DNA of 64,000 nt from Metallosphaera sedula DSM 5348 (GCF_000016605.1 NC_009440.1:806001-870000); one strand, 5' to 3'. Shown: positions 1-64,000, counted from the first letter of the stretch. Translations and numbers: made by a program. Notes: generated by a model not told the origin, from the sequence alone.

Positions 1-1039
1 ACATTATGGCAAGGTACCAGAAGTAAGACCCTATCACAAGAAAGAGATCTAAAGGCAAGTTCCTGAAACTCACTACTACATCAAATATTGGGTTTAGGAG
101 ATTAGAATAGTTCGGTCCCAAGACTCCAGCTCCTATGAAAAACTCTGAAGTAAGCGTACTAACTGACGAAGAGATGAAGAAGGTTATTAGCAGACCCGCA
201 ACAACAAGAGCTGCTAGTACTCCGATCCTGAACGCCTTACTTCCCCCTCGGACCTCCCCAGCGACTGAAGTGGCTCCATTAACAAATGGAAGGAAACTCG
301 CAGTGAACACCATAAGACCAATTGTAGCTAAGATCGGATTGCTGAAGAGTGGTGTCGCAGAAGAACTCGCCTTCACTATGGAGCTGTAATCGTATCCAGA
401 CGCAGTTATCGATGCGGGCGTAACGTAATGCATCAGTATCCCTGTTAATACAAAGGTTACTAAGGCTACAATAGTTATTCCACCCATTATTTGATTGGTA
501 TACTTTGGCAGAAAGATGTTTATTGCAATTACTCCTGTGAAGGTAATTGCTCCTATCGCGAGAATTGTGAAGGGGTTCCCTAAGGTAGTTGCCAATGACG
601 TGTAGGAGCCTCCAAAATCTGTCCCCAGTGCCGAAAAACCTGTCTGTAGCTGGCCCACGCCATCGTAAACTATGGCAGCGTCAAATATCATCTGGGAGAT
701 GCCGAAGACAAGCCCTGTTCCCACTCCGATAGCAGGATGTAACACTCTACTCGCAAAAACGTAATCTGCAGCAGTTCTCTGAAATTTCTCGCTTATTTTT
801 GTCCATAAATAACCGTGGGGGAGAAGAACTATCCAGCTGAGTAGGGCGCCAATAACCACAAGCCCGTTCGGAGAGATTGAGAGACCCGATAGGTAGGATA
901 TTGGAAGGACGTAGAATGCAATGAAGCCCATGCTAATAAACATGGCAGTTAGCCAGTTTATTTCCCTGACTAAACCTGAGGACTCCCTTGCAAAAAGGGA
1001 ACCCTTAATTCCTTTTTGATCTTCTTTACCGCTTGCCAT
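1..1039 (-). CDS. APC-family amino acid permease, cut by window start
   Basis: Translating the minus strand from ATG at 1039 gives an uninterrupted frame of about 346 codons that runs off the left edge, so the C-terminus is missing. After a short polar N-terminus with several Lys and Glu residues, a series of long hydrophobic segments follows (for example the stretches around residues 27-50, 57-76 and 98-120), as in 12-TM amino acid-polyamine-organocation permeases of Sulfolobales. The general layout, including the polar head and the long loop near the middle, is what supports the family; the substrate is not readable. A TTG at 1054 in the same frame is an alternative start. It is divergent from the arginine deiminase gene, so arginine or ornithine exchange is possible, but that is inference from position only. 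Confidence 0.8.
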   Translation of the reverse strand, partial: MASGKEDQKGIKGSLFARESSGLVREINWLTAMFISMGFIAFYVLPISYLSGLSISPNGLVVIGALLSWIVLLPHGYLWTKISEKFQRTAADYVFASRVLHPAIGVGTGLVFGISQMIFDAAIVYDGVGQLQTGFSALGTDFGGSYTSLATTLGNPFTILAIGAITFTGVIAINIFLPKYTNQIMGGITIVALVTFVLTGILMHYVTPASITASGYDYSSIVKASSSATPLFSNPILATIGLMVFTASFLPFVNGATSVAGEVRGGSKAFRIGVLAALVVAGLLITFFISSSVSTLTSEFFIGAGVLGPNYSNLLNPIFDVVVSFRNLPLDLFLVIGSYFWYLAIM

Positions 1040-1394
1040 TGGTTCAAAATTCAATTGACTCCCCTAAAAAGTTCTTTATTTTCTACATAAAAAGAGTATA
1101 ATAATATAAGTAGAAATATGAAAAGTATTCATTAATAAGAATGGATCAACAATGAACTGGCTATACATGTTTTAATTAAATGGAATCAGATGTAACACAT
1201 TCTCCTTAACAACGATAAGAGTTCCTAGCATATTACCATGATGGATATCGGGAAAGAATCTAAATTATTTTAAAGTATATGGCGTTGTTATCTAAATTAT
1301 ATTTAACCTTTTCTAGATGCAGTATCTTGAATAATGAATAAATATTAGAATATTGAGAGGAATAAATTTTAACCTTTTCCTAAAGCACCATTTA
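1040..1394. promoter_or_regulatory. divergent promoter region with a repeated 12-mer
   Basis: This is the AT-rich spacer between the permease and the arginine deiminase. The 12-mer TTTAACCTTTTC occurs twice in the same orientation, at about 1302-1313 and 1368-1379, 66 bases apart. The second copy includes the TATA-like AAATTTTAA (about 1364-1372), placed about 27 bases before the ATG at 1395, as expected for a leaderless transcript. The repeat may be a duplicated promoter or a regulator site. No gene is seen in the spacer. Confidence 0.4.
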
Positions 1395-2528
1395 ATGATA
1401 CAGGTCCAGGTTAAGGCAGAGTATAGCCCACTTAGGAAAGTAGTCGTGGCAACTCCAGGAAATGAGAAAACTAGGTTAACTCCAAAGACGCTTTACGAGC
1501 TACAATATGCAGAAATTCCCGATCCAGTAGAGCTGAAACTGGAGCACGACGAGTTTGTGAAGAAGTTAAGGGAGAACGGAGCTGAGGTCATAAACCTGAG
1601 GGAAGAGGTCATGAAGCTTAAGGAGGAAGAATTGGTCGCTCTAATAAAGTCTAGTAGCGAGTGTGATATTTTACTAGACAACCTCGATAAAGAGTTGATG
1701 GCCGAGATACTGATCTCCGGCCTGACTGCTAAGGAGGCAAAGGAAATGGGAGCCAACGTCTTAATTCCCGAAAATGAAGAATTTTGCGTAAAACCATTAG
1801 TTAATATCATGTTTACAAGGGATCCAGGGATGGTACTGGGAGGCACGTATGTCTCTGGAAAGATGAGATGGGAGTCGAGAAGAAGGGAGCCAGAGATCTT
1901 CACCGCGATACTTAAACCTAAAAATGTATTGAAAGTGGAAAAAGGATTCTTCGAGGGAGGAGATTTCTTTCCACTAGACGGGAGGCTTCTCATGGGATTT
2001 GGAACCAGAAGTAGTGGGTTAGGACTTAGTTACACTGTCCCTAAACTCATGGAGAGTGGAGAAATTGATGAGGCTATACTGGTAAAGCTGGACACACCAG
2101 AACTTCATCCCAACAAGGGTATAGGTCATTTAGACACTGTTATGGGTATCCCAGCCCAGGACGTTATAGTCTATTACAAGTCTCTTCTTGATAAATCGAG
2201 CGTTTACCTATATAAAGGGAAGGAGATAGTGCGGGACAATAGGGTTCTCAGCGAAGTGATGAAGGATTATTTGGGTCACGATCTAAGGATTGTCAATATA
2301 GGGAATGCTGAATATTATGCTGAAGAGAGGGAACATTGGCTTCTAGCTAGTAATATTATTGTAGTAGGTAAAAACAAGATCATAGCCTATGAACATAACA
2401 GACTGACCAATAGGCTCATGACGGAGGCGGGTATAGAGATTATAACATTCAAAGGAAATGAAATTATAAAGGAGGGCGGAGAGCGGAGCGGTCCTAGATG
2501 CATGACACTCCCACTGCAAAAGTATTGA
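1395..2528 (+). CDS. arcA: arginine deiminase
   Basis: Hydrolyses L-arginine to citrulline and ammonia in the cytoplasm. The hallmarks of the guanidine-modifying superfamily are in the right order: FTRDPG near residue 140, FFEGGDFF near residue 178, an HLDTVMG segment carrying the catalytic His, and SGPRCMTLPL at the end with the nucleophilic Cys at residue 369 of 377. The length is close to the roughly 400 residues of typical ArcA. An upstream TTG at 1353 keeps the frame open, but the ATG at 1395 starts right at the conserved region and lies about 27 bases after a TATA-like box, so I prefer it. No ornithine carbamoyltransferase or carbamate kinase gene is beside it, so a complete ADI pathway is not shown. 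It may serve nitrogen release, in keeping with the nitrate and urease genes nearby. Confidence 0.9.
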   Translation: MIQVQVKAEYSPLRKVVVATPGNEKTRLTPKTLYELQYAEIPDPVELKLEHDEFVKKLRENGAEVINLREEVMKLKEEELVALIKSSSECDILLDNLDKELMAEILISGLTAKEAKEMGANVLIPENEEFCVKPLVNIMFTRDPGMVLGGTYVSGKMRWESRRREPEIFTAILKPKNVLKVEKGFFEGGDFFPLDGRLLMGFGTRSSGLGLSYTVPKLMESGEIDEAILVKLDTPELHPNKGIGHLDTVMGIPAQDVIVYYKSLLDKSSVYLYKGKEIVRDNRVLSEVMKDYLGHDLRIVNIGNAEYYAEEREHWLLASNIIVVGKNKIIAYEHNRLTNRLMTEAGIEIITFKGNEIIKEGGERSGPRCMTLPLQKY

Positions 2529-2812
2529 AATCTAAGTGCTTCAATACATCAAAAGCACTTTATCATAAAATTATCTAAACTATTTTTATATTTTTATAAA
2601 TCCAATAAGGCTATAAATTCCATAAAATATTAGTATTAGAAAATTAATTCTTAAGGTTCTGTAGTTACCCGTACAATTATTAAGTTTTCAGTAGTTAACG
2701 ACGGTTGTAATAAGACTTTTTAATTTTTAGAGAGTGTTCTAACGATTAGCCTAGTATACTATTAATGTTTTTGCCAGCAACCCTTTTTAATAGAATAACT
2801 TTTAGACAATTC

Positions 2813-3793
2813 ATGCCCCTGTTTAAAAGAAGAGGAAACAACGAAAGTGTAGGCGGAAAGAACAAAACAAGGATTCTATTCACCTCCGACCTTCATGGGT
2901 CCGAGACTGCTTTTAGGAAATTTCTGAATGCCGGAGTGATGCAGAAAGTTGATTGCCTTATCATAGGTGGAGATATTGCAGGAAAGTCATTGGTACCTAT
3001 CATAAATAAGGGAAATGGTTATTTTGTTGTTGAGGATAGGGAGATCAGCGGTAGCTCTCTTAACAACGTTGTCGCGGAATTCCGAAAGAGCGGCGCGTAT
3101 TATGCGATTCTCTCTAAGGCTGAGCATGAGGAATTAATCAATAACAAAAAGAAACTTGACGAGCTATTTCACGAAAAGATGAAGGAAAACCTAAGGAGTT
3201 GGGTTGAGATTGCTCAGGAAAAGCTGAAGGAAAGACGGATTCCAGTCTTCATCAACCTAGGTAACGATGATCCTTCGTTTCTCTTTCAAGTTATTGAGGA
3301 GAGCGAATTAATGAGAAAAAGTGAAGGAAATATAATAGACATAGGCGGTCACGAGATGATATCCTTCGGATATGTTAATCCCACACCTTGGAGAACACCT
3401 AGAGAAATGTCCGAGGACGAGCTGATGTATAATCTGAGGGGAATGGCTGAGAAGTTAGAGAGGCCAGAAAAGGCAATTTTCAATTTTCACGCTCCTCCAT
3501 ATAATACTTCCCTTGATAATGCACCGTTACTCTCTGCCGACTTGAAACCAGTAGTAAAGGGAGGCGATGTGGTCATGACTCACGTAGGTTCTAAGGCTAT
3601 TCGCAAGATAATAGAGGAATATCAACCAATGCTAGGCATACACGGACATATTCACGAGTCCAGAGCGTTTGATAAGATCGGAAGGACAGTGATAATAAAT
3701 CCAGGTAGTGAGTTTAACCAGGGCATACTTCACTCTACACTTATCTTGCTAGAAGATGGGAGAGTTAAAGGTAACCAGTTTATAGTGGGCTGA
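2813..3793 (+). CDS. metallophosphoesterase, paralogue 1
   Basis: A calcineurin-like metallophosphoesterase. The metal-binding motifs are visible in order: FTSDLHGS (D-x-H) at the start of the core, GGDIAG (GD), NLGNDDPS (GND/N), a single NFHAPP histidine, and GIHGHIHES (GHxH) near the end, followed by NPGSEF. These are the ligands of a dinuclear metal site that hydrolyses phosphate esters; the substrate is unknown. I place the start at ATG 2813, which mirrors the MPL start of the next gene and lies about 25 bases after a CTTTTTAATA box at 2783-2792; an ATG at 2765 in the same frame would add 16 residues. It is followed after about 250 bases by a clear paralogue with the same motifs, so this is a tandem duplication that has diverged. 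Confidence 0.85.
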   Translation: MPLFKRRGNNESVGGKNKTRILFTSDLHGSETAFRKFLNAGVMQKVDCLIIGGDIAGKSLVPIINKGNGYFVVEDREISGSSLNNVVAEFRKSGAYYAILSKAEHEELINNKKKLDELFHEKMKENLRSWVEIAQEKLKERRIPVFINLGNDDPSFLFQVIEESELMRKSEGNIIDIGGHEMISFGYVNPTPWRTPREMSEDELMYNLRGMAEKLERPEKAIFNFHAPPYNTSLDNAPLLSADLKPVVKGGDVVMTHVGSKAIRKIIEEYQPMLGIHGHIHESRAFDKIGRTVIINPGSEFNQGILHSTLILLEDGRVKGNQFIVG

Positions 3794-4045
3794 TCTTTGT
3801 TAAAGGAAATTCGGGATATCCTATTCTACACCTTTTCCCACCCTTAGCGTAAAAATTTTATTCGGAAACGACCTGTTTTCTTAAGATCCTGATCTCCTTA
3901 TGCATTGAATCCATAATTTCTCTTAAAATCGAAACTAGTCATTCGTGAAAATTTTAACGTCTCCAAGTTAAGATTTATCACGACTTTTTATATATTTATA
4001 ATTTTTTGTTTTAAGGCTTAAATTCACGTCCACGTTTTAACACTT

Positions 4046-4960
4046 ATGCCATTGCAAACTAAAATACTATTTACGAGTGACATTCATGGATCAGAAACTG
4101 CCTTTAGAAAATCGTTGAACGCAGCCAAGATGTACGATGTAAATTATCTAGTATATGGGGGAGACATGTTCTCAAAGGATTTCATTTTTGTTATGAGGGA
4201 AGGAGGAGATTATTATGTTGATGGAAAGAAAGTAAACCTGGAAGCCCTTCAGGAGAACTACATGATAACGGGTAGGATGCCCATAATCATGAGTAAAGAG
4301 GAACTAGACTTTACCCTAGGCAATAGGGAAGCCTTGAGGAAGGTAGTACTAGAGAGGCTGGAGGCACAGGTAGATAGGTGGGTAAAGATACAGAGGGAGA
4401 AAATGGAGAACTCTAATTTCTTCGTAGTATGGAACTTGGGAAATGATGATCCATTGGAGTTGGATTCTCTACTGAACTCCTATGGCATCGAGACGTGTCA
4501 GGGTAAGGTGATAGAGTTGGGCGACCTCAAAATGATATGTGAAGGTTTTGTGAATCCAACTCCCTTTCAGACGTACAGGGAAGTGCCAGACTCCACCCTT
4601 TACATAAGGCTTGAGAGATTAATTGAAAAGGTAAATCCTAAGGAAACGGTATTGAATGTTCACGTTCCGCCTTTCAATACAAAATTGGATCTGGCAGTAA
4701 ATGAGAGAAAGGAAAGATCACACGTAGGTTCTAGATCAGTGCATGACCTGATACAGAAATATCAGCCTTTAGTGGGACTTCACGGCCACATTCATGAGTC
4801 TCCCGGGGTAGACAAGATTGGAGAAACGAAAATAGCAAACCCAGGAAGCGAATATCAAAGCGGAATATTTAGGGGAGTCTTAGTAGTTATTGAGAGGCAA
4901 CTCGAAAAGGGTCTATTGAGGTCATTTAAGGTAAAGGCGATAAGTCTCATTCATGGATAG
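4046..4960 (+). CDS. metallophosphoesterase, paralogue 2
   Basis: This is the second copy of the tandem pair, 304 residues. It keeps the same five metal-site blocks: FTSDIHGS, GGDMFS, NLGNDDP, NVHVPPFN and GLHGHIHES, then NPGSEY. The segment between GGD and GND carries a long charged helix-rich insert (roughly residues 60-130), also present in paralogue 1, which suggests a lineage-specific subfamily. An AT-rich TATA-like stretch near 3985-4005 gives it its own promoter, so the two copies are probably transcribed separately. The substrate is unknown; both copies look catalytically intact, which argues against one being a decaying duplicate. Confidence 0.85.
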   Translation: MPLQTKILFTSDIHGSETAFRKSLNAAKMYDVNYLVYGGDMFSKDFIFVMREGGDYYVDGKKVNLEALQENYMITGRMPIIMSKEELDFTLGNREALRKVVLERLEAQVDRWVKIQREKMENSNFFVVWNLGNDDPLELDSLLNSYGIETCQGKVIELGDLKMICEGFVNPTPFQTYREVPDSTLYIRLERLIEKVNPKETVLNVHVPPFNTKLDLAVNERKERSHVGSRSVHDLIQKYQPLVGLHGHIHESPGVDKIGETKIANPGSEYQSGIFRGVLVVIERQLEKGLLRSFKVKAISLIHG

Positions 4961-5135
4961 AGTCTATGTAAAATGTTCACTCCATGATCGAAAGATGGCA
5001 TGAAAACTAGTTCGCTAAGAATTGTCCCCGCGTCTTAGAAAGGTACTCACATGACCTTCAAGCGTAGTTATATCGAAGTCACTCAATTAGTCGCGACCTT
5101 ACTTCTAGATTTTGTTCTACGAACCCGATCACAAT

Positions 5136-5543
5136 TCACTTGGGTTCAGGCTGATTCTCCTGTTGAGATCTCATCCTCAAGTTGTATATTCTTTCATTGA
5201 AGTATCCTTCTAAGCTATTCCCCAGCCTCATGGCACTAGAGATGATATCGCTGAAGTAACTTACCAGGTTATCCTTAGGTGAATTTATCCTTGACTCCAT
5301 TTCGTTAACCTCGATCATCAGTTTCTCATTAGCAAAACTTCTTATGTTCTCCCGAAGTAGCTCTAAGGACATCCTAACATATTCGAAGAGCTCCTTCTCA
5401 CCTTTCAATCCATATCCCTTGGCTATCGAGTCCAAACTGCTGCCATTGTTGACCGCTATTATCGAGATCCTACAAATGTTCTCTATCCTTTCCAGGTACC
5501 TTCCCGTCCAGTAAATTCTGTAAGCTAAACTCTTAGTCAGCAA
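5136..5543 (-). CDS. short alpha-E domain (DUF403) protein
   Basis: The N-terminus LAYRIYWTGRYLERIENICR matches the characteristic opening of alpha-E (DUF403) proteins, which are all-helical proteins found with ATP-grasp and transglutaminase partners. This one is only 135 residues, less than half of the usual 300 or so, and appears to hold just one helical bundle unit. The reading frame is clean and the gene overlaps the transglutaminase gene upstream by 11 bases, so it looks like a compact functional version rather than a broken gene. It is the third gene of a three-gene minus-strand operon. The biochemical role of the family is not established; comparative genomics links it to peptide or protein-tag synthesis. 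Confidence 0.8.
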   Translation of the reverse strand: MLTKSLAYRIYWTGRYLERIENICRISIIAVNNGSSLDSIAKGYGLKGEKELFEYVRMSLELLRENIRSFANEKLMIEVNEMESRINSPKDNLVSYFSDIISSAMRLGNSLEGYFNERIYNLRMRSQQENQPEPK

Positions 5544-6333
5544 CCTTCCTCACCTTAATCATCACATTCTTCAGTTGATCCTTACCAGAGCTCATGAAGC
5601 TCCCAACTATTGGACTTACGTCAGCGAAATCTCTTCCTATGGCAAATTTCACATATCCTAGGTTGTAAAACCTTCCTCTTGTTGGATCAACGTCCACGTA
5701 AGTTCCGTCTGGCATCATGACCTCAACCCACGCATGAGTAGCCCTTGGATTATCGTTAACCACTCCCATGACGTATCTGGCGGGAATTTTCAGAGCCCTT
5801 AAAATCGCTAAGGTAACGTGAGTGTAATCCTGGCAAACCCCCATACCCAGTTTAAAGGCATCATATGCGGTCGTGGTGACGTCAGTTGCTCCAGGGGCAT
5901 ACTTTATTCTGTCCCTTACAAACTTCACGGCGGTCTCTATTACTTCACCCATGCTCTTAACATTCTTTGTCAGTTCACTAGCGATTTTTTGAAAGGGTTC
6001 AGGATCCACAAGTTTTGTGGGCAAGAGAAATTGATTGAATCCGTAATCGTAAGGAAAATCGTAGTTAACTCTTATCGCCTTGGTGTCCACCCTTACCAGG
6101 CTCTCAGAATAAATTTCCAATCTTTTGTGGACTTCTGTAACCTTTATTTTATAAACTATATTGTCAAAAATATCCCTAAAATACGTCTTATAACCCTGTG
6201 GAATGGAATCGACCTCGTGCTTCAAAAGCCGTTGATTATCACCGTCGTAGGGCACTATCCTACAGGTGTTCTCGTTCACGATTACGTCCGCCTCGTACTC
6301 GTAAACGCTCCTATAGATTACCTCGTAATCCAC
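5533..6333 (-). CDS. transglutaminase-like cysteine peptidase
   Basis: 266 residues with an N-terminal beta-rich domain (the bacterial transglutaminase-like N-terminal type, about residues 1-100) and a transglutaminase core. The catalytic triad is visible: the Cys in the KLGMGVCQDYTHV segment, the His in the ATHAWVEVMMP segment and the Asp in YVDVDPTRG. Such proteins cleave or transfer amide bonds. It overlaps the upstream ATP-grasp gene by 16 bases and the downstream alpha-E gene by 11 bases, so translation is probably coupled. The same trio is known from many bacteria and is predicted to make and process a peptide-like bond; the substrate here is unknown. Confidence 0.9.
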   Translation of the reverse strand: MDYEVIYRSVYEYEADVIVNENTCRIVPYDGDNQRLLKHEVDSIPQGYKTYFRDIFDNIVYKIKVTEVHKRLEIYSESLVRVDTKAIRVNYDFPYDYGFNQFLLPTKLVDPEPFQKIASELTKNVKSMGEVIETAVKFVRDRIKYAPGATDVTTTAYDAFKLGMGVCQDYTHVTLAILRALKIPARYVMGVVNDNPRATHAWVEVMMPDGTYVDVDPTRGRFYNLGYVKFAIGRDFADVSPIVGSFMSSGKDQLKNVMIKVRKVAD

Positions 6334-7640
6334 ACCGGTTTCACCATCCCTCCAGAAGAGTTATTTGTTACCCTACTTCCAACCACACCGACTCGACTTA
6401 AAACTGCTGTGGCCACCCTATCGTAATATGTGAAGAAGCGGAAATCTGCAAAAGTCTCGTAAAACGAGTCATTTATCGCAGAGACCACGGTGTCGAAATC
6501 GAGAACCTCTTGCGCTATGAAGTTCTCATACTCCTTTACCAACTCCTTTAGGACACTGGCGTTCTCATCCTTCATTATGGAGAGACCAATGCCTCCATAG
6601 CCTTCCCTCTTCTTTATCACGTAACTCGAGGGGTTATTAATCACCCTTTGAAGGTTCTCCCTTTCATATAGGCATATGGTAAAGGGCTGTGTAACCTCTT
6701 TAAGGGAAATTCCATATCTCTCAGCTAGGAATGGTATCCAAACGAAGGTTGCCTTGTCATCAGCTACTCCGACGCCTGGGGCATTGGCAATGGTAACCCA
6801 CCCGCGTAGATATGCCCTCATCAAATCTGGAGTGAGCAACTCAAGGTCCTCAATTCTCCTGTATATTATGTCAACGTGAACTTCCCCCTCATCTAACGTC
6901 TTTACCACAACTTCTCCCTGGTTCACCTGTATATCCTTGGGCTCTGCCAACACAAACCCGAGTTTGTCAGAAATGAACCTGTGTTCAAAGTAAGCGGAGT
7001 TTAGGGGACCGTCCGTTAAAAGCACGATTACGGGATCCTTGCTTCCACTCGCGTAGCGAAGTGTATCGTAAAGATATTCTAAACCCGATGGTTCCTCCAC
7101 GCTGTAACCCTGAGATAGTTCAGGTAAAAATCGATGAACGTATTCGAATGCCCTATAAGAATAGGCTATTCCTGAGGGCACCCTTACGTTGTCCTCAAGA
7201 ATGTAGGGTTCACCATTTACTCTAACAATATCAGCACCATTCACATAGATGTATATTCCCTTGGGTGGGGAGAAGTCCATCATTTCCGGTTTGAAAAAGG
7301 GTGTAGTCTTGACTATCCAATCAGGTATGTGCACGGATTTCTCCTGGTAAATTTCCTTGACCAAGTGGTTAAGAACTAGGTTCCTTTTAACTAGATAATC
7401 GGATATCCTAGAGTAAAAATCTGAACTAATAACTCTAGGAATAACGTCGATGGGTATACCCCTGTACCTTGAAGAAGTATAGAACGTGAAGCCTTCCATG
7501 TAAGCTTGTAAGTTCACCAACCTGCTTAAATCAAAAATTTTATTCTCTAGGACGGTAATGTTATCCATTAGTCTGCGATTTATTGGATCCATCAGGAATT
7601 CATTGTAGGTTCTGTCTCTAATTATCCTCCTTATTTTCAC
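6318..7640 (-). CDS. circularly permuted ATP-grasp protein
   Basis: 440 residues, first gene of the ATP-grasp / transglutaminase / alpha-E operon. Features of the circularly permuted ATP-grasp type 2 family (DUF404/DUF407) include YVNGADIVRVNGEPYILEDN near residue 130, the VPSGIAYSYRAF segment after it, and KKREGYGGIGLSI near residue 345, which carries the ATP-binding Lys and the glycine-rich loop, then a C-terminal segment with FRFFTYYDR. This family joins carboxylates to amines with ATP. It has its own upstream region of about 250 bases shared with the divergent nitrite reductase gene. The product of the operon is unknown. Confidence 0.88.
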   Translation of the reverse strand: MKIRRIIRDRTYNEFLMDPINRRLMDNITVLENKIFDLSRLVNLQAYMEGFTFYTSSRYRGIPIDVIPRVISSDFYSRISDYLVKRNLVLNHLVKEIYQEKSVHIPDWIVKTTPFFKPEMMDFSPPKGIYIYVNGADIVRVNGEPYILEDNVRVPSGIAYSYRAFEYVHRFLPELSQGYSVEEPSGLEYLYDTLRYASGSKDPVIVLLTDGPLNSAYFEHRFISDKLGFVLAEPKDIQVNQGEVVVKTLDEGEVHVDIIYRRIEDLELLTPDLMRAYLRGWVTIANAPGVGVADDKATFVWIPFLAERYGISLKEVTQPFTICLYERENLQRVINNPSSYVIKKREGYGGIGLSIMKDENASVLKELVKEYENFIAQEVLDFDTVVSAINDSFYETFADFRFFTYYDRVATAVLSRVGVVGSRVTNNSSGGMVKPVWITR

Positions 7641-7851
7641 ATGTTCATACTAGATTCTGACAACTTTAAGTATTTCCAGCGTAGAAGATTAAAGAGAATT
7701 AAGTGAATCAGGTCCTCCACATTTATAGTATGTCTACAACTGACACGTGGACAAAACGTTCTGACCAACTATAAAATGTAAACATGACTCTTTTATGCCT
7801 TGGCAATTAAAGGTTAAATATCATTATAATTAGAAAGTATTTACTATGAAA

Positions 7852-7870
7852 GGGGAGAATATATAAAATC
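7852..7870 (+). promoter_or_regulatory. TATA-box promoter of the nitrate operon
   Basis: TATATAAAAT at about 7860-7869 follows a purine-rich block (AGGGGAGA). It lies about 28 bases before the ATG at 7894, so transcription would begin only a few bases upstream of the start codon, as is usual for first genes of operons in Sulfolobales. Confidence 0.55.
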
Positions 7871-7893
7871 TATTTTATGTTGAGGGCTTATAT

Positions 7894-9231
7894 ATGAAAT
7901 ATAGTGAGAAATTTAAATCACTCTACCCAGAAAGATTTAAGGGAATTTATTCAAGCAGAGGAGATAACGATCTTATCTCCATAAGGATAAGGCAAGGAAA
8001 AGAACGGGATCCCTCTAGATGGTGGTACCAGCAACTAGAGGTCTTAGCCAATATATCTAAGAAAGGAGATGGAAGAGTTCATTTTACAACAAGGGGAGAT
8101 GTAGAACTTTACGGAATTCAGCTATCTGATAAGGAGAAGGTGCTGAGAGAGCTTGAGAGTGTCGAGTTGGATCCAAGGGATTCCTGTGGGGCATCGGTTA
8201 GAAACGTCCTTCCATGTCCATCTTACATTTGCCCCTTTGCTAAGACAGATGCAATTAAGGCCTCCCTTGAGATAGCTTCCTTCTTCAGACATAATCCAGA
8301 GTACGAATTTCCCAAACTTCCAAAAAGGGTAAAGATCTCTGTCTCGGCATGTGAAAAGGGATGTTCGGTTCCCGTAATAATGGATGTGGGAATTGTAGCC
8401 AGAGGTGAAGATCTCTTCGACGTGTGGGTGGGTGGGGGAATTGGAGACCATGATTTTCAGGGCATCAAGCTATTTGAGGGAGTTACGCTCGCTGACGCCA
8501 AGAGGATCTCCATAGCGGTTACCAACATCCTGAAGCGAGAGAATGAGAAAAGGGGATTCAAGTGGGTAGTGCAAAAATACGGTTCCGAAAGGGTTAAGGA
8601 AATGATCCTGAATGAAATTGAAAAGATTCAGATAGAGCGGATTAAGGGCATACCATCCTCACACCTCAACGCAAAGTTAATGGTTGTTAGAACTAGGGGT
8701 GGTTGGCTGAATTGGGAGGAAGTCGAAGAAGTTGCCAAGATTGCAAGGGAGAACTTAGGTTTTGTCTCGCTCTTTAATTCGCAGGCGATATTCATTCCTG
8801 TCAGGGAGTTACCTAAAGGTGCAGAGTCCGTTGAATATCCTTACCTTAAAAATGTTGTCGAGGCATGCATTGGAGATGATTATTGCCCTCCTGCAATAAT
8901 TTCTACTACAAAAATGGCCGAGGATCTGTTAAAAACTGCCTCAGACAGTAAAATGCGTATTCATATCTCCGGCTGTTCCCACTCGTGTGGAAGGCATCAG
9001 GTTGCGGATTTAGGATTCAGAGCAGTTATGAGAAACGGGAAAAGAGCTCTGAAAATATATGTAAATGGCAATAATTATAGCATAGGAAAAGTGGTAGGTG
9101 AAGTCGACTACGAGGATTACCTTCTAGTTGTGGACAAGTTAAAGGGGATAGACTTAGAAAATATTGAAGAAATAAGGAGAAAATTAATGGAAATTCCTTC
9201 CTTTAAAGCTGGTGGTCAGAGTGAGGAATAG
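7894..9231 (+). CDS. nirA: ferredoxin-type nitrite (or sulfite) reductase, siroheme protein
   Basis: Six-electron reduction of nitrite to ammonia (or sulfite to sulfide) using siroheme and a [4Fe-4S] cluster. The protein has the two-fold ferredoxin-like / NIR_SIR layout: SCGASVRNVLPCP and SACEKGC in the first half, and in the second half the cluster ligands Cys325-x5-Cys331 (CIGDDYC) and Cys361-x3-Cys365 (CSHSC). At 445 residues it is on the short side for the family. Nitrite is the likely substrate because the following two genes encode a NarK-like porter and a nitrate-reductase-like molybdoenzyme, each overlapping its neighbour. The ATG at 7894 is next to a strong TATA box. Confidence 0.88.
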   Translation: MKYSEKFKSLYPERFKGIYSSRGDNDLISIRIRQGKERDPSRWWYQQLEVLANISKKGDGRVHFTTRGDVELYGIQLSDKEKVLRELESVELDPRDSCGASVRNVLPCPSYICPFAKTDAIKASLEIASFFRHNPEYEFPKLPKRVKISVSACEKGCSVPVIMDVGIVARGEDLFDVWVGGGIGDHDFQGIKLFEGVTLADAKRISIAVTNILKRENEKRGFKWVVQKYGSERVKEMILNEIEKIQIERIKGIPSSHLNAKLMVVRTRGGWLNWEEVEEVAKIARENLGFVSLFNSQAIFIPVRELPKGAESVEYPYLKNVVEACIGDDYCPPAIISTTKMAEDLLKTASDSKMRIHISGCSHSCGRHQVADLGFRAVMRNGKRALKIYVNGNNYSIGKVVGEVDYEDYLLVVDKLKGIDLENIEEIRRKLMEIPSFKAGGQSEE

Positions 9232-10474
9232 GGGATTGGTTTCAGGTACCTTAGCCTTCTTTGCAGGCTTCGCAGCAGTTGCCCTGTTTGGAACGACAGC
9301 CTTAAGGATAGGGCCACTCCTTCATCTTAACCTGGTTGAAGTGTCTTGGTTGGTTGCAATTCCAACCTTAACTGGTGCCTTCCTGAGAATTCCCTTTTCG
9401 CTTCTAGTAGATAATTTAGGGCGCAAAACCATCCTATTACAGTTGCTCTTGGGATTGCTAGGTCTCTTGGGTATCATCTTCACTCTAATGCATCTAAATT
9501 CTCTCTCCAGCCAACTTATCTACTATCTACTCCTGCTCTTTGGTGCCTTGGCGGGGACTGGAATCTCCACATTTTCGAGTGGCGTCACATACGTTTCCTA
9601 TTTCTTTCCCCAGAAAGAGCAGGGAAAGGCCCTGGGCATTTTTGCGGGATTGGGTAACACAGCCCCAGGCATTTTCACTACACTTCTTCCCTTTGCCCTA
9701 TCATACCTAGGATTAGTATATTCCTATGTGGCCTGGGCCCTTTTTCTTAGTATAATGATACTAATTTACATATTGGTATCCATAGATCCTCCATTTCTTC
9801 ATTTCCTGAAGGAGGGGAAGACTAGGAAAGACGCTGAGGCCTTATCTAAATCCATGGGTTTGGACATCGTTCCGTCTCATTCCTTATCAAGATCCCTGGT
9901 TAAGGCGTTAAGGAGCCCTAGAATATGGGCTCTAGTCTTCATGTATTTGACCTCATTCGGTGGATTTGAGGCCTTAACAGAATGGCTTCCCCTATATTGG
10001 AAAAGCTTCCTTCACCTAACTCCAGTGGAAGCTGGTATCCTTACTGGAACTATTTACTCGCTACTGACTGCTGTAGTAAGGATACCAGGAGGTTGGATTT
10101 CAGATAGGATTAATGGAGAGCTAGTGTCAACTATAGCCTACCTAACAATGATAGTAGGAAGCTTGGTCTTCCTCTTCGCGTTTTCCCTTTCCCTAGCAGT
10201 AGTTGCGGAAATTATAATTGCTGTGGGAATGGGAATGGCTAACGGCGCAGTGTTTAAACTGGTTCCTAGGTACTCTCCCACTGCAGTCAGCGGAGCTTCA
10301 GGCCTCGTGGGCGGATTAGGTTCCGCTGGCGGTCTCCTCCTTCCACCCATAATGGGTTACGTAGCTACGTTGCTGAACTTTCCTGCTTCATTCCTAGTCT
10401 TTACTATCCTTGCAATCATCTCCTTAGTTCTATCGGTCCTTCTACTTAGAGCGAGTGAGGCGATGAGGGCATGA
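9212..10474 (+). CDS. narK: nitrate/nitrite porter, MFS NarK type
   Basis: 420-residue major facilitator with about 12 membrane segments. The segment WLVAIPTLTGAFLRIP followed by a GRK loop, and the FFPQKEQGKALGIFAG / GNTAPG region, correspond to the conserved blocks of nitrate-nitrite porters, including a glycine-rich nitrate signature in TM5. The second half carries a weaker repeat (GMGMANGAVFKLVPRY and SGASGLVGGLGSAGG). It starts at GTG 9212 (or GTG 9221), inside the 3' end of the nitrite reductase gene, and its stop overlaps the start of the nitrate reductase gene by 4 bases, so the three genes form one operon. Predicted role: nitrate uptake into the cytoplasm. Confidence 0.88.
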   Translation: MVRVRNRGLVSGTLAFFAGFAAVALFGTTALRIGPLLHLNLVEVSWLVAIPTLTGAFLRIPFSLLVDNLGRKTILLQLLLGLLGLLGIIFTLMHLNSLSSQLIYYLLLLFGALAGTGISTFSSGVTYVSYFFPQKEQGKALGIFAGLGNTAPGIFTTLLPFALSYLGLVYSYVAWALFLSIMILIYILVSIDPPFLHFLKEGKTRKDAEALSKSMGLDIVPSHSLSRSLVKALRSPRIWALVFMYLTSFGGFEALTEWLPLYWKSFLHLTPVEAGILTGTIYSLLTAVVRIPGGWISDRINGELVSTIAYLTMIVGSLVFLFAFSLSLAVVAEIIIAVGMGMANGAVFKLVPRYSPTAVSGASGLVGGLGSAGGLLLPPIMGYVATLLNFPASFLVFTILAIISLVLSVLLLRASEAMRA

Positions 10475-12393
10475 GCACCATATGTCCTTACTGCGGGGTG
10501 GGCTGCAAACTTCGTGTCAATGGAAAGGTTATTCCTGAAAATTATGTGACTAACAGAGGAATCATGTGTGTTAAGGGAGCCACACTGTTGGATACCTTAG
10601 ACTCGGGAAGAGTAACATATCCCCTTCAAGATTCCAAGGAAATTACGTGGTCTGAGGCCAAGGAGATTATTTCAAGAAAATTAAAGAAAATATTGAGAAT
10701 TAAGGGATCCCTAGGAATTTACATTGGGGCTCAGATACCGACAGAGGATCAATACCTGACCGTAAAGTTGGGGAAAGGCCTTCTTGGAACCCCTAACTTC
10801 GACTCGAATGTTAGGCTATGCATGGCCAGCGCTGCTCATTCTTTGAAATTTAGCTTCGGTGATCCTTCCCCTACAGCATCATATGACGAGATAGAGAGAG
10901 CCGAGACTTTCTTTTTGGTGGGAGTAAATCCAGCATCCAATTTTCCTGTTCTATGGACAAGAATTATCTCTAGAAGAAGGAAGGGAGCAGTGGTGATAGT
11001 AGTTGATCCTGTGACAACGGATTCCGCATTACAGGCAGACATTCACGTGAAAATTAAACCAGGAAGGGACATAGTCCTCTTGAATTCCATAGCTAGCGTA
11101 ATATTGGATTCTGCTAAAATTATTCCAGAGGGGTTTGAGGAATTCAGAGAGATAGCCACTATGTTTCCACCGGAAAGGGTATCGCAACTACTAGGTGTTG
11201 ATAAGAATGTAATTATATCCATAGCTAAGAGAATAATGGAGAGTAAGACCATCTTTATGTGGGGGATGGGGGTAAATCAAACATATAGGGGAGTCGATAC
11301 TGGTATCCTGATCTCAACTCTCGCCATGATCACTGGTAACTTAGGCGTACCTGGTACTGGTGTATTACCATTGACTGGACAACATAATTCAATGGGAGCC
11401 AGGGAAGCGGGCGCGTTGGCAGGCATGCTTCCGGGATTAAGGTACGTTAATAACGAGCAGGAAGTAAGAGAGGTAGAGGATTATTGGGGTATACCAAGGT
11501 ATTCCATACCTAGAAGCTATAACACCATCACCGACATGTATAAGTTAATGGAGGAAAGGAAAATTAGGGCCCTATGGATAATAGGGACAAACCCCGTTAT
11601 CTCCTTGCCCGAGGCCAGTAAATTTAAGGATCTCCTTTCCTATCTAGATCTGGTAATTGTACAGGACTCTTACCTTACAGAAACGGCGAGGGAGGCAGAT
11701 ATAGTTCTTCCTGCAGCTACTTGGTCCGAAAGGGAAGGAATACATACTGCAGGTGATCGAACTGTAGGATATCTATCCAAGCTGAGAAATCCTCCTGGGG
11801 AAGCTAAACCTGATTGGGAAATAGTCAGGGAGTTGGGTGTTGCCATGGGATTTGAATTGGAGTACAGGTCAGTGGAGCAAATTTTTAACGAGTTCAAGGA
11901 GCTCACGAGAGGAAGAATGGATGATATATCTGACATGACTTACGACGATTTGAAGTATGGGCATAGATGGCCAAATAATCAATCAGTAATTCAACCTAGA
12001 TTGTTTAGAACCAAGGGGATCGAATACGAGACCGACCTTGAAATAGAAACAAATAATCTCTTCATTATTACAGGCAGAACTAAAATGCATTGGAATACAA
12101 GGAGTAGATCCTCTAAGAGCTGGTTACTATCTAGCTTAGGACAAGACGATTACATCTTTCTAGGACAAGAAGAGTGTTCCAAATTGAGCGTAGAAAGTGG
12201 AGAGGAAGTTGAAATAAATACTAATGAAGGGCAGATAAAGGCGTTGGTCAAATGCGTTGACTGGGTATCCAATAATACTGCCTTCATGCCATTTCATTGG
12301 GGAAGGGCTAACAGGATAATGGATTGGAGGGCCGATCCCATGAGCAAGGAACCAGCCTATAAAATGTTGAGGGCCTTTGTAAGGAAAGCTTGA
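10471..12393 (+). CDS. nasA: assimilatory nitrate reductase, molybdopterin catalytic subunit
   Basis: 640-residue Mo-bisMGD oxidoreductase. The N-terminus holds a [4Fe-4S] site with Cys5, Cys8, Cys12 and Cys33 (CPYCGVGC, then MCVKG). The segment RLCMASAAHS supplies Cys117 as likely molybdenum ligand, placing it with cytoplasmic Nas/NapA-like nitrate reductases rather than selenocysteine formate dehydrogenases. Further molybdopterin-binding blocks are GTGVLPLTGQHNSMGARE, WIIGTNPVISLPEA and VLPAATWSEREG. The C-terminal domain includes ITGRTKMHWNTRSRS. No signal peptide is seen, so it acts in the cytoplasm. Operon position after nitrite reductase and a NarK-like porter makes nitrate the most likely substrate. 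The electron donor is not encoded next to it; ferredoxin is a guess. Confidence 0.87.
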   Translation: MSTICPYCGVGCKLRVNGKVIPENYVTNRGIMCVKGATLLDTLDSGRVTYPLQDSKEITWSEAKEIISRKLKKILRIKGSLGIYIGAQIPTEDQYLTVKLGKGLLGTPNFDSNVRLCMASAAHSLKFSFGDPSPTASYDEIERAETFFLVGVNPASNFPVLWTRIISRRRKGAVVIVVDPVTTDSALQADIHVKIKPGRDIVLLNSIASVILDSAKIIPEGFEEFREIATMFPPERVSQLLGVDKNVIISIAKRIMESKTIFMWGMGVNQTYRGVDTGILISTLAMITGNLGVPGTGVLPLTGQHNSMGAREAGALAGMLPGLRYVNNEQEVREVEDYWGIPRYSIPRSYNTITDMYKLMEERKIRALWIIGTNPVISLPEASKFKDLLSYLDLVIVQDSYLTETAREADIVLPAATWSEREGIHTAGDRTVGYLSKLRNPPGEAKPDWEIVRELGVAMGFELEYRSVEQIFNEFKELTRGRMDDISDMTYDDLKYGHRWPNNQSVIQPRLFRTKGIEYETDLEIETNNLFIITGRTKMHWNTRSRSSKSWLLSSLGQDDYIFLGQEECSKLSVESGEEVEINTNEGQIKALVKCVDWVSNNTAFMPFHWGRANRIMDWRADPMSKEPAYKMLRAFVRKA

Positions 12394-12436
12394 ATTTTAT
12401 CACGATATGTTTATGATAGTATAGTTTTTGGAACAT

Positions 12437-12457
12437 TAGATAGATAAATCCTATCTA
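12437..12457. terminator. hairpin between converging nasA and ureD
   Basis: A perfect 7-bp inverted repeat, TAGATAG and CTATCTA, with a 7-base loop sits in the 96-base gap between two converging genes. It could act on transcript ends from either side. Archaeal termination mostly depends on T-runs, and none follows closely, so this is tentative. Confidence 0.25.
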
Positions 12458-12489
12458 GACTGGATTCGAGTATATTTAGTAGGACTAGT

Positions 12490-13104
12490 CTAGAACCAGA
12501 TATTGGTGAGCTCAGTCCATCTACGAAAAATTTTGGTGTATGGCAATATCTCCCTTGAGAACGAGAAATCCCCATCCTTTACGGTGTATATTGTCAGGAG
12601 ACACTCGTCTCCCATTAGCCAGGGATTAAGGTAATCCCCATCCTTCATTCTAAATACGTCGTAAATCAAGAGTTTATCTCCACTATATATCCTGGTAACA
12701 GATTTAACACTTCCCTCAAGGAATCTCTCTCCCGTAGCCCTTCTACCTGGAATATACGCCTCCACAATGGTGGCACTTCCCTCAACGTAAAAGTCACTCT
12801 CGATTAGTAAGTTGGCCCTATTGTAGAAGATGAAGGGATGTACTAGGTAGTCCGAGTTAAGGAGCCTAACCTTGGCCCTTATTTTAACGTTTGAGTCTGA
12901 GAGAACTTTTGTAGATGCTTGATCAGTGACCCTTTTCCTTTTAACTTCGATGTCATATTCCAACTCGTCGTCATTGGCCAGCACTTCCGAAGGATTGACC
13001 AGTATCACAAGATCTTGCGTGAGAATAGCGTTAAGTGTGCCCTTCCTTTCTATGATTAGGCTATCTTCATTGTCCCTTATTTCCAAATACCCTTTCAAGT
13101 CCAA
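12490..13104 (-). CDS. ureD: urease accessory protein UreD (UreH)
   Basis: 204 residues, last gene of the urease operon. The segment [17 protein letters not shown] is the recognisable UreD block (PGR-x-A-x-GE-x-F), and the rest is beta-rich as in the UreD solenoid. It is shorter than the 270 or so residues of bacterial UreD. UreD forms the scaffold with UreF and UreG that delivers nickel and CO2 to apo-urease. The start is a TTG at 13104 inside the last 38 bases of ureG; no ATG gives a better start. Confidence 0.85.
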
Positions 13105-13702
13105 GCTCCTCGTCCAGTATTCTTATGAGCTCTCGTGTGCCCTCGCCGGTTTTAAGGCTGATAAATACGCTGGGTTTTCCTCTCCTAACCCTTAGTGAGT
13201 CCTCTCTCATCTTATTTAGATCCGCCTGCACATATGGGGCAAGATCTATCTTGTTGACCACTAGGAGATCACTCTCGGTTATCCCAATTCCACCCTTCCC
13301 CGGATACTTGTCTCCTGCCGACGTGTCTAAAACAAAAATTGTGAAGTCGGCCAATGACGAACTGAAGGTCGACATAACGTTATCACCCCCACTCTCGATG
13401 AACACGAGATCTGGATTTGCTCTCTCCTCAAGTGTTTCTAGAGCCCTGAGGTTGAGGGACGGATCTTCCCTTATGGCAGTGTGTGGGCACCCTCCGGTGA
13501 CCAAGCCCAGCACGTTTTCCCTAGGTAGAATCCTTAACCTTTCCACTAGGTTATGGTAAATTCTCATGGCATCGTAAGCAGATACCACGTCATTCGTCAA
13601 GATTCCAACCTTGATTCCCCTTTCCGAATACTCCTTAGCGAGAAACTCAATCAAGCTAGTTTTTCCAGATCCAACAGGTCCCAGAATACCTACCTTGATC
13701 AT
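13067..13702 (-). CDS. ureG: urease accessory GTPase UreG
   Basis: SIMIBI-class GTPase that drives nickel insertion into urease. Motifs: P-loop [10 protein letters not shown] at residues 8-17, the Walker-B-like ESGGDN, the metal-binding CPHT triplet region ([12 protein letters not shown]), and the guanine-specificity NKID in [12 protein letters not shown]. The length of 211 residues is typical. The ATG at 13702 overlaps the ureF stop by 4 bases (ATGA). The conserved Cys and His of CPH, needed for nickel-bound dimer formation, are present. Confidence 0.96.
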
Positions 13703-14298
13703 GACATGAACACCTTTGGCTCCCTTTCCTCATGTTTCTTAGACAACACGTCAAGTAAAGGGGAGAATGGCTCGAACTCCTCCTGTAATGATACAGTCTC
13801 CAGTACCCGCGTAATCAGTTTCTGTCCCTGTATGAAGTTTAGCGCTCCCAATCTGACCGCCGAGTACACCATTTGTGCTAACTCAGAATACGCTAGCCCT
13901 GCCAGACAGGCTACTTGATCTATCTTCATCGCGACGCAACACCTAGCTATCACCACAGGATAGCTTCCCCTTAGACCTCTTCTAACTTCATTAACAAAAT
14001 CGTCATTACAAAGTCCCAACATGGCTAGGGACTTGCCCATGTTTATTGATGCCTCTCTCAACTCCCTGGTAAGCTTGGATGCAATAGAGATATCGTTGGC
14101 CTTCCACGGATCAGTGAAGGCAATCCTAGCCACTGGGATGTCTCCCTTCTCAATCACATTCCTGAAAGTTGTGACAATGAAGCCCTCCACGTCGATTCCC
14201 TCGTAATAGGCTTCCTCAACCCCGAAGGAGTAATTGAAACCACCTAGAGGAAGTGAACCGTCGAAAAGGTGAAAGGCCCTAATGATCGGGATCGACAA
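13699..14298 (-). CDS. ureF: urease accessory protein UreF
   Basis: 199 residues, all-helical. The N-terminus [20 protein letters not shown] matches the UreF opening (usually DSxxPxGxFxxSxGLE), and the C-terminal half contains the helical segments with [13 protein letters not shown]. UreF bridges UreD and UreG in the nickel-insertion complex. The gene begins at a TTG at 14298 that overlaps the 3' end of ureE by 20 bases. Confidence 0.93.
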
Positions 14299-14719
14299 AC
14301 TGGACTACCTCTCCCTCTATGGGTATTTCCACATTGGGAATGAATTTTTTCTCCGTGACCTCTGGCTTGAATTGAGAGAGTAAGTTAGGAAGGTTGGGAT
14401 TTTCAAGCGGGATATATAGTTCGTTTCCCAACACCATTGCCTTCATGTGAAGGTTACCCACCGCAAATCCAACCCTGAAACTCTCCGTAGGTTCTCTCAG
14501 GACTATCCGTATTACTTTCTCCTCCCTCTGAACTAGTCTCCAATATTTACCTTTAAACTCGAATACATCCCCGTCTTTTAGTCCCTTAATGTTTAGAACG
14601 TGTATCCCGTCCTCTAGGGTGATCTTTACTCTGCCCATCTCTATTGATCTTCTGTCTGTCACCAATTCCCTCACCTCTTCCCTGACAGGAAGGGAAGTTA
14701 TTCTCACCACGTTCTCCAT
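14279..14719 (-). CDS. ureE: urease nickel chaperone UreE
   Basis: 146 residues from ATG 14719, chosen because GGTGAGG lies a few bases upstream; a GTG at 14728 would add three residues. The N-terminal peptide-binding domain is followed by the metal-binding domain with FAVGNLHMKAMV, whose His corresponds to the conserved nickel-binding His of the GNRH motif. The C-terminus ends in a lone His (FVDPDH), so the long His-rich tail of some bacterial UreE proteins is absent. It sits between ureC and ureF in the operon. Confidence 0.92.
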   Translation of the reverse strand: MENVVRITSLPVREEVRELVTDRRSIEMGRVKITLEDGIHVLNIKGLKDGDVFEFKGKYWRLVQREEKVIRIVLREPTESFRVGFAVGNLHMKAMVLGNELYIPLENPNLPNLLSQFKPEVTEKKFIPNVEIPIEGEVVQFVDPDH

Positions 14720-14728
14720 GTACCTCAC

Positions 14729-16396
14729 CTAAAACAGGAAGTATAATCTGGTTAGAGGCAATTCCTTAGAAGGCGGGATCTTCGGGACTACCCCATCGAC
14801 CTTAACCTCATATTTGTCAGGGTCCACCTCTATCTCAGGCGTAGCATCGTTAAGTTTCATGTGAGATTTCGAGATGGTCCTAGTATTTCTTACTGGTACC
14901 ACTCTCCTCTTGACATTTTTCCCCGCTTCGTTTACCCCATCCAGTGAGGAAAATAGCAGGGATACCGGCGCTGTAAATCCGAACATGGGTTTGTAAAGCA
15001 CAGGCTGAGCATATGCAATAGAGGCGTTGGTTTCACCCATTAGGGCCCATGAGATGGCTCCGCCCTTGATAACCATGTAGGGCTTCGCGGGGAAAAACCT
15101 AGGGTCCCACAGAACAATATCTGCCAGCTTTCCAGGGGACAGGGATCCTACGTACTCTGATATACCGTGGGTTATGGCAGGATTTATGGTTATTTTTGCG
15201 AGATATCTCAGGACCCTTTGATTGTCAGGCATGGGGATCAGGTTAAGTTCCTTCATCTTATGAGCAAGCTGGAATGTCCTAATTCCTGTCTCCCCAATCC
15301 TTCCCATGGCTTGCGAGTCCGAAGACATCATGCTTATTGCCCCAAGATCGTGGAGGTAATCCTCGGCAGCCATGGTTTCAGCCCTGATTCTGGATTCCGC
15401 ATAGGACACGTCCTCAGGTACCTTTGGGTTCAGGTGATGAACTGCCATGAGCATCTCCAGGTGTTCCTCATATGTGTGGACTGTGAAGGGTTTAGTGGGA
15501 TTAGTTGAGGACGGAAGTATGTTGGGTTCTCCTGCAATTTTAATGATGTCTGGAGCGTGACCTCCTCCCGCACCTTCCACGTGATAGGCGTGAATAGTCC
15601 TACCGCCAATCGCGCTTAAGGTGTCCTCGAGGAATCCGCTCTCATTAGATGTATCTGTGTGAATAGTGACCTGCACGTCCCTCTGGTCAGCCAAGGTTAA
15701 GGTTTCATCAATTACCCTCGGCATGGCTCCCCAGTCCTCATGAATCTTGAATCCACACGCGCCCTGGTTCAGCACTTGCTCCATGCTAACTGACGTTGAT
15801 GACGCCTTCGCAGTTAGACCGAAGTTTACGGGATACTGGTCCAGGGCAGAAAATATCACTCTCAAGTTCCAAGATCCTGGGGTGACCGTGGTTGCCTTGG
15901 TCCCCTCGGCCGGACCGGTACCTCCGCCAATTAAGGTCGTGAAGCCTGCGGAGATCGCATCGTATACCTGCTGTGGGGCAACCCAGTGAACGTGAGTGTC
16001 TATGAAACCTGGAGTGGCTATTAACCCCTCTCCAGAAATTACCTCGGTCGACGGTCCCAGCACGAAGTCAACTCCATCCATGGTAAATGGGTTACCACCA
16101 TGACCTATCCCCACGATGACTCCGTCCTTTATTCCTATGTCGGCTTTAACTATTCCAAGTAAAGGGTCCATTATCACCACATTTGTGATAACGAGATCCA
16201 TGGACTCCTCTTCCTTCACCGTCGGAAGAAGACCCAATCCGTCACGGGCGGATTTGCCTGCACCAAACACAAGTTCATCACCCTTTCTAATCATGTCCTT
16301 CTCGACCGTGATAACTAGGTTTGTGTCACCCAGTCTGATCTTATCCCCCTCTGTTGGTCCGTATAGTTCTGCGTATCTCTCCCTTGAAATTTTCAA
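14729..16396 (-). CDS. ureC: urease alpha subunit UreC, flap cysteine replaced by valine
   Basis: Catalytic subunit of urease (urea to ammonia and carbamate). The dinickel ligands are all present: His135, His137, the carbamylated Lys217 in GFKIHEDWG, His246, His272 and Asp360; His219 and His320 of the active site are also kept. The mobile flap normally reads M-V-C-H-H-L; here it is M-A-V-H-H-L, so the flap Cys (Cys319 in Klebsiella) is Val319, codon at 15440-15442. The length of 555 residues is slightly below the usual 567. The start is a TTG at 16396 that overlaps the ureAB stop (TTGA). The gene looks functional in every other respect. Confidence 0.97.
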
Positions 16397-17040
16397 GTGA
16401 ACCCCCTCTCCTTAGCCCTTTGTATTGCCTGCTCCTTGCTATGCAAGCTTCCTTCAGTGAGGCCGTTCAGACCCTCGACCCTGCGGGCCCCACCTATAGG
16501 CCTTAACTTTACCACTCTTGCCTGTCCAGGCTCGAATCTCACAGATGTCCCAGAGGGAATGGCCAGTCTCATCCCAAATGCCTTTTCCCTATCGAATTTC
16601 AAAGCCCTATTGACCTCAAAGAAGTGATAATGGGAGCCCACTTGAATGGGTCTATCTCCCGTGTTAGTTACCTCTAGCTCTACTTCGTCCTTTGCTATCT
16701 CTATCTCTCCTTCAGCGGTAATTATGTGATTAGACCTCCCTGGTATGGGATTTCTGATGGTCACCAACTTGGTCCCATCGGGGAAAGTGGCTTCAACTTG
16801 AACCACCTCAAGCATGGAGGGTACCATTTCCATAACGTCATCTTCTGTGAGCAGGTTCTGTGCCTCCTTAATTATTTGAGACATCGGTTTACCCTCTCTT
16901 GCACTCTCCAGCACAAAGTCCGTTATTATCGAGAGAGCCTCCACATAATTTAGCTTAAGCCCCTTAGCCTTTCTTCTCCTTGCCACTTCCGCTGCTACAG
17001 TGATGAGTAGTTTTTCCTGTTCCCTTGGTGTGAGAAACAT
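16393..17040 (-). CDS. ureAB: fused urease gamma-beta subunit (UreA-UreB)
   Basis: 215 residues joining the two small urease subunits. Residues 1 to about 100 are UreA ([11 protein letters not shown] at the start, [16 protein letters not shown], and [21 protein letters not shown] near the end); residues from about 110 onward are UreB (GEIEI, then [37 protein letters not shown]). In most bacteria these are two genes; a fusion is also known in Helicobacter. It is the first gene of the minus-strand operon, with a TATA-like AT-rich block at about 17076-17091. No Shine-Dalgarno sequence is apparent. Confidence 0.95.
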
Positions 17041-17183
17041 TTTTGATCATTATGGAGATTACACAATCAAAAAATAAATATTAAAGGAAATTTCTTAGAA
17101 CTATTTTAAAAGAGGTTGCGCTATATTAAAAAGATTCTATTAACAAGGCAGATCTAAAGGGGTAAAGAGTGGTCATTTTTCAT

Positions 17184-18662
17184 CTAGGCTTCTACTTCTC
17201 CAGATCCCTTAGCCGATTTTATGGCTAGAGCAAAGAATACGGGTGCCAGAGCTAAAGTTGCAATAATCTCATAAATGGTGTTAGAAACCAGAACACTTAT
17301 AGTTGTTAATACCATAGCATATCCCACGTACCATAATGCTGGTTTCACGGGTCTGTTTATCATGGCCATTACTAGCATGGATACCCCTATGATCAGGGTG
17401 CCAAATAGAGTCTTAGGGAATCCCAGCCAAGTATATATGAGGCCAGATGTTATAAATCCAACCATGGAAATGGCCTTATATCCTCTGTTGGAAGTGAGAA
17501 CATACAGGCTAATAGGCCCTGTTGCGTAACCCAGCACATGAGCTGCAATGAGGTAGCCAATTGACTGCTCAAACGTAGGAGAAACAAATAACAGCACTAT
17601 CGAAGCTAAGAGGGAGAGTAACGTTGGAATAACAGGAATTCCACGCTTTTCGCTTACCTTTCCCAGTCCCTTGGGAGCACTGCCCACCTTGACCAGAGCA
17701 TACATGTACCTGCTGATGTCTCCAGCGCCAATTAAAGATGCACCGGAGGGCGAGATTACACCATCTATGATGAAGAGTGCTCCAAGCACTGGTATACCGG
17801 CTATTAAAGCGCTTTGAGTTAAAGGCGCACTCATCTTTGAAACGTATCCCCATCCGTGACCTAGAATTTCAGGCGTGAGGGAACCTATGAAAACTATGGG
17901 AACAAGGGTGTAGACAATCATGGAAAGCAGGAAGGCAATCAGTATGGCTTTTCCGGTCTGGTTCTTGTTTTTGCTTTCACCAGCATATACCATAGCGCTT
18001 CTAAATCCTCCGTACGCGAACATCGTTAACGCTATGGCATCTAGGAAGGTTGATGTGCCCGATTGGGTTGGAATGGTAAAGTTTGAAGGATGAAACGCGA
18101 GAATCCCCACAAGAGCTACGTAAAGTGCCAATATCCCAAGCTTGGTGTAAGTTATAACATTCACACTTAGGGACTGAGTTCTAATTCCCATGTAAACTAG
18201 GAAGTAAATTGCGGAAACAATGCCTATTTCGACGAGATCACCCGCTAAGGTTGGGGAACCGTTACTCCATAAAGATGGAAAGATGTAGGAAAGGTACTGT
18301 AGGGAAGCCTCAGCCTCAATCGGTACCACAAACAACGTTCCTATGAGATAGAGCCATCCTACGGAAGAGGCAAGAACTTTGCCGTGGGTTACATTAACGA
18401 ATCTTACCTTACTACCCACTACCGGATACATTTTCGCAAGCTGAGAGTACACAAAAACTAAGGGAAGTAACATTATTCCTCCAGCTAACCACACAAGTGG
18501 AGTTAGACCACCTGCCATTGATGCGGTTACAGCGGGCAGGAGCAGAATTCCCGATCCTATGATATTGCCCAAGGAAAAGGCTATCATGGAGAGAAGTCCC
18601 GCTGACTTACGAAAATTAGGATTATCTACTACGATTCTGTTTAAGTAATTTTTAGTTTCCAT
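17184..18662 (-). CDS. APC-family amino acid permease
   Basis: 492 residues from ATG 18662 (an ATG at 18722 adds 20 poorly hydrophobic residues). The N-terminal SMIAFSLGNIIGSGILLLP is the TM1 signature of APC transporters with the unwound G-S-G, and about 12 hydrophobic segments follow. The conserved TM6-like GGFRSAMVYAGESKN block is present. It lies upstream of the urease operon in the same orientation but is separated from ureAB by about 140 bases with its own AT-rich promoter for urease in between. Substrate unknown; amino acids or polyamines are usual, and urea is not expected for this family. Confidence 0.85.
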   Translation of the reverse strand: METKNYLNRIVVDNPNFRKSAGLLSMIAFSLGNIIGSGILLLPAVTASMAGGLTPLVWLAGGIMLLPLVFVYSQLAKMYPVVGSKVRFVNVTHGKVLASSVGWLYLIGTLFVVPIEAEASLQYLSYIFPSLWSNGSPTLAGDLVEIGIVSAIYFLVYMGIRTQSLSVNVITYTKLGILALYVALVGILAFHPSNFTIPTQSGTSTFLDAIALTMFAYGGFRSAMVYAGESKNKNQTGKAILIAFLLSMIVYTLVPIVFIGSLTPEILGHGWGYVSKMSAPLTQSALIAGIPVLGALFIIDGVISPSGASLIGAGDISRYMYALVKVGSAPKGLGKVSEKRGIPVIPTLLSLLASIVLLFVSPTFEQSIGYLIAAHVLGYATGPISLYVLTSNRGYKAISMVGFITSGLIYTWLGFPKTLFGTLIIGVSMLVMAMINRPVKPALWYVGYAMVLTTISVLVSNTIYEIIATLALAPVFFALAIKSAKGSGEVEA

Positions 18663-18722
18663 GTTAATATGGTCAATAATTGATAGATAATAAGCATTAT
18701 ACGGTAGATTTATTAAAGACAT

Positions 18723-19319
18723 TCATTATTAAGGTGAAGTTATTGAATACTATCTATTGTTATCTCTAATTAATTATAGCGGAAGTGAAGAGTTTAAACA
18801 TAATGATAATATGATTTTATCTAGTTTATCTCGTATACGGCTGGAGAATTGTTTCGGAGGAGATACGTGTCTCCTTTGACGATTCTGGGTCTCATGATGA
18901 AGATCAATGATGTTCTACCATTGATTTATACTCCTCAATCCTCTATCGCGGAAAGTTTTTGAGCTCCTTGTCCTTCAAAGGAATCGTGAGTTGGCGATTG
19001 ATTCTTCCATTTTTATTGACTAGTTAATAATTACCCTAAGAAGAATTTTAGTTTTCCATGCGAAGTCTTACCAATACCTGTGGCTTTCAAGATACTTAGT
19101 ATTCCTGTTGTCGACAACAGGCAGATGTGGGAAAGTCGATTGATTAATAGATCTTACTTGTAGTTTTCATAATTTTACGCTGTATTTTTCATGGATTTTA
19201 GGGATTTTTAAGATTGATACATTAGAGTTCGAGACCGTAATAGGTGCGTTACTCCGTCTAGTTGGTCTCCAACTCCAGATTTCCGTTAGACAAATTACTC
19301 CTCTCACACTACACTTCAT
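18723..19319. other. gene-poor spacer with palindrome
   Basis: About 600 bases with no convincing gene. It contains an imperfect hairpin around GGAGATACGTGTCTCC near 18859-18875 and a perfect palindrome at 19104-19121 (listed separately). The remainder is AT-rich and shows no codon-like pattern. Confidence 0.5.
19104..19121. promoter_or_regulatory. 18-bp perfect palindrome, possible operator
   Basis: CCTGTTGTCGACAACAGG is its own reverse complement over all 18 bases. It lies about 200 bases upstream of the MBL gene. Such a site suits a dimeric regulator of the MarR, TetR or Lrs14 type, but no copy was noticed elsewhere in the window and no regulator gene is adjacent. Confidence 0.35.
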
Positions 19320-19946
19320 ATGATTCACGAGATTAATTTGAGGTTCGTTAAGGCATTCCTACTGGACGTCAGGGGAAAGCTAATACTGGTAGATTCCGGG
19401 ACTCGCGGTAATGGGGCCAGGATACTGGAAGAGGTAAGAAGAGTGGGAAAGGATCCAAAAAGGATTGAGGCAGTAATATACACTCACTCCCATGGTGATC
19501 ATATAGGGAGTGCGGGGGAACTGAGGCTATCTAGAAACCTGATACATGAGAACGGGATAAAGTACCTCACTAACGGAATGGGAAGAAAACCAGTTCTTCA
19601 CTCCTCACTGCTTAAGTTGGCTTTCGCTCTCGGCTCGCCATTCTTCAACTCCAAGCTCACCCCCGTGTTTGGGGCAGAGCCCTTGAAGGAGGGAGAGGTC
19701 TTCCCGGGAGTTATAGTGATATATACCCCAGGTCACACCGACGACTCCATCTCCATCTACGTCGAGGATGAAAAGGCCCTACTAGTCGGAGACATGCTAC
19801 AGGGCACTAAAAATGGCCTCAGGTTACCCCTGATTTACGAGGACCTTGAGCAACTCAGGAAAAGCGTGGAGAAGGTGAAGCAGTTCAAGGTGGAGAGGGT
19901 TTACGTTTCCCATGGGATTAGCGGTCCCCCAAGATGGCCCCTCTAG
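19320..19946 (+). CDS. MBL-fold metallo-hydrolase
   Basis: 208 residues of the metallo-beta-lactamase superfamily. The metal motif THSHGDHIG (H-x-H-x-D-H) is at about residues 58-66, a second ligand His is in YTPGHTDDS, the Asp in LLVGDML, and the final His in VSHGIS. All ligands for a two-metal site are present. The fold serves thiolesterases, glyoxalase II and lactonases; the substrate here cannot be told. It ends 4 bases into the 3' end of the converging transporter gene. Confidence 0.88.
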   Translation: MIHEINLRFVKAFLLDVRGKLILVDSGTRGNGARILEEVRRVGKDPKRIEAVIYTHSHGDHIGSAGELRLSRNLIHENGIKYLTNGMGRKPVLHSSLLKLAFALGSPFFNSKLTPVFGAEPLKEGEVFPGVIVIYTPGHTDDSISIYVEDEKALLVGDMLQGTKNGLRLPLIYEDLEQLRKSVEKVKQFKVERVYVSHGISGPPRWPL

Positions 19947-21355
19947 GCTTTCTCCTCCATACGTATCTCTTTCCCCCTAAGGAAGGAGAAGAACGTGGCC
20001 ACAGCCAGCACCACTGCCGAGATCAAGAAGGCGTAATGAAGCCCTACCACGAAAATAGAGGAGAGCCCACCATCTAACTTGGAGGTTCCCAAGAATATCT
20101 TAAAGGCCACCTCCTTAGGAATTGCAGCCGCTGCCACCGAAAGTGTTATCACGTAGCTCAGAATTATTCCCACGTTTCCAAGGGTCCTCGAGAGACCTGA
20201 GACTGAACCAAAGTATCCCTTGGGAGCACTTGACATTATGGCACTGGTGTTAGATGGCCAGAACATCCCTGAACCCACACCATTAATCCCAGAAATTAGC
20301 AGTATCCATGTGTAAGGAGTTTCCGGCGTTAGCACGAAATAGAACATTATCACAGACAGCATGATGATGGCTATCCCTCCGGTGGCAAACCATCTGGAAC
20401 CATACCTATCGGTTAACTTACCCATGTAGGGTGCTAGGAAGCTGGCCACAACATAACCTGGAAGAAGTAACAGGGACGCATCTAGGGGAGATAGCCCCCT
20501 TACGCCCTGAAGGTACATGATGAGGAGAAAGGTGATGGCTAGTCCCCCTATTGCCTGCAGGAAGGTAGCGGTCAAGGAGTAACCCAGGAGCCTGTACCTA
20601 AACATCTTTAGGTCTATCACGGGACTCTTCGCCCTACTCTCGTTAAAGATGAAGGCCCCAACGAGTATTATCCCCACGACCAGTATTCCCAGATTCAGGG
20701 AATCAACCCCGACGCTCGCCATTACAATGGAAGAATAGGAAACGAGAACCAGTGCAACTCCAAGGAGTACTGCTCCCGTGACGTCAAGTTCCCTTTTCAC
20801 CTTGTTGACGTCCTTAATGTACTTCACACCAAGGATAGTTGCTACAACCCCTATGGGGACATTAATGTAAAAGATGTAAGGCCATCCAAAGAAAGTGGTC
20901 AAGGTTCCTCCCAAGACTATTCCTAGAAGGGCTCCTATGTTCCAACCCAGTGAAGTGTAACCGTAAGCCCTCCCCATCATGTTAGGGGGAAAGTGATCTG
21001 CAACTATTGCCCCGCTGTTTGCAGTCATCATCGCCCCTCCAACCCCCTGAATTAGTCTAAATGCAATTAACAGATAAATGGAGTTTGACAATCCACATAA
21101 CGCTGAGGCAACGGTGAAAATTACGAAACCCAGGTTAAAGATCTTGGCCCTCCCGTAAATATCCCCTATTCTTCCAGTCTGAGTTGTGAGTATGGCCGTT
21201 ACCAGCAGGTAAGCCAAGAGAACCCAAATTGCCGTAAAGAGATCTGCGTGTAAATCCTGAGCAATTTGAGGCAAGGCCAAGAGAACAATGGTTCCGTCAA
21301 CCGCGGCCATTAACGTCCCAAGGACAAGTACTAGAAGGATTACTGTTCTATTCAT
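19943..21355 (-). CDS. MFS transporter, DHA2 (EmrB/QacA) type
   Basis: 470 residues with about 14 membrane segments. The opening VLGTLMAAVDGTIVLLALP is the DHA2 motif D1 (LDxTIVNVALP-like), followed by GRIGDIYGRAKIF (motif A) and RLIQGVGGAMM (motif B). These are proton-driven exporters of drugs or metabolites; the substrate is unknown. It converges on the MBL hydrolase gene with a 4-base overlap. A second DHA2 transporter lies at 32802. Confidence 0.88.
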   Translation of the reverse strand: MNRTVILLVLVLGTLMAAVDGTIVLLALPQIAQDLHADLFTAIWVLLAYLLVTAILTTQTGRIGDIYGRAKIFNLGFVIFTVASALCGLSNSIYLLIAFRLIQGVGGAMMTANSGAIVADHFPPNMMGRAYGYTSLGWNIGALLGIVLGGTLTTFFGWPYIFYINVPIGVVATILGVKYIKDVNKVKRELDVTGAVLLGVALVLVSYSSIVMASVGVDSLNLGILVVGIILVGAFIFNESRAKSPVIDLKMFRYRLLGYSLTATFLQAIGGLAITFLLIMYLQGVRGLSPLDASLLLLPGYVVASFLAPYMGKLTDRYGSRWFATGGIAIIMLSVIMFYFVLTPETPYTWILLISGINGVGSGMFWPSNTSAIMSSAPKGYFGSVSGLSRTLGNVGIILSYVITLSVAAAAIPKEVAFKIFLGTSKLDGGLSSIFVVGLHYAFLISAVVLAVATFFSFLRGKEIRMEEKA

Positions 21356-21860
21356 AAGTAAATTGGGGACCTCACTAGCTTAAAAACTTAACTACTTAAT
21401 TATTAACTATTTTAGTAATAACTTTAACTCTTAACAGGGTGTAAATAGCAAGATAGTGTAAATTCTACAAATTTATGCGTTTCCATCTAGGCGTTTATAC
21501 AGATTTTGAGACGTTTCAAGGTCGGCACGGATCCTCACGACGGTAACTCTCGGATTAGGGCAAAACTTGAAGCAGATTCTTGTTACCTTCTCTGTCCTAA
21601 CCGCCCGGGTGTAAAGCGGTAAGTAGTTTTCCTAAAGCAGAGAACTCTTCAAGATGTTTAGATGTAAATTGAACAGTATAAAAACAAATTCACCCTTTTA
21701 TCTGAACAGTGAGGAGAATCCTCACGTTCTCGTTTACAGTCATCTGCATCAATAAAAATCTTCTTATATAGATGGGATAAAAATTAAAAATAATGTTGAA
21801 TCATCTGGAATTAGTCTGACAACAGAAAAAGAACTTATATTCATAGTATCGAAAAAAGAT
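21356..21860. other. gene-poor spacer with an inverted repeat
   Basis: About 500 bases between divergent genes. It holds the inverted repeat GTGAGGA-GAA-TCCTCAC at 21709-21725 (7-bp arms) followed by AT-rich sequence and a TATA-like box near 21777-21795 that could serve the aminotransferase gene. No coding sequence is evident. Confidence 0.45.
21709..21725. promoter_or_regulatory. inverted repeat, possible operator
   Basis: Seven-base arms GTGAGGA and TCCTCAC with a 3-base centre. It lies about 135 bases before the aminotransferase start. It could be a regulator site or the end of a small transcript; neither can be decided from sequence. Confidence 0.3.
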
Positions 21861-22964
21861 ATGCCAATAAACATAGGAGGAGGATTGCCTGATCCCAGAA
21901 CGTTCCCCTGGGAGCGTATGGGTGAGATTGTAGATTACCTTATCAGAGAAAGGAGCGAAACAACCCTGCAGTATGCCCCAAGTGAAGGTATAGAGGAGGT
22001 CAGGAAAGAGATATCCAATTTTGTTAGGAAGAGAGGATTCTCCTTGGAGGAGGATCAGATACTTATAACGGGAGGAGCTAAGGAGGCCATATACTTACTC
22101 TCTGAACTTTTCTCGCAGAACATGGTAGCCTCTGAGGAACCCACGTTTCAGGGATTCATAAGTACCATGAGTTACAGAGGGTTAAGGGCATATCCAATCC
22201 CTTGGGATGAATACGGTCCCATGACCGACGTCCTCGAGAAGAGGTTAAAGGCACTTCGAATGTGGGCAGACCCAGTGAAGTACTTTTACGTAGTCCCAGT
22301 TCACAACCCGACGGGGAGAGTCATGACCAAGGATAGGCGCAAACACCTCCTTGAGTTGGCCAGTGACTTCAACTTTCAGATCATTGAGGATGACATATAT
22401 GGGTTCTACATGTATGACGATCCTCCCTATCCTGCACTTAAATCCCTTGATAAGGAAGGAAGAGTAATCTACATCTCAAGTTTTAGTAAGATCATTTCTC
22501 CAGGGCTCAGGGTAGGCTTCATAGGCTATGAGGGAAGGGAGATCGAAAAGTTAGCTACTATCAAGAGCGAAATTAATCATCAAGTTTCTACACTGGATCA
22601 ACTTATCGTGGGGGAAATGCTCAGGAGAGACCTCGTGGACGCCGTAGTCGAGAACTCCGTACTCCTTTACAGGAAAAAGAGGAACGTCATGCTCGACGCA
22701 ATAGAGGAATATTTCCCGTCCAGCACTGGGTGCAGTTACACAGAGGGAGGTTTCTTCACTCTATGCAGAAAAGAGGCACTAGACTCGTCATCCCTGCTCA
22801 AGGAGGCCTTGAAAAGGGACGTTAAGTTCATTCCTGGAGAGAAGTTCTTCTACTCTAGCGAACAGGGAAGAAATTCCTTTAGACTTAGTTTCAGTTTCGC
22901 TAAGGAGGAAGAAATAGTGGAAGGTGTGAGGATACTTGGTGAGCTGTTGAAGGGAATTAAATGA
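21861..22964 (+). CDS. PLP-dependent aminotransferase, class I/II (2-aminoadipate type)
   Basis: 367 residues, fold type I. Visible landmarks: INIGGGLPDPRTFP at the N-terminus, LQYAPSEGIEEVRKEI (substrate loop), VPVHNPTGR with the conserved Asn, IIEDDIYGFY with the PLP-ring Asp and Tyr, and SSFSKIISPGLRVGF with the Schiff-base Lys. The pattern resembles the multi-substrate LysN/ARO8-like group that acts on 2-aminoadipate, aromatic and branched-chain amino acids. The neighbours give no pathway context, so the physiological substrate is open. Confidence 0.88.
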   Translation: MPINIGGGLPDPRTFPWERMGEIVDYLIRERSETTLQYAPSEGIEEVRKEISNFVRKRGFSLEEDQILITGGAKEAIYLLSELFSQNMVASEEPTFQGFISTMSYRGLRAYPIPWDEYGPMTDVLEKRLKALRMWADPVKYFYVVPVHNPTGRVMTKDRRKHLLELASDFNFQIIEDDIYGFYMYDDPPYPALKSLDKEGRVIYISSFSKIISPGLRVGFIGYEGREIEKLATIKSEINHQVSTLDQLIVGEMLRRDLVDAVVENSVLLYRKKRNVMLDAIEEYFPSSTGCSYTEGGFFTLCRKEALDSSSLLKEALKRDVKFIPGEKFFYSSEQGRNSFRLSFSFAKEEEIVEGVRILGELLKGIK

Positions 22965-22991
22965 AGTGAACAGACCAGAAATCCAAGAAAA

Positions 22992-23684
22992 TCAGAAGTT
23001 TATGTTTATTCCTCCCTGCTGGCCACTGGGAAGGAATGGGATTAGCGCACTAGCTAACTGTTCTGCGGTCAGCGTGTGAAGCCATACCCTACCTGGGCCA
23101 GTAATGGTCACGAAGAACAGTCCCTCGTGGGCGAAGAACACTGACCTCAGGCCTCCAACTAGCTGGACCGAATAGTTCATTCCCTCCTGAAAGGCCATTA
23201 GGTGCGAGGCCTCCACCTGGATCGTCTCGCCCGGCGCAAGATCACGCACAATTAACCCGCCATACGAGTGAAGGAATACATTCCCCACTCCCCTGAATCT
23301 AGCTAGGAAAAGCCCCTCTCCACCTAACCATCCTGCGGTAAGTCTGGCCATTGTTGCGTCATATTCAATGCTAGTCTCCGCCCCTAGGAAGGAGTGGGCC
23401 TCTACCAGAATTGATCCGCCCTGTAACTGTATTGGTACAATCTTCCCGGGAAATATCCCTGAGAGTATAACGTCTCCCGGTCCGTAAAACTCCGTAACGA
23501 AGAAAGAACCTCCCGTCAACACCCTCTTAAGACCTGAAAGGAAACCTCCCCTCATTCTGGTCTGCATGTTCACCGATGCGGTCTTCATTATCATGTGACC
23601 TGCATCGGCGTAAAAACCCTCCTGAGGTGCAAGTTGAACTTTCAGGTACTGGAGATCGTCCCCCATTATCTGATATTGTGGCAT
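22992..23684 (-). CDS. AIM24 / TIGR00266 family protein
   Basis: 230 residues, glycine-rich and beta-rich throughout. Recognisable blocks are YADAGHMIMKTASV near residue 25, GGSFFVTEFYGPG near 58, GGEGLFLARFRGVGNVFLHSYG near 130 and HEGLFFVTITGPGRVWLHT near the end. AIM24 proteins form a pseudo-threefold beta-helical fold; the mitochondrial relative affects inner-membrane architecture, but the archaeal role is unknown. It follows tusA in the same orientation with a short gap and may be co-transcribed. Confidence 0.85.
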   Translation of the reverse strand: MPQYQIMGDDLQYLKVQLAPQEGFYADAGHMIMKTASVNMQTRMRGGFLSGLKRVLTGGSFFVTEFYGPGDVILSGIFPGKIVPIQLQGGSILVEAHSFLGAETSIEYDATMARLTAGWLGGEGLFLARFRGVGNVFLHSYGGLIVRDLAPGETIQVEASHLMAFQEGMNYSVQLVGGLRSVFFAHEGLFFVTITGPGRVWLHTLTAEQLASALIPFLPSGQQGGININF

Positions 23685-23711
23685 ACACTCAGTAGGTATT
23701 CTCCCCTTTAT

Positions 23712-23960
23712 CTATTTAGTCTTCAGGATCTTGATCCTGTACGTGTTTCCCTCCTTGACTGACACGCAGGGGTAACCCCTGCTTTCGCAGATCTTTGGTA
23801 TTGTCACGTTCATGGGCTCCTCGTCGCTAATTACCTCCAGAACTTGGCCCGGTTTCATGTGATTCAACTTCTTCACTATCTCAATTTGAGGTTCCGGACA
23901 TGCCTCCCCCCTCAGGTCCAGAACGTCATCTGGTTTCCTATCCTGAAGTTCGTTACTCAT
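23712..23960 (-). CDS. tusA: TusA/SirA-type sulfur carrier
   Basis: 82 residues from ATG 23960 (a TTG at 23981 would add seven). The central LRGEACPEPQIE carries the CPxP motif whose Cys takes up sulfur as a persulfide. EVISDEEPMNVTIPKICE is the second conserved block. TusA-like carriers relay sulfur in tRNA thiolation and, in Sulfolobales, in dissimilatory sulfur oxidation with DsrE proteins and the Hdr complex. None of those partners is nearby, so a housekeeping role is also possible. An AT-rich TATA-like box lies about 30 bases upstream of the chosen start. Confidence 0.88.
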   Translation of the reverse strand: MSNELQDRKPDDVLDLRGEACPEPQIEIVKKLNHMKPGQVLEVISDEEPMNVTIPKICESRGYPCVSVKEGNTYRIKILKTK

Positions 23961-24035
23961 GGTATCAACTCTTTCTTTCAAATATTAAGCTTCTCCCATT
24001 TTTAAGGGAAATATCTCGTTTTGATAAAAACAAGA

Positions 24036-24413
24036 TTATGGACAATCATCCTCAAGGAGTGTTATGCTCATGTCGTCGGTATAATCTATGATGCAGAAGA
24101 ACTCCAGATGTTCGTCCTTGTTCTGGAAACCGTGCTTCACCCCACCATTTATGAAAATGAAATCGCCCTCGTGTAGCTCGTATACCTGGTCCCCAACACA
24201 TACTGCGCATTTCCCCTTCGTGATCACCACTGTCTCTTGATATTTGTGTACATGCATTCCAATTCTGCCGTGGGGAAGGAGGGTGAACTTCCTCACAGCG
24301 TAATGGGCACCGTGATCGGAGGTGACCAACCATTGAATGAACGCGTCCCTGGACCCCTTTATCTTGACCTCTGATCGTGGGACTTGGGAAATCCTAGAGA
24401 TGTGAAAGTCCAT
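24036..24413 (-). CDS. cupin-domain protein
   Basis: 125 residues from ATG 24413, about 27 bases after a TATA-like ATATTTTTAC; longer starts (GTG 24569, ATG 24524) would overlap the divergent gene. The cupin motif 1 is GMHVHKYQETVVITKG (two His and a Glu as metal ligands) and motif 2 is GDFIFINGGVKHGFQN (last His). It is a single-domain cupin that could act as a small metalloenzyme such as an isomerase or dioxygenase, or as a ligand binder. Two Cys in motif spacing (AVCVGD and KCAVC) are unusual but unassigned. Confidence 0.85.
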   Translation of the reverse strand: MDFHISRISQVPRSEVKIKGSRDAFIQWLVTSDHGAHYAVRKFTLLPHGRIGMHVHKYQETVVITKGKCAVCVGDQVYELHEGDFIFINGGVKHGFQNKDEHLEFFCIIDYTDDMSITLLEDDCP

Positions 24414-24531
24414 GAAGGTAGATGTGTCCGGGAGTAAAAATATGTTCACGTTTGTTGCACGTAACGAGATCCTGTGGAGTTGGGGAGTTGGATAAGCTAG
24501 GTTATTTAGTCGTGAAAACCACATCTCCTCA

Positions 24532-25626
24532 ATGATTCTCACTGCCGATCCCTCCACGTTCAGGGGCACTTGGCGTCGGCTAAGGTACCCTCCCTACGGG
24601 CTGAGGAAAGTCGAGTCGATCTCCGGAGGTAAGATAGTGCCCCCAGAGCAACTGGGGAAATATCGTAACGAGATACTAGGCCTTTACGTGAACGATCCGC
24701 TGGGTCAATCGGAGATCGGTAAGGCAATATCCTACGTTATTCAGGACGATCCTCCCTACGTGAAGTCCTTCAAGCTCTTTGGGAGGAGATTGAGGGAGAT
24801 CAAGGAGAGGAATTCCCTGAAGGTTGTGGTTGGGGGACCCGGGGCATGGCAACTCACGGGTAAGGATTGGATTGACTCCATACTCATTGGAGAGGCCGAG
24901 GAGAACCTGGAGGAGGCCTTGAAGGGGAGTGGGATAATTTACGGGAGGAAGGCTGAACATTTCGTTGCAATAAGGGCACCCTCAGGACTAGCGGAAGTTG
25001 AGGTGAACAGGGGGAATAGAAGAGTGCCCGAGCACGTGATCGAGGAGGAGATGAGAATACAGGGTTTGGCCCACGGAAAGGTTAATCTGATCACGACTGA
25101 CCTCCTGAGCTACGGGGAGGAGAGGGAAGTGGTGAACCTTCTGCTCAGAGCCAGGAGATTCGGGGAGGTCACCTTCTCCAACCTGAACTCGTTGACGGCA
25201 ATGAACTTCGATCTGGGAAAGATTAGGGAGGCCTTGAACCTCAATGAGAACCATTGGATCTCACCCGTCCTCAACAGCGTCCAGGGATCCTGCGTGTACT
25301 CCCTTGAGGCAGAGGTGCTGAAGTCCCTGAATAAAAACTACATTTACCCCATGGTTTACGTTGATGAGGAAAGGGCCGACGAGTTCCTGGAGTATAGGGC
25401 CATAATCGTGCCACTTCCCAAAACTGAGAGGTATTACGAGGTCCTGTACAGGGTTTGGCAACACGACAGGACCCTGGTGAAGGTACCCTTCTCGTACGTG
25501 GTAGATTACGTCCTGAGAAAGGCCGTGGAAACGAGGGGAGAGAATCTGAGGAGATTGAACAGGCTTAATCTGGTTAAGGACCTGTTCTCGGCGTCCTTCT
25601 TCAGGTTAGTCCAGTTTGTAAGCTAG
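24532..25626 (+). CDS. radical-SAM-like protein with B12-binding-type domain, cluster cysteines missing
   Basis: 364 residues. The first part resembles a B12-binding-type Rossmann domain (VVGGPGAWQL near residue 100, then LIGEAEENLEEAL), as in YgiQ/B12 radical SAM proteins. Where these enzymes have E-x-x-RGC-x3-C-x2-C, this protein reads EVEVNRGNRRVPEHV, so no cysteine binds a cluster. Later the TTDLLSYG strand resembles the radical SAM barrel. Only one Cys occurs in the whole protein. It is probably a catalytically dead paralogue or a protein with a new role. It is divergent from the cupin gene. Confidence 0.6.
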   Translation: MILTADPSTFRGTWRRLRYPPYGLRKVESISGGKIVPPEQLGKYRNEILGLYVNDPLGQSEIGKAISYVIQDDPPYVKSFKLFGRRLREIKERNSLKVVVGGPGAWQLTGKDWIDSILIGEAEENLEEALKGSGIIYGRKAEHFVAIRAPSGLAEVEVNRGNRRVPEHVIEEEMRIQGLAHGKVNLITTDLLSYGEEREVVNLLLRARRFGEVTFSNLNSLTAMNFDLGKIREALNLNENHWISPVLNSVQGSCVYSLEAEVLKSLNKNYIYPMVYVDEERADEFLEYRAIIVPLPKTERYYEVLYRVWQHDRTLVKVPFSYVVDYVLRKAVETRGENLRRLNRLNLVKDLFSASFFRLVQFVS

Positions 25627-25639
25627 GCCTGGGAGCGTG

Positions 25640-25824
25640 TCCCGGAGGGATCTGGGTGACCCAACGTATCACGTGAAGTGTCTCAATCACAGGGGACCAG
25701 TCGATGTAGTCAGGCGGATTCGGAGAACAGGATGCCTCCCGGCTTGAGCGAAAAGATCTCCCCGTGTAACCACACGAGAGCTCGGCTCTCAAAGGATAAA
25801 CGGGGTTTGCGACCGCGTGATTGC
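25640..25824. ncRNA. candidate structured RNA or remnant, strand uncertain
   Basis: A GC-rich stretch of about 200 bases lies between two genes. On the plus strand CCCCGT (25760-25765) pairs with ACGGGG (25800-25805), enclosing a perfect hairpin GAGAGC-TCG-GCTCTC (25776-25790). Further short stems (TGGG-TGA-CCCA, TCCC-GGA-GGGA) lie upstream. A minus-strand frame stays open across the region (75 codons), but its composition looks unlike nearby proteins. It may be a stable RNA, a decayed mobile-element end or a chance ORF. No match to SRP RNA, RNase P RNA, 5S rRNA or tRNA is apparent. Confidence 0.35.
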
Positions 25825-26061
25825 TCACCGTCTATTGGCGGTTCTGCTCCATATTACCTGCCCCTTCATCCTGATTTCCATAACCCTATGAATGGGTATC
25901 ACGGTATCATCATCTAGGTAAATGTAGGTGTTATCCACTCTCTCTATCCTTGGAAACGGAATTTCCACCAGCCCCTTGAATCTATCCACGATCAACACCG
26001 AGTAATTCTCCAGATCCCGCCTTGTCCACAGGATCCTGTTAAGTTCGTCCTTGATGGTCAC
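25825..26061 (-). CDS. DUF504 (UPF0248 / MJ1316) family protein
   Basis: 78 residues. The family pattern is clear: IKDELNRILWTRRD at the N-terminus, a central strand region with VEIPFPRIERVD, and the ending TVIPIHRVMEIRMKGQVIW with the conserved IP-x-HRV and the final I-W. The family has been linked to RNA end recognition in RNA repair systems; the archaeal role is not proven. The reading frame ends at TGA 25825, next to the GC-rich candidate RNA region. Confidence 0.85.
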   Translation of the reverse strand: MTIKDELNRILWTRRDLENYSVLIVDRFKGLVEIPFPRIERVDNTYIYLDDDTVIPIHRVMEIRMKGQVIWSRTANRR

Positions 26062-26163
26062 ATTGTATCATCGTGGGACAAAGCTAAATTCTCGTCGTGC
26101 ACATGAGCCAGGGATCTCAAGGGAGGTAGTAACACTTTTTACTTTCCACGAGGTAGTAATGAT

Positions 26164-26403
26164 ATGAGCTGGGTCACAGTGTCTACCAAGGTGAGAAGGG
26201 AACTGCTGGAAAAGGCCAAGGAGTACGGAGTTAACGTGTCTGAAGTGCTTAGGAGGGCGTTAGAGAACGAGGTGAGGGAGAGGGAGAGGGAACAGGCCAG
26301 AAGGAGCGCTGCCCTAATTGCTGAAAGGCTTAGCGTGTCAAGGGAAGACGTGATCCGCATAATCAGGGAGAGCAGGGACAAGGATGGCAAGGTACGTGAT
26401 TGA
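26164..26403 (+). CDS. vapB: VapB-type antitoxin
   Basis: 79 residues. The N-terminal WVTVSTKVRRELLEKAKEYG followed by NVSEVLRRALENEV is a ribbon-helix-helix DNA-binding domain. The C-terminal part, rich in Arg and Glu, is the helical toxin-binding tail. It overlaps the following PIN toxin gene by 20 bases, the standard arrangement of type II toxin-antitoxin pairs. GAGG a few bases upstream of ATG 26164 could serve as ribosome-binding site. Confidence 0.88.
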   Translation: MSWVTVSTKVRRELLEKAKEYGVNVSEVLRRALENEVREREREQARRSAALIAERLSVSREDVIRIIRESRDKDGKVRD

Positions 26404-26749
26404 TGCAAGCTCGATCATTGAGGTTGTGATGAGATTACGCGAGGATGCCATATCTTTTCTGGAGGAATGCGTCAGCGCGGATCTGGTGCTTTACGAGATT
26501 GGTAACTTCCTTTGGAAGACGCGATACTCTGAACTTCTGGAGCCATTTAGACATGTCCTTGAGTTCATACCGCTGGAGAGCGTTGGGTTGAACCATGAGG
26601 TCCTCAAGATCGCCAATGACGAGAGGTTAACCTACTATGACGCGGTCTACCTTTACCTCAGTAGGAGGAGAGGACTTCAGCTAATAAGTGAAGACAATGA
26701 CCTGGTTAGAAGGGGAGCCATAACGGTTCAACAGGCACTTGGGAAATGA
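26384..26749 (+). CDS. vapC: VapC-type PIN-domain ribonuclease toxin
   Basis: 121 residues with the PIN acidic residues in order: VIDASSIIE (first Asp), an EIGN Glu near residue 45, and YYDAVYLYLSRRRG (Asp) with SEDNDLV near the end. The YDAVYL-x-LA-like block and L-IS-DNDL ending are typical for crenarchaeal VapC. It probably cleaves RNA and is held inactive by the upstream antitoxin. Confidence 0.9.
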   Translation: MARYVIDASSIIEVVMRLREDAISFLEECVSADLVLYEIGNFLWKTRYSELLEPFRHVLEFIPLESVGLNHEVLKIANDERLTYYDAVYLYLSRRRGLQLISEDNDLVRRGAITVQQALGK

Positions 26750-26758
26750 GGAGCCAGT

Positions 26759-27358
26759 TCAACAGTATTCCTCAAGTTTCCTAAGGTAATCATTAACGTT
26801 CCTTCTGCTGGACTCGTCACGGAGATATCCTTGATCCAGGGAATTCCTCTGAGCACAATAAACTAGAACCGCCTTCATCTTGTCTTCCTCGCTCCTCTGG
26901 AGCTTCCAGGCCTCCAAGTAACTGATAATAACCTCCTCGGGAGGGGATATATACACCCAATAGGACCCGTCCACCACCAGTTTTAGAGGCTCCTTTCTCC
27001 TGTCATAAACGTTAGATACAATGTCTATTCCCCTTTCCGAAATCTCTCTAATTCTGGGCAGCATTATCTTCAATCCAAGGTCGGAGATCCTGGACAATAC
27101 CCTCCTAACAACTTCAACGTTTCCCTCCACAATGATGTCCACATCCCCGGTTCTGTAGCCTCTTCCCGAGAATATCTATGCTGCGAATCCTCCAACAATG
27201 GTTACTCTACCCTCACCCTTCTCCTCAAGGAAGGAATTAAGGATCGCCAAGAACTTTAGGAACCTATCGGTCTCGCTTCCCCTTAACTCCTTAATGCTCA
27301 GTAATATCCTCCTATACAGTTCGTCCTCCAATACACTTCCCCGCCAACCCTGAAACAT
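26759..27358 (-). pseudogene. nucleotidyltransferase gene interrupted by an in-frame TAG
   Basis: Two open stretches in the same frame (27358-27176 and 27142-26759) are parts of one protein of about 199 residues. Reading through, the core is VGGFAA-stop-IFSGRGYRTGDVDIIVEG, the G-G-x-A ... R-T-x-D-x-D motif of a nucleotidyltransferase (DUF6036 / AbiEii-like). The single TAG at 27176-27178 sits where an aromatic or similar residue is expected. No frameshift is needed. Sulfolobales do not use pyrrolysine, so this is most simply a nonsense mutation; a sequencing error is possible. The downstream half keeps a good frame with YWVYISPPEEVIISYLEAWK. Confidence 0.75.
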
Positions 27359-27489
27359 CCCAGTTCCTTCATAAGCTCCACGTTCTCCTCAGCGAGTTTA
27401 GCGAGCCTTTTCAGGCCAGCCTCTGACACCTTGTTACCTCTATATCTAGGCCTCTCCTCCAGTAGTCTTATTATTATCTTGGGATCCAC
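27298..27489 (-). CDS. small helix-rich protein upstream of the nucleotidyltransferase
   Basis: 63 residues from GTG 27489 (a TTG at 27513 adds eight). The sequence has KIIIRLLEERPRYRGNKVSE then a helical segment GLKRLAKLAEENVELMKELG. Its end overlaps the nucleotidyltransferase gene by 61 bases in another frame. Pairs of a small protein and a nucleotidyltransferase often form toxin-antitoxin or defence-like units, so an antitoxin or partner role is possible. I do not recognise the family. Confidence 0.5.
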   Translation of the reverse strand: MDPKIIIRLLEERPRYRGNKVSEAGLKRLAKLAEENVELMKELGCFRVGGEVYWRTNCIGGYY

Positions 27490-27649
27490 ATGATGATTTC
27501 GACATTGAGACAAAAGAATCTAACTCAAAATTATATCTACTCTGGAAGATCCCGGTCTTCCAAAGCCATAAATTTCAGGTTTTCACACGCTCTCTGATTA
27601 ATTAATGACTTATGAAAGGTTTTAAATCGCGTCTGCAGTAAAGTCAAGT

Positions 27650-28612
27650 GTGAATTTTAATCAGATCGAGGTGGAATCGCTCTCCAGGCTAAAGACCTCC
27701 GCGTTTCTCGGCATTCTGGGCTCAGTGATAGTGGCAGTGTACTCTATAACGTATTACCTGGTATTTCTGCCAAATGCCCTTGTCCAAGGTCAAGTTCAAC
27801 CTTTACCCATCACAAGGTTCCTGATAATCCCTAACATCGTAGTTGATCTGATAGCTGGAGTAATTCAGCTACTGGTTTTCTATCATGCCAGGCAAGGATT
27901 CAAGGGGCTCTCTAGCCTTAACATTCCAACCAAGAATGGGATAACCGGAGCCACGATCCTCATGATATTTGCCATAGTGGGCCTTCTGGGGGTGGTGCCA
28001 TCACTTATCTTTTTACAATCTGTGGCATTACCATCTCTGACCTTTGTTAGGCCAGGGCCTCCTCCGTCACCCTCATCTCTGATACTGTTGGGAATCTTGG
28101 CTATAGCCCTCTTGATCTTCGCTATAGTAGGATTTGTTGGGCTCGTCTTAGTCATCATAAGCGAGTATTCCCTTGGAACTAGGTACGGAGAGGGATTCAT
28201 TAAGCTTGGATCGATCCTTCAGGTAATTCCTTTCCTCAATTTTATTGGATATATTCTACTCTACCTTGGATTTTCTAACTCAGTTAACAAGGTGAGATCA
28301 GGGACCTTTCAAGCTCCCCAACAATCTCAACCGGTTTATCAGGTAGGCCTGGGCACCCTCTCACCGAGCGGGGTAGCTAGGTTCACGCTGTACTCTGTAA
28401 GGAGTGTGAGTATAACCTCCGCGTCGCTTGGGTTGCTCAATCAACAGGTCGTGGCTCAATCAATTTCCACGTCAAACCTTAACCCTGGTACAAACGTTAT
28501 CGAGGTCAACTTCGGTCCCCTACAGTTGATGGCTGGTAGCTACTACGTGGACCTAACCCTCAGTGATGGGACATCCGTAAGGGTTTACGTTGTCCTTAGC
28601 TCATCCAGTTAA
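27650..28612 (+). CDS. DUF973 family membrane protein
   Basis: 320 residues from GTG 27650. About five hydrophobic segments fill the first 215 residues (for example SAFLGILGSVIVAVYSITYY and a repeated IALLIFAIVGFVGLVLVI region), followed by a Pro-Gln linker near residue 225 and a beta-rich C-terminal domain with SVSITSASLG and MAGSYYVDLTL. This layout is that of DUF973, a family found mainly in Sulfolobales; the function is unknown. The last 12 bases overlap the 3' end of the converging CDF transporter gene. Confidence 0.85.
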   Translation: MNFNQIEVESLSRLKTSAFLGILGSVIVAVYSITYYLVFLPNALVQGQVQPLPITRFLIIPNIVVDLIAGVIQLLVFYHARQGFKGLSSLNIPTKNGITGATILMIFAIVGLLGVVPSLIFLQSVALPSLTFVRPGPPPSPSSLILLGILAIALLIFAIVGFVGLVLVIISEYSLGTRYGEGFIKLGSILQVIPFLNFIGYILLYLGFSNSVNKVRSGTFQAPQQSQPVYQVGLGTLSPSGVARFTLYSVRSVSITSASLGLLNQQVVAQSISTSNLNPGTNVIEVNFGPLQLMAGSYYVDLTLSDGTSVRVYVVLSSSS

Positions 28613-29431
28613 GGAACCAAAACCTGATTCGATCTCTTCATCCCTAGACTCAAATTGGATGGTCACGTGGGTCACGTTGAACTTGTCCCTTAATATCCTC
28701 TCGACCTCCCTTCTCTTTTCGTCAATTTGTCCAAGGGTTACATTAGGCTCCTCAATGACGTGCAGGGTTGCCACCCTCATGTGAGGGCATATATTCCATA
28801 CGTGAACGTGGTGAACTGTCCGGAAAACTGATTTGAGGCTGTCCTCAACCTCCTTCACGTTCACGGGAGATCTCTCCATCAACGTGTAGATCCCCTCCTT
28901 AACGTTTCCAAGGCTAGTTAGTGCCAAAACTCCCAGTACTAGGAATGAGCCGAGGGGGTCAACCCACGGAAGTCCAGTGATCAGGACTACGAACCCCACG
29001 ACTGCCCCTAAGGCAAAGGTAAGGGAGTCAAGGAGTGCGTGAATCCTTATCCCCTCCTTGATCTCATCTCCGTGTTCCGTTGACGAGAGGATCGAGAATC
29101 CCAACGCCACGAGGGAGGCCATCATCACGATCCACGGGTTATCGCTCACCCTGAGAACCAGCAGAGTCACGGAGAACACTAAACCGATCACCACTCCCAC
29201 CACGACGGTAATCACGTTCAGGAGCGAGTACAGCACCTCTAGCCTGTGCATGCCGTAGGTGTAGATGTTGTCCCTCCTGTCCAGAACCCTTGACGCCATC
29301 CAGGTCAGGGTGACCACGATCGCATCCAGCACGGAGTGAAGGGACTCCGAGCCCAAGGTCGCGCTCCTACCCACGAAGGAGAGAACCAGCAGAAACGCAG
29401 TGGTTGACCAGAACCCCAGAAGACTTCTCAT
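28601..29431 (-). CDS. cation diffusion facilitator (CDF) metal exporter
   Basis: 276 residues. The transport site pairs are visible: LHSVLDAIVV (H-x3-D, TM2) and IHALLDSLTFAL (H-x3-D, TM5). The C-terminal cytosolic domain shows the KEGIYTLMERSP transition followed by VHHVHVWNICPHMRVATLHV. The family exports Zn, Fe, Co, Ni or Mn in exchange for protons. The TM2 and TM5 H/D pairs are typical for zinc-type members, but metal choice is not certain. It has its own start at ATG 29431. Confidence 0.88.
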   Translation of the reverse strand: MRSLLGFWSTTAFLLVLSFVGRSATLGSESLHSVLDAIVVTLTWMASRVLDRRDNIYTYGMHRLEVLYSLLNVITVVVGVVIGLVFSVTLLVLRVSDNPWIVMMASLVALGFSILSSTEHGDEIKEGIRIHALLDSLTFALGAVVGFVVLITGLPWVDPLGSFLVLGVLALTSLGNVKEGIYTLMERSPVNVKEVEDSLKSVFRTVHHVHVWNICPHMRVATLHVIEEPNVTLGQIDEKRREVERILRDKFNVTHVTIQFESRDEEIESGFGSLTG

Positions 29432-29500
29432 GGATAAAGCTTGATTTCAAATTATATAAACTTTCTTTAGGGATGTCCTAATTGCATTAATTTCCTCAAG

Positions 29501-29920
29501 TCAAGACTTACTTGCGTTCATCACGAGGATTGAGTGAGGTTGGACCCCTACGGGCTCAAGAAAAACGGGCAGGGTGACGTTTTGCGGTACGTTGTCTATC
29601 ACTAGCTCAACGGTGATGTTCTTGTGAAGGATCAGGGGAGTGGAGTTCTGAAGCCTGAAGACGCCGTTCGGAGGACCCTGATTCATGGGAGCGTAGGTCA
29701 CCCCCTCGATGGTCACGGTTTGAAAGGGTCTGAAATACACCAGGCAAACCACCCCCTCATGGGCGTAAATTCCCGGAACCAAGGTAGTCACGTTGAGGTT
29801 CCCGCCAAGGCTCGAGTTGGAGGGAACTGGGACCTGGTTGGGAAGGTGGGTCACGATAACTTCTGTGATCACGGAGACCAAGAATATCAGAGTTATCCCA
29901 ATGACGAATGCTCTGTTCAT
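29501..29920 (-). CDS. secreted or membrane-anchored protein of unknown function
   Basis: 139 residues. It starts with a hydrophobic segment IGITLIFLVSVITEVIV that suits a signal anchor, followed by a Pro/Ser-rich linker and a beta-rich domain with several N-x-S/T sequons (NSSLGG, NVTT, NSTP, NITV, NVTL, NASK), suggesting an N-glycosylated extracellular protein. No metal or catalytic motif was seen. It reads in the same orientation as the CDF gene downstream, with a 69-base gap. Confidence 0.6.
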   Translation of the reverse strand: MNRAFVIGITLIFLVSVITEVIVTHLPNQVPVPSNSSLGGNLNVTTLVPGIYAHEGVVCLVYFRPFQTVTIEGVTYAPMNQGPPNGVFRLQNSTPLILHKNITVELVIDNVPQNVTLPVFLEPVGVQPHSILVMNASKS

Positions 29921-30068
29921 GGGTTGAAGTAGACTTCCCAGCTTTTAGGGAAGCGTTAAAGTCTCTATAATCCCTTCCGCAGTCTCCCGAAGGACCCACT
30001 ACAAAATGGCGAAAAAAGCAACTTTAGGGCGGAAAGCTTTAACTATCCAACAAGGATACACTTTACTT

Positions 30069-31058
30069 ATGAAAGCTATTCTATTTGAGAAATCTGGATT
30101 GGAAAACCTAAGGGTAGGTGAGGTAAAAGATCCCGAACCCGGATCACATGATGTTGTAATAAGGGTAAAGGAATCTGGGGTGAACCCCATCGACTACTTT
30201 GTCGTGGCAGGTATACAGGTGAAGCCCATGCCCCACATTCCAGGTGCAGAGGTGTATGGAGAGGTAGAGAAGGTAGGGGATCACGTGAAGACCGTGAAAC
30301 CTGGGGACAAGGTGGTGGTGTATAACAGGGTGTTTGACGGCAACTGTGATATGTGCCTACGCGGGGATGAGATGTTGTGCAGAAATGGTGGAATCATGAG
30401 CCTGGTGACCCAAGGGGGCTGGGCAGAAAAGATGGTGGTACCGGAGAAGAACCTCGTGAAGGTAAACCTGGATTCGGCACTGGCCGCAAGCTTACCCGTA
30501 GCAGCACTCACCTCGTACCACGCCCTTAAGGAGACTGAGGTTGGAGTCGGGAAGACAGTGGTAGTGTTTGGGGCCTCAGGGAACACCGGTATGTTCGCAG
30601 TTCAGTTGGCCAAGAAGATGGGAGCGAGGGTGATAGCGGTGTCAAGAAAGTCATGGCTTAAGGAATTTGGGGCAGACGAGATCGCAGATTACTCCAACAT
30701 GAAAGAGGTTGTGGAGAAGGCCACGAACGGGAGGATGGCCGACGTGGTGATTAACTCGCTGGGTACCTCGGCCTGGGACGCTTCCATGAGCGTCTTGGGA
30801 CGAAGGGGGAAACTGGTTGTCTTCGGCACCCTAACCGGGGCTGAGGTCAAGCTCAACCTATCAGCAGTATATTCAGCTCATGGACAAATTGTGGGGACTA
30901 CTGGTGGAACCAGGGCAGAGCTTGTGGAGTTGGCAGAGATCTGCTCCGACTGCAAGGTTAAGGTTCACAGGGAGTACCCTCTGGAGAAGGCAGCGGAGGC
31001 ACTTAGGGAGCTCAACTCTGGAGGTAGGGATGGAAGGATAATGTTGAAGATCCAATGA
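30069..31058 (+). CDS. zinc-type medium-chain alcohol dehydrogenase-like protein
   Basis: 329 residues from ATG 30069; a longer frame from 30006 adds 21 residues unlike the family. The fold is the MDR superfamily: an N-terminal GroES-like domain (ESGVNPIDYFVVAG, PHIPGAEVYG), then CDMCLRGDEMLC (structural zinc Cys), and the Rossmann domain with VVVFGASGNTGMFAVQLAKKMGARVIAVSR. The usual catalytic-zinc Cys near residue 38 reads NPID, so the catalytic zinc may be absent, as in quinone-oxidoreductase-like members. It likely reduces or oxidises an aldehyde, ketone or enoyl compound with NAD(P)H. A TTTAACTATC block lies upstream. Confidence 0.85.
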   Translation: MKAILFEKSGLENLRVGEVKDPEPGSHDVVIRVKESGVNPIDYFVVAGIQVKPMPHIPGAEVYGEVEKVGDHVKTVKPGDKVVVYNRVFDGNCDMCLRGDEMLCRNGGIMSLVTQGGWAEKMVVPEKNLVKVNLDSALAASLPVAALTSYHALKETEVGVGKTVVVFGASGNTGMFAVQLAKKMGARVIAVSRKSWLKEFGADEIADYSNMKEVVEKATNGRMADVVINSLGTSAWDASMSVLGRRGKLVVFGTLTGAEVKLNLSAVYSAHGQIVGTTGGTRAELVELAEICSDCKVKVHREYPLEKAAEALRELNSGGRDGRIMLKIQ

Positions 31059-31088
31059 ATGTGACCTATGTTTTCTTCCATGATCACG

Positions 31089-32384
31089 TCAAGTTCTCTT
31101 CATTTTCTCGGTAACTCTGGGTAGTACCAGGTAGACGCAAAGGTCTCCACACATGGTGCATGAACCGAGAGGCTTGTCTTTGTATTGAGTGTAGATCTGT
31201 TTCGCCCTATCCTGATCGAAGGTGAGCGAGAACATCTTCAACCAATTGAGAGAGGCCCTAGCCACGCTCATTTCTCTGTCCTTTTCCCTAGCCCTCTCCC
31301 CGAGTTTAATCGTATCCCCCACATGGGCAGCTATCTTAAATGCTATGAGTCCCTCCTTCACTTGTTCTGGGGTAGGCAAGGAAAGATGTTCTGCAGGTGT
31401 AAGATAACATAACATATCAGCTCCGTGAGCTGAGGCGACTGCACCTCCTATGGCTCCGGCAATGTGATCATAGCCTGCAGCTATATCGGTAGGTAAAATT
31501 CCTAGGACGTAATATGGAACTCCTCCAGAGAGTTCCTTCTCAAGTTTTATGTCCATCTCTATCTGATCTAAGGGCATGTGACCAGGTCCCTCTATCATTA
31601 CCTGGACTCCCTTTTCGACCGCCCTCCTGGCCAACCTAGCGTTATTTATGAGCTCAGCTACCTGGAACTCGTCATGCGCATCAGCAATTCCTCCAGGTCT
31701 GAGCGCATCTCCAAGGCTCAGGGTAACATCATATTCCCTTGCTATTTCCAGGAGATAATCGAACTCTGAATAAAGCGGGTTCTCCCTTTGATTATGTAGG
31801 GACCATGCAGCCATGATAGTTCCACCCCTGCTCACGATACCTGCCACTCTTTTCTTCTCAACTAGTTTTCTGGAGAGCTCGAGGGTAATTCCAGTGTGAA
31901 CAGTGATGAAGTCAACTCCGTCATCTAACTGTTTCCTTATCACCCTGAAAAGTTCATCAGGCGTGAAGTCGATTACGTACTTCCTTCTTGTGACCATCTC
32001 ATAATATACCTGATAAATGGGGACCGTCCCCACGGGCATTTCTGCGTGTTCTATTACCATCCTCCTCATGGAATCTATGTCACCGCCATCGGTTAGGTCC
32101 ATTAGGGAATCCGCTCCGTATCTATTCGCTATCTCCACCTTCCTCAGTTCCTCTTCTATATTGTAATGATCAGTCGAGGCACCAATATTAACGTTCACCT
32201 TCGTTGAGAGCCCCTCCCCTACTGCGGTGTACTTCCTCAAGTTTCTTTTCAAGTTCTTGAGAATTACTACTCTGCCTGTAGCGACCCTATCCCTAATCTT
32301 TTCCGGAGATACTCCCTCGATTTCAGCGATCTTCCTCATCTCCTCGGTGACATTTCCCCTTCTCGCCTCGAGGATTTGTGTCAT
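31089..32384 (-). CDS. thiC: phosphomethylpyrimidine synthase ThiC
   Basis: 431 residues from ATG 32384 (ATG 32396 adds four). It converts aminoimidazole ribotide to the thiamine pyrimidine through radical SAM chemistry. Landmarks: [10 protein letters not shown] near residue 67, [69 protein letters not shown] and [28 protein letters not shown]. The cluster motif near the C-terminus is C-x2-C-x3-C (CTMCGDLC) rather than the C-x2-C-x4-C of E. coli-type ThiC, a variant I associate with archaeal ThiC. No thiamine riboswitch was found upstream. Confidence 0.95.
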
Positions 32385-32801
32385 ATATAATAACATTATA
32401 AAGTAAGTTATAAGAATATCGTCTAGTTAGATCATTAGATAATAGTTTATTTCTCATTGAACCAGGACATGGAGGACAAGGGCAAGTTCTTCATGCAAAA
32501 CGGGAGGTTCTATTCAAATCATGTGAGATTATGAAAGTCGAGGATGTATATGATCCTTAAATCGAAAAGTAAAAATCTCAATGAAAAGTCTTAGTAAAAA
32601 GTTCTAATTAATTCTTTTTAAATTACGCTGTTTTCAACAAGCTATTAATACGACAATTGAATCTATTCACGAAATCCTAACCTAAATTTTAAGGAAAATC
32701 TTACGATCATCAAACTAGTTTTTTACAATTTATTCCAGGCTAAATGTACTGTTAAAAAGATATATCGAAAACTATTAATATGTGACTACCTGGCAAATCC
32801 T
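32385..32801. other. gene-poor spacer
   Basis: About 415 AT-rich bases between divergent thiC and a transporter gene. Several TATA-like boxes are present near 32395-32418 (thiC) and 32750-32770. A 30-codon open stretch near 32457-32560 resembles protein sequence in two frames, but neither is supported by a start or a family match. Confidence 0.4.
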
Positions 32802-34235
32802 ATGGACAGGAAAGCTCGGGAGACCTTAATTATTCTAATATCCGTGTCGCTTCTCATTAACTACGTTGAGACCATGGTAGTCCCGGCCGTCCCCAAAATT
32901 CAACAGGACTTTGCGACCACAGAGACCCTGGTAGCCTGGGTAACCTCGGCATTTACCATCGTGGGGGCAGTGGTCTCGCCGGTTTTCGGTAAGCTCGGAG
33001 ATCTTTACGGGAAGAGGAGAGTTTATCTCCTTTCCATGGTTTTCTATACCTTCGCGGTGGTAATGGCTGGTTTCTCCCCAAACATTTACTTTCTGATTGC
33101 GGCTAGGGCTATCCAGGGACTTGGTTTCGCCATGTTTCCGCTGAGCTTGGCAATAATCACGGACATTCTCCCGCCTGAGATGATAGCAACGGCACAGGGT
33201 ATCATAAGTGGAACCATGGGGATAGGGACTGCGCTCGGACTAGTCGTGGGTGCCTTCATTGATCAGGATCTAGGCTGGCAGTACGCCTTTCACATCGCGT
33301 TCGTGATTTCCCTCATCCTCCTATTCGCTGCGGTGAAGTTAGTTCCAGAGACGGGGGTTAGAAAGAAGGCGATGATAGATTACGTGGGGTTTGGGACCCT
33401 CACTGCCGGTGTCACGCTGATCCTGATTTACCTAACCCAGGAGTCAAGTTGGGGATGGTTTTCCCCGCAGTCATTGTCGCTCTTGATCCCTGGTATGGTT
33501 TTCCTTGGCTTCTTTGGATGGTATGAGCAGAGAGTTAAGAATCCCGTAATAGAGCTTAGGCTCCTTAAGATCAGGAACGTTATGGTGGCCAACATCGCGG
33601 GCCTTATCTCCGGGATTATGATCCTGGCCCTGTTTTACGGGATAATATACTACACCCAACTGCCTCACCCCTTTGGCCTCGGCCTCGACATAATCTCAGC
33701 CGGGTTGACCCTGGCTCCCTCTACCCTTGTGATGTTCGTGGTGGGTCCAATTCTAGGAAGAATGATAAATAGGGTTGGGCCGAAACCCATCATTGCCGTG
33801 GGTTCCCTGGTCATGATGCTAGGTTTCTATCTCTTAATAGTAAATAGGGCAACTCCCCTAGACGTTACCATGGACACTGTGGTGGGCATGCTAGGCCTTC
33901 TCTGCCTCATGATTCCCATAGTGAACATGATATCCGTGTCTCTACCTCCCGAGGATAGGGGAGTGGGCATAGGGATGAACACGTTGATTAGGAACATAGG
34001 TAGCGCTGTTGGGCCAGTGATCACGACCTCCATAATGTCGAGCTATCAGGGGGCCTTTGTTCTTCCCTTCGACGGGACTTACATGGTTGAGATACTCCCA
34101 AGTTCAACGGCTTTCGACCTCATATTTACCGTGGGAATAGGGATGGCAATCCTGAACCTGTTAATATCTTTGACCGTTAAGAACTATAGGTTCCAGGCTA
34201 AGCCAACAAAGGAGGTGGTAGTTGAGGCCAAGTGA
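32802..34235 (+). CDS. MFS transporter, DHA2 (EmrB/QacA) type
   Basis: 477 residues, about 14 TM segments. N-terminal block INYVETMVVPAVPKIQQDF replaces the usual LDxTIVNVALP of DHA2 transporters with an ETMVVPA variant, followed by GKLGDLYGKRRVYL (motif A), RAIQGLGFAMFPL (motif B), and PPEMIATAQGIISGTMGIGTALG (motif C). It is expected to export an amphipathic compound or metabolite with proton antiport. The ATG at 32802 follows an AT-rich promoter. Confidence 0.87.
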   Translation: MDRKARETLIILISVSLLINYVETMVVPAVPKIQQDFATTETLVAWVTSAFTIVGAVVSPVFGKLGDLYGKRRVYLLSMVFYTFAVVMAGFSPNIYFLIAARAIQGLGFAMFPLSLAIITDILPPEMIATAQGIISGTMGIGTALGLVVGAFIDQDLGWQYAFHIAFVISLILLFAAVKLVPETGVRKKAMIDYVGFGTLTAGVTLILIYLTQESSWGWFSPQSLSLLIPGMVFLGFFGWYEQRVKNPVIELRLLKIRNVMVANIAGLISGIMILALFYGIIYYTQLPHPFGLGLDIISAGLTLAPSTLVMFVVGPILGRMINRVGPKPIIAVGSLVMMLGFYLLIVNRATPLDVTMDTVVGMLGLLCLMIPIVNMISVSLPPEDRGVGIGMNTLIRNIGSAVGPVITTSIMSSYQGAFVLPFDGTYMVEILPSSTAFDLIFTVGIGMAILNLLISLTVKNYRFQAKPTKEVVVEAK

Positions 34236-34237
34236 GA

Positions 34238-34627
34238 TTAGAGTAGGTCATCTGAGCTGAGAACCTCTAGTCCGTATTTCTTCAACCTAGAAAAGTGGCG
34301 CGCGTTATTCGTGACCAGCGTGAGCCCATTTGCGATGCAGATGCTACCTATGATGAGGTCTGGGTCGCTTAAGGGTCTTCCCTCTCTCCTTAGCTCAGCG
34401 TAAATTTTGGAGGCCGTCATCACGGACCTGTTATCTAGACAGAGAACCGTAAAATTCTCCTCGAGATCTCGCTTGAAGTCTGCTACATCCTTTCCCAGGA
34501 ACGCTATTCCCCTCAGAAATTCAAAGAGCGAGATACAAGTTGTATAGTATCCTGAAACCTTTCCCTTGAGATTCCTTGAGTATACGAGTATTAGGGCGTC
34601 AGTGTCTAGGCACTTCTCCTTCTCCAC
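34238..34627 (-). CDS. vapC: VapC-type PIN-domain toxin
   Basis: 129 residues. PIN acidic positions: CLDTDALILV (two Asp near residue 8-10), SLFEFLRG (Glu), LSDPDLIIGSICIANGL (Asp) and VTNNARHFSRL near the end. The D-x-D opening and the LSDPDLIIGSIA-like block match the archaeal VapC toxins that pair with DUF217 antitoxins. It overlaps the antitoxin gene by 22 bases. Confidence 0.88.
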   Translation of the reverse strand: MEKEKCLDTDALILVYSRNLKGKVSGYYTTCISLFEFLRGIAFLGKDVADFKRDLEENFTVLCLDNRSVMTASKIYAELRREGRPLSDPDLIIGSICIANGLTLVTNNARHFSRLKKYGLEVLSSDDLL

Positions 34628-34836
34628 GATCTCCTTCCCTCTCTAGTTAGTCGGATCAGGGTTTCAGCCTCGTTCTCGCTCAGGGTAAGATTTGGCGACG
34701 CGATCATGTTCTTGAAAACTTCCCTGAAAAAGTCGTCCCAGCTAAGGGCCATACCCCTCTCTATTTCCATTCTCCTCCTTAGTTTTTCGAGTTGTGACTT
34801 CACGTCCTCGCTTACGGCAATTGTAGTGTAAGTCAT
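34606..34836 (-). CDS. vapB: VapB-type antitoxin (DUF217-like)
   Basis: 76 residues. TYTTIAVSEDVKSQLEKLRR is the beta strand plus first helix of an archaeal VapB (DUF217-like) antitoxin, followed by SWDDFFREVFKN and a charged tail ending in Arg-rich residues. It precedes and overlaps the PIN toxin gene, forming a second VapBC pair of this window; the toxins of the two pairs are not close relatives. Confidence 0.85.
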   Translation of the reverse strand: MTYTTIAVSEDVKSQLEKLRRRMEIERGMALSWDDFFREVFKNMIASPNLTLSENEAETLIRLTREGRRSWRRRSA

Positions 34837-34935
34837 TATGTAATTATATGATTAAGATAATTTAAGTCCACTTGATTTTGTGTGCCCCTAGAGGGCAAGC
34901 AATAGTTATAACCTAGTTATAAAGCAAGTTATATC

Positions 34936-35616
34936 ATGTCCAGCTTTGATAAGTTCTCTGAAAAATACGACACGTGGTTCCTCAATAACAGGAATGTGTT
35001 AATGTCAGAGCTCTTGCTTGTCGAGAAAATGTTGAGAGGGGAAAGGAAAATACTCAGCGTTGGATGCGGTAGCGGGCTCTTTGAATCGCTTCTAAGAGAG
35101 AGGGGGATAATGATAGAGGACTGTGTGGAACCCTCAGAGATGGGTAAGATTGCCGAGGCTAGGGGCCTGAGGGTGAAGAGAGGTTACGCGGAGGAGCTTC
35201 CTGTCCATGAGAAATATGACGCGGTGTTAATGAACGGGGTTATTCACTACCTCAGGGATCCAGCGAAGGCCTTACTTGAGGCTAACAGGGTGCTCAGGGA
35301 AGGAGGACATCTAATCCTCTGCTGGGTTGCCGGAGAAGGATCATATGGACTCCTGTATAGGCTGGCGTCACTAGTGGGTTGGAAAGAGCTAGAGGGAGTT
35401 TCGCCAAAATCTCCTTATCCTCTCGAATTTGTGAGGGAAGCTAAATGGCAAACAGTGGGGGAAGTCAGGTCACTTCTCAGGAATGCAGGGTTTGAGGAGG
35501 TGTTGATAATGCAGACCTTAACGAGACATCCAAAGTACTCTAACGATGAGGCAGAGGATCCCTCGCAGGGTTATGATAGGGGAGACTATGTATGTATAAA
35601 GGCCAGGAAAACATAG
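34936..35616 (+). CDS. SAM-dependent methyltransferase, class I
   Basis: 226 residues. Motif I is ILSVGCGSGLFESLLRERG near residue 40, an acidic end of the second strand is missing the usual single Glu in an EPSEMGKIAEARGLRV context, and motif IV/post-II is LMNGVIHYLRDPAKALLEANRVLREGGHLIL near residue 95. This is the methyltransferase type 11 layout. It probably acts on a small molecule or lipid; the substrate is unknown. A TATA-like TTATAACCTAG block near 34905-34925 lies just upstream of ATG 34936. Confidence 0.85.
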   Translation: MSSFDKFSEKYDTWFLNNRNVLMSELLLVEKMLRGERKILSVGCGSGLFESLLRERGIMIEDCVEPSEMGKIAEARGLRVKRGYAEELPVHEKYDAVLMNGVIHYLRDPAKALLEANRVLREGGHLILCWVAGEGSYGLLYRLASLVGWKELEGVSPKSPYPLEFVREAKWQTVGEVRSLLRNAGFEEVLIMQTLTRHPKYSNDEAEDPSQGYDRGDYVCIKARKT

Positions 35617-35727
35617 TCTAGGATAAATTTTTGTATCATGAGAATCCCTTATGAAAACTATTTTAGAGCCTGATAGCGTACTATCCAGATTTGCTTTTGA
35701 TAGATTATATATTTACTTCATTAAATT

Positions 35728-35997
35728 TTGCCTAGCCGATTGACTCACAAGATCACTTCATGTCACGCTAACTACATGGACCCCACAAGGAAGTCGGCTC
35801 TCCCATGTAGTTATAGAGCCAGAACTTCTGTAAGGACAGCAATGCCCTGGGGGACGTCCCTCGCCTTACCTTCTGAGCATTATCTTGGCTTATACGATCA
35901 GGATCCTAAGGAACTGGTGAAGGAGGCCATGCTATCGGGTTCATCCATTCTAGCTGAAGAGATCGCATTGAGAGTTGCAACAATATTCCAAGACTAA
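35728..35997 (+). CDS. short ORF of doubtful status
   Basis: 89 codons beginning at TTG 35728. The first 40 residues look unlike a protein (many Ser, Thr, Arg and Cys), while the last 50, from an ATG at 35842 (MPWGTSLALPSEHYL...), look more protein-like, with LVKEAMLSGSSILAEEIALRV helix. It may be the end of a decayed gene or a real short gene beginning at 35842. No family is recognised. Confidence 0.3.
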   Translation: MPSRLTHKITSCHANYMDPTRKSALPCSYRARTSVRTAMPWGTSLALPSEHYLGLYDQDPKELVKEAMLSGSSILAEEIALRVATIFQD

Positions 35998-36212
35998 TGG
36001 TATGTTCACAGTTTTTAATTAGTATAATTTTTATTTACTATGTTTCATAGAAGACCTACATACACCTTAGTACGCAGGCTCCTATTTAGGTAGAGCTTTA
36101 GGAATTTGAACCATGATGCGTGGGATAGAAAGTCGTGTCGATGTTCATAACTGAAATTATTTGAGTATCATGATCAAAACCCTCCCTTCTAAAGGCATAG
36201 GCAAGTTCTATG

Positions 36213-38198
36213 TTACTTAATCCTTATTGCTGTAACCTCGGAATTAACACTAATCATTCTTCTACCGTTTTCATCAATACGTATCAACGACTTGATGTAG
36301 ACTGGAGGTGAGAATGTAACTATGTTGTCTGTGGAAACTATCTTGGTTCCCCAATACTCGTACTCCCCGTTTCCATACACTAACAGTCCATGATCTGACA
36401 GGGGAATTATGGCTCCCTCCCTAACGTAGATTGGCAACTCATCTTTGGATCTTACCCATCCCTGCATTACTTCCCCAGTCCAGAAGTCTGCCCACTTTTC
36501 AGGAAGGTACACGTCCCTGCTATCCTCTCTCCCCATGAGAGGGGCATACAATAGGAATTTCCCCACTAGATACTCGTCATCGATCCTGTAGGTGTCCTCG
36601 TCTTCCTGATACTCGTAAAAGAGAGGCCTGATTATGGGATGTCCAGTTCTATGCGCCTCCTCAGCCAGTGCGTAAAGGTAGGGCAGGAACATTTTTCTGG
36701 TCTCCATGACCCTCTTCACCTTCTCCTTGTACATGCTAGGTAGGAACACAGGTTCACTATCTACTCCATCCTTGCTCTTATGCGTCCTGAAGAAGGGAAA
36801 GAACATCGCCAACTGAAAGTGCCTAACGAGCATCTCAGGCGAGTTCTCGATCTCTGGAAATTCTCTACCCTGAAATCCTCCTATGTCCATTCCGACGTAA
36901 GGTACACCGGACATCGAAAGCCCTAAAACTAGCTGTAGCTGTAACTTCAGCTGATTCCAGGAGGCGGTATTATCCCCTGTCCAGATTCCCGCGTATCTTT
37001 GGATCCCTGCGTAGCCCGACCTACTTAAGATAAACATCTCCCTTCTCGCCCTCGACACCCCATCAAAGGTGGCCATGGCCTCATAATAGGGATACGCGTT
37101 CCTGACCTTCCCGTGTTTGACTTTCCTCCCTTTCAGGACGTGTACCACGTTCTCGGGAAAGACGTAGGAGAAAGGAGTCTCCCTAACCTGGAAGTCCCTA
37201 CAGGCTTGCCTCAACCTGAAAAGCTCCGTGAAGTCCGTTGGCTCGTTCATGTCCAACCAGATTCCGTCTATCCCCTGCTCCACCCACTCCCTTACTAGTT
37301 CTGCCCACCACCCTCGGGCATCCTCTCGGAAGAAGTCAGGGTACACACAGTTACCTGGCCACAGTTTCCCCACGAACAGGTCTCCGTTCTCCGTCTCACA
37401 GTACTTACCGAGTCCCAACTTGAATACCTCGTAGTTCTGGTCTGCCCTCACGCTGTGGTCCACGATCGTGATTACCTTGACCCCTCTCGAGTGAACTTCC
37501 TCAAGGAATTTCTTCGGGTCAGGGAACCTCTTGGGGTGCCAGGTAAACAACTTGAATTGATCCATGAAATCGATGTCCAGGAAGATTGCCGACACGGGAA
37601 ACCCATCCTTCCTGAGTAGGTCAAGAAGTTCTAGGATGTGGGTGTCAGGGTAATATGAGTACCTCGATATCATGTAACCAAGGGCCCACTCAGGGGGAAG
37701 GAAGGGTAACCCCGTGAGGGATACATATCTCTCGATCACCTGTTCTATTCTAGGTCCCTCAAAGACGTAGAGTTCCACGTAATCCTCGGGTATGGTTATC
37801 CTTATTTCGTCGTAGTGATCCCTTCCCACGTCAAAGACTAACCTGGAGGCCGAGTTGACGAAATAGCCTGTGGCAACTCCTCCTCTCACCACTATCATGA
37901 AGGGAATGTTCACGTACATGGGGTCGGAGTACTTGTGATATGCCCCAGCATCGACGTTATACATCACGTATTTACCTCGTTTTCTATCCAGTTCAAAGGC
38001 CTTCTCTCCGTGTCCTAAAACGTGATCCTTGATGCCTAGGGGTTTGATGAGGGTTAGCCCTTCCTCCTCCTCGAGCTCGAGATCGAAATCCTGCAGGGAT
38101 TTGTAGCTAAGCTTTCCCTGAAATTGGAAATCAACTGGAGGGAAGGGATCGTTTATAAGGAACTGGTAAGTTCCTTCCTTCTCAAAAGCCTTTATCAT
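36213..38198 (-). CDS. malA: alpha-glucosidase MalA, GH31
   Basis: 661 residues, closely resembling the crenarchaeal MalA enzymes (about 693 residues in Saccharolobus solfataricus). Family blocks: GEKAFELDRKRGKYVMYNVD near residue 65, PEWALGYMISRYSYYPD, then LDIDFMDQFKLFTWHP, the catalytic nucleophile Asp in GIWLDMNEPTDF, and the acid/base Asp in WTGDNTASWNQL. It cleaves terminal alpha-1,4-glucosyl residues from maltooligosaccharides and glycogen fragments. No signal peptide is seen. It lies beside a decayed treX fragment, so the original glycogen-degradation pair is incomplete here. Confidence 0.95.
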   Translation of the reverse strand: MIKAFEKEGTYQFLINDPFPPVDFQFQGKLSYKSLQDFDLELEEEEGLTLIKPLGIKDHVLGHGEKAFELDRKRGKYVMYNVDAGAYHKYSDPMYVNIPFMIVVRGGVATGYFVNSASRLVFDVGRDHYDEIRITIPEDYVELYVFEGPRIEQVIERYVSLTGLPFLPPEWALGYMISRYSYYPDTHILELLDLLRKDGFPVSAIFLDIDFMDQFKLFTWHPKRFPDPKKFLEEVHSRGVKVITIVDHSVRADQNYEVFKLGLGKYCETENGDLFVGKLWPGNCVYPDFFREDARGWWAELVREWVEQGIDGIWLDMNEPTDFTELFRLRQACRDFQVRETPFSYVFPENVVHVLKGRKVKHGKVRNAYPYYEAMATFDGVSRARREMFILSRSGYAGIQRYAGIWTGDNTASWNQLKLQLQLVLGLSMSGVPYVGMDIGGFQGREFPEIENSPEMLVRHFQLAMFFPFFRTHKSKDGVDSEPVFLPSMYKEKVKRVMETRKMFLPYLYALAEEAHRTGHPIIRPLFYEYQEDEDTYRIDDEYLVGKFLLYAPLMGREDSRDVYLPEKWADFWTGEVMQGWVRSKDELPIYVREGAIIPLSDHGLLVYGNGEYEYWGTKIVSTDNIVTFSPPVYIKSLIRIDENGRRMISVNSEVTAIRIK

Positions 38199-38543
38199 GG
38201 GAGAAATGGGATGAGGGAGATCTTGAACTTTCTGGTTTACTCTTTAGACTAGATCGAGAGATGAAACTCGTATGGATCAATTTTCGAACTAGAACTTATC
38301 ATTTATCCGTGATTCTATTCGTTGAATAGTTATGATCGTCAATGATATTGACTAGAACAGTGAATCAATAGTATAATATCGTGAGTTTGAATTTATGATC
38401 TCATTATAACATTCCTACGAATAATCTCTCTAATTGTATTACATTAAAGCGAAATTTTACTTATGAATTTCTCGAGTTAAGACATGTCTGCGTTACGAAT
38501 TTCGTCTTTAGAAGGAATACGATCCACCTTAGAGTAGGCTCGC
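38199..38543. other. AT-rich spacer upstream of malA
   Basis: About 345 bases between malA and the treX remnant. It is AT-rich with TATA-like elements that may drive malA; no gene is seen. Continued decay of treX may account for part of it, but no more of the family sequence is recognisable. Confidence 0.4.
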
Positions 38544-38864
38544 TTATGGATCCAGTAAGAGCTTGTGCGGAGTAAACCCGGGCCCCATCTAGGGCTTATA
38601 GGGGCCATGGACCCTGTATCCGTAAAGCTGACTAGACCTTATACCTAGGAACGTATGCCAAATATCCGCCGTCCTATTTCTTACCTCCATCACCTCCTTA
38701 GGGTATCTCTGATCTGAGAGGTAGAGGACTAGCTCTATCTTTTCTGCGTTCTCTGAGAGGATTGAGAAATTAACTCCGTCTTCGTCCTCGATCCAATTCG
38801 CTCCTAGCGGGAACGGTTCTCCAGGTCTTAATGGCCTATCCTTAGTTTTGAGCATGAAATGCAT
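38544..38864 (-). pseudogene. treX: glycogen debranching enzyme (TreX/GlgX) N-terminal remnant
   Basis: The first 91 codons encode the CBM48 N-terminal domain of an archaeal TreX-type debranching enzyme: LRPGEPFPLGANWIEDEDGV, NFSILSENAEKIELVLY, and GYRVHGPYKP. TAG at 38589-38591 then interrupts the frame. Reading through, the next residues MGPGFTPHKLLLDP match the expected GLRFNPNKVLIDPY region before a second stop (TAA 38544-38546). The remaining 600 or so residues are absent. So this is a truncated, nonsense-damaged gene whose first 300 bases still resemble a functional sequence. Confidence 0.85.
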
Positions 38865-39395
38865 TTCAAGCTTCTAAATTTATGTTATTACCGTCAATGT
38901 AAGGGTAGGGTACGAGGTCTGAAGGGCGAAATTACTGTAAACGATCTAGAGCAAACTTCTCTACTTTTAGCTAAGATCTCGTTATGGACTCATCAATGAT
39001 CCTTGTAAGGCAAAGGATTTCTATGTCTCTGATCTCTTTAACCAAGAGGAACCATAATTCTTTTTGGGCTCCCGATCATAACGCATTCCGACTTAGGTCG
39101 ATCTCTCACTTCCAACGGTGGACATGAAATTAACGCAATTTTGGGAGTCACGGTTCCGGTATTTGGCTATGTTTCTATTTCAGCCTTCAATGTAGAATTT
39201 TCTAAGTTTCTATGGGTATGCGTCTCCATAGCTTCGGCATTGTGATATATTTTCAATACAATCAGATTGCATCCCTTTCTTGGTGAGCATTTATCCATAA
39301 CAATGTGACACCATGAGCGTTATGATGCTACGAACGCACTCTAAGGACATTAGAGAAAACATTATTACTTAAAGGCCACCTTTGTAGAACTTGAC
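38865..39395. other. gene-poor spacer between treX remnant and hypA
   Basis: About 530 bases. A 67-codon stretch with no stop (39042-39242, plus strand) reads like a hydrophobic membrane-protein fragment (VPVFGYVSISAF and so on), but it lacks a start and a family match, so it is not called. A TATA-like block near 39360-39372 could serve hypA. Confidence 0.4.
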
Positions 39396-39824
39396 ATGCA
39401 TGAGTGGTCCATAGCTGATGCTATCTTGCGTACGGTAGAGGATATGATAGAGGGAAAGGAGGGAAAAGTCTCCAAAATAGTACTGGGTATTCCTAGCATA
39501 TCTTTTCTGGACGTGGAGATATTAACTGAAGCATTTGATGAACTTAAGAAAAACACAAGTTTAAGCAACTCTCGGCTGGAGGTTAAGATAAGGGCGCCAG
39601 TTTTTACATGTCACAGGTGTGGATCTACCTTCTCCTTAGACGAGATAAAATCTCAAGTAGACGGCTTGAGGTCTGAATTTGGCGAGGAGTATCCGCTTCA
39701 TCTCATTCCCATGTTAGGCCCTTCGTTCTTAAGATGCCCCCACTGTGGTTCCCACGACATTTCGGGGAACGATGACATAGTTGTGGAGAGGGTTGAATTT
39801 GAACCCACTGTTGAACCTAGCTAG
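39396..39824 (+). CDS. hypA: hydrogenase nickel insertion protein HypA
   Basis: 142 residues. It starts MHEWSIADAIL, where His2 and Glu3 form the nickel site; archaeal HypA proteins often have W at residue 4. The zinc domain has two Cys pairs, CHRCGSTF near residue 71 and CPHCGSHD near residue 113, separated by an archaeal-type insert (about 40 residues). It delivers nickel to the hydrogenase large subunit. It is the first gene of a plus-strand group with the MinD-type hypB substitute and hypF. Confidence 0.93.
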   Translation: MHEWSIADAILRTVEDMIEGKEGKVSKIVLGIPSISFLDVEILTEAFDELKKNTSLSNSRLEVKIRAPVFTCHRCGSTFSLDEIKSQVDGLRSEFGEEYPLHLIPMLGPSFLRCPHCGSHDISGNDDIVVERVEFEPTVEPS

Positions 39825-40551
39825 GAAAAAACTTCAGGGAAGGAAGACCATCGCAGTCATGAGTGCTAAGGGAGGAGTTGGAAAGAGTGTAGTCTCCTCT
39901 TTACTTGCCATCGCGCTTTCGAGGGAGTATAACACCTTACTTATTGATCTTGACATACACACTATGGCACTCCCAAAGCTGTTCGGATATGAGGGATCGC
40001 TTCATGAAGTTAGAAAAGAGGGTATAGTACCTTTCACGATAAATGAGAAATTGAAATTACTAACGTTGGGTGGAGTGGTCAGGAATAAGACGGTGATATT
40101 ACCGGGGAGGAACCAGGAAAAGGTTATGGAATCTCTATTGGGAACAGGGGCCATTAATGAGGAGCTAGTAATCTTTGATTTACCACCTGGTCTAGGGGAC
40201 GAAATCTTAGTACTGGAGAAGGTTACGGATTTCCTTCCAGTGGTTGTTACCAATCCGTCAGAGCTCTCAGTTAAAGTAGTGAAGTATCTTCTGGATTACC
40301 TAGCCGAACTGGGAAAAGATCCATTACTAGTTGCGAATATGTCATATATTAAATGCGGGTCACAGATAATTAGGCCTTTTGGAAATTTGAGTCTACATGG
40401 AATGGGGAGAAAGCAACCTCAAATAATTGAGCTACCAATGGATGAAACTCTAAATGAATTTATAGGTAAGATCCATGAGTACAAAGGGGAACTATTGGAT
40501 GGAATAAATAAGCTGAGTATAATGATAAACGAGAGAATGCACCAAACCTAG
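39781..40551 (+). CDS. MinD/Mrp-type ATPase, HypB substitute
   Basis: About 256 residues of the ParA/MinD family. The deviant Walker A is MSAKGGVGKSVVSS near residue 30, an A' motif is LLIDLDIHTMALP and Walker B-like is VIFDLPPGLGDE. The standard GTPase HypB (GxxGxGKT) is not seen anywhere in the window; in Thermococcus a Mrp/MinD ATPase takes over that role next to HypA. This gene overlaps hypA by 44 bases and lies before hypF, matching that arrangement. Start codon uncertain: TTG at 39781, 39799 or 39811. A Cys (KCGSQ) could bind metal, but that is speculation. Confidence 0.8.
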   Translation: MWRGLNLNPLLNLARKKLQGRKTIAVMSAKGGVGKSVVSSLLAIALSREYNTLLIDLDIHTMALPKLFGYEGSLHEVRKEGIVPFTINEKLKLLTLGGVVRNKTVILPGRNQEKVMESLLGTGAINEELVIFDLPPGLGDEILVLEKVTDFLPVVVTNPSELSVKVVKYLLDYLAELGKDPLLVANMSYIKCGSQIIRPFGNLSLHGMGRKQPQIIELPMDETLNEFIGKIHEYKGELLDGINKLSIMINERMHQT

Positions 40552-40704
40552 ATATGCCCTGGACAGAATTCGTAGCTTCTCAAACGAAGGACTCGCGTTG
40601 GGCGCTATTTGAAAGGGGCTTAATCTCGCCTCCTAAGATATACTGACACAACGTTCCTTACTGAGTGTTGATTATATTATCTACCACAAATATACAATCT
40701 TAAT

Positions 40705-42936
40705 GTGAAATCGTTTAGAATAACAGCATCGGGGATAGTCCAAGGAGTGGGATTTAGGCCATTTGTATTTAGGACTGCATTAAAAAGCGGTGTAAGTGGA
40801 TTTGTAAGAAATCTGAGCGGAAGTGAAGTGGAAATTGTAATCCAGGGAAGTCAGGATAGTATTTCAAAGTTCTTCTCGCTGTTCTTCCTAAATCTCCCTC
40901 CCCAGTCCAGATTAGAGCAAATCACAATAACGCCACTTGAGGGAGATATTCTTCAAGGTTTTAAGATACTAAAGAGCGAGAAAATGAGATACGAGGCAAG
41001 TCAAATCCCCCCAGATTTTTCAGTGTGCTCGGAATGCATCAGGGAGGTTTTAGACCCTGGGAACAGACGTTATAGATATCCTTTTAACAGTTGCGTAAAT
41101 TGTGGCCCTAGATTTTCCATGATGAGGAAGGTTCCATATGATAGGGAAAACACAGCTATGGTGGAGTTCCCCCTATGCGACGAGTGTGCCCAGGAATACA
41201 ATGATCCAGATAATGAAAGGAGATTTGACGCCCAAGGTATAAGTTGTCCAAAATGTGGACCTAGGCTTTATATAGAGGATATGCGCGGTAATCGTTTAGA
41301 AGGCGACCCCATAAAACTTGCTGGAAAGCTATTGACAGAGGGTAAAATCATCGCCATTAAGGGAATAGGAGGATTTCATATAGCATGCGATCCATTTGAT
41401 GACGATGTTGTTCTTACATTGAGAGCCAGGAAGGGAAGGCCCTCTAAGCCCTTTGCAGTTATGTCGATTTCCAGTGATATTATATCAAATTTCGCTGAAA
41501 TAAATCCGCTTGAAAAGGATATCCTAGAATCCCCTGAAAGGCCAATAGTCCTCCTCAAGAAGAGGGAGGATTCGCCGATCTCCAAGCACGTATCTCCTGG
41601 ACTCGATAGGGAAGGCTTTTTCCTATATTACACGCCACTACACTACATGTTACTTAGCGAAGTTAAGGGTAACACGCTGGTAATGACTAGTGCCAACAGA
41701 CATGGGTATCCCATGTGTACTACCGAGTCTTGCGTTAAGGAAAAACTCAGTGGTATAGTAGACTACATGCTCTATCATGATAGAGAGATAGTGAACAGGG
41801 TGGACGATAGCGTCATTAAATTCGCAGGAAATCGTCTCCATATTCTGAGGAGAGGAAGGGGTTACGCACCTCTCTGGATAAGAATGAAAAGTAAGTTTAA
41901 AACCCCCGCAATAGCCCTAGGTGCTGAACTCCAAAATGCTGGCGCACTCATGTTTGACGACAAGGTTATATTAACTCAATATGTGGGCGACACTGATAAA
42001 CTGGAAAATCTTCAAGAAATGGAGAAAATGCTCAACTTCCTAATGAGCACGTATGATGTAAGGCCTAGGGTAATCCTTGTGGACAAGAACCCTGGATATC
42101 AGACTAGATACGTTGCCAATAGGTTATCGGAGAAGTTCTCGGCTGAAATAGTCGAGGTACAACATCATTTTGCCCACGCACTAAGCGTGGCTGCAGATCA
42201 TGGCTCAGACGAAGGTGTGGCTATCGCCATTGACGGTGTCGGATACGGAGACGATGGTAACGCTTGGGGAGGGGAGATTTTGCTATTTACAGGCAGCGAA
42301 TACGAAAGGTCCTATCATTTGAAATACGTTCCATATCCTGGGGGTGACGTTAATGCGCTGAGACCTAGGAGAATGTTGGCCATATTCCTTTCTCAGGTAA
42401 TGACATTAGAGGAGGCCGGGAAAATTGCAGGCCTCAATGAGAATGAGGTAATAATGCTGAGAAGCTCTCTGAGAGGAAATAGAATATACACCTCAAGTAC
42501 CGGTAGATTCCTGGATGCTGTTTCGGCCTTCCTTGGCGTATGTGATAGGAGGACATACGAGGGAGAGCCTGCGATAAGGTTAGAGGCCTCAGCTAGCAAT
42601 GGAAAGTTGCTGGACTTGGATATACCTGTAGTAGGTAACGAGATAGACACTCTCAAGGCGTTCGAGTGGCTTATCTCTGAAGAGGGTAAAGTAAACGACA
42701 TTGCGTTAACAGTTCAGTATAGGCTAGGTGAAGCCTTAGCGAAGGCTGCATTGAAGCTAAATCCTCAAGTTATCCTGGTCTCAGGAGGCGCAGCTGTAAA
42801 TGAGTATATTTTAAGGGGCTTAAGAGAAAATTCGGAAGGCATAGAGGTGATAACGCCAAGGAGAGTTCCATCTAATGATGGGGGGATTGCATTGGGGCAA
42901 GCCCATTATCTACTGCAGCGGGATAGAGCTAATTAA
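40705..42936 (+). CDS. hypF: carbamoyltransferase HypF
   Basis: 743 residues, start GTG 40705. The acylphosphatase domain opens with GIVQGVGFRPFVFR. Two zinc fingers follow: CSECIREVLDPGNRRYRYPF and CDECAQEYNDPDNERRFDAQ with NCGPRFS and CPKCGPRL. Next comes a YrdC-like domain (ALKA-like with KPFAVM), then the Kae1-like carbamoyltransferase domain with VQHHFAHALSVAAD and IDGVGYGDDGNAWGGE, ending GGAAVNEYI. It makes carbamoyl-AMP and transfers it to HypE as a source of cyanide ligands. Length is typical (about 750). Confidence 0.97.
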   Translation: MKSFRITASGIVQGVGFRPFVFRTALKSGVSGFVRNLSGSEVEIVIQGSQDSISKFFSLFFLNLPPQSRLEQITITPLEGDILQGFKILKSEKMRYEASQIPPDFSVCSECIREVLDPGNRRYRYPFNSCVNCGPRFSMMRKVPYDRENTAMVEFPLCDECAQEYNDPDNERRFDAQGISCPKCGPRLYIEDMRGNRLEGDPIKLAGKLLTEGKIIAIKGIGGFHIACDPFDDDVVLTLRARKGRPSKPFAVMSISSDIISNFAEINPLEKDILESPERPIVLLKKREDSPISKHVSPGLDREGFFLYYTPLHYMLLSEVKGNTLVMTSANRHGYPMCTTESCVKEKLSGIVDYMLYHDREIVNRVDDSVIKFAGNRLHILRRGRGYAPLWIRMKSKFKTPAIALGAELQNAGALMFDDKVILTQYVGDTDKLENLQEMEKMLNFLMSTYDVRPRVILVDKNPGYQTRYVANRLSEKFSAEIVEVQHHFAHALSVAADHGSDEGVAIAIDGVGYGDDGNAWGGEILLFTGSEYERSYHLKYVPYPGGDVNALRPRRMLAIFLSQVMTLEEAGKIAGLNENEVIMLRSSLRGNRIYTSSTGRFLDAVSAFLGVCDRRTYEGEPAIRLEASASNGKLLDLDIPVVGNEIDTLKAFEWLISEEGKVNDIALTVQYRLGEALAKAALKLNPQVILVSGGAAVNEYILRGLRENSEGIEVITPRRVPSNDGGIALGQAHYLLQRDRAN

Positions 42937-42958
42937 TCTTAAAACACCATCATAATTC

Positions 42959-43471
42959 ATGAGAGTGCTCATAGCTGGGGTTGGAAATATTTTCATGGGA
43001 GATGATGGATGTGGAAGTATCGTGGCTGAGGCCCTTAAGGGTTGCGTTAGTGGGGCTGAGGTAATTGATATTGGAACGGGTGGACTTCCGCTCACGGATT
43101 ACTTGGAGAACTTTGACGTTGTTATACTAGTAGACGCTGCCGTAATTGATGAGGATGTTAAAGTTATAGAAGTTACCGATGAGATGAACCCAGATAGTGT
43201 AGGGGAAGGAGTTCTGTCCCTTTTATTCGGGGGATCGCATGGTCTGGGGGTAATGGATTTACTTAATTTCTTAAAGATAAGGGAGAGAAAACCCAAGGTC
43301 CTAATAGTGGGGTGTAGGCCCATAAGCGTGGAGGTTAGAATGGGTCTTTCGGAGGGTATGACAGCGAACTGTCTTAAGGCGTTGGATGAGATCGCAAGGT
43401 TAGGCTCAAAATTTAATGTGGAAATAGACCTGGAAAAAGCTAGGACAAAACTGTTGGGTTTGAAGGGTTAA
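42959..43471 (+). CDS. hydrogenase maturation protease, M52
   Basis: 170 residues of the HycI/HyaD type. The GVGNIFMGDDGCG motif at residues 7-19 carries the conserved acidic residue near position 16, and VILVDAAVI and the GGSHGLGVMDL segment supply the second Asp and the His that bind nickel in this family. It trims the C-terminal tail of the hydrogenase large subunit after metal insertion. It lies 22 bases after hypF on the same strand. A second, shorter protease gene is directly downstream of hynL, so the two may have different targets. Confidence 0.9.
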   Translation: MRVLIAGVGNIFMGDDGCGSIVAEALKGCVSGAEVIDIGTGGLPLTDYLENFDVVILVDAAVIDEDVKVIEVTDEMNPDSVGEGVLSLLFGGSHGLGVMDLLNFLKIRERKPKVLIVGCRPISVEVRMGLSEGMTANCLKALDEIARLGSKFNVEIDLEKARTKLLGLKG

Positions 43472-43707
43472 TCTAGATCTCTCTTCAGTTGATTTAGTAG
43501 AGATAGAAGGCTTTCTTCTATCTTATCTGGGCTTATCTTTTTAATGGCGTAACCGCCGTGAACTAGTACGAGATCACCTTTCTTAGCATCCACAAGCCCC
43601 AACTCTATTTCCCTTCTAATTCCACCGAAGTCAACCACTGCAGTCTCGCCGTTCGCTTCCACTATTAAGCCCACAATAGCCATGTCGTAGGGGTCGTACT
43701 CAGACAT
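43468..43707 (-). CDS. HypC-like protein lacking the N-terminal cysteine
   Basis: 79 residues from ATG 43707, which overlaps the upstream hypC by 8 bases. It has the HypC OB-fold pattern AIVGLIVEANGETAVVDFGG, IRREIELGLVDAKKGDLVLVHGGYAIKKI, but where HypC needs Met-Cys at the N-terminus, this has extra residues and then MAIVG. The catalytic Cys2 that binds iron and HypD is therefore absent. If the start is ATG 43683 (the MAIVG Met), the Cys is simply replaced by Ala. It may bind HypD without catalysis or have another partner, such as the large-subunit paralogue. Confidence 0.75.
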   Translation of the reverse strand: MSEYDPYDMAIVGLIVEANGETAVVDFGGIRREIELGLVDAKKGDLVLVHGGYAIKKISPDKIEESLLSLLNQLKRDLD

Positions 43708-43930
43708 CTTGAACCACTCTCGCCAATTCTTCCTCATATTTGAGCATCTCTCTAAACTCTTCCTCGCTTATTTTCTCCATTATCATTCCATAACTAACCA
43801 CGACATAATCTCCCTCTTTAATGTCTTCAAAACCGTTAAGTAAGACAGGTTCAATGACATTGTTTCCATAATCGACGAAAGCTATAGGATCCTCTACCTG
43901 TACCACTCTTGCTGGGAAACTTAGACACAT
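43700..43930 (-). CDS. hypC: HypC
   Basis: 76 residues. It begins MCLSFPARVVQVED, with the essential Cys2 of HypC that shuttles the Fe(CN)2CO unit between HypD and the apo-large subunit. The remaining pattern FVDYGNNVIEPVLLNGFEDIKEGDYVVVSYGMIMEKIS is the small OB fold. It is the first gene of a two-gene minus-strand unit with the Cys-less relative. A third HypC is in the hypCDE cluster at 53394. Confidence 0.92.
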   Translation of the reverse strand: MCLSFPARVVQVEDPIAFVDYGNNVIEPVLLNGFEDIKEGDYVVVSYGMIMEKISEEEFREMLKYEEELARVVQDV

Positions 43931-44194
43931 TACTTTTTACTTCTAGTTTAAGGATAAAAGCTTTCTTTGAGGTTGTATCATCTGACATTGTTTTCAAATT
44001 TTATCTAGAGTCTAAAGTCGATTAACTACCTTTAGCCTGTCATTATGTATGAGACATAACTACGCTTATGACGGTGTTAAGGCCAGGAATATAATATAAA
44101 TTTGCTGCACTATGAGAAGAATAGGTGTACAATTTTAGTCTCGTCGAATCTCATATAGAAAACGTTAATTTACCTTTTCGCCTAATGTTAATTC

Positions 44195-45211
44195 ATGTCT
44201 ATTTTTAGACCAATGATTCTAGGTAATTTGAAGAGGGGTCTTTTGGGCCTTGGAATAAGGAAATTACCCCTCATAGGCGGGCATAAGCTGTTGTACACTT
44301 GTAACCTTAGATGTGAGATGTGTCCCTTCTGGAGAAGAAAGGATGAGAAACTGCTCTCTCTAGAGGAGGAAATTTTAATGTTGAAATCGCTGGAGAGAGC
44401 CGGCGTCTTATTCATGGGGTTTGAGGGAGGGGAACCGTTATTGAGAAAAGACCTGGAGCAAATTCTGGAGGAGTCGTACATAAGGTTTCATACTTCTCTT
44501 GTGACCAATGGATGGTTACTAAAGGAAAGGGTTAGAAGCTTGAGTGAATATCTGGATCATTTATTCGTATCCATTGACGGAATAGGTGAAGTACATGATA
44601 AGATGAGAGGCATTCCAGGATCCTTTGAGAGAGCTGTAGAGGGTATAAGGGAGGCCAAAAGATATTTGCCCGTGTCAATTAGCTTCACAATAACCAAAAA
44701 GAACATAGATCAAGTCAGGGATGTCGTGGAACTCTCGAGAAAGCTCGGTGTGGGAATAAGCGTCCAGGTGGAGTATGACTATTCCACTGCTGAGAAGTTG
44801 AGCCCGGATAAGAGCCAACTTTACGACGCACTGAAGATGCTCATCGAGCTGAAAAGAAGAGGTTATCCAATAGTTGAGTCGCTAGACTACTTTGAAGCTA
44901 TACTTAACTCTTGGTACAATCGAATACCGTGGAAATGTAAGCCTTGGCTGACCGTGAACGTGGATCCTCAAGGAAGAATAGTTCAACCATGTTACGTGCT
45001 AAACGAGTATAGTGGAAAATATAAGGTCTGGGAGATAGACATAGTTAAGCTGTGGAATACGTACCCCTGGAGTGAATATGAAAACTGTAACAAATGCGCT
45101 CTGGCCTGCTATCTTGAACCATCTCTGTTCAGTTGGTCTAACAGAGAAATGGTAAAGGAGAAAATAGTAAATAACATGGTAAGCTATGTTCGCGATCTTA
45201 TACATATTTAG
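44195..45211 (+). CDS. radical SAM protein in the hydrogenase cluster
   Basis: 338 residues. The cluster motif is C36-x3-C40-x2-C43 (CNLRCEMC), followed by GFEGGEPLL (SAM-binding GGE) and SIDGIGEVHDKMRG with the barrel strands of the radical SAM fold. The C-terminal part holds CKPWLTV, QPCYVL and NCNKCALAC, which suits a SPASM or Twitch type auxiliary cluster. It sits between hypC and the large-subunit paralogue. It is not a HydE, HydG or ThiH by its context-free sequence that I can tell; the role in hydrogenase assembly is a guess from position. Confidence 0.85.
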   Translation: MSIFRPMILGNLKRGLLGLGIRKLPLIGGHKLLYTCNLRCEMCPFWRRKDEKLLSLEEEILMLKSLERAGVLFMGFEGGEPLLRKDLEQILEESYIRFHTSLVTNGWLLKERVRSLSEYLDHLFVSIDGIGEVHDKMRGIPGSFERAVEGIREAKRYLPVSISFTITKKNIDQVRDVVELSRKLGVGISVQVEYDYSTAEKLSPDKSQLYDALKMLIELKRRGYPIVESLDYFEAILNSWYNRIPWKCKPWLTVNVDPQGRIVQPCYVLNEYSGKYKVWEIDIVKLWNTYPWSEYENCNKCALACYLEPSLFSWSNREMVKEKIVNNMVSYVRDLIHI

Positions 45212-45340
45212 TTTTGTCACGAAGGCCACGCCTTACACTTATCTTTTTTAGCGTAAATATCGTAGTTAACGTTGAACATCTTTCTTCAGTACCTTTAAAA
45301 CCAACTGTATAGTTTAGGAGATACTGGCGCCATTCCCAAC

Positions 45341-45352
45341 ATTTATAAAATA
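45341..45352 (+). promoter_or_regulatory. TATA box of the large-subunit paralogue gene
   Basis: TTTATAAAAT at 45342-45351 lies about 25 bases before ATG 45372, consistent with a leaderless transcript starting a few bases ahead of the start codon. Confidence 0.5.
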
Positions 45353-45371
45353 GTTCCCAAATAATACTTTA

Positions 45372-46511
45372 ATGTTAAATCCATTAGCATTAGATACTAT
45401 CGATCTAAAGGTGAAAATTAGCGATGGTAAGGTAGTATATGCCAAGTCATCTGGAAATAAACTGAGGGGATACGAAAGGATGTTTATCGGTAAGGATCCG
45501 AGGGAACTCCCAGATATTATCCCTAGGGTACTCTCTACATGCGCGCAGTCCCATACCTTTGCCTACATCAAGGCTGTGGGAAACAATAACTTGGATCTTA
45601 TAGGAAATCTAATGGTGAGTCTAGAGATAATCGAAAGTAACATAAAACATCCCTACGCGTATTGGCTGCCGTATTTGGGTGGGGTAGAGTATGAGTTTCC
45701 AGGGGGGAAGAAATTCAGGAAGGTATCCCACGCAAGCAGAAAAATAAGGGCTATAATGGAGAAAATAGGCGGAAAATGGCCCTCAGTGGACTACGTCAAA
45801 AAGGGCACTAAGCTATCCTTTACCAGGGAGGAACTGAAGGATGTAATAAGTTTCCTCGAAAGCGACATGCTGGGCATGAGTCTCCAGGACTTCTTGGGTA
45901 TTAAAGAGCTAGAGGAGCTTAGAGGGGATATTAGATATCTTAATGCGGAGTACTGGAGAGCCGGTTTAGGAAGATACGCGTCAGCGTGGGCCCAACTGGA
46001 TGTCTCCAAGATAGATGACCAGGGTGATAGGGTATTGTATGACGGGACATTGGTTGAAGTTGGACCGCTGGCACAAGCTCTCACATTTGACGACATGATA
46101 GTTAAACTACATAGGGATATGGGACCATCGCCTCTATTGAGGGAATTGGCTAGAGTTAGGGTAGCAGCTAAATTGATACTTGGTTTACAGGATCTAGAAA
46201 TTGAGTCCGAAGGATTGCATATACGCGGAGATGGAATTGGATATCTAGAGTCCATAAGGGGAGTTCTAGTTCATCAGGTGAAGGTAAAGGACAAGGTGGT
46301 TGAGTACAGAGTGATTCAACCCACAACATTTAATGCCTCTCCTGGAGGAGCGTTGGAAAATGCCGTTTTGGGAATTCCGGTTCGTAACTATAGAAATCCG
46401 TGGGAGATTTCCCTAGCCGTGAGCTCCTTGGATTCCTGTTTCATTACTAATGTTGAGGTTTATCTGGATGACAAATACCTATTTACCAAGAGAGTAGGAG
46501 GGTTTTGCTGA
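45372..46511 (+). CDS. degenerate [NiFe] hydrogenase large-subunit paralogue, HupK/HoxV-like
   Basis: 379 residues with the large-subunit fold. The L1 motif, normally R-x-C-x2-C, reads RVLSTCAQSH: Cys57 aligns with the second Cys and the first is Leu54. The L2 motif, normally D-x-C-x2-C-x2-H, reads LDSCFITNVE: Cys356 stays, the second Cys is Thr359 and the cleavage-site His is Glu362. So only two of four Ni-Fe ligands remain, and no processing tail exists; the protein ends in a Cys (residue 379). Pairing with the genuine large subunit is implied by GGVEYEFPGG, RVAAKLI and NASPGGALEN blocks. HupK/HoxV proteins of bacterial uptake hydrogenases are scaffolds for the Fe(CN)2CO centre, and I infer a similar role. 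Confidence 0.8.
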   Translation: MLNPLALDTIDLKVKISDGKVVYAKSSGNKLRGYERMFIGKDPRELPDIIPRVLSTCAQSHTFAYIKAVGNNNLDLIGNLMVSLEIIESNIKHPYAYWLPYLGGVEYEFPGGKKFRKVSHASRKIRAIMEKIGGKWPSVDYVKKGTKLSFTREELKDVISFLESDMLGMSLQDFLGIKELEELRGDIRYLNAEYWRAGLGRYASAWAQLDVSKIDDQGDRVLYDGTLVEVGPLAQALTFDDMIVKLHRDMGPSPLLRELARVRVAAKLILGLQDLEIESEGLHIRGDGIGYLESIRGVLVHQVKVKDKVVEYRVIQPTTFNASPGGALENAVLGIPVRNYRNPWEISLAVSSLDSCFITNVEVYLDDKYLFTKRVGGFC

Positions 46512-46595
46512 CTTGTTGGATTACTCAGTTTAACTCTAGAATTTTACCTGAAATACAGGGTATGGGTCCTTGTTGCCTTTTTTTGGGGTGAAAAT

Positions 46596-46973
46596 CTAGT
46601 GAGCCCTAGACATTTTCTCCACAATTCTCTGAGCAACCAGTTTAATACCCTCAAAGGTAAGCGTAATAGTGTTTTCATTTACCTCAATTAGTCCTGCCGA
46701 GAGTAAGTCCTTGAGGGTATTCTCTCCTATCTCTTCCTTTCTAGTCTCCTTATTAAATGCCATGTTCATATAGATGGTCTGTAACGCGTCAAGGAGACCA
46801 TAGAGTTTTGAGAGTTCCCTAAGTCCCTTTTCGGTTAGGTATAAAAATTGGCCCTCTTGTTTTATTAATCCATCTTCTATCAACTTTTCCACATCTACCT
46901 TTTCCATGACTAGCTCCTCCCTCCTTCTAGGAGCCACATTTATTTCTTCGAGAGCAAGCAGCTCAGAAAGCAT
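46596..46973 (-). CDS. winged-helix-like protein downstream of the short protease
   Basis: 125 residues. Two repeats of a winged-helix-like pattern are visible: VEKLIEDGLIKQEGQFLYLTEKGLREL and LKDLLSAGLIEVNENTITLTFEGIKL, each ending in a beta hairpin and a helix. There is no Cys-based metal site. It is the last gene of the hynS-hynL-protease unit and overlaps the protease gene by 34 bases. It may sense or regulate hydrogenase genes, or be a protein-interaction module. I do not recognise a specific family. Confidence 0.65.
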   Translation of the reverse strand: MLSELLALEEINVAPRRREELVMEKVDVEKLIEDGLIKQEGQFLYLTEKGLRELSKLYGLLDALQTIYMNMAFNKETRKEEIGENTLKDLLSAGLIEVNENTITLTFEGIKLVAQRIVEKMSRAH

Positions 46974-47275
46974 CTTGCCACCTCCCTGTACTCAGGGGAG
47001 AACGCTACTATTGTTATCGCTCCCTTCCTTCCCCTTAACCTTGCTCTAATTAAGTAGTCTTCCAACTCGGAGTAGGAAAGTATTCCAGGATAAAGGTCCT
47101 TGAGTCCCACAACTAAGAACTTAACTGACTTTGAGGAATCTACTATAATTACTTCATCGTCCATAAAACCTTCAAGGGCTTCCAAGTTAGATCCAACAAA
47201 TGTACCTCCGAACTCTTCCACAATCTTCCCCGCATCGTCACCGAAGATCTCGTTTCCTATACCTACGAGCTTCAT
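46940..47275 (-). CDS. short hydrogenase maturation protease-like protein (M52)
   Basis: 111 residues from ATG 47275; the ATG overlaps the hynL stop (ATGA). The motif VGIGNEIFGDDAGK near residue 3-16 is the M52 opening, and VIIVDSSKSVKFLV holds the second Asp. The family is usually 150-170 residues, and the His-containing segment is hard to find here: no H is present in the protein from the chosen start. It could still process HynL, being translationally coupled to it, or it may bind nickel or the C-terminal tail without cleaving. A longer frame to 47335 is out of the question because it overlaps hynL. Confidence 0.7.
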   Translation of the reverse strand: MKLVGIGNEIFGDDAGKIVEEFGGTFVGSNLEALEGFMDDEVIIVDSSKSVKFLVVGLKDLYPGILSYSELEDYLIRARLRGRKGAITIVAFSPEYREVARCFLSCLLSKK

Positions 47276-48813
47276 AGTCTCATCGAGAGTATCTCTTTTC
47301 CGCCGTCTAAGACATGAACGTTGCATACCATACATGCATCATGTGACCTGACAATATGAGCTACCTCTATGGGATTGTTGGGATTCTCCACCTCTGTTCC
47401 CTGAAGTGCTATGGATAAATGGCTTGGGTTACCGAAGGGATCTTCTGGCCCCATGTTAATCTGAGTTGGTGTAACGACCTGGTAGTTCTTAATTTTTCCC
47501 TCTTCTATCACGAGCCAGTGACCTAGGGAACCTCTGGACGCCTCAACCAGACCATAACCTCTTCCAGATAGTTTTTCCTCAGGTTTTATGTACGTAATTT
47601 CATCGTACTCGTAGCTTTCCAACTCCTCTCTCATGATCTCATGGATTCGGGCGAGTCTAACAATTCTAGCTATTTCCCTAGCGAGAACGCTGGTTCCAAT
47701 CCTATAAACTAGATCTGTCATTAATGGGTCTCCTGCTACTACCATCATTGCTAAGGCTCCAACTTCCGGAGCCACGTACTTCCCACCTAGTTTATATCTA
47801 AAAGCCTTGGTAAAAGTGTATTTTCCCTTGGATTCCGGTGGTAGGGGCGTTGTTTCGCCATTATAAGGATGAAGCCCAACCTTATCTCCCTGTTCATAGG
47901 AGTAAAAAGAGTGGGAAACAAACTCCACTATGTTCTCCTCTTTAATTTGATGAATCTCGCGAGTCCTAAGATCCAGTAAACCCTCCCTAAACCTCTTTTT
48001 TTCTACGTGTGATGCGGGGTCATAATGTTCTGGAAGCGTCACATGTCCGTAACTCATGAGGTACTGTGAGCCACTACCTATCTTATCCCATTTCATTTCT
48101 AGCCCGTAGTTCCAGATCTTGGAAATATCTCCATTGGGATAGTCCTTGGCCCACTGGTCCAGATCCCTTTTGCTCTTCACTTGGAGAAACTGGTCTAGGG
48201 GACCTCCCAGAATCACTTTTTCCAGGAACTCTGCAGTAATAGATGCGAGAATAGATTTGGCCTTTATTATGTCATTGCTGAGCGGATCAGTGGTAACGCC
48301 TCCTGGAACCATAGCTGAACCATGTGGCCACTGTCCACCAAATATTGCATAGATCTCGGTGTATCTTTTAGACCAGGCTACTGCCTGTTTGTATGACTGA
48401 CCTAGATATGGAGCCCATCTAAGCACTATGTCCCTGTAAAACCCCATCTTTTCATATTTCAGATTGACCGTATCTATAAGGAACATGAGGTAGGTATGTC
48501 TGACGTCATTTTGTCCCATTTCGGCTAACGTCATCACATTTCTCAACCTCACAGCGTTGGGCGGAACACTCGCCCCATAGGCCATCTCTAGGGCCTTCGC
48601 CGCAGAAAGCAGATGTGAACCCCCGCATATACCACATATTCTCGGGGTTATAACCAAGGAATCCATGGGGAATTTTCCCTTAAGGATTATCTCTATTCCC
48701 CTGAACAGCCTAGACATGGGAAAGGCCTTTACAACTTTCTTTCCCTCAAAAACTACCTTAAGGTCCAAGTCCCCTTCTACCCTATTGAGTGGACTTATTA
48801 CTTTCTCATTCAA
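47272..48813 (-). CDS. hynL: [NiFe] hydrogenase large subunit HynL
   Basis: 513 residues. Ni-Fe ligands are Cys60 and Cys63 (RICGICGGSH) and Cys494 and Cys497 (DACMVCNVH). After His500 a 13-residue tail (VLDGGKEILSMRL) is expected to be removed by a maturation protease. The usual blocks NRVEGDLDLKV at the N-terminus and GALAMMVVAGDP in the middle are present. It uses H2 oxidation chemistry typical of uptake enzymes. The small subunit lacks a Tat signal, so the enzyme is probably cytoplasmic or on the inner membrane face, in line with the Group 2e type of aerobic Crenarchaeota. ATG 48813 overlaps hynS by 8 bases. Confidence 0.95.
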   Translation of the reverse strand: MNEKVISPLNRVEGDLDLKVVFEGKKVVKAFPMSRLFRGIEIILKGKFPMDSLVITPRICGICGGSHLLSAAKALEMAYGASVPPNAVRLRNVMTLAEMGQNDVRHTYLMFLIDTVNLKYEKMGFYRDIVLRWAPYLGQSYKQAVAWSKRYTEIYAIFGGQWPHGSAMVPGGVTTDPLSNDIIKAKSILASITAEFLEKVILGGPLDQFLQVKSKRDLDQWAKDYPNGDISKIWNYGLEMKWDKIGSGSQYLMSYGHVTLPEHYDPASHVEKKRFREGLLDLRTREIHQIKEENIVEFVSHSFYSYEQGDKVGLHPYNGETTPLPPESKGKYTFTKAFRYKLGGKYVAPEVGALAMMVVAGDPLMTDLVYRIGTSVLAREIARIVRLARIHEIMREELESYEYDEITYIKPEEKLSGRGYGLVEASRGSLGHWLVIEEGKIKNYQVVTPTQINMGPEDPFGNPSHLSIALQGTEVENPNNPIEVAHIVRSHDACMVCNVHVLDGGKEILSMRL

Positions 48814-49774
48814 TCCAATCTCCCTTCTTTCTTATCAGTGGTCTCTCCAAGAACTGTGGAGCAGCTCCCCGAGCTATCGCTGCAAAGGTTACATATGCCC
48901 CCTTGGAAACACCCAAGGGTAATCTCCTTGGAATTCCTGATCTGTTCTTCTCTGTTTTGAAAAAGTTAAAGGTTGGAAAATCAAATTCTGTACATCCCAT
49001 ACACGGTGTGCCAACCCTGGTCTTACTGCTCTGATTATTCCAGAGAATGTTATTGCACGAGCTTCTAGTGTATGATCCCCTACATCCTAGATCGAAGAAC
49101 AGACATCCTTCTTTATGTCCAAATTCCTTAGTTGATATTTTATAAGTGAAATATGGTTGTCTGGGACAACCGAATTGAGTAGTTGTGGCGTAAAATATTC
49201 TAGGTCTATTAAATTCATCTAACATTTCTTGATTCATCTCTCCCCTTAGGATGAGTGTCAAGGTAGTGATAAGCCACTCAGGATGAACTGGACAACCTGA
49301 GAGATTTATAACTGGAAGCCCCGACTTACACCTGAAATCCTTTCCTAAGAAACCGCTCATCTCCTTTCTGTGAAATTGCAGCCCGGTTGATTCGGTTGGA
49401 TTCGGATCTGCTGCAGGTATTCCACCAAAGCTGGCGCAGTCACCCACAGCCACAATGTAGTTTGCTTGGGGTGCAATTTCCCTGACCCACCACATCATTG
49501 GCTTTCCAGCAAACATATTAAATGTGCCCTTTCCTGCAGGTCCCCTCACAATAGAACCCTCAAAAAGGAGAATATCTAGATTTATTTTCCCCTCGATTAT
49601 CGATTCTAATATTTTCTTTAAATCCCTGCCACATTCCTGTGAGAGCGACGGATGCCAGAGAAGTTTCACATTGTTCTGATAGAGGAAGGATAGTATATCG
49701 GGATCAGATGCGTTTAGGACAGAGAGAGTATTCCCTCCACACGCTCCCCCTTGTAGCCACAAGAGGTTCTTCAT
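48806..49774 (-). CDS. hynS: [NiFe] hydrogenase small subunit HynS
   Basis: 322 residues; the FeS electron relay. The proximal cluster motif at the N-terminus normally reads C-x2-C (GGCGGCT); here it is GGACGGNT, so Cys12 is followed by Asn15 instead of the second Cys. The other proximal Cys are in CASFGG and LSGCPVHPEW. Distal/medial ligands are in FGHKEGCLFFDLGCRG, SSCNNILWN and TPCMGCTEFDFP. There is no twin-arginine signal at the N-terminus, so it is not exported. It opens the unit hynS-hynL-protease-wHTH. Predicted class: Group 2e-like. Confidence 0.94.
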   Translation of the reverse strand: MKNLLWLQGGACGGNTLSVLNASDPDILSFLYQNNVKLLWHPSLSQECGRDLKKILESIIEGKINLDILLFEGSIVRGPAGKGTFNMFAGKPMMWWVREIAPQANYIVAVGDCASFGGIPAADPNPTESTGLQFHRKEMSGFLGKDFRCKSGLPVINLSGCPVHPEWLITTLTLILRGEMNQEMLDEFNRPRIFYATTTQFGCPRQPYFTYKISTKEFGHKEGCLFFDLGCRGSYTRSSCNNILWNNQSSKTRVGTPCMGCTEFDFPTFNFFKTEKNRSGIPRRLPLGVSKGAYVTFAAIARGAAPQFLERPLIRKKGDWIE

Positions 49775-50094
49775 TATTATCTACTAACTCCTAAAAATAA
49801 TAAGGTTTAGTTTAATGGGATGTTACCAGAATTTGGAGTGCATAAACTCAAGTGATTTTATGCGAATTAGTTTTTATCTAGATGTGAACTGCCTCATATC
49901 GTCTTTCTAATATTTTATGTATGTATAACGACAGGTGTGTTGGTAATTCACGCAATGATTTAAAAAGTGAAAATTGGCTGGGTGCGGTGAATAAACTATA
50001 TCATTATTGAATACATTATCGCATCCCCATTAAATGTTTCAACTTTTATTCTTTTGACGAAAATTTTTAAATACTAGGGTTCGAATATATTTAT
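49775..50094. promoter_or_regulatory. divergent spacer between hynS and DUF1641 gene
   Basis: About 320 AT-rich bases. For the plus-strand DUF1641 gene, TTTTTAAATA at about 50067-50076 lies about 24 bases before ATG 50095, so that transcript is likely leaderless. For hynS, AGGAG about 12 bases upstream of ATG 49774 could serve as ribosome-binding site. The region could hold regulator sites for the nearby HxlR protein; no long palindrome was noticed. Confidence 0.5.
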
Positions 50095-50589
50095 ATGTCA
50101 AATAGAGACGATGACTACAGGGAAGGAGTAGAAAAATTAAAGGAGATAGTTGCATACTTAAATTCGACAGGAATTCTAGATAGTGTATTGGATTTTGTTA
50201 GCGACGAGGAGAAAGTTAGATCTTTTCTGCGATCAAGTACATATAGGGCCATCGTCGAAATGCTCGGCACCCTTAAGGACATGATAGATAGGGGTGAGGT
50301 AGACTCTGAGGACTTTACCAACGGGTTAATCGCCATCGCTAAGCACTTAGACAAGATAGGAAAGGTAATAACAATTCTCGACAAGAATGGCGTACTAGAT
50401 GTAATAACTTCAGGTCTCTCAAAGGCTGCCGAAGCTATGGTTAGGAGTAATAGACAATCTAACATTGTGGAATTCCTAGCGTCCCTTGATGATCCAGATG
50501 TTAAGAAGACCTTAGCCTATTTGAGGTACATGTTAAAGGAACTTGGTAGTTCGGCGGAACCAGTGCTTAATAACGGTCAACAGAAATAG
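50095..50589 (+). CDS. DUF1641 family protein
   Basis: 164 residues, all helical. The C-terminal FLASLDDPDVKKTLAYLRYMLKELGSS matches the DUF1641 signature (L-x-D-P-D-V-x-x-x-L-x-x-L). Members of this family are found near hydrogenases and formate dehydrogenases in bacteria and archaea; the function is not established. It is divergent from hynS and probably co-regulated with it. Confidence 0.8.
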   Translation: MSNRDDDYREGVEKLKEIVAYLNSTGILDSVLDFVSDEEKVRSFLRSSTYRAIVEMLGTLKDMIDRGEVDSEDFTNGLIAIAKHLDKIGKVITILDKNGVLDVITSGLSKAAEAMVRSNRQSNIVEFLASLDDPDVKKTLAYLRYMLKELGSSAEPVLNNGQQK

Positions 50590-50933
50590 TCCTTCGGGGA
50601 ATTAGGGCTAATCAAGTTCGAGAGTTCCAAGAGAATTAACATCGCATTCTTAATTGCCCTTCCTTGGACAGTGAGAGAATAGATAGTGGCAACAGGCCTA
50701 CTATTGACAACCTCTCTCTGCACAATACCGTTATGTTCTAGCTCCTTGAGTCTTATGGATAGAGCCCTTTGTGTCAATCCATCTACCTTTCTTAGTATTT
50801 CGCTAAATCTCATTTTTCCATATTTGTCTAGAAGTACTAAGATACTTAACGTATATTTCTTGGTTATCAAATCGTATACTGCGGGTGTATATGTGGTGCA
50901 AAGATCTCCGTCATCTTTGAGGCAACAATCCAT
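50577..50933 (-). CDS. HxlR-family transcription regulator
   Basis: 118 residues. ITKKYTLSILVLLDKYGKMRFSEI and LRKVDGLTQRALSIRLKELEHNGIVQREVV are the winged-helix pattern of HxlR proteins, with two N-terminal Cys-rich segments (MDCCLKD, DLCTTY) that might sense redox or metal state. It converges with the DUF1641 gene with a 13-base overlap and lies inside the hydrogenase island, so control of hyn or hyp genes is likely but unproven. Confidence 0.82.
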   Translation of the reverse strand: MDCCLKDDGDLCTTYTPAVYDLITKKYTLSILVLLDKYGKMRFSEILRKVDGLTQRALSIRLKELEHNGIVQREVVNSRPVATIYSLTVQGRAIKNAMLILLELSNLISPNSPKDYFC

Positions 50934-50961
50934 AGGTTACAACTGGTTAACAGCTTAAAAA

Positions 50962-51303
50962 TTATAGCTGAGAATGCTGGATATTGTTTGCATCAAGATC
51001 GGAGTATTTTGCAAAGATATTGTCTAACCTGTTTACTATTTCAGCGATTCTTTCCGTTTTCCCATTGGAAACTAATGAGAACATTTCGTCTAAGATATCA
51101 GAGAAAATTGTGTAAAGACCAGACTCTTCTATCAGTTTAACTACATCCTCCCTTAACTCGATTTCCGGATCTAGGATATCCATTATGGCCAAGGCTAATC
51201 TTATGACGCTACTTAGCAAGAATGATAAGGCGATAACTTCGTCATCGCTTTCCTTGGCAAATTGAAGAATGAATTTAGACAGTAAATAATTATATTGATC
51301 CAT
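50962..51303 (-). CDS. helical protein, last gene of the hypE-hypD unit
   Basis: 113 residues, all helical. No metal motif or catalytic residue pattern was seen. Its ATG at 51303 overlaps the MIP18-like gene by 14 bases. The segment ILDEMFSLVSNGKTERIAEIVNRLDNIF is faintly like DUF1641. The position as the end of an operon with hypE, hypC and hypD indicates a hydrogenase-related role, but the function is unknown. Confidence 0.55.
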   Translation of the reverse strand: MDQYNYLLSKFILQFAKESDDEVIALSFLLSSVIRLALAIMDILDPEIELREDVVKLIEESGLYTIFSDILDEMFSLVSNGKTERIAEIVNRLDNIFAKYSDLDANNIQHSQL

Positions 51304-51571
51304 TGTTGCCTAGCCTCTTAATTCTTTCATTTATCTCCTTCCCCAAGAAATATCTCTCTACAATTACTTCAGCTCCCTGTATCCTCCTGGCTATATCCAT
51401 TGCCACCTTTATTACAAGTATAGGTGGAACAAACGGAGACGGAGGAGTGTAAATAATCCTCAGCTTTTCAGATCTTTCTATCCTCAACAGTCCCAGTTTA
51501 ACGGCAGGAACCCCGCTCTCAGGCTCTATTACATGACTCAAAGCTTCAATGAGATCCAGGTCTTCCCCCAA
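51290..51571 (-). CDS. MIP18/SufT-like (DUF59) protein
   Basis: 93 residues. LIEALSHVIEPESGVPAVKLGLLR is the opening of the MIP18 family (V-x-D-P-E-x-G ... V-x-L-G-L), which assists Fe-S cluster assembly. The typical Cys in the P-G-C-P loop is replaced by Phe here (TPPSPFVPP), so cluster binding through that Cys is lost. It overlaps the aldolase-like gene upstream by 26 bases, within a hypE-led operon. A role in cluster loading of hydrogenase or HypD is conceivable. Confidence 0.75.
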   Translation of the reverse strand: MGEDLDLIEALSHVIEPESGVPAVKLGLLRIERSEKLRIIYTPPSPFVPPILVIKVAMDIARRIQGAEVIVERYFLGKEINERIKRLGNNGSI

Positions 51572-52265
51572 ACTTCACCGCCCTTATATACCTAGCTCCA
51601 GGTTTTCTTAAATCTGTTTGCGAAAGCTTGTACTTAATTCCACCCAAGGCCAAAGACGCTACGTTAAATCGTGACCATTCTTCCATTATCTCTGCGAAGG
51701 CCCGCGCCTCATGAACACAAGCGCCCACTGAAATGATACCGTGATTCATCAGGATCACGATTCTAGGTACTTTGGCCCCCTCTCCTCTTACTGCCTCTCC
51801 CACATTTCTAGCCAACTCCACTGTCCCTGGATGGGAATACGGTATTATCTTTATATCTCCCAGTATAGCCGCAGCCTCGCCATGTGTAATTTCAAGATAT
51901 CCGGAAAGGGCAGCTCCCATGGTATAGGGAGGATGGGCATGAATAACCGCATTGACGTCTGGTCTATTCTTGTAAACCTGGAGGTGCATATTTACTTCAA
52001 TGGACGGCCTCAAGTCTCCCTTTATAACATTCCCATCCAAATCAATCTGTACTAGATCCTCAGGTTCAAGTTCAGATCTGGGATAACCCGAGGGGGTTAT
52101 CCATATTTTATCCGAACCTGGTAGTCTGGCGCTTTGATTACCCCCCGCATTACTCACCATCCCCCTCCAATACATTGTCCTCACGCTGAGAACTAGGGCT
52201 CGTTTAAGCTGTTCATCATTAGTTTGGCAAAGTCTACAATACGTGTTACCTAACATGTATACCAT
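51546..52265 (-). CDS. class II aldolase/adducin-like protein
   Basis: 239 residues from ATG 52265, chosen because a strong GGAGGT Shine-Dalgarno lies 6 bases upstream; longer frames overlap hypD. The zinc ligands are in VIHAHPPYTMGA (two His) and LMNHGIIS (third His), with GNQSARL and WITPSGYPRSEL as substrate-binding blocks. The family includes L-fuculose-phosphate aldolase and methylthioribulose-1-phosphate dehydratase. Its presence between hypD and an Fe-S assembly-like gene is unexpected: either it is a passenger gene or it supplies a compound for maturation. Confidence 0.85.
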   Translation of the reverse strand: MVYMLGNTYCRLCQTNDEQLKRALVLSVRTMYWRGMVSNAGGNQSARLPGSDKIWITPSGYPRSELEPEDLVQIDLDGNVIKGDLRPSIEVNMHLQVYKNRPDVNAVIHAHPPYTMGAALSGYLEITHGEAAAILGDIKIIPYSHPGTVELARNVGEAVRGEGAKVPRIVILMNHGIISVGACVHEARAFAEIMEEWSRFNVASLALGGIKYKLSQTDLRKPGARYIRAVKFGGRPGSH

Positions 52266-52269
52266 TTTT

Positions 52270-53397
52270 TTACCTCCTACATCTAGGGCTAACATTAACA
52301 ATTCTATGCGTTGCCCAGATCCAACAGGTTCCTTCCTGTGATACCATTGGAGCTCCCTTCGGATCCTCAGGCTTACATGTTTTCCCATACAATGGACACT
52401 CTGGAGGATCTATAAGTCCCATAACGACCTCTCCACATCTCGCGCCAGCTACATATTCGTCCTTAGATTTCGTCCTGTCCTTTAAGCCGTATTGAACTCT
52501 GGCATCCTTTTTACTGAACTCCTCCTTTAATCTGAATCCCGCCTTAGGGAAAACCGCAACTCCTCTAACATATCCGTCCTCTAGATCGAAAACTCTTTCC
52601 ATAACCTGTTGTGCCTTCACATTACCTTCCCAAGTTACTGATCTGGTGTATTCATTCTCTATCTTTGGTTTACCCTCATCAATTTGCTTTAGAATCATGT
52701 AAATGGACATAAGTACATCTATGGGTTCAAACCCAGTAGCTACCATGGGTTTTTTAGATCTCAGGAAATACTCGTAATAAGGTCTAAGTCCAGTCACAGT
52801 TACCGAATGACCCGCAGATATGAAGGCATCTATCCCTAAGACATTCGAATCCATTACTGAGCCCTGAATAGCCGGGGTATATCTATAGGAAACAAGGAAG
52901 CTCAGGTTGTCCGGAACACCCTTCATCATTTCAAAGGCAGTGGCCGGGGCCGTAGTGTCCATTCCCACTGCGAAGAAAAGGAAATCCTTGTTTGGTTCCC
53001 TTCTAGCCATCTTCACCGCATCTTGCACCCCATATATCACTCTCACATCTCCTCCCATAGCTCTAGCCTCCTCTAGAGACATTTTTGTACCCCTGGCTCT
53101 GCTCATGTCACCATAGGTCGTTACCACTACGCCATCCATGGCGAGCTTGACAGCGTCATCTATGTCAGTAGCAGGCGTTATGCAGACAGGACAACCAGGG
53201 CCTGCCCTAACCTCCACGTTTTCAGGTAGGAGAGATCTTATACCATAGTGGGTTATTGTCCACTCATGGCTTCCACACACGTGCATTATCATTATGTTTT
53301 CCTGGATTTTCTTCGCCAATTCCTCTATTCTCAATCTTAGGGCTTTAGCTAGTGTCGGATCCCTGTAATACTTTAGCAATGACAAGTACTCGCTCAT
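52270..53397 (-). CDS. hypD: hydrogenase maturation protein HypD
   Basis: 375 residues. Cys41 in MHVCGSHEW binds the iron, Cys69 and Cys72 (GPGCPVC) form the redox pair, and the C-terminal [4Fe-4S] ligands are in GARCGEVVMG, PECPLYGKTCKP and QEGTCWIWA. HypD carries the Fe(CN)2CO intermediate with HypC and HypE. The ATG at 53397 overlaps the hypC stop by 4 bases (ATGA). Confidence 0.97.
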   Translation of the reverse strand: MSEYLSLLKYYRDPTLAKALRLRIEELAKKIQENIMIMHVCGSHEWTITHYGIRSLLPENVEVRAGPGCPVCITPATDIDDAVKLAMDGVVVTTYGDMSRARGTKMSLEEARAMGGDVRVIYGVQDAVKMARREPNKDFLFFAVGMDTTAPATAFEMMKGVPDNLSFLVSYRYTPAIQGSVMDSNVLGIDAFISAGHSVTVTGLRPYYEYFLRSKKPMVATGFEPIDVLMSIYMILKQIDEGKPKIENEYTRSVTWEGNVKAQQVMERVFDLEDGYVRGVAVFPKAGFRLKEEFSKKDARVQYGLKDRTKSKDEYVAGARCGEVVMGLIDPPECPLYGKTCKPEDPKGAPMVSQEGTCWIWATHRIVNVSPRCRR

Positions 53398-53666
53398 TCG
53401 CTACCACCTATAATTTCGTAAAAATCTTGTTTCTTCTTCTCGTGTGACAGATCCTTGGTCATTTCGTTCCATATCTCTATCGTCCTTCTGGCCTCGTCCT
53501 CGTCTATTACTTGTATGGCATAACCTGCATGAACCAGCACGTAGTCCCCTATCTGAGCATTAACCAGTGACAGGAGAATATTGTCCCTTATTGTTCCGTT
53601 TCCGAAGTCTATCTTCCCAAAATCACCTGATATTTCGATAACTTTTCCAGGAAAGGCAACACACAT
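53394..53666 (-). CDS. hypC: HypC (hypCDE operon copy)
   Basis: 90 residues from ATG 53666, which gives MCVAFPGKVIEISGDFGKID with the essential Cys2; a longer frame to 53744 adds a nonsense N-terminus. GGTGAGTGAAATG contains the Shine-Dalgarno and start codon. It is longer than the other HypC because of a helical C-terminal extension (WNEMTKDLSHEKKKQDFYEI). It passes the iron unit to HypD and the large subunit. Confidence 0.93.
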   Translation of the reverse strand: MCVAFPGKVIEISGDFGKIDFGNGTIRDNILLSLVNAQIGDYVLVHAGYAIQVIDEDEARRTIEIWNEMTKDLSHEKKKQDFYEIIGGSE

Positions 53667-53667
53667 T

Positions 53668-53919
53668 TCACTCACCATAGACCGATTTAAGTTCCTCTTT
53701 CTCAGCTTCGCTAAGCTCGTAGAGGGGGAAGTAGTCCTCGTCAAAATATATCATCGGAGCGTGGCAATGTTTAGGCATCTCAATTTCCTTACCGCATACT
53801 TCACATCTCAATATTTCCTTCTTTCTGAAGTTACCCCTTTGAAGGTATTTCATGTTCATTCCACAATGCGTAGGGATCGGAAGTTCGGACTTGCATATAA
53901 TGCATATCAACTTCTCCAT
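53668..53919 (-). CDS. zinc-ribbon-like protein with two copies of a C-x2-C / P-x-H-C unit
   Basis: 83 residues from ATG 53919, preceded by GGTGAGTGAA just as for hypC. Two similar units follow: CIICKSELPIPTHCGMNM and CEVCGKEIEMPKHCHAPM. Each has C-x2-C, then P-x-H-C and a Met a few residues on. This could bind two zinc or other metal ions, including Cu or Ni given the Met and His. The third part is an acidic helix. It sits between hypE and hypC in the same operon, so a metallochaperone or regulatory role in maturation is plausible. Confidence 0.65.
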   Translation of the reverse strand: MEKLICIICKSELPIPTHCGMNMKYLQRGNFRKKEILRCEVCGKEIEMPKHCHAPMIYFDEDYFPLYELSEAEKEELKSVYGE

Positions 53920-53928
53920 TTCACTCAC

Positions 53929-54987
53929 CTAGCATATTCTAGGAACTGGATCCCCTAAGGGTCTTCCAACATACCTGTTTCCCCCGACCACAGTCTCCAT
54001 TATTACCCCCTCTAAATCCTTTCTGACCTCTCCTATTATTGTTGCGTCCTTCCCAAGCGGATCTGAATGTAACGCGTCCATAACGTCCTTAACATATTCA
54101 GGCGAAACTGCTAAGACGGCCTTTCCCTCATTACCCAACTCTAGAACGTCCATTCCTAGAAACTCGACGGCAGCTCTGACCTCATCCTTCACTGGGATGT
54201 CACTCTCCCTTATGAAGATTCCAAGTCCAGACTTTTCCGACCAGTCCTGAAGCAGATCTGCCAGTCCTCCTCTCGTTGGATCCTTGGCATCAGCTATTCC
54301 TCCTACTTCCAGTAGGTTCATGATCATCTTATTGAGAGGGGCAACATCGGACATGACATTTGACTCAAATCCCACTCCTTCCCTTGAAGATAGGACCGCT
54401 ATGGCATGATCCCCAAGGGTACCGGTGACCACAATTTTATCTCCATCCCTAAGGTTAGTGGGAACTAACCAGCGGGAAGGTTGCCTACTTTTCCTCAAGG
54501 TCTCAATGTTGTGATCCAATTGCCTAGGTCTTGTACCTATTCCGGCGGTGTTAATGACAATTTTATCTAAGTTTCCCCTCTCCATGACCTTCGTGTCTCC
54601 AGTAACTACGTGGACGTTCGCTTCCTCAGCAGTCTTCTTAATGCTTTCAACTATCTTCTCCAACATATCCTTGGGGAATCCTTCCTCTAATACTACTCCA
54701 AGACTCAGGGCCTGAGGATCTCCCCCCATCATCGCTATATCATTTACTGTGCCACTCACGCTTAATCTTCCTATATCTCCACCTCTGAAGAAAATGGGCC
54801 TAATGACGAACGAATCCGTAGTGAACACTATTCCATTAACCACGGCTGCATCGTCCATCATTTCTAGTCCCACCTCGCCAAATCCATCATTTAGCTTCAA
54901 AAAGACGTCCCTTATCAGGGAATGCATGTACGTCCCTCCAGCCCCGTGGAGTAGGGTAATTACGTTCTTTCTATCGGGCAGTTCCAT
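53929..54987 (-). CDS. hypE: hydrogenase maturation protein HypE
   Basis: 352 residues from ATG 54987 (TTG 54990 adds one). The PurM-like fold opens LLHGAGGTYMHSLI and FTTDSFVIRPIFFRGGDIGRL with the ATP-binding Asp residues. The C-terminus is PVPRIC, with the terminal Cys that is converted to thiocyanate and supplies cyanide. It is the first gene of the operon HypE-zinc protein-HypC-HypD-aldolase-MIP18-helical protein. Confidence 0.96.
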   Translation of the reverse strand: MELPDRKNVITLLHGAGGTYMHSLIRDVFLKLNDGFGEVGLEMMDDAAVVNGIVFTTDSFVIRPIFFRGGDIGRLSVSGTVNDIAMMGGDPQALSLGVVLEEGFPKDMLEKIVESIKKTAEEANVHVVTGDTKVMERGNLDKIVINTAGIGTRPRQLDHNIETLRKSRQPSRWLVPTNLRDGDKIVVTGTLGDHAIAVLSSREGVGFESNVMSDVAPLNKMIMNLLEVGGIADAKDPTRGGLADLLQDWSEKSGLGIFIRESDIPVKDEVRAAVEFLGMDVLELGNEGKAVLAVSPEYVKDVMDALHSDPLGKDATIIGEVRKDLEGVIMETVVGGNRYVGRPLGDPVPRIC

Positions 54988-55203
54988 CAATAGATAGTTA
55001 ATTTTGAGGATAATAAATGTATATAACCAATGACATACATCTCTTTTTTTAAAAAATATTTAATAAAGAAATGTAACTCTTTGTGAAGGTCATGTCCACA
55101 CCACGGGCAATAATGAATAGCTATACTCAAATATACCGTAGGTGCTACTTTTGACTTCCATCAACGTATAAATAATGGGTAAGTCGATATTTGTTGAGCC
55201 TTA

Positions 55204-56187
55204 ATGGTTTCACCTGTGGTGGGAGCGTATATTTTTTATGTTGTGGGAATGACAGTAATCCTAAGCATATCCTTTGAGAGAGCATATCATAGCGGCGGGT
55301 TGCATTTCTGGATATTAGTTCTTTCCTCCATATCCACAGCCACTTTTCTCGTAACCTTTTCCCTTAGCCTAGTCTCAGTGGCTATTTCCATCATTTTGGT
55401 CGTGATTCCTGTCAGCCTATATAACGTCGGCATGAGGTCCCAGGTAACCAGCGTTGTAGCTCTTCTTACCAGTGAACTTTTAATGAGTCTCCTTTACTAC
55501 GTCCTTCTTAGGGGTCTTGGAAACGCGATAGTTACCCTAAAGGTTTACGGGACAGACATTCCCTCCATCTCCTTTGCTCCCTTGGATGTTATTTATGCAG
55601 TTATTGAACTTGCCAATTCCTTCATGTTTTTCCTTATGATCTTCCCAGAGATAATATATTTCTCTATAAAGAATAAAGATTATTTCCCATTAATTGTATC
55701 ATCATTGGCCCTTGGAGGGCCCAACATAGCCTCGGAAATGACCCATTCAATTCTCCCTCTTCCCTATGATCCAATTAGGGAGGCCAGCGTGTTCATTGCC
55801 TTACTTTCCCTATCGCTTTCTATCTATATTTCCCGCGGGTTTATTACTGGCAAAGTAACCGAGTCCAGATACATGATATTCTTGGCTTCTGATTTTATCC
55901 TAAGTTTAGCCGGAATATTTTATTCAACTACCTTGAATGAGATTCCCTACGGGATGGCCACGTTAGTGACTCTCTTTATGTCGTTTCAGAATCCAAGGAT
56001 AAATATCTCGAATAGAAAGTTGGTGATATTGTTATGTGTTCCACAATATCTGTGGGGAATGGCAATAGCCTATTGGTTCAACTTGACCAACTTAGCGTAC
56101 CTGATGGGAACGGCCACATTCTTGATTTACACTGGGGTAATGCTTGCGGATATGTCATGGAAAAAGATGGGACGTCCAGGTAATTAG
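55204..56187 (+). CDS. polytopic membrane protein of unknown function
   Basis: 327 residues with roughly nine hydrophobic segments, for instance VVGAYIFYVVGMTVILSIS, SLVSVAISIILVVIPVSLY, FMFFLMIFPEIIYFSI and YIFDFILSLAG-like stretches. No family motif was recognised. It is located right after the hydrogenase island but on the opposite strand from hypE and with its own spacer of about 215 bases. It could anchor a hydrogenase, as Group 2e enzymes need an acceptor, but nothing in the sequence shows that. Confidence 0.6.
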   Translation: MVSPVVGAYIFYVVGMTVILSISFERAYHSGGLHFWILVLSSISTATFLVTFSLSLVSVAISIILVVIPVSLYNVGMRSQVTSVVALLTSELLMSLLYYVLLRGLGNAIVTLKVYGTDIPSISFAPLDVIYAVIELANSFMFFLMIFPEIIYFSIKNKDYFPLIVSSLALGGPNIASEMTHSILPLPYDPIREASVFIALLSLSLSIYISRGFITGKVTESRYMIFLASDFILSLAGIFYSTTLNEIPYGMATLVTLFMSFQNPRINISNRKLVILLCVPQYLWGMAIAYWFNLTNLAYLMGTATFLIYTGVMLADMSWKKMGRPGN

Positions 56188-56425
56188 ACGCGAATTTTCA
56201 TGGCAACTCATTCGTTGCTACACCACGGCACAATGAATTATTTCAATAGATGAGATCCAATCTATTATACCAAAAGTTTATAAATGAACTAAAACACGAC
56301 TATGTGATGGTAGCAATAGGTAAGGAATCCAATTCATACCTAGCTCGTTTTAGTTTAATTCAGTTCTTCTTTCTATTAGAATTATATCATCCATTAACAT
56401 GCTCATTACTGAAGTAGGTGATCCC

Positions 56426-57967
56426 ATGAATGTTCAGTGGCTGAAAAGGGAAGTGCTTCACTTTCTGGATCTCGTCCCTATGTCTACCTCCAGCGTCGCC
56501 CCCGCATTTAGTATTGCAGCGGCCTATGGAAGCATGGTGGCGTTAGTGGGTCCCCAGGCCATAATGTCCGTGGTTATTTCCTTTCCGTTTTTCCTTATGG
56601 CGTCTCTCATTTTCAGGAAGCTGAATAGGGTAGCTCCTCACTGTGGAGCCTCATATCATTGGGGAAGCAAGTTCATGGGAAAAAGGTATGGCGGGTTTCA
56701 GTTCTGGATCATAACTCTGGCATATTTCTTGTCCCTACCACCAATCATTATACCTGCGGGGGAATACACTTTGGATTTACTGTATAGGCTAGGTTTAATT
56801 GCAAGGTCACTGGAAATGAGCGTGTTCTGGGACTCGATAGTCGGAATGATTTGGGCAATCTTGGCAGCAATTCCCCTGGTCCTAGGAGTTAAACCTACAG
56901 CTAGAACCACCGAGGCTTTCTTGCTTATCGAATTAATAGTTATGGTGAGCTTCATAGTGATAGGGCTCATTTCTCTCCCTTTTCATACGGTGAATAAAAT
57001 AAATCTCTCATGGTTCTTTAGTGCTAAGGATTTGACTTCCTTACCACTCTTCTTAGGCCTAGCTGCAAGTATGGTCATTGTGGCAACGATTCTAGATGGT
57101 TGGGAGATAGACAGTTACGCATCGGAAGAATCTAAGAGGCCAACTAGCTGGCCAGGTAGTGCTGGCGTGATAGGATTGATCTCAGTATTCCTCATCTACA
57201 TGGTAGTGATGCCTCTCATGACCATAGAAACTCCACTATCTGCAATATCATCGTCAGTAGATCCATTGGCTCGTTGGGCCTCATATGTGATTCCCAACTA
57301 TGCGTGGGCAATGGACATCGCAATAATTTGCTCCACCGCGAGCTCCCTCTGGCTTACTGCCTTCATCTTGAGTAGAGTTTGGTATTCAGCCTCCAGGGAG
57401 GGATTATTACCCTATATCTTTGGAAGGCTAAACAAATATGGAAGTCCGTGGGTGGCAGTGGTGGTGATGACGTCTCTCGAGATCTTAGTCCAAGGAGTGG
57501 AGCTAGGGCTCCCTTCCGTCGATAGTTTGTTCGGAATCGTGCTCACGGGTGCAGGGGCGTTTCTCCTCCTTGAGTTTGCTATGGATTCAATTACAGTCTC
57601 TAAAATAGCATGGGAAGGGAGAATAGAGTGGTATTATAGAATACTAGCTCCAGTCGCAGCAGGAGGAATGCTCTTTATTGTTATTATGGGGATAATTGAT
57701 GCTGGTCCTGCATTTGGAATTCCTGCCGACATCTATGCTTTAACTATCTCAGTTTTAATTGTGATTGGTGGAATTTATTTTTCTCGTAGAGGCAATAGGG
57801 TCAATACCGTGGTTGCTCCTTGGCTAATGAGAGAGGAAAGACAAGGAAGACTACGTGAAAATGATTACATCGATCCACATCTGTCATGCTATTCTCCTCT
57901 ATTCTTACTGATATATTTTCTCAGGATTAAAGCAGAAAACAAGGCTAACAATACAAAAGTTACATAA
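56426..57967 (+). CDS. APC-family amino acid permease
   Basis: 513 residues from ATG 56426, chosen for the AGGTGAT about 6 bases upstream; ATG 56399 adds nine residues. LVPMSTSSVAPAFSIAAAYG is the TM1 region with its helix break, and FPFFLMASLIFRKLNRVAP and GASYHWGSKFMGKRYGG correspond to TM2 and the loop after it. About 12 TM segments are present. Substrate unknown. The 3' end converges with the beta-propeller gene and overlaps it by 79 bases. Confidence 0.85.
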   Translation: MNVQWLKREVLHFLDLVPMSTSSVAPAFSIAAAYGSMVALVGPQAIMSVVISFPFFLMASLIFRKLNRVAPHCGASYHWGSKFMGKRYGGFQFWIITLAYFLSLPPIIIPAGEYTLDLLYRLGLIARSLEMSVFWDSIVGMIWAILAAIPLVLGVKPTARTTEAFLLIELIVMVSFIVIGLISLPFHTVNKINLSWFFSAKDLTSLPLFLGLAASMVIVATILDGWEIDSYASEESKRPTSWPGSAGVIGLISVFLIYMVVMPLMTIETPLSAISSSVDPLARWASYVIPNYAWAMDIAIICSTASSLWLTAFILSRVWYSASREGLLPYIFGRLNKYGSPWVAVVVMTSLEILVQGVELGLPSVDSLFGIVLTGAGAFLLLEFAMDSITVSKIAWEGRIEWYYRILAPVAAGGMLFIVIMGIIDAGPAFGIPADIYALTISVLIVIGGIYFSRRGNRVNTVVAPWLMREERQGRLRENDYIDPHLSCYSPLFLLIYFLRIKAENKANNTKVT

Positions 57968-59025
57968 AAAGGCAGAAACGAAGAGATGACAGGCATTTGT
58001 GGAGATACCGTTGGAGACCTGATTATAGGTAAACTTACGCTCGAGTTTACCTGAGTGGGACACCCCTGCGAGATGATAGCTACGGTTCCATCGAAGAAAT
58101 TACTTACAAAAACGTAATTGCTCACAGGATCAAATACTACATCTACGGGAGTTATTCCAACATTTATTTCTCCGATTGGTGATAAATTATTCAGCACCAA
58201 AACGTAGTCTTGGCCGTAAAGGCTATCCACGGCAGCATATACCAGATCATTATTACTGTCATAGGCCATTCCTTCTATCTTGCCACCGTAAAGCGATATA
58301 TTCCCCACTATATTTAGGGCGAGGTTTATTTCCAAGATGTAGCCGTCTGTTCCCACAAGGATTTCATTCTCCTCTAAAAGGAGAGAGTTTGGGAACGTGT
58401 TCAACTCGAGGGAATAGGTCCTTCCCTGAAAGTTCATGAAGATATATCCTTTATTTTCAGTAAAATTATAAGTAGAGACGAGAATATTACCCGATGGGGA
58501 GACTACCATATCTGTAGGTACTCCAAGGAAATTAAATAACGGAACCAACTTAGTGGAGTTAAGGGCATACACTTCATTCCCTATCGCGATAAAGACCTTT
58601 CCAGTAGTTGGGTCAGTAGCTAAGGCAAGGGGATAAGCGGATACGGTCAGCTGTCGAATGACACTTAGATTCGCATCGCTTATTTCTGTTATGGTATGGA
58701 TTGGAAGCGTGCCACTAGTTACGTATACTATGTTTGTTCTGTTGTCAAATGCTATATATTCCGCCCCACTTACGTTTATGTTTTTAATAACTGATCCATT
58801 GGGACTTAGCACGAATACCGTATTGACCGCAGCAACGAATATTCTCCCCTCATTGTCTGCTACCATTCGAGTGGGAGAAATTTGGGAAAACGTGTTATAG
58901 GGCCCACCATTTTCTATAGTGGACGTTGCCAAATTTACCGTATATTTAAGTACACCAACACATGAAGAACAGGTCAATGAACATGCTAAGAAAAACAAGA
59001 CTAAAAGGGAGCTTCCTACACGCAT
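57889..59025 (-). CDS. surface beta-propeller protein (YVTN/NHL type)
   Basis: 378 residues. The N-terminal SLLVLFFLACSLTC is a signal sequence. Repeats of about 40-45 residues follow, with strands such as EGRIFVAAVNTVFVLSPNGS, TNIVYVTSG and NYVFVSNFFDGTVAII, as in YVTN or NHL propellers. Many N-x-S/T sequons imply glycosylation. The C-terminal FYVTFVLLALFSALILRKYI is a membrane anchor with a positive tail. It is likely a cell-surface binding protein. The 3' end of the gene overlaps the permease gene by 79 bases. Confidence 0.75.
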   Translation of the reverse strand: MRVGSSLLVLFFLACSLTCSSCVGVLKYTVNLATSTIENGGPYNTFSQISPTRMVADNEGRIFVAAVNTVFVLSPNGSVIKNINVSGAEYIAFDNRTNIVYVTSGTLPIHTITEISDANLSVIRQLTVSAYPLALATDPTTGKVFIAIGNEVYALNSTKLVPLFNFLGVPTDMVVSPSGNILVSTYNFTENKGYIFMNFQGRTYSLELNTFPNSLLLEENEILVGTDGYILEINLALNIVGNISLYGGKIEGMAYDSNNDLVYAAVDSLYGQDYVLVLNNLSPIGEINVGITPVDVVFDPVSNYVFVSNFFDGTVAIISQGCPTQVNSSVSLPIIRSPTVSPQMPVISSFLPFYVTFVLLALFSALILRKYISKNRGE

Positions 59026-59037
59026 ATATACATCCCA

Positions 59038-59802
59038 TTAGAAGTCCAACCAGTACTTATCATCCTCTTTAAACTGACGGTTAGGAGCCACTTTCATGAG
59101 TTCACCGTGAAGTTTAGTAACAGTTACTATTACTTGCCTTAGTTGATCTCTCGTTTTCACGTTATCCATTTCAAGTCTTCCGACAAGTGACCTCACTTTA
59201 GATAGGTTATCAGTAGCATCCTTCCAAAACCCTTCATCTGTAGAAACCTGTTCTATTACTCTTTTAATGTCAATGAGGTTAGCCTTCATGAGTATTGCTC
59301 CTATATCGGCGCTGTCTTTATCGGTGGGAAAATGCATCTGAAGTTTCGTGAGAAGAAGATCGGTCAAATTCATCGAAAATTCTTCATTCCAATTAATCAC
59401 GAACTCATGGTTGAATTTTACCCTATCCATGTAGTAGGCCTTAAGTACAAAGCTCTCGTAAAAGAACATTCCAGCAATGTCCCCCATTAACCTCTCCAGA
59501 TGGTAATAGGGGGTCCAGCCCTGCTCCCTCAGTATTTCCTTAAAAACATCTCTATACTTGGTTGGTACTAACACATTAACATCTTGAGGACCGGATTTCC
59601 TGTACAGTTTCAGGAGCTCTACAGCCTCCTTATTGTCCCCAACCCTATGAAATATCCCGATCGAACCATACAGAAGTGCTTTTGCATCCCTTTTTTTAAG
59701 TTCTGAATAGATCCTTTCATAAAGTTTTAGGTACTCTAGAGAAGTACTTTCAAATTTTATCCCCTTCTGTTGACTTACATCGAACGGAGTGATTCCCGAC
59801 AT
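59038..59802 (-). CDS. nucleotidyltransferase-fold protein, possibly inactive
   Basis: 254 residues. AKALLYGSIGIFHRV near residue 40 and PQDVNVLVPTKYRDVF near residue 71 follow the G-G/S ... D-x-D layout of nucleotidyltransferases, but the expected D-x-D is replaced by DVN, so catalysis is doubtful. The rest is helical. It follows the propeller gene with a 12-base gap in the same orientation but with its own start. I do not recognise a specific family. Confidence 0.5.
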   Translation of the reverse strand: MSGITPFDVSQQKGIKFESTSLEYLKLYERIYSELKKRDAKALLYGSIGIFHRVGDNKEAVELLKLYRKSGPQDVNVLVPTKYRDVFKEILREQGWTPYYHLERLMGDIAGMFFYESFVLKAYYMDRVKFNHEFVINWNEEFSMNLTDLLLTKLQMHFPTDKDSADIGAILMKANLIDIKRVIEQVSTDEGFWKDATDNLSKVRSLVGRLEMDNVKTRDQLRQVIVTVTKLHGELMKVAPNRQFKEDDKYWLDF

Positions 59803-60071
59803 TAATCAAATCTTGTATTTCATGATATTAATACTTGTCTACATGATTTCAAGATATTTATGTTAACGATAAAATGGACGTTAAGAATAATGTACAGAGA
59901 TTGCGATTTCAAGCGTTATAAGATCAAGCTTCTCTAAAGAGAATACTTGTACAATGTCTGTAGTATCGACAGGGGTTCCATGTTCATTAATCTTGCGTCG
60001 ATCCTCAAGTTCTAAATCCGAGGAAAGCAAGAAGTAGAAAGGTTTTTATTCAAAAGTTACAGGTTATTTTT

Positions 60072-60482
60072 GTGATATTGGAGTTAAGTGTTGGAACTAG
60101 TCATGACGTTGAATCTCTTAGAATTATACTTTCCGATCCATACTTCGTATTACCTGCAATATTCCCCTCTATAAAAGAATTAAAGATCCTAGGTGGCTCC
60201 TTTCAAGGCTACGCCAACTACTTAGGCATTGAGCACGAAGTTAGCGGAAACATCTATATCTCCAAGAACGAGGTAACCTATCCATTTACTTTGTCCAAGG
60301 GGAAGAATCTAGGTGCGGGTAAACTCACTTTCTATTTGACCCCGGGAAGAGTATTGATCAGGCTAGAATATGAAGGTTGGATGGAAAGGTTAGCCGGGGG
60401 CTTACTGAGAGGATGGGTAAAGAAATTTTCTAATGATCTTGAGGAAAAAGTTAGAATGGAGAGAATTAAAAGGAAAATATAA
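60072..60482 (+). CDS. DUF3211 (STK_08120) family protein
   Basis: 136 residues from GTG 60072. The pattern DPYFVLPAIFPSIKELKILGG, SGNIYISKNEVTYPFTLSKG and AGKLTFYLTPGRVLIRLEYEGWMERLAGGLLRGWVKKF is that of DUF3211, a Sulfolobales protein family with an SRPBCC-like ligand-binding fold. Function unknown. It has no operon partner here. Confidence 0.8.
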   Translation: MILELSVGTSHDVESLRIILSDPYFVLPAIFPSIKELKILGGSFQGYANYLGIEHEVSGNIYISKNEVTYPFTLSKGKNLGAGKLTFYLTPGRVLIRLEYEGWMERLAGGLLRGWVKKFSNDLEEKVRMERIKRKI

Positions 60483-60726
60483 CCAACTGTCCATCAGTCT
60501 TAGATGGAGAACTTTTCTAGCTATGGCTCTCTTGGGCAGGAGGCTGCCGGGATGAGGCATGCTCTATCTGATCATGTTAATGTGTTTATTACGGGATTAC
60601 TTTACTCGTTACACATCTCAACTTTTCTTCAAATCCGATAGGGTTAGTCCTTGTATTAAGGTCAGGGATATATCGCCTAGATATCGATAATGAAAATATT
60701 TAAACGAAGAAATAGATTTATCTTTA

Positions 60727-61995
60727 ATGAGATTTAGGGAGTGGAACGAGATAATCAAGGACAAGAGTCCGTTGAAGGTTATTTACTTTTGGACAGATTG
60801 GTGCGAGGAGTGTGGTGCCCAATACAAGGAGTTAAGCAAGATAGAGGATTGGGAAGGATTTGGATATGCGAGCGTTAATGCTGATGAGAGACCAGACATC
60901 GCCATTAGATATTCGCCACAGATTTACCCCAGCTTAGCCATAGTGACGGAGGGAAATGTTGTGGGTGGATTATACGGTTTCTCCGAAGAGTGGAAGATAA
61001 GAGAGACCCTTCTCATGGCACTAGACCTATCTCTTGGAGGAGGTAAGCTGGTTTCTCCTAAATTTAACAGGGACTTGCGTAAGGTCCCTAGATCTAACTA
61101 TGTCTTGCAAAACGAGAGACATGAGAACATATTAAATGACATCAGGTCTAAATGCATCTCGTTTTTTGACATCTACCAGGGTGGATTTGAAAAAGAACCC
61201 AAGTATTATTTGCCCAACGTGCTTAGGTTTCTTCTCAGATTTAAAGACTCATATTCCATGGAGATTGTAAAATACACCCTCGACGCTGTAATTTACAATC
61301 TTTGGGATAATGGTTTTTATGCGTTCTCTAAAACCTATGACTGGAAAAACCCCTATAAAGTAAAGCTATTAGATCTGAACGCGGAAATGATAATAGCCTT
61401 ACTCGAGACGTTTGCGAAAACCAAGGATACTTACTATCTCGATTACGCTGTGGAAACCGGCAAGTGGCTAATGAGAAGTAAAAAAGGAGACTTCTATCCA
61501 ATAGCTGAAACCTCACAGGGAATGGTTGGGAAACCGCTGTTAACGGTTAACAGCTTAATAGGGGAGGCAATGTTTTACCTATATGAGTTCACGAACGATG
61601 AAAGTTTTAGAGACGAAGCTGAAAGACTATCTTCATTGCTCAAGCCTTCCCACGTAATAGGGGATGGGAATCCATTTCTATTAGACTTAGCGTATCTGAT
61701 CAGATTCCTCTCTTCTCTAGGTAAGGGAAAAGAAGTAGTAAAGGTGGCCTTTGATCAGTTCTTCGGAGGGGACGCGTTTTATGACGTTAGTTTACCTCAC
61801 GCGCTATCAAATGGAATAGGCAGGTTCAAGTTGATAACTGATAATTCTATTTTAGGCCAAGGGTTAGTGAAACTAGGTCTAATGGAACCAGCGAAGCAGA
61901 TAGCTAATTATTTTTCGACTAGATACTGGAATTTTACATATTTCAATCAAGCAGATTTTGGTTTGTTGGTGTGGATGTTGAATGAACATACGTGA
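60727..61995 (+). CDS. thioredoxin-domain protein with YyaL/DUF255-like helical domain
   Basis: 422 residues. Residues 1-105 form a thioredoxin fold with the active site WCEECG (C-x2-C) in IYFWTDWCEECGAQYKEL. The rest resembles the (alpha/alpha)6-barrel of the YyaL / spermatogenesis-associated protein 20 family, shortened by about 200 residues relative to the usual 650. Visible blocks are GGFEKEPKY and LDLNAEMIIALLETFAKTKD, with a typical L-x-x-N-x-x-x-I segment. No cofactor site is clear. The 3' end overlaps the next membrane protein gene by 14 bases, so they are probably co-transcribed. Confidence 0.75.
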   Translation: MRFREWNEIIKDKSPLKVIYFWTDWCEECGAQYKELSKIEDWEGFGYASVNADERPDIAIRYSPQIYPSLAIVTEGNVVGGLYGFSEEWKIRETLLMALDLSLGGGKLVSPKFNRDLRKVPRSNYVLQNERHENILNDIRSKCISFFDIYQGGFEKEPKYYLPNVLRFLLRFKDSYSMEIVKYTLDAVIYNLWDNGFYAFSKTYDWKNPYKVKLLDLNAEMIIALLETFAKTKDTYYLDYAVETGKWLMRSKKGDFYPIAETSQGMVGKPLLTVNSLIGEAMFYLYEFTNDESFRDEAERLSSLLKPSHVIGDGNPFLLDLAYLIRFLSSLGKGKEVVKVAFDQFFGGDAFYDVSLPHALSNGIGRFKLITDNSILGQGLVKLGLMEPAKQIANYFSTRYWNFTYFNQADFGLLVWMLNEHT

Positions 61996-62473
61996 CTTTT
62001 ATTTGATATCCATCATCCTCGGTCAAGTAATATTTACACTTGAAGTCACATTGATCCTGTTTTATCCAAACATATTTGTTTCATTTTTTCAGTATTTCTC
62101 CTTCATTAACTATTTACTTGCATTTTTTATAGACATGATTGTTATTTTAAATTTCTTGCAATTTATCTCATCTAGATTAAAGTATCTACTGATTTTGCTC
62201 TTTGTACCAATATTGGGTCAGTTAACCGAGGCAGGACTGATATATTATTTATCTAAACAGAGAAAAATTGCCCTTACTGCCATATATCTAGCCCTTTTTA
62301 CTGCTGGATTCCTTTCATCCACGTTCCTGCAGGTTCCTCAATCGCTATACGATGTACCTATTTTGAAATCCTTTACTCTAGGCTTGTCCATATCCGATGT
62401 CCTTAACGTACTCCCGTTAATCTATGTTTTCCTTCTCTTCAGAAAATGGAGTAAAGAAGAAATCAAGAGATGA
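61982..62473 (+). CDS. small membrane protein of unknown function
   Basis: 163 residues with four to five hydrophobic segments (IILGQVIFTLEVTLILFY, SFINYLLAFFIDMIVILNFL, YLLILLFVPILGQLTEAGLIYYL, VLPLIYVFLLFRKW). No family motif was found. It overlaps the upstream thioredoxin-domain gene and the following CPBP gene region, suggesting one transcript of three genes. Confidence 0.6.
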   Translation: MNIRDFYLISIILGQVIFTLEVTLILFYPNIFVSFFQYFSFINYLLAFFIDMIVILNFLQFISSRLKYLLILLFVPILGQLTEAGLIYYLSKQRKIALTAIYLALFTAGFLSSTFLQVPQSLYDVPILKSFTLGLSISDVLNVLPLIYVFLLFRKWSKEEIKR

Positions 62474-62480
62474 AGTAGGG

Positions 62481-62999
62481 ATGAGGGTCTCGTCTATATT
62501 TGCGGGATTGGTTTTACCATTAGCTGTAATTCCTTGGGAACTCCTCGCATACTCATTCTCAAGAAGCTTATACGCAGGAGCCATAGTTGTCGTGATAGGG
62601 GAAATGGTTGGTCTTTATGTTGCTAGGCTGATAACTCGCAGGAAAGCTAATCTTCGTATAAATAAGGGAATGACACTTTCCATTCCAGTTATATTACTCA
62701 TGATCGCGTTTCCTCCTCCCTTACCAATAGGATTCAGGTATCCTCTCCTTGTAACCCCGGCAGTTATCGGAGGAATATGTGAGGAGCTTATCTATAGAGA
62801 CTACATATTGGAGACTGGGAAGTATGATAACTATATTCAGGCCTTTCTATGGTCCCTAAATCACGCTCTCGATGGACCAGTGTTCGTTGCTTATACCTTT
62901 ATACTAGGAATATTTCTTGGAATTATATCTAAAAGATTCGGTGTATTTCCATGCATAATAGCCCATGTTTCGTCCAACGTTCTAAGGTTATTTTTATGA
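62481..62999 (+). CDS. CPBP-family intramembrane metalloprotease
   Basis: 172 residues from ATG 62481 (ATG 62424 adds 19 polar residues). Motifs are EELIYRDYILE (EE-x3-R), SLNHALDGPV (H with flanking residues) and IIAHVSSNVLRL (H-x2-SN), which together make the glutamate/histidine site of Abi/CPBP proteins. Such proteins cleave membrane substrates or modify peptides, including prenylated proteins and bacteriocins. The target is unknown. Confidence 0.78.
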   Translation: MRVSSIFAGLVLPLAVIPWELLAYSFSRSLYAGAIVVVIGEMVGLYVARLITRRKANLRINKGMTLSIPVILLMIAFPPPLPIGFRYPLLVTPAVIGGICEELIYRDYILETGKYDNYIQAFLWSLNHALDGPVFVAYTFILGIFLGIISKRFGVFPCIIAHVSSNVLRLFL

Positions 63000-63064
63000 T
63001 AAGCCGAAAATCATCTCCTTTTAGCCTGTGAAGATAGAATAAAACAGGCTATCTGATTAGCTTC

Positions 63065-63583
63065 TTACTCTATTTCCATTTCAGAAATTGAGTGGTCCAT
63101 GATATTTAGTAATTGTTTAGTCTTATTCTTCATCAATTCTAAGCACTCGCGACCCCAAGCGCTCAATTCAAATCCTTCGGTATTATTCACTTCGCACTCA
63201 ACTACAGTAACCATATCAGGAAGCACTCCGAGCGAGCTTCCCACCTTAAGGAACGAATTTATATCCATATAATACCCCTTGACATTGGAATATATCTCTA
63301 GCCAAGTTTCCATAGCTCCCTTAGCTATTCTTGGTCTATAGACTCTCAATTCCTGTTTGCCTCTCTTTTCTGCGGCCATTAAAATAAGAGAACCTGGATT
63401 AAGGAACCCTAACTCAGAACTACCCTTTAGTGCACCGAGACTGAGGTCTAGGACATCTATTCCCTCTTTTCTCAGTTCCTCCATTGCCAAGATAGGTATT
63501 GCATAATCCCCTTGGTATAGATATCCCACAGCGGCTACCTTAGGAGGAGGGACTAACCTATTTCCCAATCCATTTAACGTCAA
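63065..63583 (-). CDS. M52-like protein without the acidic nickel ligand
   Basis: 172 residues. VAAVGYLYQGDYAIPILAMEELRKEG follows the pattern of hydrogenase maturation proteases (GxGNxxxGDDGxG...), but the normal GDDG is QGDYAI, so the metal-binding acidic residue is absent. The last part, INSFLKVGSSLGVLPDMVTVVECEVN and SAWGRECLELM, aligns in shape with the M52 core and C-terminal helix. It may be a non-proteolytic relative. It starts at ATG 63583 and overlaps the upstream gene by 26 bases. Confidence 0.5.
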   Translation of the reverse strand: MTLNGLGNRLVPPPKVAAVGYLYQGDYAIPILAMEELRKEGIDVLDLSLGALKGSSELGFLNPGSLILMAAEKRGKQELRVYRPRIAKGAMETWLEIYSNVKGYYMDINSFLKVGSSLGVLPDMVTVVECEVNNTEGFELSAWGRECLELMKNKTKQLLNIMDHSISEMEIE

Positions 63584-63998
63584 AGGACTTGGTGACCTCC
63601 ATCATCTCTTCTGAGAAGAGTAGATTAAATGCCTTCATGGACATCTCGTCAGCACCCTTTATTACACCTACCTCCATCGTTATTCCCTTTTCTAGAGTTC
63701 TCCTGCTTAACTCCAAGCTCATGTTATCATGCGACCATATGACTCCCATTTCCGCCACTCCTTCGTAAATTGCTCTCGGTATCTCCCTGTAATCCTTTGC
63801 TATTATTACGTCCACGCTATCTTGGCATTTCCTTTTGATGTAATCAATTCCTACTTTTCCTAGAACATAATACTCTGGGTCAGGAATCATGAACTTCCCA
63901 CATTTTTCAACATGTTTAAACACAAGTGCAGGTTTCACTTCCATGAAGGTTTTCCTAACAAGCAAGATATCCCATTCCTTGAGCACCTTCATATCCAC
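63558..63998 (-). CDS. substrate-binding-protein-like protein, possibly partial at window edge
   Basis: 146 or more residues; the frame reaches the window end with ATG at 63992 and GTG at 63998 as possible starts. MIPDPEYYVLGKVGIDYIKR resembles the D-P-x-x-x-x-G segment of molybdate/tungstate-type binding proteins, and VDVIIAKDYREIPRAIYEGVAEMGVIW fits the hinge region of a type II periplasmic-binding fold. No signal peptide is visible in this window. It overlaps the M52-like gene and may form a two-gene unit. Function unknown. Confidence 0.45.
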   Translation of the reverse strand: MDMKVLKEWDILLVRKTFMEVKPALVFKHVEKCGKFMIPDPEYYVLGKVGIDYIKRKCQDSVDVIIAKDYREIPRAIYEGVAEMGVIWSHDNMSLELSRRTLEKGITMEVGVIKGADEMSMKAFNLLFSEEMMEVTKSFDVKWIGK

Positions 63999-64000
63999 AG

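Follow-up and report, generated by a model that had tools for sequence, protein, structure and literature searches.

The window analyzed here, a stretch of 64,000 nucleotides comprising bases 806001-870000 of one 2,191,517-base contig of the thermoacidophilic archaeon Metallosphaera sedula, holds a hydrogenase island that extends from hypA (39396) to hypE (54990). Its genes and their coordinates agree with an earlier description made from the DNA without database searches (the sequence-only reading), which scans with Pfam and TIGR family profiles confirmed almost completely. On the plus strand, hypA (39396..39824; PF01155, E=2e-21) is followed by hypB (39781..40551; PF10609, E=7e-32; true start uncertain), an order common to M. 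sedula and its closest relative, and by hypF (40705..42936), which has orthologues, 59-86% identical, near the hys genes of relatives. On the minus strand lie hypD (52270..53397; PF01924, E=2e-124), hypC1 (53394..53666; PF01455, E=8e-23), which is canonical and starts MCVAFPG, and hypE (53929..54990), whose product ends in PRIC and has orthologues 50-92% identical; in published naming hypE is msed_0933, adjoining msed_0934. HypB was singled out earlier as a MinD-type substitute, and PF10609 does identify a ParA/MinD-type ATPase, albeit of an already-known archaeal type: Thermococcus HypB is an Mrp/MinD ATPase, M. sedula likewise has its ParA/MinD ATPase gene next to hypA, and with no difference evident between the two its HypB appears ordinary. 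Hydrolysis of ATP by an archaeal HypB is cited in PMC12134894. The genome has a single hypD, and no hypD-type maturation set other than that of the island was found in it. PMC11018855 credits M. sedula with just two hydrogenases, Hys of group 2e and SUL2; directly past the window end are genes for the small, large, membrane and Fe-S proteins of a SUL2-type enzyme, which the sequence-only reading missed.

The large and small subunits of Hys are encoded by hysL (47272..48813, minus strand; PF00374, E=4e-73) and hysS (48806..49774, minus strand; PF01058 and PF14720), and the group 2e assignment is taken from PMC11018855. These subunits occur together with a HysM-like DUF1641 protein, the combination by which Hys is recognized in Sulfolobales; group 2e Hys of Acidianus brierleyi and group 2a Huc of Mycobacterium have the same hysL, hysS and HysM set, HysM being a modelled homologue of HucM (PMC11018855). 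The gene in question, hysM (50095..50589, plus strand), was proposed to encode a DUF1641 protein; its product scores marginally below the family cut-off (19.8 vs 21 bits) but fits the published HysM, and at the sequence level it has no clear match among solved structures, only a weak one to ForE1. In relatives, hysM is kept near hysL and near the gene for an HxlR-type regulator (50577..50933, minus strand), which the profile search bears out (PF01638, E=5e-20). The passages covered of the A. brierleyi Hys account (PMC11018855) contain no discussion of extra maturation genes. In that organism the 2e enzyme is the least abundant of four hydrogenases; a search of mainly open-access literature found no transcriptomics of the M. 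sedula hydrogenases.

Two M52 proteases had been assigned to the island, one of them now well supported and the other a weaker call. M52a (42959..43471, plus strand) is an M52 (HycI) endopeptidase by PF01750 (E=5e-10); M52b (46940..47275, minus strand) is short and M52-like, and its start, as proposed, overlaps the stop of hysL. It matches no Pfam family, is marginally similar to M52a (hhalign probability 26%, E=7e-4) and retains GIGN..GDD, but the M52a motif SHGLG was not seen in it. HysL carries a 13-residue C-terminal extension in three Metallosphaera, in which the M52b gene overlaps hysL; in two other genomes the last residue of the protein is the His that closes the ligand motif, and in four it has a five-residue tail. 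These varied tails suggest that the need for a final cleavage depends on lineage. Next to M52b is a winged-helix gene (46596..46973, minus strand; HTH_45, E=1e-6) that was absent from the earlier description. Among the relatives surveyed, M52b and the winged-helix gene are found only in Metallosphaera.

The sequence-only reading suggested that every extra gene, the radical SAM gene included, could belong to one crenarchaeal variant of the maturation route, and it named conservation with the hydrogenase in relatives as the deciding observation. We looked in 31 Sulfolobaceae genomes for HysL, HypD, the class II aldolase-like protein, the large-subunit paralogue, the radical SAM protein and HypX, examined stretches of 20-60 kb that surround the hys genes of ten relatives, and extended the comparison to 300 Thermoproteota and 250 Nitrososphaeria genomes. 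The list splits gene by gene: the paralogue, hypC2, hysM and the HxlR gene track hysL, and the aldolase, zinc-ribbon and MIP18-like genes track hypD, a result in favor of a maturation variant; the radical SAM gene, which is not linked to hydrogenase, fails the comparison, and M52b and the winged-helix gene have a Metallosphaera-only distribution. A radical SAM protein is indeed encoded in the island (44195..45211, plus strand), its TIGR03961 score of 673 bits lying well over the cut-off of 306. Among the 31 Sulfolobaceae, 18 exceed that cut-off, more than half of them with no hypD match at all; in other genomes the gene is located away from the hys genes, and it is broken in M. javensis, the closest relative, although the hysL of that species is 91% identical to that of M. 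sedula. These observations rule out a part for it in the maturation route: the gene is a passenger, outside the system. The confinement of every extra gene to 16 kb is what speaks for a single route; given the hypD-less genomes, the broken M. javensis copy and the restriction of M52b and the winged-helix gene to one genus, we consider a single route embracing all of them extremely improbable. The island is nonetheless real and can largely be explained: it follows known maturation routes in a new, archaeal form and adds one apparently undescribed module.

The paralogue gene (45372..46511, plus strand; NiFe large-subunit match, E=3e-17) encodes a 379-aa protein ending in GGFC. Alignment upholds the earlier observation that two ligands are missing, the N-terminal first Cys being replaced by Leu and the C-terminal second Cys by Thr. 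The two that are kept, the N-terminal second and the C-terminal first Cys, are identical to those kept by six HoxV/HupK proteins, and a profile match to HoxV/HupK spans the full length (E=1.4e-16). In a tree the paralogue groups with HoxV/HupK (support 93/93), with long branches involved. Because of this shared Cys pattern, full-length match and tree grouping, we liken the paralogue to HoxV/HupK. It could instead be an independent duplicate of HysL, serving as a sensor or an inactive subunit, a reading that draws on its stronger profile similarity to HysL (E=3.5e-35 vs 1.4e-16) and on an AU test that does not reject grouping on the HysL side (p=0.14); the exact HoxV/HupK ligand pattern and the reduced length weigh against such a duplicate, as does the second HypC gene found beside the paralogue in all its genomes, which is expected of a HupF/HupK pair, and we judge it unlikely. 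The predicted structure (mean pLDDT 64) is too poor for placing the Cys residues. On present evidence the paralogue looks like a HoxV/HupK-type scaffold, with putative common ancestry.

The paralogue was found in nine of the 31 Sulfolobaceae, the same nine that hold more than a short hysL remnant; in one of them (G307) paralogue and hysL are both split, and in two genomes in which hysL is a remnant (G298 and G304) no paralogue was found. In every paralogue-bearing genome hypC2 (43700..43930, minus strand in M. sedula; PF01455, E=4e-18) lies next to or near it. The island was correctly described as encoding three HypC-type proteins, one of them Cys-free: all three match HupF_HypC. The N-terminal Cys2 of HypC is required for Fe binding; HypC1 and HypC2 keep it, and the third, the 89-aa product of hypC3 (43468..43737, minus strand; PF01455, E=2.7e-17), starts YDPYDMA and has no N-terminal Cys, nor do its aligned orthologues. 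Orthologues with such a Cys-less start occur in M. javensis, M. yellowstonensis and genomes G088, G313, G314 and G315, and further homologues in G298 and G304.

In bacteria, HoxV is a carrier of Fe(CN)2CO, and reports of HupF/HupK are confined to hydrogenases synthesized while O2 is present. The systems of Cupriavidus necator and Rhizobium leguminosarum (HoxV/HupK with HoxL/HupF) resemble the M. sedula pair in having a 340-400-aa paralogue with the same two Cys kept and, alongside it, a second HypC-family protein in clusters of O2-exposed hydrogenases. They differ in that M. sedula HypC2 (76 aa) is not as long as HupF, which has a C-terminal domain, that the paralogue of the archaeal pair ends in GGFC and is tied to group 2e, and that no HupG/H/I/J or HybE neighbors were seen beside it. 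The bacterial counterpart removes the paralogue/HypC pair from the steps that had been suggested as undescribed for bacteria, leaving the aldolase/zinc-ribbon module to sustain that suggestion. We posit, as a second layer besides the standard Hyp set, that Fe(CN)2CO would be built on HypC1-HypD and then passed to the HoxV/HupK-like paralogue, whose two retained Cys may hold it; HypC2, as the HoxL/HupF-like partner, would move it from there to apo-HysL, and this Hys-specific relay could shield Fe(CN)2CO in oxic cells. An O2-protective relay of the HupF/HupK type has been stated to be confined to bacterial clusters (PMC3534401); the M. sedula pair, if it is such a pair, would carry that relay over to Archaea. 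In mainly open-access literature we found no paper that describes a link of HupK/HoxV with Sulfolobales.

The remaining genes surround hypD. The aldolase-like gene (ald; 51546..52265, minus strand), named as class II from the sequence and so identified by PF00596 (E=8e-48), starts 4 nt downstream of the hypD stop; the zinc-ribbon gene (ZnR; 53668..53928, minus strand), between hypC1 and hypE, encodes a double zinc ribbon with two CxxC...HCxxxM-type motifs; and a MIP18-like gene (51290..51571, minus strand) adjoins ald. All nine Sulfolobaceae that have a 2e/SUL-type hypD share the gene order hypE-ZnR-hypC-hypD-aldolase-MIP18-like. Aldolase orthologues (at least 70%) occur in exactly these nine of the 31 genomes, one further genome having a generic match (36%); they are absent from the two genomes with only a 1g-type hypD, and the three group 1g hyp clusters examined contain no aldolase, ZnR or MIP18-like gene. 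Farther afield, HypD is present in 199 of the 300 Thermoproteota and generic aldolase homologues in about half of the 300. When the Thermoproteota HypD proteins are ordered by how closely they match that of M. sedula in identity, those encoded next to an aldolase gene take the first ten places; neither aldolase nor ZnR occurs within 1.5 kb at the next-nearest hypD loci examined (L186-L205, about 49-57% identity). In four genomes outside the Sulfolobaceae, all Nitrososphaeria (the class of ammonia-oxidizing archaea), aldolase matches cover the N-terminus, and there the gene adjoins hypD. A motif scan of 84,980 species, which was not exhaustive and missed some gene-bearing Sulfolobaceae, yielded 11 loci confined to Metallosphaera and Nitrososphaeria. 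At each of them hypD is the neighbor of the gene or, where the gene is a second copy, belongs to the same module. The ammonia oxidizers have two forms of the protein, AldA and AldB; AldA is present in eight of 250 Nitrososphaeria genomes, with hypD adjacent in all eight. ZnR keeps the hypE-ZnR-hypC order in Sulfolobaceae and in several ammonia-oxidizer loci and stands beside hypE in others. The aldolases of Sulfolobaceae and ammonia oxidizers are only about 37-47% identical, with hypD adjacency kept, and this conserved adjacency could in part have been inherited as one block transferred with hypD.

Restriction of the extra genes to group 2e, which the sequence-only reading proposed to check, does not hold for ald and ZnR, which are tied to hypD instead. 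A 2e-specific aldolase is ruled out: the gene goes with hypD and is still present in G298, whose hysL is a remnant. That genome retains the module together with a SUL1-type hydrogenase, which is intact, and a 1g-type one, Hys and SUL2 being only relics in the stretches read, and because of this the module is not strictly tied to aerobic-type hydrogenases. We found no description of this module, or of a link between hyp genes and a class II aldolase, in mainly open-access literature.

The fold predicted for the aldolase-like protein (mean pLDDT 80) is that of class II aldolases; pyruvic oxime dioxygenase and NovR are among the matches. With enzymes such as fuculose-phosphate aldolase and pyruvic oxime dioxygenase it shares the fold and the metal-site residues, aldolase activity itself being putative; unlike them, it has extra motifs (N-terminal GNxxCxLC, here GNTYCRLC, and C-terminal KFGGR, besides an internal GACVHEARAF), is strictly linked to hypD, and is split into AldA and AldB in ammonia oxidizers. 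Cys 10, 13 and 183 are invariant in all 20 aligned aldolase-like proteins. The full metal site (H109, H111, H175 and E90) is kept in the Sulfolobaceae protein and in AldB; in AldA, H111 is gone and so, in most proteins, is H175, a pattern implying a split, in ammonia oxidizers, of what is combined in a single Sulfolobaceae protein. An ordinary aldolase acting on a sugar phosphate or metabolite, left in the hyp operon by history and with no role in maturation, would account for the complete class II Zn site in Sulfolobaceae, for fuculose-phosphate aldolases being the closest solved structures by sequence, and for the generic homologues in about half of Thermoproteota genomes. It would not readily explain the family-specific N-terminal CxxC and C-terminal KFGGR, a hypD adjacency that outlasts such sequence divergence between lineages, an AldA that holds its position and motifs without the Zn site, or the absence from genomes without this hypD type, bar the one generic match; we regard an ordinary aldolase as rather improbable. 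Lying right behind hypD here and next to it at every ammonia-oxidizer locus checked, ald instead makes a good candidate for a step, so far undescribed, in hydrogenase active-site assembly in oxygen-exposed archaea.

As a third layer, the hypD-linked ald/ZnR module would act on the HypCD scaffold itself, and our leading guess for its chemistry is that it may make or deliver CO as the ligand (or a precursor of it) in oxic cells, as is done in aerobic bacteria by the CO producer HypX, a formyl-THF decarbonylase. Aerobic archaea, among them ammonia oxidizers and atmospheric-H2 users like M. sedula, need the same cofactor, and HypX was not found in the 31 Sulfolobaceae, in which one weak partial match covered the hydratase-like part only. 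The likeness to HypX lies solely in the proposed role, that of a factor beyond HypA-F in O2-exposed organisms; HypX combines formyl-THF transferase and enoyl-CoA hydratase-like domains, whereas ald has a class II aldolase fold and sits behind hypD. We know of no precedent for CO chemistry on that fold. An O2-dependent reaction is considered because the superfamily includes Fe(II) dioxygenases, pyruvic oxime dioxygenase being Fe(II)-dependent. That ald (AldA/AldB in ammonia oxidizers) and ZnR form an archaeal counterpart of HypX, a CO maker in oxic cells that possibly uses O2, is a tentative proposal, put forward with considerable doubt. The pair could also serve HypD as a chaperone, structural or redox, that protects its [4Fe-4S] cluster, brings in iron or reduces its disulfide: the N-terminal Cys pair and Cys183 are invariant in 20 of 20 proteins, AldA lacks the Zn site, Sulfolobaceae have the MIP18-like neighbor, and the fold is common to adducin, a cytoskeletal protein. 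Retention of a Zn-site-intact version (AldB or the single Sulfolobaceae protein) at the loci that could be read suggests chemistry instead, and we treat a chaperone function as conceivable but doubtful.

Taken with the radical SAM gene as a passenger, the three layers (the standard archaeal Hyp set, the paralogue/HypC2 relay and the ald/ZnR module) would make the island the maturation center for two aerobic [NiFe]-hydrogenases, Hys and SUL2. The comparisons themselves show gene linkage, co-occurrence and co-loss, the ligand and other residue patterns with the retained Zn site, the fold, and the absence of HypX from the 31 Sulfolobaceae; every transfer and chemical step in this explanation is inferred, and as a whole it seems to us reasonably probable.

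The MIP18-like assignment of the sequence-only reading is only partly upheld: the protein falls below the PF01883 cut-off (E=0.03) and lacks the Cys-Pro motif, and two orthologues come closer (E=8e-4 to 2e-3), still below threshold. Beside it is a gene for a small helical protein (50962..51303, minus strand), overlooked in that reading. Homology of this gene to a helical gene beside ZnR in ammonia oxidizers is unsupported (hhalign probability <1%); in M. yellowstonensis the small helical protein is fused to the MIP18-like protein.

Every protein of the HoxV/HupK-like large-subunit paralogue whose C-terminus is shown ends in GGFC (last M. sedula codons at window positions 46497-46508), and the terminal Cys of this motif could provide a third Cys ligand. 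The C-terminal tail of HysL, the group 2e [NiFe]-hydrogenase large subunit (47272-48813), differs in length among orthologues, their comparison revealing a 13-residue tail with an overlapping M52-like gene in Metallosphaera, the five-residue tail MLKLI in the Sulfolobaceae genomes G307 and G313-G315, and no tail in G088 and G244 of the same family.

A Cys-free HypC-family protein, HypC3 (43468-43737), starts with YDPYDMA and is kept across the Sulfolobaceae that have hydrogenase genes. In most relatives, the genes for a 327-aa membrane protein, which has no Pfam match, and a 522-aa permease-like protein (both within 55204-57967) lie close to those of Hys or of SUL2, the second hydrogenase. Decay of Sulfolobaceae hydrogenase systems is seen repeatedly: hysL and the paralogue are split and hypD is missing in G307 (locus L052), G298 (L055/L133) holds relics of Hys and SUL2, and G304 (L054) lacks hypD and has hypF, hypC3 and hypA.

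In the hyp modules of ammonia oxidizers, a gene adjoining the zinc-ribbon gene encodes a conserved helical protein of ~111 residues (loci L158:7208-7543, L161:7327-7698 and L160:2870-3235), for which a Pfam search gave no match. The MIP18-like and small helical genes, which occupy 50962-51571 in M. sedula, are fused into a single reading frame in M. yellowstonensis (G167, locus L040).
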